A stretch of DNA of 64,000 bases from assembly GCA_037783545.1 (NCBI GenBank), contig JBBELK010000008.1, positions 1,379,001 to 1,443,000 of the forward strand, in the 5' to 3' direction. The notes under the pieces were generated by a model. The model was not told where the DNA came from and made no database searches. It saw only the letters and a program-made list of their open reading frames with translations. Below are positions 1 through 64,000 of the stretch, piece by piece (within the stretch, counting starts at the first letter, position 1; every line of letters starts with the position of its first letter). This DNA is from Henricia sp. BOLD:AAB3569 (taxonomy: Eukaryota; Echinodermata; Asteroidea; Spinulosida; Echinasteridae). The position numbers were made by a program, and so were the translations under genes.

Positions 1-2706
1 ACGAAAGAGCGCCCTCTAGCGGCAAGTTGAAAAATGGCCAAAACCTATTTTGAGGAGATGTCTGTGGCGAAGTTTTTGCAAATTGGCGCAAAATTGGTGC
101 ATATGTTCACTGAGGGTCAGTGAACACGCCCATACCTTCAAAAGTTTGATGACGTCACCAGGTGTCAAATTACACTCAGTTGAACATGCGTTCTTCTAAC
201 GGCAATATCTAGAAAACGAAAAGGCCGATGGAGGTCAAATTTTGTGTTTTAGTATTGTTGTGACTTAATCTAATGCATATTATCAGCAAAAGTTGGTAGC
301 GTAACGATGACGTCATCAAATAAGCGCGTTTGTGCAGCATACATTAGCCAAGGTCGTTCACTTCCTCTATTGGTCGTATGACCTTGAAACCTTGCAGGGA
401 CGTAGACTTGGTCATTAACATATAACATACTAAGTTACATTAGTGTGACGTCATTTGTTGATTTGTTATTAATTTTTTAATCTAGCAACCTATACTACAG
501 CATACACACAGTGCAGAATATATGAGTGTACATAAACATGCATACACTATCCCCAAGTCCCATAGACAAACCACAGTCTGTATCGCTGGTCTAAGTGTCG
601 CCTGCAAAGCTTGGATCATCATCAAACTTGGTCACAATAAGGAACCCATAGTAAAGTACTATACCAAAGAGGTTACATCTTGATGACGTCACCAGGTGTC
701 AGATTACATGTGTCTGAAATTTAATGCCTTAAAAATTCAAAAATCTGTAAAAATTCAACCGTTTGACATACAAACATTTTTGTTTCGGCAATGGTCATGA
801 CTATCCAATGTCTAAATTTCATGCAGAGACAATGACCTTGAAACTTGCTTCCTATTGGTCGAAAACGAGGCTGCCCTGTCATTTAAAACTGGTAGCAGAT
901 ACCGAAATCGGGTCAAAAGTGTTAGTCTCAGGACCCCTTGGGCATCAAAAAAATACCAAAAATTAGGTCGTCACACGAAAGAGCGCCCTCTAGCGGCAAG
1001 TTAAAAAATGGCCAAAACGCGTTTTTAAGAGATGTCTGTGGCGAAGTTTTTGCAAATTGGCCCAAAATTGGTGCATATGTTCACTGAGGGTCAGTTAACA
1101 TGCCCATACCTTCAAAATTTTGATGACGTCATCAGGTGTCAAATTACACTCAGTTGAACATGCATTCTTTTAACAACTATATATAGAGAACAAAAAGGCC
1201 GATGAAGGTCAAATTGTGTGTTTTAGGTTTGTTGTGACTTGGTCTAATGCATATTAGCAGCAAAATTTGGTGGCGTAACGATGACGTCATCAAATAAGCC
1301 CGTTTGTGCAGCATACATTAGCCAAGGTCGTTCACTTCCTGTATTGGTCGTATGACCTTGAAACCTAGCAGGTACGTAGACCTGGACATTAACATGTAAC
1401 ATACCAAGTTACATTAGTATGACATGCATATTTTGTTGATTTATTATGAATTTTTAAATCTTGTCACTGTGCATGTACATGTACATGTACGGTATGCATT
1501 TACATTGTACAAAATGTACATGTAGTATTATACAGCATGCAGTTTTCCATGCATACAAACATACAAAAAAAGAAAAGCGGAAAGCCATATGCTCTGTTAT
1601 CAACAGACATACCTCTAGTTTTTTTTTTTTTTTTTTTAGCTTTTTTTATTCTTCTCCCAAAACCTCATAGACAAAGCGCATGGTCTTTCGGCCTGGCAAA
1701 ATGGTCACTTGCAAAGCTCGGATCATCATCAAACTTGGTCACAACAATCACCTCATAATGAAGTACTGCACAAATGTGTTTACATTTTGATGACGTCATC
1801 AGGTGTCAGATTACAAGCGTTTGAAATATATGGCCTTCAAATTGAAACTTCTGTAAAAATTCAACCGTTTGAGATACAAACTTTATTCCTTCGGCAATGG
1901 TCATGACTATCCAAGGTCTAAATTTCATACACAGACATTGACCTTGAATCTTGCTTCCTATTGGTCGAAAACGAGGCTGCCCTGTCATTTAAAACTGGTA
2001 GCAGATACAGAGATCGGGTCAAAAGTGTTAGTCTCAAGACCTCTTGGGCATTCCAAAAATACCAAAAGTTAAGTCGTGACACGAAAGAGCGCCCTCTAGC
2101 GGCAGGTTGAAAAATGGCCAAAACCTATTTTGAAGAGATGTCTGTGGCGAAGTTTTTGCAAATTGGCCCAAAATTGGTGCATATGTTCACTGAGGGTCAG
2201 TGTACACGCCCATACCTTCAAAAGTTTGATGACGTCACCAGGTGTCAAATTACACTCAGTTGAACATGCGTTCTTCTAACGGTTATATCTAGAGAACGAA
2301 AAGGCCGATGGAGGTCAAATTTTGTGTTTTAGGTTTGTTGTGACTTGGTCTAATGCATATTAGCAGCAAAATTTGGTGGCGTAACGATGACGTCATCAAA
2401 TAAGCCCGTTTGTGCAGCATACATTAGCCAAGGTCGTTCACTTCCTCTGATGGGCATATGACCTTGAAACCTAGCAGGGACGTAGACTTGGTCATTGACA
2501 TGTAACATACCAAGTTACATTAGTGTGACGGCATTTGTTGATTTGTTATGAATTTTTAAATCTGGCAACCTATACTACAGCATACACACTGTGCAGTATA
2601 TTATGAGTATACATAAGCATGTACAATATGCATACATCTGCACTACGCCATATCCCATAGACAAAGCACATAGTATGTCTCACTGGTAGAAGGGTGGCTT
2701 GCAAAG

Positions 2707-5434
2707 CTTGGATCATCTTCAAACTTTGTCACAATAAGGAACCCATAGTAAAGTACTATACCAAAGAGGTTACATCTTGATGACGTCATCAGGTGTCCAA
2801 TTACAAGCGTTTTAAATTTAATGCCTTACATATTCAAAAATCTGTAAAAATTCAACCGTTTGAGATACAAACTTTATTCCTTCGGCAATGATCATGACTA
2901 TCCAAGGTCTAAATTTCATACTTAGACATTGACCTTGAATCTTGCTTCCTATTGGTCGAAAACGAGGCTGCCCTGTCATTTAAAACTGGTAGCAGATACC
3001 AAGATTGGGTCAACGTTGTTAGTCTCGGGACCCCTTGGGCATTACAAAAATACCAAAAGTTAAGTCGTCACACGAAACAGCGCCCTCTAGCGGCAAGTTG
3101 CAAAATGGCCAAAACGCATTTTGAAGAGATGTCTGTGGCGACGTTTTTGCAAATTGGCCCAAAATTGGTGCTTATGTTCACTGAGGGTCAGTGAATATGC
3201 CCATACTTTCAAAAGTTTGATGACGTCACCAGGTGTCAAATTACACTCGCTTGAACGTGCATCCTTTTAACAGCTATATGTAGAGAACGAAACGGCCGAT
3301 GAAGGTCAAATATTTTGTTTCAGGTTTGTTGTGACTTGGTCTAACGCATATTAGCAGCAAAATTTGGAGGCGTAACGATGACGTCATCAAATAAGCCCGT
3401 TTGTACAGCATACATTAGCCAAGGTCGTTCACTTCCTCTAATGGTCGTATGACCTTGAAACCGAGCAGGGACGTAGACTTGGTCATTAACATATAACATA
3501 CCAAGTTACATTAGTGTGACGTCATTTGTTGATTTGTTATGAATTTTTGAATCTGGCAACCTATACTACAGCATACACACAGTGCAGTATATACATGTAT
3601 ACGAGTGTACATAAGCATGTACAATATGCATACATCTGCACTATCCCATAGACAAAGCACACAGTCTGTCTCGGTGCTAGAAGAGTCGCTTGCAAAGCTT
3701 GGATCATCATCAAACTTAGTCACAATAAGGAACCCATAGTAAAGTACTATACCAAAGAGGTTAGATCTTGATGACGTCACCAGGTGTCAGATTACATGTG
3801 TCTGAAATTTAATGCCTTACAAATTGAAAAATCTGTAAAAATTCAACCGTTTGAGATACAATCTTTATTCTTTCGGCACTGGTCATGACTATCCAAGGTC
3901 TAAATTTCATGCAGAGACATTGACCTTGAATCTTGTTTCCTATTGGTCGAAAACGAGGCTGCCTTGTCATTTAAAACTGGTAAGCGATGCCGAGATCGTG
4001 TCAACGGTGTTAGTCTCGGGACCCCTTGGGCATTCAACAAATACAAAAAGTTAAGTCGTCACACGAAACAGCGCCCTCTAGTGACGAGTTGAAAAAAAAC
4101 CAAAACGTATTTTGAATTGGTCAAATGTATAATATCAGCTAAATATTGTGACGTCACGATGACGTAATCAAATAAGAGTTCCTCAAGTATACATTAACCA
4201 AGGTCGTTTACTTTCTCCATTGGTCGTATGACCTTGAAAACTATCAGGTGCCTGGACCTGGTCATTAACATGTAACATACCAAGTTACATTAGTATGACA
4301 TGCATGATTTGTTGATTTATTATGAATTTTTGAATCTTGTCACTGTGCATACTGTACATGTATATGTACGGTATGTATTTATATTGTACAAAGTGTACAT
4401 GTAGTATTATACAGCATGCAGTTTTACATGCATACAAACATACAAAAAAAGAAAAGCGGAAAGCCATATGCTCTGTTATCAACAGACATACCTCTAGTTT
4501 TTAGCTTTTTTTATTCTTCTCCCAAAACCCCATAGACAAAGCGCATGGTCTTTCGGCCTGGCAAAATGGTCACTTGCAAAGCTCGGATCATCATCAAACT
4601 TGGTCACAACAATCACCTCATAGTGAAGTACTGCACAAATGTGTTTACATTTTGATGATGTCATCAGGTGTCAGATTACAAGCGTTTGAAATATATGGCC
4701 TTCAAATTGAAACTTCTGTAAAAATTCAACCGTTTGAGATACAAACTTTATTCTTTCGGCAATGGTCATGACTATCCAAGGTCTAAATTTCATACACAGA
4801 CATTGACCTTGAATCTTGCTTCCTATTGGTCGAAAACGAGGCTGCCCTGTCATTTAAAACTGATAGCAGATACAGAGATCGGGTCAAAAGTGTTAGTCTC
4901 AAGACCTCTTGGGCATTCTAAAAATACCAAAAGTTAAGTCGTGACACGAAAGAGCGCCCTCTAGCGGCAAGTTGAAAAATGGCCAAAACCTATTTTGAAG
5001 AGATGTCTGTGGCGAAGTTTTTGCAAATTGGCCCAAAATTGGTGCATATGTTCACTGAGGGTCAGTGAACATGCCCATACCTTCAAAAGTTTAATGACGT
5101 CACCAGGTGTCAAATTACACTCAGTTGAACATGCGTTCTTCTAACTGTTATATATAGAGAACGAAAAGGCCGATGGAGGTCAAATTTTGTGTTTTAGGTT
5201 TGTTGTGACTTGGTCTAATGCATATTAGCAGCAAAATTTGGTGGCGTAACGATGACGTCATCAAATAAGCCCGTTTGTGCAGCATACATTTGCCAAGGTC
5301 GTTCACTTCCTCTAATGGGCGTATGACCTTGAAACCTAGCAGGGACGTAGACGTGGTCATTAACATATAACATACCAAGTTACATTAGTGTGACGTCCTT
5401 TGTTGATTTGTTATGAATTTTTGAATCTGGCAAC
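2707..5434 (+). repeat. 2728-bp tandem duplication, copy 1
   Basis: This higher-order unit spans about three satellite monomers and is followed immediately by a second copy at exactly +2728. Every stretch I compared between the copies, including private variants, is the same. It looks like a very recent unequal crossover or an assembly duplication. Confidence 0.9.
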
Positions 5435-8162
5435 CTTGGATCATCTTCAAACTTTGTCACAATAAGGAACCCATAGTAAAGTACTATACCAAAGAGGTTA
5501 CATCTTGATGACGTCATCAGGTGTCCAATTACAAGCGTTTTAAATTTAATGCCTTACATATTCAAAAATCTGTAAAAATTCAACCGTTTGAGATACAAAC
5601 TTTATTCCTTCGGCAATGATCATGACTATCCAAGGTCTAAATTTCATACTTAGACATTGACCTTGAATCTTGCTTCCTATTGGTCGAAAACGAGGCTGCC
5701 CTGTCATTTAAAACTGGTAGCAGATACCAAGATTGGGTCAACGTTGTTAGTCTCGGGACCCCTTGGGCATTACAAAAATACCAAAAGTTAAGTCGTCACA
5801 CGAAACAGCGCCCTCTAGCGGCAAGTTGCAAAATGGCCAAAACGCATTTTGAAGAGATGTCTGTGGCGACGTTTTTGCAAATTGGCCCAAAATTGGTGCT
5901 TATGTTCACTGAGGGTCAGTGAATATGCCCATACTTTCAAAAGTTTGATGACGTCACCAGGTGTCAAATTACACTCGCTTGAACGTGCATCCTTTTAACA
6001 GCTATATGTAGAGAACGAAACGGCCGATGAAGGTCAAATATTTTGTTTCAGGTTTGTTGTGACTTGGTCTAACGCATATTAGCAGCAAAATTTGGAGGCG
6101 TAACGATGACGTCATCAAATAAGCCCGTTTGTACAGCATACATTAGCCAAGGTCGTTCACTTCCTCTAATGGTCGTATGACCTTGAAACCGAGCAGGGAC
6201 GTAGACTTGGTCATTAACATATAACATACCAAGTTACATTAGTGTGACGTCATTTGTTGATTTGTTATGAATTTTTGAATCTGGCAACCTATACTACAGC
6301 ATACACACAGTGCAGTATATACATGTATACGAGTGTACATAAGCATGTACAATATGCATACATCTGCACTATCCCATAGACAAAGCACACAGTCTGTCTC
6401 GGTGCTAGAAGAGTCGCTTGCAAAGCTTGGATCATCATCAAACTTAGTCACAATAAGGAACCCATAGTAAAGTACTATACCAAAGAGGTTAGATCTTGAT
6501 GACGTCACCAGGTGTCAGATTACATGTGTCTGAAATTTAATGCCTTACAAATTGAAAAATCTGTAAAAATTCAACCGTTTGAGATACAATCTTTATTCTT
6601 TCGGCACTGGTCATGACTATCCAAGGTCTAAATTTCATGCAGAGACATTGACCTTGAATCTTGTTTCCTATTGGTCGAAAACGAGGCTGCCTTGTCATTT
6701 AAAACTGGTAAGCGATGCCGAGATCGTGTCAACGGTGTTAGTCTCGGGACCCCTTGGGCATTCAACAAATACAAAAAGTTAAGTCGTCACACGAAACAGC
6801 GCCCTCTAGTGACGAGTTGAAAAAAAACCAAAACGTATTTTGAATTGGTCAAATGTATAATATCAGCTAAATATTGTGACGTCACGATGACGTAATCAAA
6901 TAAGAGTTCCTCAAGTATACATTAACCAAGGTCGTTTACTTTCTCCATTGGTCGTATGACCTTGAAAACTATCAGGTGCCTGGACCTGGTCATTAACATG
7001 TAACATACCAAGTTACATTAGTATGACATGCATGATTTGTTGATTTATTATGAATTTTTGAATCTTGTCACTGTGCATACTGTACATGTATATGTACGGT
7101 ATGTATTTATATTGTACAAAGTGTACATGTAGTATTATACAGCATGCAGTTTTACATGCATACAAACATACAAAAAAAGAAAAGCGGAAAGCCATATGCT
7201 CTGTTATCAACAGACATACCTCTAGTTTTTAGCTTTTTTTATTCTTCTCCCAAAACCCCATAGACAAAGCGCATGGTCTTTCGGCCTGGCAAAATGGTCA
7301 CTTGCAAAGCTCGGATCATCATCAAACTTGGTCACAACAATCACCTCATAGTGAAGTACTGCACAAATGTGTTTACATTTTGATGATGTCATCAGGTGTC
7401 AGATTACAAGCGTTTGAAATATATGGCCTTCAAATTGAAACTTCTGTAAAAATTCAACCGTTTGAGATACAAACTTTATTCTTTCGGCAATGGTCATGAC
7501 TATCCAAGGTCTAAATTTCATACACAGACATTGACCTTGAATCTTGCTTCCTATTGGTCGAAAACGAGGCTGCCCTGTCATTTAAAACTGATAGCAGATA
7601 CAGAGATCGGGTCAAAAGTGTTAGTCTCAAGACCTCTTGGGCATTCTAAAAATACCAAAAGTTAAGTCGTGACACGAAAGAGCGCCCTCTAGCGGCAAGT
7701 TGAAAAATGGCCAAAACCTATTTTGAAGAGATGTCTGTGGCGAAGTTTTTGCAAATTGGCCCAAAATTGGTGCATATGTTCACTGAGGGTCAGTGAACAT
7801 GCCCATACCTTCAAAAGTTTAATGACGTCACCAGGTGTCAAATTACACTCAGTTGAACATGCGTTCTTCTAACTGTTATATATAGAGAACGAAAAGGCCG
7901 ATGGAGGTCAAATTTTGTGTTTTAGGTTTGTTGTGACTTGGTCTAATGCATATTAGCAGCAAAATTTGGTGGCGTAACGATGACGTCATCAAATAAGCCC
8001 GTTTGTGCAGCATACATTTGCCAAGGTCGTTCACTTCCTCTAATGGGCGTATGACCTTGAAACCTAGCAGGGACGTAGACGTGGTCATTAACATATAACA
8101 TACCAAGTTACATTAGTGTGACGTCCTTTGTTGATTTGTTATGAATTTTTGAATCTGGCAAC
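5435..8162 (+). repeat. 2728-bp tandem duplication, copy 2
   Basis: This is the second copy of the unit at 2707-5434. The join at 5434/5435 lies where CTGGCAAC meets CTTGGATCATC, so the TACATGTA-rich part expected there is missing at the seam. After 8162 the ordinary monomer sequence resumes. Confidence 0.9.
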
Positions 8163-9070
8163 CTATACCACAGCATACACACAGTGCAGTATATACGGGT
8201 GTACATAAGCATGAACAATCGCCATACATCTGCACTACCCCATTTCCCATAGACAAAGCACATAGTCTATCTCGCTGCTAGAAGGGTCGCTTGCAAAGCT
8301 TGGATCATCATCAAACTTGGTCACAATAAGGAACCCATACTAAAGTACTATACCAAAGAGGTTACATCTTGATGACGTCACCAGGGGTCAGATTACATGT
8401 GTCTGAAATTTAATGCCTTAAAAATTAAAAGATTTGTAAAAATTCAACCGTTTGAGATACAAACATTTTTGTTTCGGCAATGGTCATGACTATCCAATGT
8501 CTAAATTCCATGCAGAGACAATGACCTTGAATCTTGCTTCCTATTGGTCGAAAACGAGGCTGCGTTGTCATTTAAAACTGGTAGCAGATACCGAAATTGG
8601 GTCAACGTTGTTAGTCTCGGGACCCCTTGGGCATTACAAAAATACCAAAAGTTAAGTCGTCACACGAAACAGCGCCCTCTAGCGGCAAGTTGAAAAATGG
8701 CCAAAACGCATTTTGAAGAGATGTCTGTGGCGAAGTTTTTGCAAATTAGCCCAAAATTGGTGCATATGTTCACTGAGGGTCAGTGAATACGCCCATACTT
8801 TCAAACGTTTGATGACGTCACCAGGTGTCAAATTACACTCAGTTGAACATGCGTTCTTCTAACGGTTATATCTAGGGAACGAAAAGGCCGATGGAGGTCA
8901 AATTTTGTGTTTTAGGTTTGTTGTGACTTGGTCTAATGCATATTAGCAGCAAAATTTGGTGGCGTAACGATGACGTCATCAAATAAGCCCGTTTGTGCAG
9001 CATACATTAGCCAAGGTCGTTCACTTCCTCTAATGGGCGTATGACCTTGAAACCTAGCAGGGACGTAGAC

Positions 9071-10646
9071 TTGGTCATTAACATATAACATATCAAATTA
9101 CATTAGTGTGACGTCATTTGTTGATTTGTTATGAATTTTTGAATCTGGCAACCTATACCACAGCATACACACAGTGCAGTATATACGAGTGTACATAAGC
9201 ATGTACAATATGCATACATCTGCACTACCCCATTTCCCATAGACAAAGCACATAGTCTATCTCGCTGCTAGAAGGGTCGCTTGCAAAGCTTGGATCATCA
9301 TCAAACTTGGTCACAATAAGGAACCCATAGTAAAGTACTATACCAAAGAGGTTACATCTTGATGACGTCACCAGGTGTCAGATTACATGTGTCTGAAATT
9401 TAATGCCTTAACAATTCAAAAATCTGTAAAAATTCAACCGTTTGAGATACAAACTTTATTCCTTCGGCAATGGTCATGACTATCCAAGGTCTAAATTTCA
9501 TACACAGACATTGACCTTGAATCTTGCTTCCTATTGGTCGAAAACGAGGCTGCCCTGTCATTTAAAACTGGTAGCAGATACAGAGATCGGGTCAAAAGTG
9601 TTAGTCTCAAGACCTCTTGGGCATTCCAAAAATACCAAAAGTTAAGTCGTGACACGAAAGAGCGCCCTCTAGCGGCAAGTTGAAAAATGGCCAAAACATA
9701 TTTTGAAGAGATGTCTGTGGCGAAGTTTTTGCAAATTGGCCCAAAATTGGTGCATATGTTCACTGAAGTTCAGTGAACACGCCCATACCTTCAAAAGTTT
9801 GATGACGTCACCAGGTGTCAAATTACACTCAGTTGAACATGCGTTCTTCTAACGGTTATATCTAGGGAACGAAAAGGCCGATGGAGGTCAAATTTTGTGT
9901 TTTAGGTTTGTTGTGACTTGGTCTAATGCATATTAGCAGCAACATTTGGTGCCGTAACGATGACGTCATCAAATAAGCCCGTTTGTGCAGCATACATTAG
10001 CCAAGGTCGTTCACTTCCTCTTGGTCATTAACATATAACATATCAAATTACATTAGTGTGACGTCATTTGTTGATTTGTTATGAATTTTTGAATCTGGCA
10101 ACCTATACCACAGCATACACACAGTGCAGTATATACGAGTGTACATAAGCATGTACAATATGCATACATCTGCACTACCCCATTTCCCATAGACAAAGCA
10201 CATAGTCTATCTCGCTGCTAGAAGGGTCGCTTGCAAAGCTTGGATCATCATCAAACTTGGTCACAATAAGGAACCCATAGTAAAGTACTATACCAAAGAG
10301 GTTACATCTTGATGACGTCACCAGGTGTCAGATTACATGTGTCTGAAATTTAATGCCTTAACAATTCAAAAATCTGTAAAAATTCAACCGTTTGAGATAC
10401 AAACTTTATTCCTTCGGCAATGGTCATGACTATCCAAGGTCTAAATTTCATACACAGACATTGACCTTGAATCTTGCTTCCTATTGGTCGAAAACGAGGC
10501 TGCCCTGTCATTTAAAACTGGTAGCAGATACAGAGATCGGGTCAAAAGTGTTAGTCTCAAGACCTCTTGGGCATTCCAAAAATACCAAAAGTTAAGTCGT
10601 GACACGAAAGAGCGCCCTCTAGCGGCAAGTTGAAAAATGGCCAAAA
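9071..10646 (+). repeat. 950-bp tandem duplication within the satellite
   Basis: The sequence starting TTGGTCATTAACATATAAC at 9071 restarts at 10021, 950 bp later, and stays nearly identical until about 10646. The seam at 10020/10021 deletes about 40 bp of monomer between CACTTCCTC and TTGGTCATT. It is another local unequal-crossover product. Confidence 0.8.
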
Positions 10647-13600
10647 CGCGTTTTGAACAGATGTCTGTTGCGAAGTTACATTAGTGTGACGTCTTTTGTT
10701 GATTTGTTATGAATTTTTGAATCTGGCAACCTTTACAACAGCATACACACAGTGCAGTATATACGAGTGTACACAAGCATGTACAATATGCATACATCTG
10801 CACTACAACATATCCCATAGACAAAGCACATAGTCTATCCCGCTGCTAGAAGGGTCGCTTGCAAAGCTTGGATCATCATCAAACTTGGTCAAAATGAGGA
10901 ACCCAAAGTAAAGTACTATACCAAAGAGGTTACATATTAATGACGTCACCAGGTGTCAGATTACAAGCGTTTGAAATATATGGCCTTCAATATTGAAACT
11001 TCTGTAAAAATTCAACCGTTTGAGATACAAACTTTATTCCTTCGGCAATGGTCATGACTATCCAAGGTCTAAATTTCATACACAGACATTGACCTTGAAT
11101 CTTGCTTCCTATTGGTCGAAAACGAGGCTGCCCTGTCATTTAAAACTGGTAGCAGATACAGAGATTGGGTCAAAAGTGTTAGTCTCAAGACCTCTTGGGC
11201 ATTCCAAAAATACCAAAAGTTAAGTCGTGACACGAAAGAGCGCCCTCTAGCGGCAAGTTGAAAAATGGCCAAAACATATTTTAAAGAGATGTCTGTGGCG
11301 AAGTTTTTGCAAATTGGCCCAAAATTGGTGCATATGTTGACTGAGGGTCAGTGAACATGCCCATACCCTCAAAAGTTTGATGACGTCACCAGGTGTCAAA
11401 TTACACTCGGTTGAACATGCATTATTTTAACTGCTATATCTATAGAACGAAAATGCCGATCAAGGTCAAATGTTGTGTTTTAGGTTTGTTATGACTTGGT
11501 CTAATGCATATTAGCAGCAAAACTTGGTGGCGTAACGATGACGTCATCAAATAAGCCCGTTTGTGCAGCATGCATTAGCCAAGGCCGTTCACTTCCTCTA
11601 ATGGTCGTACGACCTTGAAACCTAGCAGGGACGTAGACTTGGTCATTGACAAGTAACATACCAAGTTACAATAGTGTGACGTCATTTGTTGATTTGTTAT
11701 GAATTTTTGAATCTGGCAACCTATACTACAGCATACACACTGTGCAGTATATTATGAGTATACATAAGCATATATAATATGCATACATCTGCACTGCGCC
11801 ATATCCCGTAGACAAAGCAGTTTGATTACGTCGCCAGGTGTCAAATTACACTCGGTTAAACATGCGTTCTTCTAACGGTTATATCTAGAGAACGAAATAG
11901 CCGATGGAGGTCAAATTTTGTGTTTTAGCAGGTACGTAGAGTTTTACATGCATACAAACATACAAAAAAACAAAAGCGGAAAGCCATATGCTCTGTTATC
12001 AACAGACATACCTCTAGTTTTTTTAGCTTTTTTTATTCTTCCGTCAAAACCCCATAGACAAAGCGCATGGTCTTTCGGCCTGGCAAAATGGTCACTTGCA
12101 AAGCTCGGATCATCATCAAACTTGGTCACAACAATCACCTCATAATGAAGTACTGCACAAATGTGTTTACATTTTGATGACGTCATCAGGTGTCAGATTA
12201 CAAGCGTTTGAAATATATGGCCTTCAAATTGAAACTTCTGTAAAAATTCAACCGTTTGAGATACAAACTTTATTCTTTCGGCAATGGTCATGACTATCCA
12301 AGGTCTAAATTTCATACAGAGACATTGACCTTGAATCTTGCTTCCTATTGGTCGAAAACGAGGCTGCCCTGTCATTTAAAACTGGTAGCAGATACAGAGA
12401 TCGGGTCAAAAGTGTTAGTCTCAAGACCTCTTGGGCATTCCAAAAATACCAAAAGTTAAGTCGTGACACGAAAGAGCGCCCTCTAGCGGCAAGTTGAAAA
12501 ATGGCCAAAACCTATTTTGAAGAGATGTCTGTGGCGAAGTTTTTGCAAATTGGCCCAAAATTGGTGCATATGTTCACTGAGGGTCAGTGAACACGCCCAT
12601 ACCTTCAACAGTTTGATGACGTCACCAGGTGTCAAATTACACTCAGTTGAACATGCGTTCTTCTAACGGTTATATATAGAGAACGAAAAGGCCGATGGAG
12701 GTCAAATTTTGTGTTTTAGGTTTGTTGTGACTTAGTCTAATGCATATTAGCAGCAAAATTTGGTGGCGTAACGATGACGTCATCAAATAAGCCCGTTTGT
12801 GCAGCATACATTTGCCAAGGTCGTTCACTTCCTCTAATGGGCGTATGACCTTGAAACCTAGCAGGGACGTAGACGTGGTCATTAACATATAACATACCAA
12901 GTTACATTAGTGTGACGTCCTTTGTTGATTTGTTATGAATTTTTGAATCTGGCAACCTATACCACAGCATACACACAGTGCAGTATATACGGGTGTACAT
13001 AAGCATGAACAATATGCATACATCTGCACTACCCCATTTCCCATAGACAAAGCACATAGTCTATCTCGCTGCTAGAAGGGTCGCTTGCAAAGCTTGGATC
13101 ATCATCAAACTTGGTCACAATAAGGAACCCATAGTAAAGTACTATACCAAAGAGGTTACATCTTGATGACGTCACCAGGTGTCAGATTACATGTGTCTGA
13201 AATTTAATGACTTAAACATTCAACAATCTGTAAAAATTCAACCGTTTGAGATACAAACTTTATTCTTTCGGCAATGTTCATGACTATCGAAGGTCTAAAT
13301 TTCATACAGAGACATTGACCTTGAATCTTGCTTCCTATTGGTCGAAATTGAGGCTGCCCTGTCATTTAAAACTGGTAGCAGATACCGAGATCGGGTCAAA
13401 AGTTTTAGTCTCAGGACCCCTTGGGCATCAAAAAAATACCAAAAGTTAGGTCGTCACACAAAAGAGCGCCCTCTAGCGGCAAGTTGAAAAATTGTCAAAA
13501 CGCGTTTTTAAGAGATGTCTGTGGCGAAGTTTTTGCTAATTGGCCCAAAATTGGTGAATATGGTCACTGAGGGACAGTGAACATGCCCATACCTTCAAAA

Positions 13601-16600
13601 GTTTGATGACGTCACCAGGTGTCAAATTACACTCAGTTGAACATGCGTTCTTCTAACGGTTATTTCTAGAGAACGAAAAGGCCGATAGAGGTCAAATTTT
13701 GTGTTTTAGGCTTGTTGTGACTTTTTCGAATGCATATTTTCAGCAAAATCTTGTGACGTCACGATGACGTCAACAAATAAGCGCGTTTGTGCAGCATAAA
13801 TTAGCCAAGGTCGTTCACTTCCTGTATTGGTCGTATGACCTTGAAACCTAGCAGGTACGTAGACCTGGTCATTAACATGTAACATACCAAGTTACATTAG
13901 TATGACATGCATATTTTGTTGATTTATTATGAATTTTTAAATCTTGTCACTGTGCATGTACATGTACGGTATGCATTTACATTGTACAAAGTGTACATGT
14001 AGTATTATATAGCATGCAGTTTTCCATGCATACAAACATACACAAAAAGAAAAGCGGAAAGCCATATGCTCTGTTATCAACAGACATACCTCTAGTTTTT
14101 TAGCTTTTTTTATTCTTCCGTCAAAACCCCATAGACAAAGCACATGGTCCTTCGGCCTGGCAAAATGGTCACTTGCAAAGCTCGGATCATCATCAAACTT
14201 GGTCACAACAATCACCTCATAGTGAAGTACTGTACCAATGTGTTTTCATATTGATGACGTCATCAGGTGTCAGATTACAAGCGTTTGAAATATATGGCCT
14301 TCAAATTGAAACTTCTGTAAAAATTAAACCGTTTGAGATACAAACTTTATTCTTTCGGCAATGGTCATGAATATCCAAGGTCTAAATTTCATACACAGAC
14401 ATTGACCTTGAATCTTGCTTCCTATTGGTCGAAAACGAGGCTGCCCTGTCATTTAAAACTGGTAGCAGATACAGAGATCGGGTCAAAAGTGTTAGTCTCA
14501 AGACCTCTTGGGCATTCCAAAAATACCAAAAGTTAAGTCGTGACACGAAAGAGCGCCCTCTAGCGGCAAGTTGAAAAATGGCCAAAACCTATTTTGAAGA
14601 GATGTCTGTGGCGAAGTTTTTGCAAATTGGCCCAAAATTGGTGCATATGTTCACTGAGGGTCAGTGAACATGCCCATAACTTCAAAAGTTTGATGACGTC
14701 ACCAGGTGTCAAATTACACTCAGTTGAACATGCGTTCTTCTAACGGTTATATATAGAGAACGAAAAGGCCGATGGAGGTCAAATTTTGTGTTTTAGGTTT
14801 GTTGTGACTTGATCTAATGCATATTAGCAGCAAAATTTGGTGGCGTAACGATGACGTCATCAAATAAGCCCGTTTGTGCAGCATACATTTGCCAAGGTCG
14901 TTCACTTCCTCTAATGGGCGTATGACCTTGAAACCTAGCAGGGACGTAGACGTGGTCATTAACATATAACATACCAAGTTACATTAGTGTGACGTCCTTT
15001 GTTGATTTGTTATGAATTTTTGAATCTGGCAACATATACCACAGCATACACACAGTGCAGTATATACGGGTGTACATAAGCATGAACAATCGCCATACAT
15101 CTGCACTACCCCATTTCCCATAGTCAAAGCACATAGTCTATCTCGCTGCTAGAAGGGTCGCTTGCAAAGCTTGGATCATCATCAAACTTGGTCACAATAA
15201 GGAACCCATACTAAAGTACTATACCAAAGAGGTTACATCTTGATGACGTCACCAGGGGTCAGATTACATGTGTCTGAAATTTAATGTCTTAAAAATTAAA
15301 AAAAATTGTAAAAATTCAACCGTTTGAGATACAAACATTTTTGTTTCGGCAATGGTCATGACTATCCAATGTCTAAATTTCATGCACAGACAATGACCTT
15401 GAATCTTGCTTCCTATTGGTCGAAAACGACGCTGCGTTGTCATTTAAAACTGGTAGCAGATACCGAAATTGGGTCAACGTTGTTAGTCTCGGGACCCCTT
15501 GGGCATTACAAAAATACCAAAAGTTAAGTCGTCACACGAAACAGCGCCCTCTAGCGGCAAGTTGAAAAATGGCCAAAACGCATTTTGAAGAGATGTCTGT
15601 GGCGAAGTTTTTGCAAATTGGCCCAAAATTGGTGCATATGTTCACTGAGGGTCAGTGAATACGCCCATACTTTCAAAAGTTTGATGACGTCACCAGGTGT
15701 CAAATTACACTCGCTTGAACGTGCATCCTTTTAACAGCTATATCTAGAGAACGAAACGGCCGATGAAGGTCAAATATTTTGTTTCAGGTTTGTTGTGACT
15801 TGGTCTAACGCATATTAGAGGCAAAATTTGGTGGCGTAACGATGACGTCATCAAATAAGCTCTTTTGTACAGCATACATTAGCCAAGGTCGTTCACTTCC
15901 TCTAATGGTCGTATGACCTTGAAACCAAGCAGGGACGTAGACTTGGTCATTAACATATAACATTCCAAGTTACATTAGTGTGACGTCATTTGTTGATTTG
16001 TTATGAATTTGTGAATCTGGCAACCTATACTACAGCATACACACAGTGCAGTATATACAGTGTGTACACCCATACGAGTGTACATAAGCATGTACAATAT
16101 GCATACATCTGCACTATCCCATAGACAAAGCACACAGTCTGTCTCGGTGCTAGAAGAGTCGCTTGCAAAGCTCGGATCATCATCAAACTTAGTCACAATA
16201 AGGAACCCATAGTAAAGTACTATACCAAAGAGGTTAGATCTTGATGACGTCGCCAGGTGTTAGATTACATGTGTCTGAAATTTAATGCCTTGCAAATTGA
16301 AAAATCTGTAAAAATTGAACCGTTTGAGATACAATCTTTATTCTTTCGGCACTGGTCATGACTATCCACGGTCTAAATTTCATGCAGAGACATTGACCTT
16401 GAATCTTGTTTCCTATTGGTCGAAAACGAGGCTGCCTTGTCATTTAAAACTGGTAAGCGATGCCGAGATCGTGTCAACGGTGTTAGTCTCAGGACCCCTT
16501 GGGCATTCAAAAAATACAAAAAGTTAAGTCGTCACACGAAACAGCCCCCTCTAGTGACGAGTTGAAAAAAGACCAAAACGTATTTTGAATTGGTCAAATG

Positions 16601-16970
16601 TATATTATCAGCTAAATATTGTGACGTCACGATGACGTAATCAAATAAGAGTTCCTCAAGTATACATTAACCAAGGTCGTTTACTTTCTCCATTGGTCGT
16701 ATGACCTTGAAAACTATCAGGTGCCTGGACCTGGTCATTAACATGTAACATACCAAGTTACATTAGTATGACATGCATGATTTGTTGATTTATTATGAAT
16801 TTTTGAATCTTGTCACTGTGCATACTGTACATGTATATGTACGGTATGTATTTATATTGTACAAAGTGTACATGTAGTATTATACAGCATGCAGTTTTAC
16901 ATGCATACAAACATACAAAAAAAGAAAAGCGGAAAGCCATATGCTCTGTTATCAACAGACATACCTCTAG

Positions 16971-17040
16971 TTATACCTGTTAACTTTAAAACTAATATCT
17001 ACATGTGTTAGAAAAAGTATATACATGTAAATAAATAATG
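16971..17040. other. Short non-satellite spacer at an orientation switch
   Basis: About 70 bp of A/T-rich sequence separates direct block 1, which ends after CCTCTAG, from a diverged satellite copy in reverse orientation. I see no feature in it. Confidence 0.6.
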
Positions 17041-17935
17041 AGTATGAGTTTGTTGTCAATACAACATACGACCAATAGAGAAAGTAAACGACCTTGGCTA
17101 ATGTTTGCTTAAAAACTCGCTCATTTCATGACGTCATCTTGACGTCACAACATTTTGCTGATAATATACATTAGACCAAGTCACAATAAACATAAAACAG
17201 AAAATTTGACCTTGATCGGCTTTTTCGTTCTGTACATATAGCTGATTGAAGAATGAATGTTCAACTGAGTGTAATTTGACACCTGGTGACATCATTAACA
17301 TTTTGAAGGTATGGGCATGTTCACTGACCCTCGGTGACCATTAGCGGCAATTTTGGGCCAATTTGCAAAAACTTCGCCACAGACATCTGTTCAAAATGCG
17401 TTTTGGCCATTTTTCAACTCGCCGCTAGAGAGCGCTATTTTGTGTGACGGCTTAACTTTTTGTATTTTTTAAATGCCCAAGGGGTCCTAAGACTAACAAA
17501 AAGGACTGCATTCCAATACCTACTACCATTTTTAAATGGCGAGCCAGCCTCGTTTTCGACCAAAAGGAAGCGAAATTCAAGGTCAATGTATAGAAACAAA
17601 ATGTAGTACTTAATGAATTAAGGTCAAACCCGAAGAAATTTTGTCCTTATCTCAAACGGTTGATTTTTTACAGATTTTTGAATATTATAATTACCGACTT
17701 TCGACTGTCTGTAATCCGACACCTGGTCACGTGACCATGAATCCATGGAATGGTGGTACACCTTCAGGGTATGTACTAACTATCTGCCAAGTTTGACTGG
17801 AATCGGACTTGTAGAAGTGTGTGAATTGCCTCTTATAAAAACACGTGCATTGTCTATGGGATTTCGTCAAGTTCAGATAATGACAAATAGGCCATGGGAT
17901 GATCATATGCAAAAGGCTTTCAGAAATCAAAATCT
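17041..17935 (-). repeat. Diverged single satellite copy, inverted
   Basis: The sequence follows the satellite order in reverse: ACCAATAGAGAAAGTAAACGA, a CACCTGGTGACATCAT version of the CRE block, AACTCGCCGCTAGAGAGCGC, CCTCGTTTTCGACC and CTCAAACGGTTGA. It then differs: CACCTGGTCACGTGACC replaces the usual CACCTGGTGACGTCATC, followed by a tail with CTGCCAAGTTTGACTGGAATC. The copy at 34690-35565 shares all these differences, so the two form a separate, older subfamily. This may be the dispersed ancestral form of the satellite. Confidence 0.8.
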
Positions 17936-18944
17936 GTGATCTATCCCCCCAGAAACTACCTGAAATGTTTATCAATGTATAGTTTTGATACCCCTGAACA
18001 AAAATATCAATGTCGCCAGTGTCGAAAACTGCACACTAATTAGTAAAATTCAATTAAAAATTCACGTTTGAAAATAGCGCCCTCTATTGGTCATTTTTGG
18101 AGAGTCGTGTACAAATCTTTGGTAGTCAAGCGCCCTCTATTGGTCATTTTTGGAGAGTCGTGTACAAATCTATAGTAGTCAAAATTGCACACAAACCAAT
18201 GTTGGAAATTTGTTAGTCAGTTTTCTTTTTTTCCCCAACAACTGACGGGTGCATCAGGGACTTTGTTATTGTTTGAGTTGCATTTTTTCTATTTCTGCTT
18301 TCTCAATTATTTCCAAAGAAAGACATTTGTATAAATTCATATGAAAGCATCCCTTTTAATAATTTTCTTAGATGTGTTCCTGTTTATGGTTTGAAATCAT
18401 TCCTGCATCCCTACCTCCCCTTGCATTTTGTATGCTTAAATACTGATTATAGATGTATTTATTCTTTTTATTCAACAATTACATTTCTGTTGGGAGATTC
18501 TTATCAGGCATGTACTATTAAAAGTTAACATATACAGCAAATTTTCAGAGTTTTCACAAAAACGTTTTATTTTTTACTCCTCATCCATTCGGAATTGTAA
18601 TTTCTTAGCCAGCCACATGTTAATGAACCTACTAGTACTAGTGCAAAGTATCATTAAAAGTGTAACTTAGCTCTGTTGTCATCAGGTGCATATGTGACGA
18701 TCTTCATCAAATATCTGAACATCGGAAATGTATAGATACATTTACATGTAATAGGCCCTTAATTGAAATATTTCAAGTCTTTGTTACGGCTGCAAGATAT
18801 GGACTTATGTTCAATTGCTTTTGTCACAAGTACATGTACAGTAGAATCTTTTTTAAACTATCGACAAACAAATTTGTCTACCTCCATACATACATGTATC
18901 GTGCGAGGTACTTTATGATTAGTGAATTTTAAAAATCAGCAAAC
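17936..18944. other. A/T-rich low-copy sequence
   Basis: I see no gene, RNA or long open frame here. It contains the 53-bp duplication listed separately. Confidence 0.6.
18077..18182 (+). repeat. 53-bp tandem duplication with GCGCCCTCTATTGG
   Basis: Two 53-bp units (18077-18129 and 18130-18182) both begin GCGCCCTCTATTGGTC and run to GTAGTCAA, differing only near the end. The start resembles the CTCF-like core found in the satellite, with one changed base. Confidence 0.85.
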
Positions 18945-19427
18945 TTAAAGCCCCAGTACATGATTGGTTTTTCATCACTAGCAGTATTCTCACTTTGTGT
19001 GGTGGAAAGTATGCATGAAATGAGCAACCTGTGTAAGTTTGAGCGCAATCAGTCATGTTAGTCAAGCCAAAATTAAAAAAAAACCGATCCCGATATTTAC
19101 CCACAAAAACATAAGGGTATTATTCGTCTCATGAGACCAAAACTAATTGTTGTAATCATTTCTTAAAGACCATAGCACTTCAGACCAAACTATTCCTCTT
19201 TTTCGAGCTGTCCTTTATATGGCTCCTTCTTTGAGTGTTTTTTCCCCTTGTTTAGAATTTCCCTATTTTTAGAGTGATTTTCACCTTTTCCGAGTGGTTT
19301 TATAAGGGAGTCACTCTTTTGAAGAGTGAGTTTTTCACTCTTTTACATTTAGAGAGGTAAGTTTGGTGTAAATCTGTAAACATTTCTGATTTTGAGATTC
19401 CCAATAGTTAGTGTACTGGTGCTTTAA
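18945..19427. mobile_element. Candidate 483-bp TIR element with TTAA ends
   Basis: The ends TTAAAGCCCCAGTACA (18945-18960) and TGTACTGGTGCTTTAA (19412-19427) are inverted repeats matching at 15 of 16 positions. Both ends carry TTAA, which is the piggyBac target site, but the first bases inside do not clearly match the piggyBac CCC pattern, so I leave the superfamily open. The interior has no transposase-like frame and includes repeated GAGTG/CACTC words around 19215-19345. Confidence 0.5.
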
Positions 19428-20020
19428 ACCCAAATTATATGTTGTGATACAAGAACCTTCCTTTTAAAAGTACATGTATGGTGGGGTACTTTATCAGGTT
19501 TATCTTAAACAGTTGCTATCATACAACAGCATTACTTTGTTATACATAAAATTGTACATTCATTTATTGCATCTAACATTTTCAAATTCTACACTGTTAC
19601 AATATGAAACAATGTACACCATCTTTTTCATTTGAGGCTTTGCATGGTGTGCAAGTGAAAACGTTTGTTGTATTAAACATCACATGTGTAACTCTTACAA
19701 GTGTAAGCAGTTCTGAGAGTTCTTGAAGGAGATGTTCACCTGCAAATTTTAACCTTTTCAAAATACTTGAAAAGGTTGTTTGAAATATGCCCCCTTGTTT
19801 TTTTTTTAGCTGACATAGTATGTAAAATGTAAAGCAACAAGTTTACATGTACATTTATTGCTTTCAATTATTGCAATATAAACCTGGCATAAAGTCATCT
19901 TAAAAATGCTACTGGTATGTTGTCTCTTTATTTACATATAACTTTCTTGGAGGGGAAACCATATCAATTTTTGTTCGCAGTCGAGTGGCTGACTGAGATC
20001 AATGCGACATTAGTCCCAGG
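19428..20020. other. A/T-rich low-copy sequence
   Basis: I see no gene or RNA. TTCGCAG at about 19980 followed by an open stretch and a CCGGTAACT at 20031 could be read as an exon with splice sites on the plus strand, but it is too short to support. Confidence 0.4.
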
Positions 20021-20361
20021 TATACACCAATCCGGTAACTAATATCTCCTCCCTGCATATCCGCCATAGCTGGGGGGCGTCCACTGCATGGGCTGTGCGT
20101 TTTGTGTTGCTGTTAGAACGAAAAGCGCTCATCCATTACATGCACGAACGCGCCTCGCTCGCGTATACGCGACGCGCCCGCCTTTGCGTACACGCGACGC
20201 GCCCGCCTTCGCGCGCACACAATCCTACAAAGACGCGCAACTTATTAGAAGTAAACAAATGCAGCTTCAGCAACAGCAAAAACATACAGTTCATTCAGTG
20301 GAAGCCCCCCAGCTATGGCGGATATACAGGGAAGAAGACCTTATTACCGAATTGGTGTATA
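20021..20361. repeat. Foldback: 66-bp inverted arms around a CpG-rich loop
   Basis: The arms 20021-20086 and 20296-20361 are inverted repeats, strongest over ATATCCGCCATAGCTGGGGG. The ~210-bp loop is very CpG-rich with ACGCGACGCGCCCGCCTT repeated, unlike the A/T-rich flanks. The outer end of the right arm overlaps the end of the minus-strand exon, so the left arm carries a mirrored copy of that exon/intron edge (ACACCAATCCGGTAAC against ACACCAATTCGGTAAT). It may be a foldback element or a local inverted duplication. I see no clear target-site duplication. Confidence 0.7.
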
Positions 20362-20500
20362 TACAATGAGCTTCTCCTTATTTACAACCTGACTAAACTT
20401 ATCAAAGGTCTGTTGTAAGTGTGGTTGCTGCACTAGGTCTTTCGAAGAATAGTCTCGAGCAATATTGGTATACTTAAGGTAGCAAGTCCGGTGGTACCTG
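20348..20500 (-). pseudogene. Exon of Cys-rich uncharacterised family, part downstream of the MITE
   Basis: On the minus strand this continues directly the frame that ends at 21677: across the transposon the reading is AIEAR then YHRTCYLKYTN, followed by QQTFDKFSQVVNKEKLIV. The YHxxCY.KYT block followed by a F..F...V...K.I segment is what I recall in many uncharacterised invertebrate proteins. The exon could end at a donor CG/GTAATA near 20348 or at the TAA just beyond it. The end lies in the right arm of the foldback at 20021-20361. Confidence 0.6.
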
Positions 20501-21676
20501 GGGCCTTATTCACAAAGTCCCCGCAACTATTTGCGGGCACGCAACTACCCCGTAACCCCCACTTAAGCTTTTGCGGGTTATTCACAAAACCGACTTAAAT
20601 CTGCGTGCACTCGTAAACTGCCCGTAAATTTGCGGGAACTCCAGACTTCTCGCAACGGGCCCACAACTTGAGTGAGTCGTCTTAAGCGTCAAAATGGCGG
20701 CACTCATGGCAGTATATTCGATTCAAGAAGAACTGAATCGATAGTAAACAAATAAGGTACTGTACAAATATTTGTTACATGGACCCTTGTTTGTAATAAA
20801 ACATATGTATTTTGTAAAACATATGTACAGTAAATTACTGTCAGTAAAATATTACAGTAAAGTACTGTAAAACAATTACAGCTATTTTTGTACAGTGTAG
20901 TATGGACACAGTAATGGCGGATAGCAACCGTTGTCAAACCAAGTGAAACCCAAGAATACCGTAAACCGGATCACATTACATAGCAACCACACATTTAGTC
21001 TGGTAATCTAAGTGTGCAAAAGCTTATTTTATAACGACACATCCCTTGATGACAGATGTATTTTTCAATGTGTGATTCTATGAAGCCCCGCATTAGTGTC
21101 ATATGTGATATTTATTTCACGAAGTTGTGCATGTCTTTTAAAAGGTGGGTTTCTTACTATAATTTGCGGCCGTACTATAATAACTTGTGGCACTATAAAA
21201 TGGAGCTTTATAATTCGGATTGGCCACAGAGAACATACTTAACTTGAAGGGATCTTTCTAATAGATTTTTTACATGCCGTCTTTTTTTGTCCTTTTTCTG
21301 CTGTCATGTGTCCTTTAATCATACTTGTAGAGTGTGACTTGCTCAATAAACAAGTGTTTGAACGGTGAATTGATGTGCAAAATGACACTCATTTCGACAA
21401 TTATGTTTCAAAATGATATTCGAGATATAATAAAAGACAGTTTACGCATCCTCATTGGCTGAGAACACACAGCACGAGGCCGGATTTAAACGAACGAACC
21501 AGTGATTAAAACTTGCTCTTTGCGTTAAGTTGCCGGTGCCCGCAGTTTGCGGGTCTTCAAAGGAAACTCTCAGGGTGCTTCGTGAATACCACTTAACGCA
21601 AGTCTTACGTGCCCTTAACATCCACTTACGGGCCCGGCAAAACGCAAAAATTGCGGGTGGTTTGTGAATAAGGCCC
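20501..21676. mobile_element. PIF/Harbinger-like non-autonomous element
   Basis: The ends GGGCCTTATTCACAAA (20501) and its inverted copy TTTGTGAATAAGGCCC (ending 21676) are terminal inverted repeats, extended by degenerate subterminal CCGCAA/TTGCGGG words. CTG flanks both ends (20498-20500 and 21677-21679), fitting the 3-bp CWG duplication of Harbinger; the bases also allow a 5-bp CCTGG duplication. The 1.18-kb interior has no transposase, so it depends on a partner in trans. Removing the element and one CTG restores a continuous reading frame in the minus-strand exon, so it landed inside coding sequence. Confidence 0.8.
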
Positions 21677-22009
21677 CTGGCCTCGATAGCAACCAGATCT
21701 GTACCTTCTATGTCGAGTAAAAGCCGCTCGTCTTGCCTAATTTTAGCAGCTTTTATCAATTTCAATTTACCACCTTGGATTGTTTCACAGTTTATGAGCC
21801 TCTCAACGTTTCGTTTTTTCGTGGATCGTTCCTTGCTGTATTCCTACAGATGATGCACTGAAGGGGGAGAACATGGTGTCTTCCAGGTAAAGGTTGCGCT
21901 TGTTGGTCACTGGATGTCACAGAGCGAAGTAGTCGCTTAGTTGGCGGCCCATCATCTCCAAGTTCCGCTGAAACATCAACAGGATCAACTGAGGACACCG
22001 CCATGCTTT
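21677..22009 (-). pseudogene. Exon of Cys-rich uncharacterised family, part upstream of the MITE
   Basis: A splice acceptor TTTATTTGCAG (minus strand, ending at 22010) opens the exon. It encodes an acidic linker, then LQCIIC, then ERLINCETIQGGKLKLIKAA, DERLLLDIEGTDLVAIEAR. The CxxC, the ET...GKL block and the D..LLL.I.G.DLVA.EA.YH..C block match in order an uncharacterised metazoan family I recall; no function is known to me. One frame change is needed between CIIC and the following EYSKERS, near 21840-21855. With the Harbinger-like insertion this points to a broken gene. I cannot exclude a sequencing error at the frame change. Confidence 0.65.
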
Positions 22010-22080
22010 CTGCAAATAAACACAATAAAAGTAACAAAAACTGCAAAAATGTTAATTTGTGGGGTATTTTTTTCATATAC

Positions 22081-22180
22081 ATTGAACACGGATTTGGGTA
22101 AATTTATATGTTGGAATCGATAGCTTATTCAATTCTAAGATATACTTTTCACTGACACTTTTGTCGCAAATGTTGCATTT
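22081..22180 (-). pseudogene. Candidate Cys-rich mini-exon, same gene (copy A)
   Basis: A TTATCTCAG acceptor precedes codons for KCNICDKSVSEKYILELNKL and then a P..KFTQIRVQ segment. A possible donor AAT/GTATAT ends it at 22081. Joining this to the next exon in phase would create a stop, and reading on past the donor also meets TGA where the related copy at 32770 has CGA. The CpG-to-TpG pattern suggests decay, though another splice choice is possible. Conservation with the copy at 32770-32869 (about 75% in 100 bases, with the frame kept) is the main evidence that this was coding. Confidence 0.5.
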
Positions 22181-22302
22181 CTGAGATAAATAAATGATAA
22201 AATTACTGCATAAAGTAATGCACAAAATGACGTGGCGAGCAGTCTGTGCGTAAGCGCGACAACAGAGGGCGCTGCGCGCGCGCGTGAATGGTTATCTTGT
22301 GC

Positions 22303-22366
22303 ACTATTTGCACAACCGCCGACGTTGAGGGCTGCGTAGGAATCTACGCAGTCTCGAGTATACCAA
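22303..22366 (+). repeat. Ngaro-like fossil, split repeat A1
   Basis: These 64 bp, starting ACTATTTGCACAACCGCC, are identical to 32379-32442. They mark the 5' end of the element. ACTA at the start is also the last four bases of both B repeats. Confidence 0.85.
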
Positions 22367-23620
22367 CCCGTCGGGTGGACGTGTGTGTGATCGCTCGGGA
22401 TAATCAATGGTTTTGAATTATCATCCATTAGCTGATATATTTCGAGGAAAATGAAAGTGCAGCAGTGTGTTACCTAGCGTCGAGTTTGGGATGTTTTGTA
22501 AGGCGAAATCAGGTAACCAGAGTAATTTAGAGGCATTTAAACATTTGCGAGGTGTGGGCAGCACCGCGCACCAGTATCATTACGCAGCTTCAAGCAATCG
22601 CCGTTACCGCACGCATGGTTGGCACTACGTTGGGTAAGCCTACACGTACGTACATGTACATAGTCAAATTGGCTCTTTCTCAACAATGGTAGAGCGCGCT
22701 CCAGTAATTCCCTTTGAATTTTCGCGTGCCTTAAGCAATGCACCCCTCATTGGGCTTGCGTGTGTATTATAGGCTATAGTGCCAATATGCTGTGTGCGGG
22801 TTATGCTGCCTCGTCGTGTTTTATGTACCGGACAAGTTTCCAACTACATGTACTCGTTTGCTGAATGTGCTGAAGATGGACATGATTTACGCCTTAGTTG
22901 AGGTACGAATTGCTTCAATGCTTTATATGTCATAAGATATTATTCAGTTTTGGTAAAACATCTGTCAGGCCCATAAATATGGCGAATTAGGCCTAGTAGT
23001 CTCAGGCTCGTATTTTATAGGTATCACCCGTGTGGCGACGGGGGCCCAGTCATTCGACAGGTATACAGGTATACAGCCAAATATTTTGTACGTATACAAA
23101 TGCATACGACTCTTTAATTAAGTTTGGGCTACTAAGCCCACCATGCACAAGTACGCATTATAACAATTAAAAAAACAAAACCAAACAAAAAAGGCTAAGG
23201 GCAGTTTAACACACGCGTCTCCGAAACAGTGCTTTTCTCCGCCTTTTCATGGAGCCAGGCGGCCAAGGTACAGCGTGGGTCGGAGAAGGCATGGGCAGGT
23301 GAAATGTTTTCGATAATAGGCGTTTACACAAACAGTTTCCGAAATTTCAACTTTCTTTGTTGCTTTTTTCGTGCTCCCTATAGGAAACTGCGGATGCCAA
23401 GGATGGTTGGCAAGACATCGACCAATTGCAAGGTCTGGAAGACCGCTGGAGGGAGAATTTGTTCACCTTGGCGTCCTATGGATCTATATGGAGGACAACG
23501 CCGAGATCTGGAGCGAATGCTCCAACGGGTAAACAAGGCTCAGGGTGCAATGCTAGCATGTTTATAAACGGGGCACGCCCTTGAATCATGGGAATTAAAA
23601 TACCAGTTTGGCAGGTTCGT
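22367..23620. other. 5' interior of the fossil, unassigned
   Basis: I see no recognisable protein here. A frame around 23390-23570 is Trp/Arg-rich but matches nothing I know. Confidence 0.4.
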
Positions 23621-24340
23621 TAGATGATAGAGGGCGGGCCTCTTTCAAGATTCGTAGTTCGGAAAGTGCCCTCACAATTCTTGTTTTGTTATTGCTCGAG
23701 CATGTATAGCAGCGCAATATAACAATAAAAAAGGAGTCAGCCTAGCATTTGGGAAATCTGGTTCTGGCCTTTTGTTTCAAGGTACCTGTGTTAGCGCCCT
23801 CATAGGTAATGGAACAGGCCCTAAGTGGCAAGTGAATGGACTCTTGCTTACTAAATGTATGAAGTGGAGGACGGGCCCCCAAACGCGCAGTTTAAGCGCA
23901 TCTTTTGTTAGGCAATTTACGAAGCACGGGTTGGGCTTCCGAGTATCAAGGCCTAGATCGTATTTCTATGGACCAGGACTGGTCCCTGAGTACATGTGGG
24001 CTATTTCACAGTGGGTGGTCATTTGAGTAGATTACAGTTTAACCCATCCTGGATAACTTTATTAGTGCATATACATGTTATGAGTGATTTTATATGACGG
24101 GTAATATGAAGGACAAGCTACAGAACTATTTTTACATAATTCTACGAGTTATTCGTTTTTAATTTCTCTATTTACATGCACTTTTAACACCATTTTGGAG
24201 TCTCATTTCAAGTTTTGCATTAGTTTAAGTGCAATCATTTGTTGATGATGCATTATTGTGGTGATCATTTGGTGATCAATCATGGATATATAGTGTTCAA
24301 CAATATTGTGAAACTTGGGTTGGTGTAATTCGGTCAACAA

Positions 24341-24374
24341 AAAAACAAACAAACAAACAAACAAACAAACAAAA
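24341..24374 (+). repeat. (CAAA)n microsatellite
   Basis: About eight CAAA repeats follow a short A run. Confidence 0.9.
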
Positions 24375-25884
24375 TATGGTAATGTCCTCTCCAGGTCAAG
24401 GTATTCCACACAATGGAATAGTTTGGAGATATGTACTCACAAAGATGTTTGTATCATCACATGACACATTTGATGGAGTAAATATGACAATTTGATCGTG
24501 GAAGAGATTTGAGTAAATTTTATCAAGATCATATTCAGGGTTGTGGAAAATCCGTTAAACATTTGTCCTCTCCAGGACAGCATTCAATTGTAATATAACA
24601 TGTCAACCATGATTGAAATATTTCGTTGTTAGGTTTGTAAAATTAACTACCATTCCTTCTAACAGGACAGTGCATGGCATTACCATTTCAACATTTAGTC
24701 TGGCCATTATATTGTGATATTCTGTGTTTAACAAAATGTCCTCTCCAGACAACCAATTACAAATTATTATTTCAGTGGAAAAAATAAACACGTTAATCAT
24801 AATGCCACGCTCTGATATTTTTTGAATTATTAGTATACATCCTGAAGTTTTTAGATCAACAAACTTTTGTGAGTTGGACAAGTTTGAAATTTTACCCCGA
24901 TTTGCCAGTGAGACTGAAAGTGTACACTTATTGTGAAATAGCCCATGTCTTAATTTCCAGTTCCTTCGAGGAGGCAGAGCATGGGCCTCTGAATGCTATG
25001 CTGTTGTTCGTGAGCACGTCAATTATACTGAATGATAGATATGTGTCGCCATTAGGCAGCATGAAAGCATAGATGCACTGGGGGTTTGGCTTGACAATAC
25101 TTAAAGTTTCGTCATAACCCCAGTCATAATCTGTATAGGCCGAGGACGGGCCTCTAAAGGGCAAGTTCAAAGTACCCATAGATTACATGTGTACTTGCCG
25201 AGATCGGGCCTCTGAATACTAAGTGGTAATACATATTCCACATGTACTCGGTACTAGACAGAGGACGGACCGAGTAAATATTGCCCACGTACTCTATATA
25301 CTAGATAGAGGGCGGGCCTCCCAATGCCAAGTTTAATATGCTCATAGCTTGCATGTGTACTAGGCAGAGGAGGGCCTCTAAATGCCAAGTTGAGATGCCA
25401 AGTTCTGATGTGACGCTAATTTTGGCATGGGTACCCTTTACTAGACAGCCGACCTCTGAATTAGCGTATCCCTATTAATATGCGCTCTTATTTGGTATTG
25501 GTACATAAGGGCGTGTACATAGGCAGAGGACGGGTCTCTGAATTCAAAATTTCAATAAAAATCAATTTTATGAATGCCAAATTTTAATGTGCCCATGTTT
25601 TCTATGTGTATAGATACAGGTACTAGGCACAGACGGGTCCCTGTATGTCAAGTGTAATATACCCATAAATGGCGTGTGTGCTAGAGGACGGGCCTCGGGA
25701 CACCAAGCTTAAAGTTGCATTGCCCGTGTTTCGGTGAAAGGATTAAAAATAAAAATTAATTTACACAAGCGAACGAATTTATAAAGCTTACGTGTCTCTG
25801 TAACGAAAAATATCAAAAACTTAAGTTTCCGACGTCGGGAGTTGGAGATGCAGGCCTTTTTCTTGAAACGTGCTTTTCATGTTG

Positions 25885-25955
25885 TGCATGTGCGCGTGTG
25901 CTCGTATGTACATGGTGTGTGTGCAATGTGCACATGTGCGCGCACATGTGCATTT
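25885..25955. repeat. Alternating purine/pyrimidine (TG/CG)-rich stretch
   Basis: About 70 bp of GTGCATGTGCGCGTGTG-type alternation ends in the palindromic GCACATGTGCGCGCACATGTGC region. Such sequence can adopt Z-DNA or cruciform forms. Confidence 0.6.
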
Positions 25956-26789
25956 GCGTCATGGCCCTGTCGATTGGGTGACCTGCCAGCCATTTGGTCG
26001 TTTCTTGTTTTTGATCGACTGGCGTTGGTCCTTGACGGATTGTTTACGTTCTTGGTGCCAAGTGGGGGCTGATAACTTTTTCTATTCGGGAAAGTTACCT
26101 ATTTTACCCTAAAAAAAAAAAAAAAAAAAAAAGGGCAGTGCAACTTTGATGAGCATTTATATTGCAGGTGCGATACACAGAGGGCGGGCCTCTGTATGAA
26201 TGTACCCTTGATTTGCATGTGTACTCGGTACCAGGCTGAGGGCGTGCCTCTGAATGCCAGGCTTATGGTACATGTGCAATGTAACCATATTTTGCGTATT
26301 ACAATCGGGTCACGGTCTTAGATGAGAGACATTCTATGATTTGAAGCAAAAAAGCCCCTTTTCCCCTTGTCCAATCAAAATGTTTCATATATGAGTGGGA
26401 CGGGAATTTTATGTAGTTTATTCATAAGTGCGAGTTGAATCTGTGTGTCACAGAGAACGACCGTGCCGTTCAATTCAGTGAGACAACCTACTGAAAAATG
26501 ATCAGTAATCGTGTTGACCTCCATTGACTTTGCCGATTTTGAGGTTCAACACCCGTTCTTTGAGTGAAAAAAGCCCCTTTTCCCCGTGCATCATATATTT
26601 TATGAAATAATAACCAAACTAAAGGTAATACTCTGTACTTTGAAATGCATAGCGAGTTGGGGAGAAACATAGACGTACTTTTTTTATGTACTCACAAAAG
26701 TTCGCAGTGAGGGGCTGTTTTCCGTGTCATTTTCCTGCGCTGAGCGTAGGGTCACGGAGCTCAGCGAGCAGATGCGCGCAAGTTCATGG

Positions 26790-27960
26790 TGCAAATGTAC
26801 TTGGCAGAGGACGGGCCTCTGAATGCTATGTTTATGGTGCAATGTACTTGCCAGAGGACGGGCCTCTGAATGCTATGTTTATGGTACAAATGTACTTGGC
26901 AGAGGACGGGCCTCTGAATGCTATGTTTATGGTGCAATGTACTTGGCAGAGGACGGGCCTCTGAGTGCTATGTTTATAGTGCAATATACTTGGCAGAGGA
27001 CGGGCCTCTGAATGCTATGTTTAAGGTACAAATGTACTTGCCAGAGGACGGGCCTCTAAACGCTATGTTTATGGTGCAATGTACTTGGCAGAGGACGGGC
27101 CTCTGAATGCTATGTTTGTGGTACAAATGTACTTGGCAGAGGACGGGCCTCTGAGTGCTATGTTTATAGTGCAATGTACTTGGCAGAGGACGGGCCTCTG
27201 AATGCTATGTTTAAGGTACAAATGTACTTGCCAGAGGACGGGCCTCTGAACGCTATGTTTATGGTGCAATGTACTTGGCAGAGGACGGGCCTCTGAATGC
27301 TATGTTTGTGGTACAAATGTACTTGGCAGAGGACGGGCCTCTGAGTGCTATGTTTATAGTGCAATGTAATTGGCAGAGGACGGGCCTCTGAATGCTATGT
27401 TTAAGGTACAAATGTACTTGCCAGAGGACGGGCCTCTGAACGCTATGTTTATGGTGCAATGTACTTGGCAGAGGACGGGCCTCTGAATGCTATGTTTGTG
27501 GTACAAATGTACTTGGCAGAGGACGGGCCTCTGAATGCTATGTTTATGGTGCAATGTACTTGGCAGAGGACGGGCCTCTGAATGCTATGTTTATGGTACA
27601 AATCTACTTGGCAGAGGACGGGCCTCTGAGAGCCATGTTTATGGTGCAATGTACTTGGCAGAGGACGGGCCTCTGAATGCTATGTTTAAAGTACAAATGT
27701 ACTTGGCAGAGGACGGGCCTCTGAATGCCGTGTTTGTGGTACAATGTACTTCTATTTTGCACATATGCGCGCTATACTTGGCAGAGGACGGGCCTCTGAA
27801 TGCCATGTTTGTGGTACAATGTGCTTCTATTTCGCATACTCTGTATTTGGCAGAGGACGGGCCTCTGAATGCCATGTTTGGGGTACAGTGTACTTCTATT
27901 TCGCATATATGTACTCTGTACCTGGCAGAGGGCGGGCCTCTGTATGCCATGTTGATGGGC
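26790..27960 (+). repeat. 47-bp minisatellite with palindromic core and 95/190-bp higher order
   Basis: About 23 copies of a ~47-48 bp unit contain CAGAGGACGGGCCTCTG, a 6-base inverted repeat around ACGGG, then AATGCTATGTTTATGGT and CAA(A)TGTACTTGG. Units alternate between GTGCAATGTA and GTACAAATGTA, giving a 95-bp dimer, and four units repeat almost exactly every 190 bp between about 26974 and 27560. The last three units are spread out by inserted TTCTATTTyGCATAT segments. Open frames through the array follow from the repeat length and are not genes. Confidence 0.95.
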
Positions 27961-28500
27961 CTTCGCTAGCACGCTGATTTTAATGTGGTCCAGGGGCACC
28001 TCTTTGTGCCATTTTGTGAATCCCAAAGTTCAAGTACCCCGTTCGCAAAGTTTTGCTAAAAATAAAAATAAAAAAAAATAAAAAAAAACCAACCAGTACC
28101 ATTGAGTACCAGTGGTATTTGAAAATGCTGGAGAGTCATCTGTGTGAGAGAGATTTTGATCAATCTTTGATCCCATCGCTACGCACGCAGCGAAGCGGAA
28201 ACGAGGCACCTCCCAGTGGGTAATTTTCAATGGCAAACCAAGTGGCTTGCCAGTCCCCTTTACACCCACCCCGCCTGAAGTTCTCTCTGGTAGACTACAG
28301 GTAGATTTATAGGCGCTCGGATTCAGAGATCCAACTATTTTGTAGCCGGCACATTAAGCAATGATCCTGGTGCTTTGGGACGATATCTTAGCAGAGTCAC
28401 CCAATAGGGACGAAGTTCATGGTTGGCTTCATCATGGAATTAGTCTGTATAATTTTTTCCAGTCGTTTCATGGCAGATACAGGGGCAGGAATTGCTGTTT
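27961..28500. other. Unassigned interior of the fossil, with an A-rich run
   Basis: An A-rich run lies at about 28059-28090. No reliable domain is seen before the reverse transcriptase remnant. Confidence 0.4.
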
Positions 28501-29300
28501 ATAATTGCCCACCGAAAGGTATTTTAAATGCGCTCGTTTGTCAAGATTATGTCGCCCTTTTCATAGACACAATCACCAGGCGGTGGATAGAGGGCTTTAT
28601 ATACGTTGTGGGTAGGGTCAAGGAAGTACAGCCGCCGAAATGTGTGACTGCCTTGACAGTCTGCTTCTATATCAATGAAGGGACCTAATCTTTGGCGCAA
28701 GGACACACCCTTCAGTGTGGTACCTTTAGGCAATGTTGTCAGACCCATAACCAAAGGCGATATTTTCTCAAGTACCGACAACAGCCAGGGATACAAGCAA
28801 ATCTTCTTGACCAAGGAGTCCAGAACCTTTTCCGGCTTCGAGTGGGTTTGGTTTAAAAAATAAAAAAACAGTGCATAAGTTTACTCATCCATTGGCTTTT
28901 GTCTTCCTGCATGGCTTAAGAACAGAAGTATACATACAGAAATATGGATAGACGACCGTTTCATTGGCAAGTGCCATCCCAGCGATGGAGGGCCAAAGTA
29001 TACGAAGGTTTAAAACACTTCACTCGTGTTTGTTTTATTGCGGTGTGAACAGGACATGCATGGGGACGGTTCCTACATCAGAGCTCTAAGGGCCGTTTAC
29101 GTCGTACGCTACATACAGTTAAAGCTCGGCTTGTTCAGCAACTTAAAGAAAAGTCATCGGCAGCCATCGAACAGCATGGTGCATCTCGGGTTCGGCATCT
29201 GCTCCAAACCCTATCATTTCCGATTCCTGAGCATAAAAAGGTATCATTCGCTGAGGTACGAGAGACAATTTTGCGGGAGGATAAAATGCTCTAAAAGCAG
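28500..29300 (+). pseudogene. Reverse transcriptase remnant of the Ngaro-like fossil
   Basis: Short blocks of the DIRS/Ngaro reverse transcriptase are visible in order, including a region like the first catalytic Asp block near 28770-28850 and an IDD block near 28950. A later LGF-type segment around 29180 belongs to the same family. The reading is broken; only family and position are claimed. Confidence 0.6.
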
Positions 29301-29449
29301 ATGCAACGTTTTGTGGGCAAAGGCCAAAGTTTTGCTCTGGTGTTTGTTTGTTTCTTCATATCTACACTTGATATGATCTCGTGCCTACGCCTCTGTCACC
29401 ACAAGTGCGGGAGGAGATTCTATTTTGGAGGTTTGTCGATAGCTTCTCG

Positions 29450-29850
29450 CAGCTGATCCCTTGAAGTCAAGGCCGCCACCTTGCTATCGCATTGCACTGT
29501 CGGCAGACGCATCTGGCTATAAATAGGGCGGTACCCTAGTCTTACCAGACGGTAGTGTAAGTTTCTGAGATTACTGGTCTGCAGACATTTTGGGACACAC
29601 GGGTATGTGTCGCAAGGAGGCCCTTGATCTATATTTTGTGTGGCTCTCAGTCTTTGATTCGCTATGGAACTTGATGGTGGATGTGGTTGGAGATTCCAGA
29701 AATGTGGTGGATGCTTGGACTGGCCTCCGAGCTAGGTCTAAACCGCTTTCAAAAATGTTGAAGTTTAAATTTTTGTTTTGCCCTCTCCTTGGAGGCAAAT
29801 TTTTCGCTCAAGTTGACCTAGGTCCCATCTGGTAGTCCCACAGGTTTTCA
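29450..29850 (+). pseudogene. RNase H remnant of the Ngaro-like fossil
   Basis: Blocks typical of DIRS/Ngaro RNase H are visible: a LSADAS segment near 29495 and a DSRNVVDAW segment near 29690. It lies between the reverse transcriptase and hydrolase remnants, as expected. The copy is broken. Confidence 0.6.
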
Positions 29851-30049
29851 CCTTTGATTTGATGGCACTTTCGTCAAATGTCCCGGCGCGCAGGAACGGG
29901 TCTCCACTCAAGTTCTTCCTTTCGCCTGTCAGAGGCAGGGCAAGCAGGGGTTTTTAGAATACCCGTCTTCTACGGGATATGTCCCGAATTTTTCAAGGGC
30001 TGGGGTTTGAGCTCTGGGCCTTCCAGTGCTACTTCCCACGTATTGTCAC

Positions 30050-30600
30050 CCCCTGAATGGATATCGCTTACGCTAAGCGTCACCATGTTCTCCTTGTGTC
30101 CGACTCAATGTTCAGAGGGTTCAAAGGATTCGGCTGACCCAAGGCATTGAGCGTGCAAATGTTAGCCAACGGAGGCACAACAATGGCCCCGTTATGTAGA
30201 CATCTGGTGGTATCTTGCAGGGCTTTTCAGCCGGAGGTGGCTGTTCTGCGCGGAGGCATAAATGATTTCAGCCGATTGACCGACCCTTCGCAGGGTGTAC
30301 TTGACGTGGTAGGGGTTTTTCGCGCCGTTGCCCAACTGATCAGGGAGAAAATTCCCAATATGCATATTTGTTCTTTCCTCAAGGTGCCAAACCAAGATGG
30401 TGGACATCAATCGCTCAGTCGCCGTAGTCAACTCATTATTGAAAGAGGTCTGTCATGAATGCTAGCTGGCAGTTTTTCTCGAACGATTACATCGTGGAGC
30501 AGGATCTTGCGGACATTGTGCACCTATCGATGATGGGATATCTAAGCTCCAGCGCAGGCTGCGGCTGTTTTCAGATCCGTTTCGGGCTTGCCCTCGGGAA
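30050..30600 (+). pseudogene. SGNH-hydrolase-like remnant of the Ngaro-like fossil
   Basis: Three SGNH-family blocks occur in order: a SDSM block near 30100, a GGINDF block near 30260 (the Asn block) and a DIVHLS..GY block near 30505 carrying the Asp/His pair. I recall a hydrolase of this family in some Ngaro elements. It sits between RNase H and recombinase remnants. The copy is broken. Confidence 0.6.
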
Positions 30601-30938
30601 TTGCGATACAATGCTAAATTTCTTCTTCAATCATGCCCTCCCCTTCTTCACGAGAGCGTTTTGGTATCTTTTTGAAGATGATTAGTGCGGCAACCAGGCT
30701 GACAAAACTAGGAAACGAGTTGGATACGCAGGGATATGGAGTGCAAAAGAGCAGACTTATTTGCAGCATTAGACCGATTTCTGCGGGAGCATCAAAGCAA
30801 ATGATGCTGTACTGAAGGGGAGGATCTGGAGTCAGTGACATCACTTGACATCCTATGCTTTTTGATCGATCGTGACTCAGAAGGTCGCACGCAGATTCAC
30901 GGCTTAGGGTGAAAAAATTTGGGTAAGCACGGGATCTG

Positions 30939-31100
30939 CAGCCGATTTCACGAATCCTTACGCACTGCGTAAGTCCGCTTGCGCAACATTTTATTGCGTA
31001 GGCTGCGCAACATTCCTGTGAAAATTACACGCAAGCTATAGGGCTTGCGCCATTTTGCAAAAGTTGCGCAAGCTGCGCACTCTTTCTCGAAATCGGCTGC
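30939..31100. mobile_element. 162-bp MITE inserted in the fossil
   Basis: The ends GCAGCCGATTTC and GAAATCGGCTGC are inverted repeats. The interior is rich in TGCGCAA/TTGCGCA words arranged as subterminal inverted repeats. No coding capacity is present. The target-site duplication is not clear, so the superfamily is left open. Confidence 0.75.
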
Positions 31101-31199
31101 CGCTCTTGTGGGTGCCCGCTTATATTAGCGGCATGCACCGTGGACTCTTATGTTGGGCAGATAAGGGCATACTTTAACTCATTCGGTAAGACCGAAGTC

Positions 31200-32050
31200 T
31201 GGCGAGTGGGATAAAAGTTCGCAAACCCTTGCATCTCTCACCAAGTTCGTAGATACATGAACGCAATGCAGCTGGAGCAGGCTGAGTCTCACATTACTTC
31301 AAAGCAGGCAATTCCATTGTTTTCTGATAAGTTACGATGGTCGGTGAAAGAGATCACTGACCGATCCTGGAGACTTGGCAAAGGCGAAGGTCTTTTCCCC
31401 TAGCGCTACGTGGTACAACGAGACTTGGCCCTTTTCCTCTGCCTATAATGGGCCGGAGACAGAGCTGGTGACCTAGGAGGAATCGGAACCTGAAAAATAA
31501 CAAGGATCGAAGGAGGCGATTTTTTATTCAGCCACACTATTGGCAAGACGGTAAGTGAGGGTGACTCATCATTGATAATGATTCCAAAGTTGCAGGACCA
31601 AGGAAAGATGGAGCCAGTCGGCGCAGTTCAAAGTCTGGTTGATCTTTCGCCCCTTGGCGGCCAATCGCAGAGTCCTCGTAAACAAACCCTTCGCCTGTTA
31701 ACGGACCGAATTCACGGCTGAAGATGTATTTTGCCGCAACAGACAACCCTGAAAACCAGCTTTTGAGAGCGCACAACAGCCGTGCCATGGGTAGCAACCA
31801 CACTGCGGCTCCTGGATGCATCGGACGAGCAGGTGATGGACCACTGCCAATGGGCGTCGCGGAAGACGTACAAGCACTATACCCAGGTTGAGAGAGTTAT
31901 GAGGCGTCAGAGCACGGTCCAGGTAGTACGCGACGCCGTCTCCACAGCTGAACAAAGTCCAATGGCAGATATCGTCGGACAATTCTATAGGCGTCTGAAC
32001 TCGGGCCTCGGGGCCCGCGTAGCTTTCCCGCCATCTACATGCAGCTGATA
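31200..32050 (+). pseudogene. Tyrosine recombinase remnant of the Ngaro-like fossil
   Basis: The 3' part resembles the C-terminal half of DIRS/Ngaro tyrosine recombinases, best seen at 31830-31900 where an H.Q.....T...Y pattern carries the expected final His and catalytic Tyr. It precedes repeats B1-A2-B2, as in the family. The copy is broken. Confidence 0.6.
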
Positions 32051-32304
32051 TGTCTAAAAATGCCATCACCTACTAACAAAACTACCCATTTTGTTTTTTA
32101 ATCAATTTTATAGGCAGCGACAGCTTGAGAAAAGAAAAGAGAAGAAAATAAAATGAAAGAAAGGCAGCAAGACAACTAGTCCAGTTTTTCTTTCCTTTCT
32201 ATCTGATACAGTCTCCCGCTTTCGTTTGAGGTTTGGGTAAGGATTGGGGTGTATTTGGGCAGGTTTGGGGGTTCTCGGCGGCCTAAGAGGGCAGGTTTTG
32301 GCGA

Positions 32305-32382
32305 AATCCATCTAACCCATATCTAAACCCTATAGATGCCGGAGTCGGACGGAAACAAAGGCGTTGTGCAAATAGGTTACTA
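32305..32382 (+). repeat. Ngaro-like fossil, split repeat B1
   Basis: These 78 bp, starting AATCCATCTAACCC and ending GGTTACTA, are identical to 32649-32726. The last four bases overlap the start of A2. Confidence 0.85.
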
Positions 32383-32442
32383 TTTGCACAACCGCCGACG
32401 TTGAGGGCTGCGTAGGAATCTACGCAGTCTCGAGTATACCAA
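32379..32442 (+). repeat. Ngaro-like fossil, split repeat A2
   Basis: This is identical over 64 bp to A1 at 22303-22366 and directly follows B1. Confidence 0.85.
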
Positions 32443-32648
32443 GGTGGCAGGTGGGGAGTATTTGGACGAGAAGGAACGAGTCGGCAGAGGACGGTATACG
32501 GTTGTATGTCTCAACGGTGGTAAGATAATAGTTTGGCCTCGGCGGCCAGCTTCTGGTGAGTATTATTATATATATACTTTTTTTTTTCCCGCCCACCCGA
32601 CCTCCTTCCTCATTGCTGAGCTTTCCTATGGCTTCGGTTTCTATGCTC
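32443..32648. other. Unmatched segment between A2 and B2
   Basis: These 206 bp have no counterpart after A1 or before B1, although A2 and B2 are normally adjacent in this repeat layout. A polypyrimidine run lies near 32578-32590. It could be an insertion or what remains after loss of the matching part elsewhere. Confidence 0.5.
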
Positions 32649-32726
32649 AATCCATCTAACCCATATCTAAACCCTATAGATGCCGGAGTCGGACGGAAAC
32701 AAAGGCGTTGTGCAAATAGGTTACTA
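32649..32726 (+). repeat. Ngaro-like fossil, split repeat B2 (3' end)
   Basis: This is identical to B1. It ends in ACTA, the same four bases that start A1, and the next base begins flanking sequence. Confidence 0.85.
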
Positions 32727-32769
32727 ACTGAAGGCAATATTTGAGGAAGAAAACATGATTTTTCTACAG

Positions 32770-32869
32770 AAAAGCAACATTTGCGACAAAAGTGCAAGTG
32801 GGAAGTATATCTTAAAATTACATTATGTGTTGATTCCAGGAGGTAATTTCCTTAAAATCTTTGTTCAAT
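32770..32869 (+). pseudogene. Inverted copy of the Cys-rich mini-exon (copy B)
   Basis: On the plus strand TTTCTACAG is followed by codons for KSNICDKSASGKYILKL, then IP...F..IFVQ, and a possible donor AAT/GTATAC at 32869. It is about 75% identical to copy A at 22081-22180 in opposite orientation, with the same frame and splice-like edges. The first Cys of copy A is Ser here. The frame can also read through to 32982. It lies only 44 bp after the fossil. It could be a relic of an inverted duplication or part of a divergent paralogue. Confidence 0.5.
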
Positions 32870-33393
32870 GTATACGAAAAAAATACCATTTGTGGCAAAT
32901 AGACAGTATCAGGTTTCAATTCTACATGCACCTTGCGTCTCACTGCAGACCTGCATGGTATTGTTTTTTTCCCTCATACTAATTTTAAAGGAAAAGATGT
33001 TTAGGAAATATAACTATCGAATTTGCAAGGTAAACGCCACAGTTCAATTCACTGCAGAAATATTGCTGAAAAAATATTACTGCAGAAATTTTCACTGCAA
33101 AAATATTACAAAAAAACACCTTATTTCTTTACACTTTGAAAGCATAAAATATACAGATGACGACTGTATACAGGCTATCAATTATACTTTGCCTTTAGTT
33201 TCGGATTTTGGTGCATTTGTCATGGGTTGTCGCGGGTTGTTATTGGTTTGTTGGTAATTATTTTTTTTCAAGAGACAAATCACTAATGTAGACATGTTAG
33301 GTAATGAAACAGCTGTATGTCGGGACGCGCAGAAAAGTAATTTCCGTTTAATACGCGTACCGCCACGGTACAAACTGCATACGTAAACATTAG
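32870..33393. other. A/T-rich low-copy sequence
   Basis: I see no gene. A short degenerate repeat of CACTGCAGAAATATT occurs at about 33050-33110. Confidence 0.5.
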
Positions 33394-33865
33394 TGCATAA
33401 ACCTATGGGGCAGACGCGAACTCTGCAACTTTTTTGCTCATTTTCACAAAAACCAAAAAGAGTTCAAGAACCAACCTCCCACCACTTTATCTTCAATACA
33501 ACATACTGACAAACATGTCCCGAAACAAAAATGTTGCAAATGCGAGAAATCATCGGGGATTCCCTTCGTAGTGGGGGAGTCCGTGTACCGCGCTCGCAGC
33601 TCGGTATGCGCCGTATGGATTGAGTGTTCTTCACTGCGAGTCCGTGTTACACAGACTCGCCAGCCACGAAGGGAATCCGCGATGATTTCTCGCATTTGCA
33701 ACATTTTCGTTTCGGGACATGTTTGTCAGTATGTTTGATATGTAGGCCTAGGCCCCTATTGTATTGAAGATAAAGTGGCAGGAGGTTGGTTCTTGAACTC
33801 TTTTTGGTTTTCGTGAAAATGAGCAAAAACGTTGCCGAGTCACGTCCGCCCCATAGGTTTATGCA
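33394..33865. repeat. Foldback: ~180-200-bp inverted arms, ~100-bp loop
   Basis: Arms 33394-33569 and 33666-33865 are long inverted repeats. Shared blocks include TGCATAAACCTATGGGGC at the outer ends, a CCAAAAAGAGTTCAAGAACC block and CGAGAAATCATCG with GGGATTCCCTTCGT at the inner ends. The right arm has an extra ~20 bp near 33745. ATTAG occurs just outside both ends, with a 2-bp offset on the right, and may be a target duplication. It looks like a foldback-type element without coding capacity. Confidence 0.75.
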
Positions 33866-34123
33866 CAATTAGCCGAGCAATTTTGCCATCGAATACCATG
33901 ATGCATTGCGAACGTCGATAAGGTTTATTAATGGTAGACTAAGTTTTGGCTGACAATAAACATTGGATTATAGACATGATAGAGTAGTTTTATGAAGCCC
34001 ACCTTCCTCTTACACGTCCAAGACGTCCCGGTGTAGAACTAGTACTAGTTGTTGCATGGTTTGTTTCTTCCTCCATGGTACTAGCGACAGCCATTTCGCC
34101 AACGCCATGTTCAGCCTCCTGTT
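33866..34123. other. Low-copy sequence next to the foldback
   Basis: I see nothing beyond a TAGAACTAGTACTAGTTG near-palindrome around 34035. Confidence 0.5.
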
Positions 34124-34384
34124 TTACGCGCCGAGGAGCGTGGTCGTCATGGTCGTACCCGTGGATATCCAGCGCAGCGGTATCGCTGCTGCGATGACAC
34201 TTTCCGGGCAGTTTAACTCACGCCATCGGTTGCTACAATCCCTAAATTTTGCAAAACTTCTCCCACTGAATTTCACTACTTTAGATTTGACATCAGTTAC
34301 GTGCATACAACAGTAAAAAGGGCATTCCTCGTCTTCTTCATCCTAGGCAAAATTTGGGTCAGAGGTGTCGGACGAAGACGCCAT
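34124..34384 (-). pseudogene. Candidate first exon of the Cys-rich family gene
   Basis: On the minus strand an ATG at 34384 starts MASSSDTSDPNFA, followed after an in-frame TAG (34343-34345) by DEEDEECPFYCCMHVTD, then VVKFSGRSFAKFRDCSNRW and an acidic/Ala segment. A Ser/Asp start, a short Cys block and a VV.F...S..KF..C...W pattern is how I recall the N-terminus of the same family whose later exons lie at 20.3-22.2 kb. The TAG suggests decay, or the true start lies downstream. The exon end is not fixed. Assignment to the same gene is inference. Confidence 0.45.
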
Positions 34385-34689
34385 ATTGTTGTGGCACGTG
34401 CACGTACCGAAAGACCTGTAGAACACGCTATGCCATTGGACGGTGCATTATGAGAGGCGCGTTGTGATTGGACAGCGATTTATTTATTTTAGAAAAAATA
34501 AGTGTAATTTTTCGTCTTGTTCATAAAAATTTGCAACTTTTGGGCTTGGCGAGTTTGCGGTTATTGATAAGCATAATTTTCCACGATTTTCAAACCTAAA
34601 ATGAAGTAGTCTCTGGAGGGAGATCACAAAACTAACGAATTTGCGTGATCGTCCCATGGCCTAAAAAATGACTGCAATGTGTGTATTTG

Positions 34690-35565
34690 TTGCAATATTA
34701 AAAAATTCATAACAAGTCAACAAATGACGTCATACTAATGTAACTTGGTACGTCATATGTCAATGACCAGGTCTAGGAACCTACTAAGTTTCAAGGTCAT
34801 ATAACCCATACAGGAAGTGAACGACCTTGGCAAATGTTTGCTTAACAAACTCGCTTATTTGATGACGTCATAGTGACGTCACAACATTTTTCTGGTAATA
34901 TGCATTAGACCAAGTCAAAACAAACCTAAAACACAAACTTTGACATCCATCGGCCTTTTCGTTCTCCAGATATAGCTGTGAGAAGAATGTATGTTCAACT
35001 GGTTGTAATTTGACACCTGGTGACGTCATCAAACTTTTGAAGGTGTGGGCATGTTCACTGACCCTCGGTGAACACCTGTACCGATTTTGGGCCGATTTGC
35101 AAAAACTTCGCCACAGACATCTGTTCAAAATACGTTTTGGCCATTTTTCAACTCGTCGCTAGAGGGCGCTGTTTTGTGTGACGGCTTAATTTTGATATTT
35201 TCTAAATGCCCAAGGGGTCCTGAGACTATAACAAAGAAGACTCCATTTCAATACCTACTACCAGTTTTAAATGGCGAGCCAGCCTCGTTTTCGACCAAAA
35301 GGAAGCGAGGTCCAAGGTCATTGCATGGAAACTAAATGTAGTACTCTGTGAAATAAGGTCAACCCTGAAGAAACTTTTTCTGTATCTCAAACGGTTGATT
35401 TTTTACAGATTTTTAAACATGACAATCACCGATTTTTGACTGCCTGTAATCCGACACCTGGTCACGTGACTGTGAAATTACGCAACGGTGGCACATCCTC
35501 AGGGGATGTACTAACTACCTGCCAAGTTTGACTGGAATCGGACGAGCAGAAGTGTGTAAACTGCC
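34690..35565 (-). repeat. Diverged single satellite copy, inverted (sibling of the 17-kb copy)
   Basis: The same diverged subfamily as 17041-17935, in the same orientation: AACTCGTCGCTAGAGGGCGC, CTCAAACGGTTGA, CACCTGGTCACGTGAC and CTGCCAAGTTTGACTGGAATC in order. The two copies flank the low-copy island as direct repeats about 17.6 kb apart. Confidence 0.8.
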
Positions 35566-35627
35566 GGGTAGAAAGAAGGGGTACCAAGAGGAAATAAAAA
35601 AAGAAAAAAAATCAGAACGAAAACAAT

Positions 35628-35654
35628 AGCTGTTTCGGCCCTACCGAAACAGCT
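35628..35654 (-). repeat. Hairpin module, stem variant 1
   Basis: AGCTGTTTCGG and CCGAAACAGCT form a perfect 11-bp stem around CCCTA. Read on the minus strand, it is followed by a short spacer ending GTTCTGAT and a T run. Confidence 0.9.
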
Positions 35655-35696
35655 AAAAAAAAAAAATAAAAAATAAAAAATAAGAACAGTTTCAAA

Positions 35697-35722
35697 GGCT
35701 TTCCGCAGGAGTGCGGAAAGCC
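35697..35722 (-). repeat. Hairpin module, stem variant 2
   Basis: GGCTTTCCGCA and TGCGGAAAGCC form a perfect 11-bp stem around a 4-base loop. On the minus strand it is followed by TTTGAAACTGTTCTTA and T-rich sequence. The same stem recurs four times at 39350-39528. Confidence 0.9.
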
Positions 35723-35761
35723 AAAAAAAAAAAAAAAAAAATCAGAACAGTTTCAAAGGCT

Positions 35762-38700
35762 CAAAAAACTAGAGGTATGTCTGTTGATAACAGAGCATAT
35801 GGCTTTCCGCTTTTCTTTTCTTTGTATGTCTGTATGCATGTAAAACTGCATGCTGTATAATAAACCTAAAACACAAAATTTGACCTCCATCGGCCTTTTT
35901 GTTCGCTAGATATAGCCATTTAAAGAATGCATGTTCAACTGAGTGTAATTTGACACCTGGTGACGTCATCAAACTTTACCCTCAGTAAACATATGCACCA
36001 AATTTGGGCCAATTTGCAAAAACTTCGCGGCAAGCATCTCTTAAAAATACGTTTTGGCCATTTTCCAACTCGCCGCTAGAGGGCGCTCTTTCGTGTGACG
36101 ACTTAACTTTTGGTATTTTTGTAATGCCCAAGAGGTCCCGAGACTAACAACGTTGACCCAGTCTCGGTATCTGCTACCAGTTTTAAATGACAACACAGCC
36201 TCGTTTTCGACCAGTAGGAAGCAAAATTCAAGGTCAATGTCTGGGTATGAAATTTAGACCTTCGATAGTCATGAACATTGCCGAAGGAATAAGGTTTGTA
36301 TCTCAAACGGTTGAATTTTTACAGATTTTTGAATATGTAAGGCATTAAATTTTGAACGCTTGTAATTTGATACCTGGTGACGTCATCAATATGTAACCTC
36401 TTCGGTATAGTACTTTAGTATGGGTTCCTTATTGTGACCAAGATTGATGATGATCCAAGCTTTGCAAGCGACCCTTCTAGCAGCGAGATAGACTATGTGC
36501 TTTGTCTATGGGAAATGGGGTAGTGCAGATGTATGCATATTGTACATGCTTATGTACACTCGTATATACTGCACTGTGTGTATGCTGTGGTATAGGTTGC
36601 CAGATTCAAAAATTCATAACAAATCAACAAATGACGTCACACTAATGTAACTTGGTATGTTATATGTTAATGACCAAGTCTACGTCCCTGCTAGGTTTCA
36701 AGGTCATACGCCCATTAGAGGAAGTGAACAACCTTGGCTAATGTATGCTGCACAAACGGGCTTAATTGATGACGTCATCGTTACGCCACCAAATTGTGCT
36801 GCTAATATGCATTAGACCAAGTCACAACAAACCTAAAACACAAAATTTGACCTCCATCGGCCTTTTCGTTCTCTAGATATAACCGTTAGAAGAACGCATG
36901 TTCAACTGGGTGTAATTTGACACCTGGTGACGTCATCAAACTTTTGAAGGTATGGGTGTGTTCACTGACCCTCAGTGAACATATGCACCAATTTTGGGCC
37001 AATTTGCAAAAACTTCGCCACAGACATCTGTTCAAAATAGGTTTTGGCCATTTTTCAACTTGCCGCTAGAGGGCGCTCTTTCGTGTCACGACTTAACTTT
37101 TGGTATTTTTGGAATGCCCAAGAGGTCTTGAGACTAACACTTTTGACCCGATCTCTGTATCTGCTACCAGTTTTAAATGACAGGGCAGCCTCGTTTTCGA
37201 CCAATAGGAAGCAAGATTCAAGGTCAATGTCTGTGTATGAAATTTAGACCTTGGATAGTCATGACCATTGCCGAAGGAATAAAGTTTGTATCTCAAACGG
37301 TTGAATTTTTACAGAAGTTTCAATATTGAAGGCCATATATTTCAAACGCTTGTAATCTGACACCTGATGACGTCATCAAAATGTAAACACATTTGTGCAG
37401 TACTTCATTATGAGGTGATTGTTGTGACCAAGTTTGATGATGATCCGAGCTTTGCAAGTGACCATTTTGCCAGGCCGAAAGACCATGCGCTTTGTCTATG
37501 GGGTTTTGGGAGAAGAATAAAAAAGCTAAAAAAAACTAGAGGTATGTCTGTTGATAACAGAGCATATGGCTTTCCGCTTTTCTTTTCTTTGTATGTCTGT
37601 ATGCATGTAAAACTGCATGCTGTATAATAAACCTAAAACACAAAATTTGACCTCCATCGGCCTTTTTGTTCGCTAGATATAGCCATTTAAAGAATGCATG
37701 TTCAACTGAGTGTAATTTGACACCTGGTGACGTCATCAAACTTTACCCTCAGTAAACATATGCACCAAATTTGGGCCAATTTGCAAAAACTTCGCGGCAA
37801 GCATCTCTTAAAAATACGTTTTGGCCATTTTTGAACTCGCCGCTAGAGGGCGCTCTTTCGTGTGACGACTTAACTTTTGGTATTTTTGTAATGCCCAAGA
37901 GGTCCCGAGACTAACAACGTTGACCCAGTCTCGGTATCTGCTACCAGTTTTAAATGACAACACAGCCTCGTTTTCGACCAGTAGGAAGCAAAATTCAAGG
38001 TCAATGTCTGGGTATGAAATTTAGACCTTCGATAGTCATGAACATTGCCGAAGGAATAAGGTTTGTATCTCAAACGGTTGAATTTTTACAGATTTTTGAA
38101 TATGTAAGGCATTAAATTTTGAACGCTTGTAATTTGATACCTGGTGACGTCATCAATATGTAACCTCTTCGGTATAGTACTTTAGTATGGGTTCCTTATT
38201 GTGACCAAGATTGATGATGATCCAAGCTTTGCAAGCGACCCTTCTAGCAGCGAGATAGACTATGTGCTTTGTCTATGGGAAATGGGGTAGTGCAGATGTA
38301 TGCATATTGTACATGCTTATGTACACTCGTATATACTGCACTGTGTGTATGCTGTGGTATAGGTTGCCAGATTCAAAAATTCATAACAAATCAACAAATG
38401 ACGTCACACTAATGTAACTTGGTATGTTATATGTTAATGACCAAGTCTACGTCCCTGCTAGGTTTCAAGGTCATACGCCCATTAGAGGAAGTGAACAACC
38501 TTGGCTAATGTATGCTGCACAAACGGGCTTAATTGATGACGTCATCGTTACGCCACCAAATTGTGCTGCTAATATGCATTAGACCAAGTCACAACAAACC
38601 TAAAACACAAAATTTGACCTCCATCGGCCTTTTCGTTCTCTAGATATAACCGTTAGAAGAACGCATGTTCAACTGGGTGTAATTTGACACCTGGTGACGT

Positions 38701-39349
38701 CATCAAACTTTTGAAGGTATGGGTGTGTTCACTGACCCTCAGTGAACATATGCACCAATTTTGGGCCAATTTGCAAAAACTTCGCCACAGACATCTCTTC
38801 AAAATAGGTTTTGGCCATTTTTCAACTTGCCGCTAGAGGGCGCTCTTTCGTGTCACGACTTAACTTTTGGTATTTTTGGAATGCCCAAGAGGTCTTGAGA
38901 CTAACACTTTTGACTCGATCTCTGTATCTGCTACCAGTTTTAAATGACAGGGCAGCCTCGTTTTCGACCAATATAGGAAGCAAGATTCAAGGTCAATGTC
39001 TGTGTATGAAATTTAGACCTTGGGTAGTCATGACCATTGCCGAAGGAATAAAGTTTGTATCTCAAACGGTTGAATTTTTACAGAAGTTTCAATATTGAAG
39101 GCCATATATTTCAAACGCTTGTAATCTGACACCTGATGACGTCATCAAAATGTAAACACATTTGTGCAGTACTTCATTATGAGGTGATTGTTGTGACCAA
39201 GTTTGATGATGATCCGAGCTTTGCAAGTGACCATTTTGCCAGGCCGAAAGACCATGCGCTTTGTCTATGGGGTTTTGGGAGAAGAATAAAAAAAAAGCTA
39301 AACTAGAGGTATGTCTGTTGAAAACAGATCATATGGCTTTCCGCTTTTT
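35762..39349 (-). repeat. Satellite block, inverted, two 1767-bp units
   Basis: Satellite runs in reverse orientation as two near-identical copies, 35768-37534 and 37535-39301, each beginning at ACTAGAGGTATGTCTG. A few single-base differences exist (for example CCAACTCG against TGAACTCG near 36065/37832). A third start of the unit at 39302 breaks off at the hairpin array. Each unit holds two fused monomers. Confidence 0.9.
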
Positions 39350-39545
39350 GGCTTTCCGAACTCCTGCGGAAAGCCTTTGAAACTGTTCTGATTTTTTTTT
39401 GGCTTTCCGCACTCCTGCGGAAAGCCTTTGAAACTGTTCTGATTATTTTTTGGCTTTCCGCACTTCTGCGGAAAGCCTTTGAAACTGTTCTGATTTTTTT
39501 TTGGCTTTCCGCACTCCTGCGGAAAGCCTTTGAAACTGTTCTGAT
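39350..39545 (+). repeat. Array of four hairpin modules, 51-bp period
   Basis: GGCTTTCCGCACTCCTGCGG-type hairpins start at 39350, 39401, 39452 and 39503. Each is followed by TTTGAAACTGTTCTGAT and a T run. Copy 1 has one stem mismatch and copy 3 a loop change; the stems are otherwise perfect. The array sits exactly between an inverted and a direct satellite block. An open frame on the minus strand merely follows the 51-bp (17-codon) period. Confidence 0.95.
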
Positions 39546-42500
39546 TTTTTTTTTTTTTTTAGCTTTTTTTATTCTTCCGTCAAAACCCCATAGACAAAGC
39601 GCATGGTCTTTCGGCCTGGCAAAATGGTCACTTGCAAAGCTCGGATCATCATCAAACTTGGTCACAACAATCACCTCATAGTGAAGTACTGCACAAATGT
39701 GTTTACATCTTGATGACGTCACCAGGTGTCAGATTACAAGCGTTTGAAATATATGGCCTTCAATATTGAAACATCTGTAAAAATTCAACAGTTTGAGATA
39801 CAAACTTTATTCCTTCGGCAATGTTCATGACTATCCAAGGTCTAACTTTCGTACATAGACATTGACCTTGAATCTTGCTTCCTATTGGTCGAAAACGAGG
39901 CTGGCTTGTCATTTAAAACTGGTAGCAGATACCAAGATGGAATCAACGGTGTTAGTCTCAAGACCCCTTGGGCATTCAAACAATACCAAAAGTTAAGTCG
40001 TGACACGAAAGAGCGCCCTCTAGCGGCAAGTTGAAAAATGGCCAAAACGCGTTTTGAACAGATGTCTGTGGCGAAGTTTTTGCAAATTGGCCCAAAATTG
40101 GTGCATATGTTGACTGAGGGTCAGTGAACATGCCCATACCTTCAAAAGTTTGATGACGTCACCAGGTGTCAAATTACACTCAGTTGAACATGCGTTCTTA
40201 TAACGGTTATATCTAGAGAACGAAAAGGCCGATGGAGGTCAACTTGTGTGTTTTAGGTTTGTTGTGACTTGGTCTAATGCATATTAGCAGCAAAATTTGG
40301 TGGCGTAACGATGACGTCATCAAATAAGCCCGTTTGTGCAGCATACATTAGCCAAGGTCGTTCACTTCCTCTATTGGGCGTATGACCTTGAAACCTAGCA
40401 GGGACGTAGACTTGGTCATTAACATATAACATACCAAGTTACATTAGTGTGACGTCATTTGTTGATTTGTTATGAATTTTTGAATCTGGCAACCTATACC
40501 ACAGCATACACACAGTGCAGTATATACGAGTGTACATAAGCATGTACAATATGCATACATCTCTGCACTTCCCCCATATCCCATAGACAAAGCACACAGT
40601 CTGTCTCGCTGCTAGAAGGGTCGCTTGCAAAGCTTGGATCATCATCAAACTTGGTCACAATAAGGAACCCATAGTAAAGTACTATACCAAAGAGGTTACA
40701 TCTTGATGACGTCACCAGGGGTCAGATTACATGTGTCTGAAATTTAATGCCTTAAAAATTCAAAAATTTGTAAAAATTCAACCGTTTGAGATACAAACAT
40801 TTTTGTTTCGGCAATGGTCATGACTATCCAATGTCTAAATATAATGCAGAGACAATGACCTTGAATCTTGCTTCCTATTGGTCGAAAACGAGGCTGCGTT
40901 GTCATTTAAAACTGGTAGCAGATACCGAAATTGGGTCAACGTTGTTAGTCTCGGGACCCCTTGGGCATTACAAAAATACCAAAAGTTAAGTCGTCACACG
41001 AAACAGCGCCCTCTAGCGGCAAGTTGAAAAATGGCCAAAACGCATTTTGAAGAGATGTCTGTGGCGAAGTTTTTGCAAATTGGCCCAAAATTGGTGCATA
41101 TGTTTACTGAGAGTCAGTGAATACGCCCATACTTTCAAAAGTTTAATGACGTCACCAGGTGTCAAATTACACTCGCTTGAACGTGCATCTTTTTAACAGC
41201 TATATCTAGAGAACGAAACGGCCGATGAAGGTCAAATATTTTGTTTCAGGTTTGTTGTGACTTGGTCTAACGCATATTAGCAGCAAAATTTGGTGGCGTA
41301 ACGATGACGTCATCAAATAAGCCCGTTTGTACAGCATACATTAGCCAAGGTCATTCACTTCCTCTAATGGTCGTATGACCTTGAAACCAAGCAGGGACGT
41401 AGACTTGGTCATTAACATATAACATACCAAGTTACATTAGTGTGACGTCATTTGTTGATTTGTTATGAATTTTTGAATCTGGCAACCTATACTACAGCAT
41501 ACACACAGTGCAGTATATACATGTATACGAGTGTACATAAGCATGTACAATATGCATACATCTGCACTATCCCATAGACAAAGCACACAGTCTGTCTCGG
41601 TGCTAGAAGAGTCGCTTGCAAAGCTTGGATCATCATCAAACTTAGTCACAATAAGGGACCCATAGTAAAGTACTATACCAAAGAGGTTAGATCTTGATGA
41701 CGTCACCAGGTGTTAGATTACATGTGTCTGAAATGTAATGCCTTGCAAATTGAAAAATCTGTACAATTTGAACCGTTTGAGATACAATCTTTATTCTTTC
41801 GTCACTGGTCATTACTATCCAAGGTCTAAATTTCATGCAGAGACATTGACCTTGAATCTTGTTTCCTATTGGTCGAAAACGAGGCTGCCTTGTCATTTAA
41901 AACTGGTAAGCGATGCCGAGATCGTGTCAACGGTGTTAGTCTCAGAACCCCTTGGGCATTCAAAAAATACAAAAAGTTAAGTCGTCACACGAAACAGCCC
42001 CCTCTAGTGACGAGTTGAAAAAAGACCAAAACGTATTTTGAATTGGTCAAATGTATATTATCAGCTAAATATTGTGACGTCACGATGACGTAATCAAATA
42101 AGAGTTCCTCAAGTATACATTAACCAAGGTCGTTTACTTTCTCCATTGGTCGTATGACCTTGAAAACTATCAGGTGCCTGGACCTGGTCATTAACATGTA
42201 ACATACCAAGTTACATTAGTATGACATGCATGATTTGTTGATTTATTATGAATTTTTGAATCTTGTCACTGTGCATATTGTACATGTATATGTACAGTAT
42301 GTATTTATATTGTACAAAGTGTACATGTAGTATTATACAGCATGCAGTTTTACATGCATACAAACATACAAAAAAAGAAAAGCGGAAAGCCATATGCTCT
42401 GTTATCAACAGACATACCTCTAGTTTAGCTTTTTTTATTCTTCTCCCAAAACCCCATAGACAAAGCGCATGGTCTTTCGGCCTGGCAAAATGGTCACTTG

Positions 42501-45500
42501 CAAAGCTCGGATCATCATCAAACTTGGTCACAACAATCACCTCATAGTGAAGTACTGCACAAATGTGTTTACATTTTGATGACGTCATCAGGTGTCAGAT
42601 TACAAGCGTTTGAAATATATGGCCTTCAAATTGAAACTTCTGTAAAAATTCAACCGTTTGAGATACAAACTTTATTCTTTCGGCAATGGTCATGACTATC
42701 CAAGGTCTAAATTTCATACACAGACATTGACCTTGAATCTTGCTTCCTATTGGTCGAAAACGAGGCTGCCCTGTCATTTAAAACTGGTAGCAGATACAGA
42801 GATCGGGTCAAAAGTGTTAGTCTCAAGACCTCTTGGGCATTCCAAAAATACCAAAAGTTAAGTCGTGACACGAAAGAGCGCCCTCTAGCGGCAAGTTGAA
42901 AAATGGCCAAAACCTATTTTGAAGAGATGTCTGTGGCGAAGTTTTTGCAAATTGGCCCAAAATTGGTGCATATGTTCACTGAGAGTCAGTGAACATGCCC
43001 ATACCTTCAAAGGTTTGATGACGTCACCAGGTGTCAAATTACACTCAGTTGAACATGCGTTCTTCTAACGGTTATATATAGAGAACGAAAAGGCCGATGG
43101 AGGTCAAATTTTGTGTTTTAGGTTTGTTGTGACTTGGTCTAATGCATATATGTAGCAAAATTTGGTGGCGTAACGATGACGTCATCAAATAAGCCCGTTT
43201 GTGCAGCATACATTTGCCAAGGTCGTTCACTTCCTCTAATGGGCGTATGACCTTGAAACCTAGCAGGGACGTAGACGTGGTCATTAACATATAACATACC
43301 AAGTTACATTAGTGTGACGTCCTTTGTTGATTTGTTATGAATTTTTGAATCTGGCAACCTATACTACAGCATACACACAGTGCAGTATATACATGTATAC
43401 GAGTGTACATAAGCATGTACAATATGCATACATCTGCACTATCCCATAGACAAAGCACACAGTCTGTCTCGGTGCTAGAAGAGTCGCTTGCAAAGCTTGG
43501 ATCATCATCAAACTTAGTCACAATAAGGAACCCATAGTAAAGTACTATACCAAAGAGGTTAGATCTTGATGACGTCACCAGGTGTCAGATTACATGTGTC
43601 TGAAATTTAATGCCTTGCAAATTGAAAAATCTGTAAAAATTTAACCGTTTGAGATACAATCTTTATTCTTTCGGCACTGGTCATGACTATCCAAGGTCTA
43701 AATTTCATGCAGAGACATTGACCTTGAATCTTGCTTCCTATTGGTCGAAAACGAGGCTGCCTTGTCATTTAAAACTGGTAAGCGATGCCGAGATCGTGTC
43801 AACGGTGTTAGTCTCAGGACCCCTTGGGCATTCAAAAAATACAAAGTTAAGTCGTCACACGAAACAGCCCCCTCTAGTGACGAGTTGAAAAAAGACCAAA
43901 ACGAATTTTGAATTGGTCAAATGTATATTATCAGCTAAATATTGTGACGTCACGATGACGTAATCAAATAAGAGTTCCTCAAGTATACATTAACCAAGGT
44001 CGTTTACTTTCTCCATTGGTCGTATGACCTTGAAAACTATCAGGTGCCTGGACCTGGTCATTAACATGTAACATACCAAGTTACATTAGTATGACATGCA
44101 TGATTTGTTGATTTATTATGAATTTTTGAATCTTGTCACTGTGCATATTGTACATGTATATGTACAGTATGTATTTATATTGTACAAAGTGTACATGTAG
44201 TATTATACAGCATGCAGTTTTACATGCATACAAACATACAAAAAAAGAAAAGCGGAAAGCCATATGCTCTGTTATCAACAGACATACCTCTAGTTTTTTT
44301 TTTTTTTTTTTAGCTTTTTTTATTCTTCTCCCAAAATCCCATAGACAAAGCGCATGGTCTTTCGGCCTGGCAAAACGGTCACTTGCAAAGCTCAGATCAT
44401 CATCAAACTTGGTCACAACAATCACCTCATAATGAAGTACTGCACAAATGTGTTTACATTTTGATGACGTCATCAGGTGTCAGATTACAAGCGTTTGAAA
44501 TATATGGCCTTCAAATTGAAACTTCTGTAAAAATTCAACCGTTTGAGATACAAACTTTATTCTTTCGGCAATGGTCATGACTATCCAAGGTCTAAATTTC
44601 ATACACAGACATTGACCTTGAATCTTGCTTCCTATTGGTCGAAAACGAGGCTGCCCTGTCATTTAAAACTGGTAGCAGATACAGAGATCGGGTCAAAAGT
44701 GTTAGTCTCAAGACCTCTTGGGCATTCCAAAAATACCAAAAGTTAAGTCGTGACACGAAAGAGCGCCCTCTAGCGGCAAGTTGAAAAATGGCCAAAACCT
44801 ATTTTGAAGAGATGTCTGTGGCGAAGTTTTTGCAAATTGGCCCAAAATTGGTGCATATGTTCACTGAGGGTCAGTGAACACGCCCATACCTTCAAAAGTT
44901 TGATGACGTCACAAGGTGTCAAATTACACTCAGTTGAACATGCGTTCTTCTAACGGTTATATATAGAGAACGAAAAGGCCGATGGAGGTAAAATTTTGTG
45001 TTTTTGGTTTGTTGTGACTTAGTCTAATGCATATTAGCAGCAACATTTGGTGGCGTAACGATGACGTCATCAAATAAGCCCGTTTGTGCAGCATACATTT
45101 GCCAAGGTCGTTCACTCCCTCTAATGGGCGTATGACCTTGAAACCTAGCAGGGACGTAGACGTGGTCATTAACATATAACATACCAAGTTACATTAGTGT
45201 GACGTCCTTTGTTAATTTGTTATGAATTTTTGAATCTGACAACCTATACCACAGCATACACACAGTGCAGTATATACGGGTGTACATAAGCATGAACAAT
45301 ATGCATACATCTGCACTACCCCATTTCCCATAGACAAAGCAGATATTCTATCTCGCTGCTAGAAGGGTCGCTTGCAAAGCTTGGATCATCATCAAACTTG
45401 GTCACAATAAGGAACCCATACTAAAGTACTATACCAAAGAGGTTACATCTTGATGACGTCACCAGGGGTCAGATTACATGTGTCTGAAATTTAATGCCTT

Positions 45501-45603
45501 AAAAATTCAAAAATCTGTAAAAATTCAACCGTTTGAGATACAAACATTTTTGTTTCGGCAATGGTCATGACTATCCAATGTCTAAATTTCATGCAGAGAC
45601 AAT

Positions 45604-46377
45604 GGGTCGTATGAATAAAAAGTAGTAAATACTAAGAAGTATTAGCAAAAAGTAAAAGAATTTACTTCAAAGTAGAAGCATTCAGTAAAAGCATCTTCTA
45701 CATTCCGTATGAATAATCTTATTCTTTTACTGCAAAGCACTCACTTAATTCTTTGTAGTAAATGCTTCTGCAAATCATGCTGCGTGCATGGCCGAATGAC
45801 TTTGAAGAAATAAAACTAATTCCTTTGTGTTGTAAAACCATTCACGTACACTCCACACGCACGCACGCAGTCACACAAGCAGTATTAGGTTAGAAGTTAG
45901 AGTTAAATCCAAAATCGACAAGTCAGCAATGAGTGATGTTGATTCTGACCATCATGATGAAGGACACGCTTCTTCTCAAGAATCAAAGCAAGACGTTTTC
46001 GTGAAATTATTGACACATAATAGTGTGCTGTTGACAAAATTGGAACATAAACCTTTCCCTGGCGAGGGACAACATTCATAAACACTGCCATTTCTCCCGT
46101 TTAGTCCTTACTTCTCTATTCCTAAGGTAGCTCTGGAGCTACCTTGAAAAAGGACAAGTAATTACTTGCAATTTGTAGTATCTGCCCCCTTTTATTCATA
46201 CGGAGTTAAGTAAACGCTAAAAAGAAAAGCAAATGCTTTCCAGGTACAAGTAAATACTTTTAACATTTAGAAAATACTTTCAAGTAAACGCTTTTACTCA
46301 TTTTTATTCATACGGATGGTAGTAAATACTACAAATATTGAAGTAAAAGCAAATACTACTTTTTATTCATGCGACCC
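45604..46377. mobile_element. 774-bp TIR element inserted in a satellite monomer
   Basis: The ends GGGTCGTATGAATAAAAAGT and CTTTTTATTCATGCGACCC are inverted repeats. The satellite reads GACAAT on the left and AATGACC on the right, giving a 3-bp AAT duplication, or 5-bp CAATG if the first G is excluded. Many AGTAAATACT/AGTATTTACT words fill the ends. On the plus strand 45930-46082 encodes a 50-residue frame with DVFVKLL.HNSVLLTKLE, which resembles the start of MADF/Myb-like DNA-binding proteins that accompany Harbinger transposases. It is probably a deletion derivative of a larger transposon. Confidence 0.8.
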
Positions 46378-49108
46378 AATGACCTTGAATCTTGCTTCCT
46401 ATTGGTCGAAAACGAGGCTGCGTTGTCATTTAAAACTGGTAGCAGATACCGAAATTGGGTCAACGTTGTTAGTCTCGGGACCCCTTGGGCATTACAAAAA
46501 TACCAAAAGTTAAGTCGTCACACGAAACAGCGCCCTCTAGCGGCAAGTTGAAAAATGGCCAAAACGCATTTTGAAGAGATGTCTGTGGCGAAGTTTTTGC
46601 AAATTGGCCCAAAATTGGTGCATATGTTCACTGAGGGTCAGTGAATATGCCCATACTTTCAAAAGTTTGATGACGTCACCAGGTGTCAAATTACACTCGC
46701 TTGAACGTGCATCCTTTTAACAGCTATATCTAGAGAACGAAACGGCCGATGAAGGCCAAATATTTTGTTTCAGGTTTGTTGTGACTTGATCTAACGCATA
46801 TTAGCAGCAAAATTTGGTGGCGTAACGATGACGTCATCAAATAAGCCCGTTTGTACAGCATACATTAGCCAAGGTCGTTCACTTCCTCTAATGGTCGTAT
46901 GACCTTGAAACCGAGCAGGGACATAGACTTGGTCATTAACATATAACATACCAAGTTACATTAGTGTGACGTCCTTTGTTGATTTGTTATGAATTTTTGA
47001 ATCTGACAACCTATACCACAGCATACACACAGTGCAGTATATATACGGGTGTACATAAGCATGAACAATATGCATACATCTGCACTACCCCATTTCCCAT
47101 AGACAAAGCACATAGTATGACTATCCAAGGTCTAAATTTCATGCAGAGACATTGACCTTGAATCTTGTTTCCTATTGGTCGAAAACGAGGCTGCCTTGTC
47201 ATTTAAAACTGGTAAGCGATGCCGAGATCGTGTCAACGGTGTTAGTCTCAGGACCCCTTGGGCATTCAAAAAATACAAAAAGTTAAGTCGTCACACGAAA
47301 CAGCGCCCTCTAGTGACGGGTTGAAAAAAGACCAAAACGTATTTTGAATTGGTCAAATGTATATTATCAGCTAAATATTGTGACGTCACGATGACGTAAT
47401 CAAATAAGAGTTCCTCAAGTATACATTAACCAAGGTCGTTTACTTTCTCCATTGGTCGTATGACCTTGAAAACTATCAGGTGCCTGGACCTGGTCATTAA
47501 CATGTAACATACCAAGTTACATTAGTATGACATGCATGATTTGTTGATTTATTATGAATTTTTGAATCTTGTCACTGTGCATACTGTACATGTATATGTA
47601 CGGTATGTATTTATATTGTACAAAGTGTACATGTAGTATTATACAGCATGCAGTTTTACATGCATACAAACATACAAAAAAAGAAAAGCGGAAAGCCATA
47701 TGCTCTGTTATCAACAGACATACCTCTATTTTTTTTTTTTTTTTTTTATTTTTTAGCTTTTTTTATTCTTCTCCCAAAACCTCATAGACAAAGCGCATGG
47801 TCTTTCGGCCTGGCAAAATGGTCACTTGCAAAGCTCGGATCATCATCAAACTTGGTCACAACAATCACCTCATAATGAAGTACTGCACAAATGTGTTTAC
47901 ATTTTGATGACGTCATCAGGTGTCAGATTACAAGCGTTTGAAATATATGGCCTTCAAATTGAAACTTCTGTAAAAATTCAACCGTTTGAGATACAAACTT
48001 TATTCTTTCGGCAATGGTCATGACTATCCAAGGTCTAAATTTCATACACAGACATTGACCTTGAATCTTGCTTCCTATTGGTCGAAAACGAGGCTGCCCT
48101 GTCATTTAAAACTGGTAGCAGATACAGAGATCGGGTCAAAAGTGTTAGTCTCAAGACCTCTTGGGCATTCCAAAAATACAAAAAGTTAAGTCGTGACACG
48201 AAAGAGCGCCCTCTAGCGGCAAGTTGAAAAATGGCCAAAACCTATTTTGAAGAGATGTCTGTGGCGAAGTTTTTGCAAATTGGCCCAAAATTGGTGCATA
48301 TGTTCACCGAGGGTCAGTGAACACGCCCATACCTTCAAAAGTTTGATGACGTCACCAGGTGTCAAATTACACTCAGTTGAACATGCGTTCTTCTCACGGT
48401 TATATCTAGAGAACGAAAAGGCCGATGGAGGTCAAATTTTGTGTTTTAGGTTTGTTGTGACTTGGTCTAATGCATATTAGCAGCAAAATTTGGTGGCGTA
48501 ACGATGACGTCATCAAATAAGCCCGTTTGTGCAGCATACATTAGCCAAGGTCGTTCACTTCCTCTAATGGGCGTATGACCTTGAAACCTAGCAGGGACGT
48601 AGACGTGGTCATTAACATATAACATACCAAGTTACATTAGTGTGACGTCATTTGTTGATTTGTTATGAATTTTTGAATCTGGCAACCTATACCACAGCAT
48701 ACACACAGTGCAGTATATACGGGTGTACATAAGCATGAACAATCGCCATACATCTGCACTACCCCATTTCCCATAGACAAAGCACATAGTCTATCTCGCT
48801 GGTAGAAGGGTCGCTTGCAAAGCTTGGATCATCATCAAACTTGGTCACAATAAGGAACCCATACTAAAGTACTATACCAAAGAGGTTACATCTTGATGAC
48901 GTCACCAGGGGTAAGATTACATGTGTCTGAAATTTAATGCTTTAAAAATTAAAAAAATTGTAAAAATTCAACCGTTTGAGATACAAACATTTTTGTTTCG
49001 GCAATGGTCATGACTATCCAATGTCTAAATTTCATTCAGAGACAATGACCTTGAATCTTGCTTCCTATTGGTCGAAAACGAGGCTGCGTTGTCATTTAAA
49101 ACTGGTAG

Positions 49109-49420
49109 GGTATGAAGCGGGACTCCCAATCAGAGGTTGGGGGTTCGAGCCCCACTTCGACCAACGTGTCTGTGTCCCTGGGCAAGGCGCTTAATCCCAG
49201 TTGCCTCGTCAACCCAAGCGATATATGGGAAGCTGTTAAGGGGAATGCCACAATCTAACTGCTGATAGGGTTGAGCGCCTGACCAGCAGCCACCTAGTTG
49301 AAGCGAAATGGTTCTGGTGATTCCCTGATGGCAGCGGTAATAATGGTAACAGCGCCTTGAGCGCCCTGCAGGGTGGATATGTGCGCTATACAAATCTAAT
49401 CATTATTATTATTATTATTA
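49109..49420 (+). mobile_element. tRNA-derived SINE inserted in a satellite monomer
   Basis: A tRNA-like head contains the B box GGGTTCGAGCCCC at 49141, followed by CCTGGGCAAGGCGCTTAATCC, a body, and a tail GCGCTATACAAATCTAATC(ATT)n. Both the head and the GCGCTATA tail are typical of SINEs in marine invertebrates. No target-site duplication is seen; about 10 bp of the monomer (CAGATACCG) is missing instead. It should be transcribed by RNA polymerase III if active. Confidence 0.85.
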
Positions 49421-52400
49421 AATTGGGTCAACGTTGTTAGTCTCGGGACCCCTTGGGCATTACAAAAATACCAAAAGTTAAGTCGTCACACGAAACAGCG
49501 CCCTCTAGCGGCAAGTTGAAAAATGGCCAAAACGCATTTTGAAGAGATGTCTGTGGCAAAGTTTTTGCAAATTGGCCCAAAATTAGTGCATATGTTCACT
49601 GAGGGTCAGTGAATACGCCCATGTTTTCAAAAGTTTGATGACGTCACCAGGTGTCAAATTACACTCGCTTGAACGTGCATCTTTTTAACAGCTATATCTA
49701 GAGAACGAAACAGCCGATGAAGGTCAAATATTTTGTTTCAGGTTTGTTGTGACTTGGTCTAACGCATATTAGCAGCAAAATTTGGTGGCGTAACGATGAC
49801 GTCATCAAATAAGCCCGTTTGTACAGCATACATTAGCCAAGGTCGTTCACTTCCTCTAATGGTCGTATGACCTTGAAACCAAGCAGAGACGTAGACTTGG
49901 TCATTAACATATAACATACCAAGTTACATTAGTGTGACGTCATTTGTTGATTTGTTATGAATTTTTGAATCTGGCAATCTATACTACAGCATACACACAG
50001 TGCAGTATATACATGTATACGAGTGTACATAAGCATGTACAATATGCATACATCTGCACTATCCCATTTCCCATAGACAAAGCACACAGTCTGTCTCTTA
50101 TGACATGCATGATTTGTTGATTTATTATGAATTTTTGAATCTTGTCACTGTGCATATTGTACATGTATACGTACAGTATGTATTTATATTGTACAAAGTG
50201 TACATGTAGTATTATACAGCATGCAGTTTTACATGCATACAAACATACAAAAAAAGAAAAGCGGAAAGCCATATGCTCTGTTATCAACAGACATACCTCT
50301 AGTTTTTAGCTTTTTTTATTCTTCTCCCAAAACCCCATAGACAAAGCGCATGGTCTTTCGGCCTGGCAAAATGGTCACTTGCAAAGCTCGGATCATCATC
50401 AAACTTGGTCACAACAATCACCTCATAGTGAAGTACTGCACAAATGTGTTTACATTTTGATGACGTCATCAGGTGTCAGATTACAAGCGTTTGAAATATA
50501 TGGCCTTCAAATTGAAACTTCTGTAAAAATTCAACCGTTTGAGATACAAACTTTATTCTTTCGGCAATGGTCATGACTATCCAAGGTCTAAATTTCATAC
50601 ACAGACATTGACCTTGAATCTTGCTTCCTATTGGTCCAAAACGAGGCTGCCCTGTCATTTAAAACTGGTAGCAGATACAGAGATCGGGTCAAAATTGTTA
50701 GTCTCAAGACCTCTTGGGCATTCCAAAAATACCAAAAGTTAAGTCGTGACACGAAAGAGCGCCCTCTAGCGGCAAGTTGAAAAATGGCCAAAACCTATTT
50801 TGAAGAGATGTCTGTGGCGAAGTTTTTGCAAATTGGCCCAAAATTGGTGGATATGTTCACTGAGGGTCAGTGAACATGCCCATACCTTCAAAAGTTTGAT
50901 GACGTCACCAGGTGTCAAATTACACTCAGTTGAACATGCGTTCTTCTAACGGTTATATATAGAGAACGAAAAGGCCGATGGAGGTCAAATTTTGTGTTTT
51001 AGGTTTGTTGTGACTTGGTCTAATGCATATTAGCAGCAACATTTGGTGGCGTAACGATGACGTCATCAAATAAGCCCGTTTGTGCAGCATACATTTGCCA
51101 AGGTCGTTCACTTCCTCTAATGGGCGTATGACCTTGAAACCTAGCAGGGACGTAGACGTGGTCATTAACATATAACATACCAAGTTACATTAGTGTGACG
51201 TCCTTTGTTGATTTGTTATGAATTTTTGAATCTGGCAACCTATACCACAGCATACACACAGTGCAGTGTATACGGGTGTACATAAGCATGAACAATCGCC
51301 ATACATCTGCACTACCCCATTTCCCATAGACAAAGCACATAGTCTATCTCGCTGCTAGAAGGGTCGCTTGCAAAGCTTGGATCATCATCAAACTTGGTCA
51401 CAATAAGGAACCCATACTAAAGTACTATACCAAAGAGGTTACATCTTGATGACGTCACCAGGGGTCAGATTACATGTGTCTGAAATTTAATGCCTTAAAA
51501 ATTAAAAAATTTGTAAAAATTCAACCGTTTGAGATACAAACATTTTTGTTTCGGCAATGGTCATGACTATCCAATGTCTAAATTTCATGCAGAGACAATG
51601 ACCTTGAATCTTGCTTCCTATTGGTCGAAAACGAGGCTGCGTTGTCATTTAAAACTGGTAGCAGATACCGAAATTGGGTCAACGTTGTTAGTCTCGGGAC
51701 CCCTTGGGCATTACAAAAATACCAAAAGTTAAGTCGTCACACGAAACAGCGCCCTCTAGCGGCAAGTTGAAAAATGGCCAAAACGCATTTTGAAGAGATG
51801 TCTGTGGCGAAGTTTTTGCAAATTGGCCCAAAATTGGTGCATATGTTCACTGAGGGTCAGTGAATATGCCCATACTTTCAAAAGTTTGATGACGTCACCA
51901 GGTGTCAAATTACACTCGCTTGAACGTGCATCCTTTTAACAGCTATATCTAGAGAACGAAACGGCCGATGAAGGTCAAATATTTTGTTTCAGGTTTGTTG
52001 TGACTTGGTCTAACGCATATTAGCAGCAAAATTTGGTGGCTTAACGATGACGTCATCAAATAAGCCCGTTTGTACAGCATACATTAGCCAAGGTCGTTCA
52101 CTTCCTCTAATGGTCGTATGACCTTGAAACCAAGCAGGGACGTAGACTTGGTCATTAACATATAACATACCAAGTTACATTAGTGTGACGTCATTTGTTG
52201 ATTTGTTATGAATTTTTGAATCTGGCAACCTATACTACAGCATACACACAGTGCAGTATATACATGTATACGTGTGTACATAAGCATGTACAATATGCAT
52301 ACATCTGCACTATCCCATAGACAAAGCACACAGTCTGTCTCGGTGCTAGAAGAGTCGCTTGCAAAGCTCGGATCATCATCAAACTTAGTCACAATAAGGA

Positions 52401-53072
52401 ACCCATAGTAAAGTACTATACCAAAGAGGTTAGATCTTGATGACGTCACCAGGGGTAAGATTACATGTGTCTGAAATTTAATGCCTTGCAAATTGAAAAA
52501 TCTGTAAAAATTGAACCGTTTGAGATACAATCTTTATTCTTTCGGCACTGGTCATGACTATCCAAGGTCTAAATTTCATGCAGAGACATTGACCTTGAAT
52601 CTTGTTTCCTATTGGTCGAAAACGAGGCTGCCTTGTCATTTAAAACTGGTAAGCGATGCCGAGATCGTGTCAACGGTGTTAGTCTCAGGACCCCTTGGGC
52701 ATTCAAAAAATACAAAAAGTTAAGTCGTCACACGAAACAGCCCCCTCTAGTGACGAGTTGAAAAAAGACCAAAACGTATTTTGAATTGGTCAAATGTATA
52801 TTATCAGCTAAATATTGTGACGTCACGATGACGTAATCAAATAAGAGTTCCTCAAGTATACATTAACCAAGGTCGTCTACTTTCTCCATTGGTCGTATGA
52901 CCTTGAAAACTATCAGGTGCCTGGACCTGGTCATTAACATGTAACATACCAAGTTACATTAGTATGACATGCATGATTTGTTGATTTATTATGAATTTTT
53001 GAATCTTGTCACTGTGCATATTGTACATGTATATGTACAGTATGTATTTATATTGTACAAAGTGTACATGTA

Positions 53073-53214
53073 GTATTATACAGCATGCAGTTTTACATGC
53101 ATACAAACATACAAAAAAAGAAAAGCGGAAAGCCATATGCTCTGTTATCAACAGACATACCTCTAGTCTTTTTTGTATGTTTGTATGCATGTAAAACTGC
53201 ATGCTGTATAATAC
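53073..53214. repeat. Palindrome at the satellite inversion point
   Basis: Arms 53073-53120 and 53168-53214 are near-perfect inverted repeats (GTATTATACAGCATGCAG ... CTGCATGCTGTATAATAC) around a 47-bp centre that holds GCGGAAAGCC and CCTCTAG. The mirror symmetry continues at lower identity on both sides, because the whole array flips here. Confidence 0.9.
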
Positions 53215-56200
53215 TACGTACACTTTGTACAATGTAAATGCATACCCTACATGTACATGTACATGCACAGTGAAAAGATTCAAAAATTCATAATAAATCA
53301 ACAAATCATGCATGTCATACTAATGTAACTTGATATGTTACATGTTAATGACCAGGTCCAGGCACCTGCTAGGTTTGAAGGTCAAACGACCAATGGAGGA
53401 AGTAAACGATCTAGGTTAATGTATACTTGAGGAACTCTTATTTGATTACGTTATCGTTACGCCACCAAATTGTTGTGCTAATATGCACTTTACCAAGTCA
53501 CAACAAACCTAAAACACAAAATTTGACCTTCGTCGGCCTTTTCGTTCTCTAGATATAGCTGTTAAACGAATGCATGTTCAACCGAGTGTAATTTGACACC
53601 TGGTGACGTCATCAAACTTTTGAAGGTATGGGCATGTTCACTGACCCTCAGCGAACATATTCACCAATTTTGGGCCAATTTCAAAAAACTTCGCCACAGA
53701 CATCTGTTCAAAACGCGTTTTGGCCATTTTTCAACTTGCCGCTAGAGGGCGCTCTTTCGTGTCACGACTTAATTTTTGGTATTTTTTGAATGCCCAAGGG
53801 GTCTTGAGACTAACAACGTTGACCCAATCTCGGTATCTGCTACCAGTTTTAAATGACAACGCAGCCTCGTTTTCGACCAATAGGAAGCAAGATTCAAGGT
53901 CATTGTCTTTGCATGAAATTTAGACATTGGATAGTCATGACCATTGCCGAAACAAAAATGTTTGTATCTCAAACGGTTGAATTTTTACAGATTTTTGAAT
54001 TTTTAAGGCATTAAATTTCAGACACATGTAATCTGACACCTGGTGACGTCATCAAGATGTAACCTCTTTGGTACAGTACTTTACTATGGGTTCCTTATTG
54101 TGACCAAGTTTGATGATGATCCAAGCTTTGCAAGCGACCCTTCTAGCAGCGAGATAGACTATGTGCTTTGTCTATGGGAAATGGGGTAGTGCAGATGTAT
54201 GCATATTGTACATGCTTTTGTACACTCGTATATACTGCACTGTGTGTATGCTGTGGTATAGGTTGCCAGATTCAAAAATTCATAACAAATCAACAAATGA
54301 CGTCACACTAATGTAACTTGGTATGTTATATGTTAATGACCAAGTCTACGTCCCTGCTAGGTTTCAAGGTCATACGCCCATTAGAGGAAGTGAACGACCT
54401 TGGCTAATGTATGCTGCACAAACGGGCTTATTTGATGACGTCATCGTTACGCCACCAAATTTTGCGGCCAATATGCATTAGACTAAGTCACAACAAACCT
54501 AAAACACAAAATTTGACCTCCATCGGCCTTTTCGTTCTCTAGATATAACCGTTAGAAGAACGCATGTTCAACTGAGTGTAATTTTACACCTGGTGACGTC
54601 ATCAAACTGTTCAAGGTATGGGCGTGTTCACTGACCCTCAGTGAACATATGCACCAATTTTGGGCCAATTTGCAAAAACTTCGCCACAGACATCTCTTCA
54701 AAATAGGTTTTGGCCATTTTTCAACTTGCCGCTAGAGGGCGCTCTTTCGTGTCACGACTTAACTTTTGGTATTTTTGGAATGCCCAAGAGGTCTTGAGAC
54801 TAACACTTTTGACCCGATCTCTGTATCTGCTACCAGTTTTAAATGACAGGGCAGCCTCGTTTTCGACCAATAGGAAGCAAGATTCAAGGTCAATGTCTGT
54901 GTATGAAATTTAGACCTTGGATAGTCATGACCATTGCCGAAGGAATAAAGTTTGTATCTCAAACGGTTGAATTTTTACAGAAGTTTCAATATTGAAGGCC
55001 ATATATTTCAAACGCTTGTAATCTGACACCTGATGACGTCATCAAAATGTAAACACATTTGTGCAGTACTTCATTATGAGGTGATTGTTGTGACCAAGTT
55101 TGATGATGATCCCAGCTTTGCAAGTGACCATTTTGCCAGGCCGAAAGACCATGCGCTTTGTCTATGGGGTTTTGGGAGAAGAATAAAAAAAGCTAAACTA
55201 GAGGTATGTCTGTTGATAACAGAGCATATGGCTTTCCGCTTTTCTTTTTTTGTATGTTTGTATGCATGTAAAACTGCATGCTGTATAATACTACGTACAC
55301 TTTGTACAATGTAAATGCATACCCTACACGTACATGTACATGCACAGTGAAAAGATTCAAAAATTCATAATAAATCAACAAATCATGCATGTCATACTAA
55401 TGTAACTTGATATGTTACATGTTAATGACCAGGTCCAGGCACCTGCTAGGTTTGAAGGTCATACGACCAATGGAGGAAGTAAACGATCTAGGTTAATGTA
55501 TACTTGAGGAACTCTTATTTGATTACGTTATCGTGACGTCACAATATTTAGCTGATAATATACATTGCACCAAGTCAAAATAAACCTAAAACACAAAATT
55601 TGACCTCCATCGGTTTTTTTGTTCTCTAGATATAGCTGTTAAAAGGATGCACGTTCAACTGAGTGTAATTTGACACCTGGTGACGTCATCAAACTTTTGA
55701 AGGTATGGGCATGTCCACTGACCCTCAGTAAACATATGCACCGATTTTGGGCCAATTTGCAAAAACGTCGCCACAGACATCTCTTCAAAATGCGTTTTGG
55801 CTAGAGGGCGCTCTTTCGTGTGACGACCTAACTTTTGATATTTGTTGATGCCCAAGGGGTCCCGAGACTAACACTTTTGACCCGATCTCGATATCTGCTA
55901 CCAGTTTTAAATGACAACGCAGCCTCGTTCTCGACCAATAGGAAGCAAGATTCAAGGTCAATGTCTCTGCATGAAATTTAGACATTGGATAGTCATGACC
56001 ATTGCCGAAGGAATAAAGTTTGTATCTCAAACGGTTGAATTTGTACAGATTTTTGAAATTATAAGGCATTAAATTTCAGACACATGTAATCTGACACCTG
56101 GTGACGTCATCAAGATGTAACCTCTTTGGTATAGTACTTTACTATGGGTTCCTTACTGTGACCAAGTTTGATGATGATCCAAGCTTTGCAAGCGACCCTT

Positions 56201-59200
56201 CTAGCAGCGAGACAGACTATGTGCTTTGTCTATGGGATATGGGTTAGTGCAGATGTATGCATATTGTACATGCTTATGTACACTCGTATATACTGCACTG
56301 TGTGTATGCTGTGGTATAGGTTGCCAGATTCAAAAATTCATAACAAATCAACAAATGACGTCACACTAATGTAACTTGATATGTTAAATGTTAATGACCA
56401 AGTCTACGTCCCTGCTAGGTTTCAAGGTCATACGCTCATTAGAGGAAGTGAACGACCTTGGCTAATGTATGCTGCACAAACGGGCTTATTTGATGACGTC
56501 ATCGTTACGCCACCAAATTTTGCTGCTAATATGCATTAGACCAAGTCACAACAAACCTAAAACAAAAAATTTGACCTTCATCGGCCGTTTCGTTCTCTAG
56601 ATATAGCTGTTAAAAGGATGCACGTTCAACTGAGTGTAATTTGACACCTGGTGACGTCATCAAACTTTTGAAGGTATGGGCGTGTTCACTGACCCTCAGT
56701 GAACATATGCACCAATTTTGGGCCAATTTACAAAAACTTCGCCACAGACATCTCTTCAAAATAGGTTTTGGCCATTTTTCAACTTGCCGCTAGAGGGCGC
56801 TCTTTCGTGTCACGACTTAACTTTTGGTATTTTTGGAATGCCCAAGAGGTCTTGAGACTAACACTTTTGACCCGATCTCTGTATCTGCTACCAGTTTTAA
56901 ATTACAGGGCAGCCTCGTTTTCGACCAATAGGAAGCAAGATTCAAGGTCATTGTCTCTGCATGAAATTTAGACATTGGATAGTCATGACCATTGCCGAAA
57001 CAAAAATGTTTGTATCTCAAACGGTTGAATTTTTACAGATTCTTGAATTTTTAAGGCATTAAATTTCAGACACATGTAATCTGACACCTGGTGACGTCAT
57101 CAAGATGTAACCTCTTTGGTATAGTACTTTACTATGGGTTCCTTATTGTGACCAAGTTTGATGATGATCCAAGCTTTGCAAGCGACCCTTCTAGCAGCGA
57201 GATAGACTATGTGCTTTGTCTATGGGATATGGGGTAGTGCAGATGTATGCATATTGTACATGCTTATGTACACTCGTATTTACTGCACTGTGTGTATGCT
57301 GTGGTATAGGTTGCCAGATTCAAAAATTCATAACAAATCAACAAATGACGTCACACTGATGTAACTTGGTATGTTATATGTTAATGACCAAGTCTACGTC
57401 CCTGCTAGGTTTCAAGGTCATACGCCCATTAGAGGAAGTGAACGACCTTGGCTAATGTATGCTGCACAAACGGGCTTATTTGATGACGTCATCGTTACGC
57501 CACCAAATTTTGCTGCTAATATGCATTAGACCAAGTCACAACAAACCTAAAACACAAAATTTGACCTCCATCGGCCTTTTCGTTCTCTAGATATAACCGT
57601 TAGAAGAACGCATGTTCAACTGAGTGTAATTTGACACCTGGTGACGTCATCAAACTTTTGAAGGTATGGGCGTGTTCACTGACCCTCAGTGAACATATGC
57701 ACCAATTTTGGGCCAATTTGCAAAAACTTCGCCACAGACATCACTTTAAAATAGGTTTTGGCCATTTTTCAACTTGCCGCTAGAGGGCGCTCTTTCGTGT
57801 CACGACTTAACTTTTGGTATTTTTGGAATGCCCAAGAGGTCTTGAGACTAACACTTTTGACCCGATCTCTGTATCTGCTACCAGTTTTAAATTACAGGGC
57901 AGCCTCGTTTTCGACCAATAGGAAGCAAGATTCAAGGTCAATGTCTGTGTATGAAATTTAGACCTTGGATAGTCATGACCATTGCCGAAAGAATAAAGTT
58001 TGTATCTCAAACGGTTGAATTTTTACAGAAGTTTCAATTTGAAGGCCATATATTTCAAACGCTTGTAATCTGACACCTGATGACGTCATCAAAATGTAAA
58101 CACATTTGTGCAGTACTTCATTATGAGGTGATTGTTGTGACCAAGTTTGATGATGATCCGAGCTTTGCAAGTGACCATTTTGCCAGGCCGAAAGACCATG
58201 CGCTTTGTCTATGGGGTTTTGGGAGAAGAATAAAAAAAGCTAAAACTAGAGGTATGTCTGTTGATAACAGAGCATATGGCTTTCCGCTTTTCTTTTTTTG
58301 TATGTTTGTATGCATGTAAAACTGCATGCTGTATAATACTACGTACACTTTGTACAATGTAAATGCATACCCTACATGTACATGTACATGCACAGTGAAA
58401 AGATTCAAAAATTCATAATAAATCAACAAATCATGCATGTCATACTAATGTAACTTGATATGTTACATGTTAATGACCAGGTCCAGGCACCTGCTAGGTT
58501 TGAAGGTCATACGACCAATGGAGGAAGTAAACGATCTAGGTTAATGTATACTTGAGGAACTCTTATTTGATTACGTTATCGTTACGCCACCAAATTTTTC
58601 TGCTAATATGCATTAGACCAAGTCACAGCAAACCTAAAACACAAAATTTGACCTTCATCGGCCTTTTCGTTCTCTAGATATAGCTGTTAAAAGAATGCAT
58701 GTTCAACCGAGTGTAATTTGACACCTGGTGACGTCATCAAACTTTTGAAAGTATGGGCGTATTCACTGACCCTCAGTGAACATATGCACCAATTTTAGGC
58801 CAATTTGCAAAAACTTCGCCACAGACATCTCTTCAAAATGCGTTTTGGCCATTTTTCAACTTGCCGCTAGAGGGCGCTCTTTCGTGTCACGACTTAACTT
58901 TTGGTATTTTTGGAATGCCCAAGAGGTCTTGAGACTAACACTTTTGATCCGATCTCTGTATCTGCTACCAGTTTTAAATGACAACGCAGCCTCGTTTTCG
59001 ACCAATAGGAAGCAAGATTCAAGGTCATTGTCTCTGCATGAAATTTAGACATTGGATAGTCATGACCATTGCCGAAACAAAAATGTTTGTATCTCAAACG
59101 GTTGAATTTTTACAATTTTTTTAATTTTTAAGGCATTAAATTTCAGACACATGTAATCTGACCTCTGGTGACGTCATCAAGATGTAACCTCTTTGGTATA

Positions 59201-62200
59201 GTACTTTAGTATGGGTTTCTTATTGTGACCAAGTTTGATGATGATCCAAGCTTTGCAAGCGACCCTTCTAGCAGCGAGATAGACTATGTGCTTTGTCTAT
59301 GGGAAATGGGGTAGTGCAGATGTATGGCGATTGTTCATGCTTATGTACACCCGTATATACTGCACTGTGTGTATGCTGTGGTATAGGTTGCCAGATTCAA
59401 AAATTCATAACAAATCAACAAAGGACGTCACACTAATGTAACTTGGTATATTATATGTTAATGACCACGTCTACGTCCCTGCTAGGTTTCAAGGTCATAC
59501 GCCCATTAGAGGAAGTGAACGACCTTGGCAAATGTATGCTGCACAAACGGGCTTATTTGATGACGTCATCGTTACGCCACCAAATTTTGCTGCTAATATG
59601 CATTAGACCAAGTCACAACAAACCTAAAACACAAAATGTGACCTCCATCGGCCTTTTCGTTCTCTATATATAACCGTTAGAAGAACGCATGTTCAACTGA
59701 GTGTAATTTGACACCTGGTGACGTCATCAAACTTTTGAAGGTATGGGCATGTTCACTGACCCTCAGTGAACATATGCACCAATTTTGGGCCAATTTGCAA
59801 AAACTTCGCCACAGACATCTCTTCAAAATAGGTTTTGGCCATTTTTCAACTTGCCGCTAGAGGGCGCTCTTTCGTGTCACGACTTAACTTTTGGTATTTT
59901 TGGAATGCCCAAGAGGTCTTGAGACTAACACTTTTGACCCGATCTCTGTATCTGCTACCAGTTTTAAATGACAGGGCAGCCTCGTTTTCGACCAATAGGA
60001 AGCAAGATTCAAGGTCAATGTCTGTGTATGAAATTTAGACCTTGGATAGTCATGACCATTGCCGAAGGAATAAAGTTTGTATCTCAAACGGTTGAATTTT
60101 TACAGATTTTTGAATATGTAAGGCATTAAATTTCAAACGCTTGTAATTGGACACCTGATGACGTCATCAAGAAATAACCTCTTTGGTATAGTACTTTACT
60201 ATGGGTTACTTATTGTGACCAAGTTTGAAGATGATCCAAGCTTTGCAAGCGACCCTTCTACCAGATAGACATACTATGTGCTTTGTCTATGGGATATGGG
60301 TAGTGCAGATATATGCATATTGTACATGCTTATATATGCTGATATATATACTGCACAGTGTGTATGCTGTAGTATAGGTTGCCAGATTCAAAAATTCATA
60401 ACAAATTAACAAATGACGTCACACTAATGTTACTTGGTATGTTATATGTTAATGACCAAGTATACGTCCCTGCTAGGTGTCAAGGTCATACGACCATTAG
60501 AGGAAGTGAACGACATTGGCTAATGCATGCTGCACAAACGGGCTTATTTGATGACGTCATCGTTACGCCACCAAATTTTGCTGCTAATATGCATTAGACC
60601 AAGTCACAACAAACCTAAAACACAAAATTTGACCTTCATCAGCCTTGTCGTTCTCTAGATATAACCGTCAGAAGAACGCATGTTCAACCGGGTGTAATTT
60701 GACACCTGGTGACGTCATCAAACTTTTGAAGGTATAGGCTTGTTTACTGACCCTCGGTGAACATATGCACCAATTTTGGGCCAATTTGCAAAAACATCGC
60801 CACAGACATCTCTTCAAAATGCGTTTTGGCCATTTTTCAACTTGCCGTTAGAGGGCGCTCTTGCGTGTGACGACCTAGCTTTTGGTATTTTTCTGATGCC
60901 CAAGGGGTCCTGAGAACAACACTTTTGACCCGATCTCCACATCTGCTACCAGTTTTAAATGACAGGATAGCCTCGTTTTCGACCAATATGAAGCAAGATT
61001 CAAGGTCAATGTCTGTGTACGGAATTTAGACCTTGGATAGTCATGACCATTGCCGAAAGAATAAAGTTTGTATCTCAAACGGTTGAATTTTTACAGAAGT
61101 TTCAATTTGAAGGCCATATATTTCAAACGCTTGTAATCTGACACCTGATGACGTCATCAAAATGTAAACACATTTGTGCAGTACTTCACTATGAGGTGAT
61201 TGTTGTGACCAAGTTTGATGATGATCCGAGCTTTGCAAGTGACCGTTTTGCCAGGCCGAAAGACCATGCGCTTTGTCTATGGGGTTTTGGGAGAAGAATA
61301 CAAAAAGCTAAAAAAAACTAGAAGTATGTCTGTTGATAACAGAGCATATGGCTTTCCGCTTTTCTTTTTTTGTATGTTTGTATGCATGTAAAACTGCATG
61401 CTGTATAATACTACATGTACACTTTGTACAATGTAAATACATACGTACATGTACACTTTGTACAATGTAAATACATACGTACATGTACATGCACAGTGAC
61501 AAAATTCCAAAATTCATAATAAATCAACAAATCACGCAAGTCATATGCCTGTTAATGACCAGGTCCAGTCACCTGCTAGGTTTCAAGGTCATACGACCAA
61601 TGGAAGAAGTAAACAACCTAGGTTAATGTATACTTGAGGAACTCTTATTTAATTACGTCATCGTGACATCACAATATTTAGCTGATAATACACATTGCAC
61701 CAAGTCAAACAACCTTGGCTAATGTATGCTGCACAAGCGCGCTTTTTTGATGACGTCATCGTAACGCCACCAAATGTTGCTGACAATATGCATTAGAGCA
61801 AGTCACAACAAGCCTAAAACACAAAATTTTACCCCCATCGGTCTTTTCGTTCTCTAGATATAGCCGTTAGAAGAACGCATGTTCAACCGAGTGTAATTTG
61901 ACACCTGGTGACGTCATCAAACTTTTGAAGGTATGGGCATGTTTACTGACCCTCAGTGAACATATGCACCAATTTTGGGCCAATTTGCAAAAACTTCGCC
62001 ACAGACATCTCTTAAAAACGCGTTTTGACAATTTTTCAACTTGCCGCTAGAGGGCGCTCTTTTGTGTGACGACCTAACTTTTGGTATTTTTTTGATGCCC
62101 AAGGGGTCCTGAGACTAACACTTTTGACCCGATCTCGGTATCTGCTACCAGTTTTAAATGACAGGGCAGCCTCGATTTCGACCAATAGGAAGCAATATTC

Positions 62201-64000
62201 AAGGTCAATGTCTTTGTATGAAATTTAGACCTTCGATAGTCATGACCATTGCCGAAAGAATAAAGTTTGTATCTCAAACGGTTGAATTTTTACAAATTTT
62301 TGAATGTTTAAGTCATTAAATTTCAGACACATGTAATCTGACACCTGGTGCCGTCATCAAGATGTAACCTCTTTGGTATAGTACTTTAATATGGGTTCCT
62401 TATTGTGACCAAGTTTGATGATGATCCAAGCTTTGCAAGCGACCCTTCTAGCAGCGAGACAGACTGTGTGCTTTGTCTATGGGATATGGGGGAAGTGCAG
62501 AGATGTATGCATATTGTACATGCTTATGTACACTCGTATATACTGCACTGTGTGTATGCTGTGGTATAGGTTGCCATATTCAAAAATTCATAACAAATCA
62601 ACAAATGACGTCACACTAATGTAACTTGGTATGTTATATGTTAATGACCAAGTCTACGTCCCTGCTATGTTTCAAGGTCATACGCCCAATAGAGGAAGTG
62701 AACGACCTTGGCTAATGTATGATGCTGTACAAACATGCTTATTTGATGACGTCATCGTTACGCCACCAAATTTTGCTGCTAATATGCATTAGACCAAGTC
62801 ACAACAAACCTAAAACACACAAGTTCACCTCCATCGGCCTTTTCGTTCTCTAGATATAACCGTTATAAGAACGCATGTTCAACTGAGTGTAATTTGACAC
62901 CTGGTGACGTCATCAAACTTTTGAAGGTATGGGCATGTTCACTGACCCTCAGTCAACATATGCACCAATTTTGGGCCAATTTGCAAAAACTTCGCCACAG
63001 ACATCTGTTCAAAACGCGTTTTGGCCATTTTTCAACTTGCCGCTAGAGGGCGCTCTTTCGTGTCACGACTTAACTTTTGGTATTGTTTGAATGCCCAAGG
63101 GGTCTTGAGACTAACACCGTTGATTCCATCTTGGTATCTGCTACCAGTTTTAAATGACAAGCCAGCCTCGTTTTCGACCAATAGGAAGCAAGATTCAAGG
63201 TCAATGTCTGTGTACGAAAGTTAGACCTTGGATAGTCATGAACATTGCCGAAGGAATAAAGTTTGTATCTCAAACGGTTGAATTTTTACAGATGTTTCAA
63301 TATTGAAGGCCATATATTTCAAACGCTTGTAATCTGACACCTGGTGACGTCATCAAGATGTAAACACATTTGTGCAGTACTTCACTATGAGGTGATTGTT
63401 GTGACCAAGTTTGATGATGATCCGAGCTTGGCAAGTGACCATTTTGCCAGGCCGAAAGACCATGCGCTTTGTCTATGGGGTTTTGACGGAAGAATAAAAA
63501 AAGCTAAAAAAAAAAAAAAAAACTAGAGGTATGTCTGTTGATAACAGAGCATATGGCTTTCCGCTTTTCTTTTTTTATATGTTTGTATGCATTTAAAACT
63601 GCATGCTGTATAATACTACATGTACACTTTGTACAATATAAATACATACCGTACATATACATGTACAGTATGCACAGTGACAAGATTCAAAAATTCATAA
63701 TAAATCAACAAATCATGCATGTAATACTAATGTAACTTGGTATGTTACATGTTAATGACCAGGTCCAGGCACCTGATAGTTTTCAAGGTCATACGACCAA
63801 TGGAGAAAGTAAACGACCTTGGTTAATGTATACTTGAGGAACTCTTATTTGATTACGTCATCGTGACGTTACAATATTTAGCTGATAATATACATTTGAC
63901 CAAGTCAAAATACGTTTTGGTCTTTTTTCAACTCGTCACTAGAGGGCGCTGTTTCGTGTGACGACTTAACTTTTTGTATTTTTTGAATGCCCAAGGGGTC
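53168..64000 (-). repeat. Satellite block, inverted orientation, to window end
   Basis: About 11 monomers run in reverse orientation. Landmarks appear as CTTGCCGCTAGAGGGCGC, GACACCTGGTGACGTCATC and GTATCTCAAACGGTTG. The first ~300 bp mirror the end of the previous block. The array continues past the end of the window. Confidence 0.95.

Follow-up and report, generated by a model that had tools for sequence, protein, structure and literature searches.

CTCF-like cores on candidate Helentron arrays in a probable sea star genome

Tandem arrays in which most units carry a CTCF-like core raise the question of whether the cores serve CTCF or simply travel with the repeat. We addressed this question for a 64-kb stretch of DNA, probably from a sea star (G000:C8:1379001-1443000, hereafter “the window”), taken from an assembly of 740.7 Mb in 2104 contigs. 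Since contig C8 (1,444,293 bases) ends ~1.3 kb past the window, the array reaches near the contig end. A previous sequence-only reading had described one CTCF-like core per satellite monomer, some 45-50 in the window, in directions that alternate from block to block, and, as motif direction sets loop polarity in vertebrates, it had proposed that the satellite could act as an array of boundary elements or as a CTCF sink.

Array blocks and their CTCF-like cores

We found head-to-tail units of ~0.85-1.1 kb in four blocks, with a diverged inverted unit adjoining block 1:

1..16970, plus strand: array block 1, HINE-like units (~0.85-1.1 kb), cores on the minus strand, 15 of them exact
17065..17859, minus strand: diverged inverted unit with a decayed core, CCGCTAGAGAGCGC, at 17422-17435
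18076..18182, plus strand: separate 53-bp tandem duplication outside the arrays, with two cores, CCAATAGAGGGCGC, on the minus strand
34683..39344, minus strand: array block 2, cores on the plus strand, 4 exact plus TCGCTAGAGGGCGC at 35156-35169
39345..39553, plus strand: 5' terminal module of 51 bp in ~four tandem copies, where block 2 meets block 3 and the direction switches
39587..53166, plus strand: array block 3, cores on the minus strand, 9 exact
53276..64000, minus strand: array block 4, cores on the plus strand, 8 exact
2089..2102, minus strand: representative CTCF-like core, CCGCTAGAGGGCGC, within a ~990-bp unit
4071..4084, minus strand: representative decayed core, TCACTAGAGGGCGC, in a shorter unit type with 8 such units in the window
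1577..1618, plus strand: example of a 3' terminus, with subterminal GCGGAAAGCC, palindrome TCTGTT-AACAGA, and CTAG end

The exact word CCGCTAGAGGGCGC occurs 36 times in the window, compared to a mean of 0.00 in 100 dinucleotide shuffles, and all 36 matches to the pattern CCNSYAGRGGGCRC are this very word. Its copies lie on the minus strand at 9-15557 (15 copies), on the plus strand in the 36073-38853 region (4, at 36073-38843), again on the minus strand at 40013-51762 (9), and on the plus strand at 53739-63053 (8), and these four strand blocks match the alternation described earlier. No exact core was found between 15557 and 36073, where, at up to 3 mismatches, we observed the two CCAATAGAGGGCGC words at 18.08-18.14 kb, one weak site at 23.4 kb, and decayed units. 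Monomer junctions were located by aligning a 110-base junction probe, which gave 51 rows, three of which (18072, 31735, and 49244) were dropped as non-units. At the resulting 48 junctions, the core was exact in 36 cases and carried 1-3 substitutions in 12, where 8 of the 12 decayed cores read TCACTAGAGGGCGC or TCACTAGAGGGGGC. The proposed 45-50 copies are thus right for the monomers (48) but too high for the intact word (36).

We scored all 19 positions of the CTCF motif with the vertebrate matrix MA0139.1, using a uniform background. On this matrix, the commonest form of the site with its flanks scored 19.11 bits (p = 2.1e-7), and 42 sites in the window reached p <= 1e-6, versus 0.13 expected; 40 of these lie in monomers and 2 in the 53-bp repeat at 18.08-18.18 kb. 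A core in every monomer, as originally described, is hence borne out for most of them (36 of 48 exact, 40 of 48 high-scoring), and scores that include the bases outside the core, a check suggested at the time, are not low (19.1 bits, p = 2.1e-7). We did not accept the 36 copies as independent evidence, as they are close to one amplified sequence and jointly amplified copies amount to about one event. A single match at p ~2e-7 per 1-kb monomer would, moreover, be unremarkable if hundreds of factor motifs were considered.

The monomers also hold other factor-like words, which occur far above expectation in the window: TGACGTCA 142 times versus 0.91 expected, TCAAGGTCA 86 times versus 0.63, and GACCAATAG 44 times versus 0.32 (two of the 44 at 18 kb). 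Per monomer, the average comes to some three CREs, two TCAAGGTCA sites, and one CCAAT-like site. Another word, AGGTCAAAGGTCA, was found at three of 45 loci: L044 (8 copies), L005 (2), and L026 (1). The factors usually tied to these words are CREB/ATF, SF-1/ERR, CCAAT factors, and DR1 receptors. Because CREs, TCAAGGTCA, and CCAAT-like sites share the monomer with it, CTCF is not singled out; judged by its words, the unit resembles a cluster of factor-like motifs that includes the CTCF-like core. In the whole window, scans with Rfam and for tRNAs gave no match, and Pfam likewise found nothing at E <= 0.01 in 10 of the 15 stop-to-stop frames that reach 120 aa. Elsewhere in the assembly, the mitochondrial contig C2104 (16,221 bases) carries a COX1 (Pfam match) that is open under the echinoderm code. 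Ahead of COX1, ND4L, and COX2, inspection by eye placed ND1, ND2, and the larger part of a tRNA cluster, all on the minus strand; sea stars have this gene order, and the genome is that of an echinoderm, probably a sea star.

Helentron-type features of the units

The ends of the units speak to what the repeat is. We counted 18 3' ends in the window, spread over all four blocks, that consist of GCGGAAAGCC, the TCTGTT-AACAGA palindrome, and CTAG (CTAT in one case). The 5' module carries the palindromic GGCTTTCCGC, complementary to the GCGGAAAGCC of the 3' end, and the 51-bp module, folded for the copy at 39396-39446, is predicted to form an 11-bp hairpin, GGCTTTCCGCA...TGCGGAAAGCC. One direction switch (39.35-39.55 kb) coincides with an element terminus, where hairpin modules with GGCTTTCCGC stand in tandem.

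For HINEs and Helentrons, the available text of PMC4067079 and PMC7492417 describes subterminal inverted repeats, palindromic and 12-15 bp long, at either end, a 3' subterminal repeat located 38-60 bp from the 3' end, a 3' palindrome 8-35 bp from that end, a 5' subterminal repeat starting 2-4 nt in from the 5' end, carriage of tandem repeats, insertion in T-rich (TT) sites without a target-site duplication, and an autonomous partner with the same ends. In the window, the subterminal repeats are palindromic, and 42 nt, within the published 38-60 bp, separate the start of the 3' subterminal repeat from the end of CTAG. The 6-bp stem of the 3' palindrome stops 11 nt before the end, again within the published range, and the predicted hairpin reaches 7 nt; its fold has z = -2.59, with 5 of 200 shuffles folding equally well. 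Tandem repeats are carried, and the bases right after the 3' ends begin with T. At L044, which represents a diverged subfamily, two elements are joined as CTAG/TT-GGCTGTTCC, with other letters but the same plan and equally paired ends; this junction fits a 5' spacing of 2-4 nt, and the 5' ends in the window run into T tracts. One point against the Helentron reading is that the repeat common to both ends, at 10 bp, is shorter than the published 12-15 bp. An end in CTAG is ascribed to an intermediate proto-Helentron in the available text of PMC4067079.

Genome-wide, we observed 150 matches to Helitron_like_N (150 of 173 candidates scored), dozens of which lie in open frames of >3000 aa; 0 of 14 control genomes gave a match. 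Given the Helentron-type ends, the tandem plan, and these matches, the “satellite” is best read as Helentron-derived arrays of putative nonautonomous (HINE) units placed head to tail, and the alternating direction of the motifs would then be the alternating direction of the elements. As far as the available text of PMC7492417 and PMC4067079 goes, the units share with Cg_HINE of Crassostrea gigas (PMC7492417) and with the HINE/DINE-1-like elements of mites and Drosophila (PMC4067079) the palindromic subterminal repeats, the 3' palindrome near the end, the T-rich junctions, and the tandem repeats carried. Unlike these, our units are ~1 kb long, with a 3' end that recurs inside long arrays, a shared repeat of 10 bp, a CTAG end, and a CTCF-like core in most units. 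A literature search for Helitron satellites in sea star genomes returned no paper.

The host CTCF and the conserved motif block

Searched with the human CTCF fingers, the genome gave its best match at C636:976253-977032 (53% identity, query residues 22-283 of 314), and the orthologue is a 739-codon open frame with nine fingers, for which a PDB comparison gave CTCF as the best match (1.8e-91; best non-CTCF match, 1.4e-62). The earlier appeal to a conserved CTCF is thereby supported in this very genome: the base-reading quartets (helix positions -1, 2, 3, and 6) are identical to human in ZF2-ZF5. They differ in ZF6 (QGTM to QSSE), ZF7 (RSDV to RADT), ZF8, ZF9, and ZF10, and ZF1 and ZF11 are absent, which agrees with the loss of two fingers from sea star and sea urchin CTCF in the available text of PMC13317027. 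In that of PMC12885311, ZF3-ZF7 occupy the CTCF core (~15 bp), with ZF7 at the CCA end, and an upstream motif is described for insulator-type sites; by eye, we found no CAGCTGTTCC-like upstream motif before the core. With ZF2-ZF5 kept and ZF3-ZF7 placed on the core, the AGAGGGCGC half should be readable, and given the changes in ZF6-ZF10 and the absence of ZF1 and ZF11, the 5' half may be read differently.

Inside the window, constraint is hard to judge because the copies are shared by descent, and we rejected window copy number as a constraint signal: by copy number, the motif word comes 65th among the 990 14-mers of one monomer, and 10th when these are narrowed to the 41 with at least two CpG. 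We therefore turn to 12 units from diverged subfamilies, a small set in which L003b, L004b, and L005b are not fully independent because they adjoin an exact core that brought in their locus; the mean identity of the motif window was 0.86 in this set, versus 0.56 over all windows (rank 6 of 575). Reduced to 11 units, the set gave 0.86 versus 0.57 (rank 6 of 628). Five further units chosen by the exact core (L001x, L002x, L004x, L005x, and L006x) were aligned and excluded from this score, and the units of L044 and L045 were found by flank profiles, after which the core was placed with 4 substitutions allowed, a limit at which strongly decayed cores might escape. In the 12 units, TTTAAAACTGGTAG and CCTATTGGTCGAAAA form two further blocks of about equal conservation. 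AGAGGGCGC is intact in 8 of the 12, the full vertebrate-style core CCNSYAGRGGGCRC fits 2, and the first C of the core is replaced by T in 9. Since few stretches of the element are better conserved across these subfamilies than the motif block, its binding by the host nine-finger CTCF appears plausible.

Across the genome, exact CCGCTAGAGGGCGC occurs 2604 times versus 0 for the reversed control, and the full core pattern 4167 times versus 22, of which 2604 are the satellite word and 1563 are others, far above control. With fixed flank ends, AGAGGGCGC was counted 23,077 times versus 566 for the reversed word, a 41-fold excess. Two variants that vertebrate CTCF permits gave 2397 versus 1734 (AGGKGGCGC, 1.4-fold) and 2838 versus 589 (AGATGGCGC, 4.8-fold), and their far weaker enrichment than that of AGAGGGCGC is better fitted by a shared mobile-element word than by a CTCF preference. 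Across 20 pieces sampled from four contigs (200 kb in all), with positions set by hand rather than at random genome-wide, AGAGGGCGC was counted 15 times, with 9 copies in L044 and L045, and the full core pattern 0 times. The flanks of 80 AGAGGGCGC sites among the 100 listed, all on contig C1, fell into 31 clusters, which are not 31 independent events because the clustering chained unlike contexts and may split old relatives; the 20 listed sites left out are units of arrays at C1:556-573 kb and one at 853 kb. Scored on the 5' half of the CTCF motif, the cluster flanks averaged -4.34 bits versus -9.57 for shuffles and beat each of 5000 shuffles, where the still negative mean implies that most AGAGGGCGC sites match the full CTCF motif poorly. 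At matrix position 7, 15 of the 31 clusters have A, a base disfavoured by the vertebrate matrix. We expect this position to be read by residue +6 of ZF6, and the change of that residue from Met to Glu is a hint, though only a hint. The AGAGGGCGC excess looks mostly like repeats that carry one word, and on the variant counts and the negative 5'-half scores, we rejected it as proof of a CTCF preference; in genomes of this kind, mobile elements can push motif counts up. Among the matches listed in a literature text search for AGAGGGCGC, all looked unrelated by title.

Probable passenger sites and competing explanations

We favor, at a probability of roughly 0.6, a joint reading in which the sites would be bindable by CTCF but mostly passengers on Helentron arrays. 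It builds on the observed element ends, tandem structure, diverged relatives, motif score, and CTCF orthologue. HINE units would have spread and been amplified by rolling-circle transposition and unequal exchange, with the CTCF-like core as part of what may be an old conserved internal block of the element family. The host nine-finger CTCF would bind this block mainly via fingers 3-5 on AGAGGGCGC, and the arrays would carry the sites mostly as passengers, or as an element-level host-factor site, without directional loops, the motif direction following that of the element. A possible, if unlikely, alternative is that the conserved block is a Helentron cis-element or a site for another host factor, and that AGAGGGCGC overlaps the CTCF consensus by accident. 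This would fit the conservation of the block together with TTTAAAACTGGTAG and CCTATTGGTCGAAAA, the strong enrichment that other CTCF-permitted variants do not share, and the wealth of further factor-like words in the unit, but it sits poorly with the many contexts unlike this element in which AGAGGGCGC occurs (31 flank clusters from the 80 listed C1 sites) and with cluster flanks that fit the CTCF 5' half better than 5000 shuffles, though still negatively. We consider it improbable that a chance match in a founder unit was neutrally amplified: the copies do amount to about one event, the motif ranks only 65 of 990 among 14-mers (10 of 41 with at least two CpG), and one strong match per 1 kb would be unremarkable among hundreds of motifs, yet the block was kept across subfamilies that average 56% column identity, where it ranks 6 of 575 windows.

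A role of the arrays as boundary elements or a CTCF sink, in which the direction of the motifs would set loop polarity, seems very unlikely to us. The proposal can draw on 40 high-scoring sites in monomers within 64 kb, on 2604 exact cores genome-wide versus 0 for the reversed control together with 1563 further core-pattern matches, on the presence of a CTCF orthologue, and on the CTCF-linked macrosatellites DXZ4 and D4Z4 that literature excerpts describe in mammals. In DXZ4, each unit holds a CTCF site. The likeness lies in tandem arrays associated, here putatively, with CTCF; unlike those macrosatellites, which come with experimental data, our arrays are known from sequence alone, in an echinoderm host with a reduced CTCF and with a mobile element as the unit. 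Against such a role stand a host CTCF that lacks ZF1 and ZF11, a core that by eye is not preceded by a CAGCTGTTCC-like motif, and published Hi-C data. For sea star and sea urchin (Patiria miniata and Strongylocentrotus purpuratus, which likewise have a CTCF minus two fingers and CTCF-like motifs), the available text of PMC13317027 reports TAD-like domains with far less CTCF-motif enrichment at boundaries than in zebrafish, CTCF motifs without an orientation pattern or loop-anchor enrichment, and CTCF as the top motif of non-dynamic open chromatin. That text does not take up motifs borne by repeats. These published data speak against extending the vertebrate polarity rule to this animal and leave CTCF binding in general likely. 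The idea that motif direction encodes loop polarity thus finds no footing in the published echinoderm pattern, and in the window, direction follows the element arrays.

Mobile elements are known to bear CTCF sites, as in mouse SINE B2. Our case is alike in that a mobile element spreads a CTCF-like motif, and unlike it in that SINE B2 is a dispersed retroposon, whereas here a rolling-circle element forms tandem arrays of candidate sites. A literature search on CTCF motifs in Helitrons and transposable elements found nothing on this combination, judged by titles and the start of abstracts. Satellite-forming Helentrons, previously known from oysters and flies, would be extended to an echinoderm by the joint reading. 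A bolder version, which we regard as a long shot, is that a Helentron-derived family spread CTCF-bindable sites by the thousand (2604 exact cores) through the sea star genome, its arrays being so dense that they draw down or cluster the unusually reduced nine-finger CTCF. If true, mobile elements, and not single-copy boundaries, would hold a large share of the bound CTCF, which could help to explain echinoderm CTCF motifs without the vertebrate orientation rule. Whether CTCF loop polarity is ancestral to bilaterians is discussed in the available text of PMC13317027, and a natural array that combines nearly identical CTCF-like sites of either orientation with a host CTCF two fingers short is a ready test bed.

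Factor-like words in array monomers

Across the array monomers (1-17 kb and 35-64 kb), which are head-to-tail HINE-like units, several factor-like words recur besides the CTCF-like core: TGACGTCA palindromes at a mean of ~3 per monomer, TCAAGGTCA sites at ~2, and GACCAATAG at ~1. The 9-base word with the highest count in the array is the core of the CRE palindrome, which occupies several distinct positions within the array unit. We also observed a diverged Helentron-like subfamily with paired ends of its own at positions 2640-5700 of L044, a sampled locus outside the window (G000:C8:802640-805700), where eight perfect AGGTCAAAGGTCA (DR1-like) words are found.

Other repeats and mitochondrial contigs

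Outside the arrays, the window holds two further repeat features:

About 20020-20365: short MITE-like element, its long inverted ends recognized by eye, enclosing a 25-bp CG-rich tandem repeat
26782-27953 (about 1.2 kb): ~95-bp tandem repeats, each of two ~47-bp halves, with strong GC skew

A 144-codon open stretch within the latter had no match in Pfam.

In the source assembly, the mitochondrial genome is a 16,221-base contig (G000:C2104). A second contig, G000:C955, carries three COX1 matches of equal score spaced 16,221 bases apart; it is perhaps a concatemer of the mitochondrial genome, and the COX1 repetition is probably an assembly artefact.

CTCF-like sites beyond the array

Two more high-scoring CTCF-like sites (CCAATAGAGGGCGC) occur in a 53-bp tandem duplication (18076-18182), which lies beside block 1 of the array and has a sequence context unlike that of the array sites. 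At L007, a locus on another contig (G000:C3:2090133), the surroundings of one exact core gave no match to the array monomer. Among the matches listed for contig G000:C1, AGAGGGCGC is repeated across many distinct repeat contexts, in several of which it takes the extended form CAGAGGGCGCTGTT.
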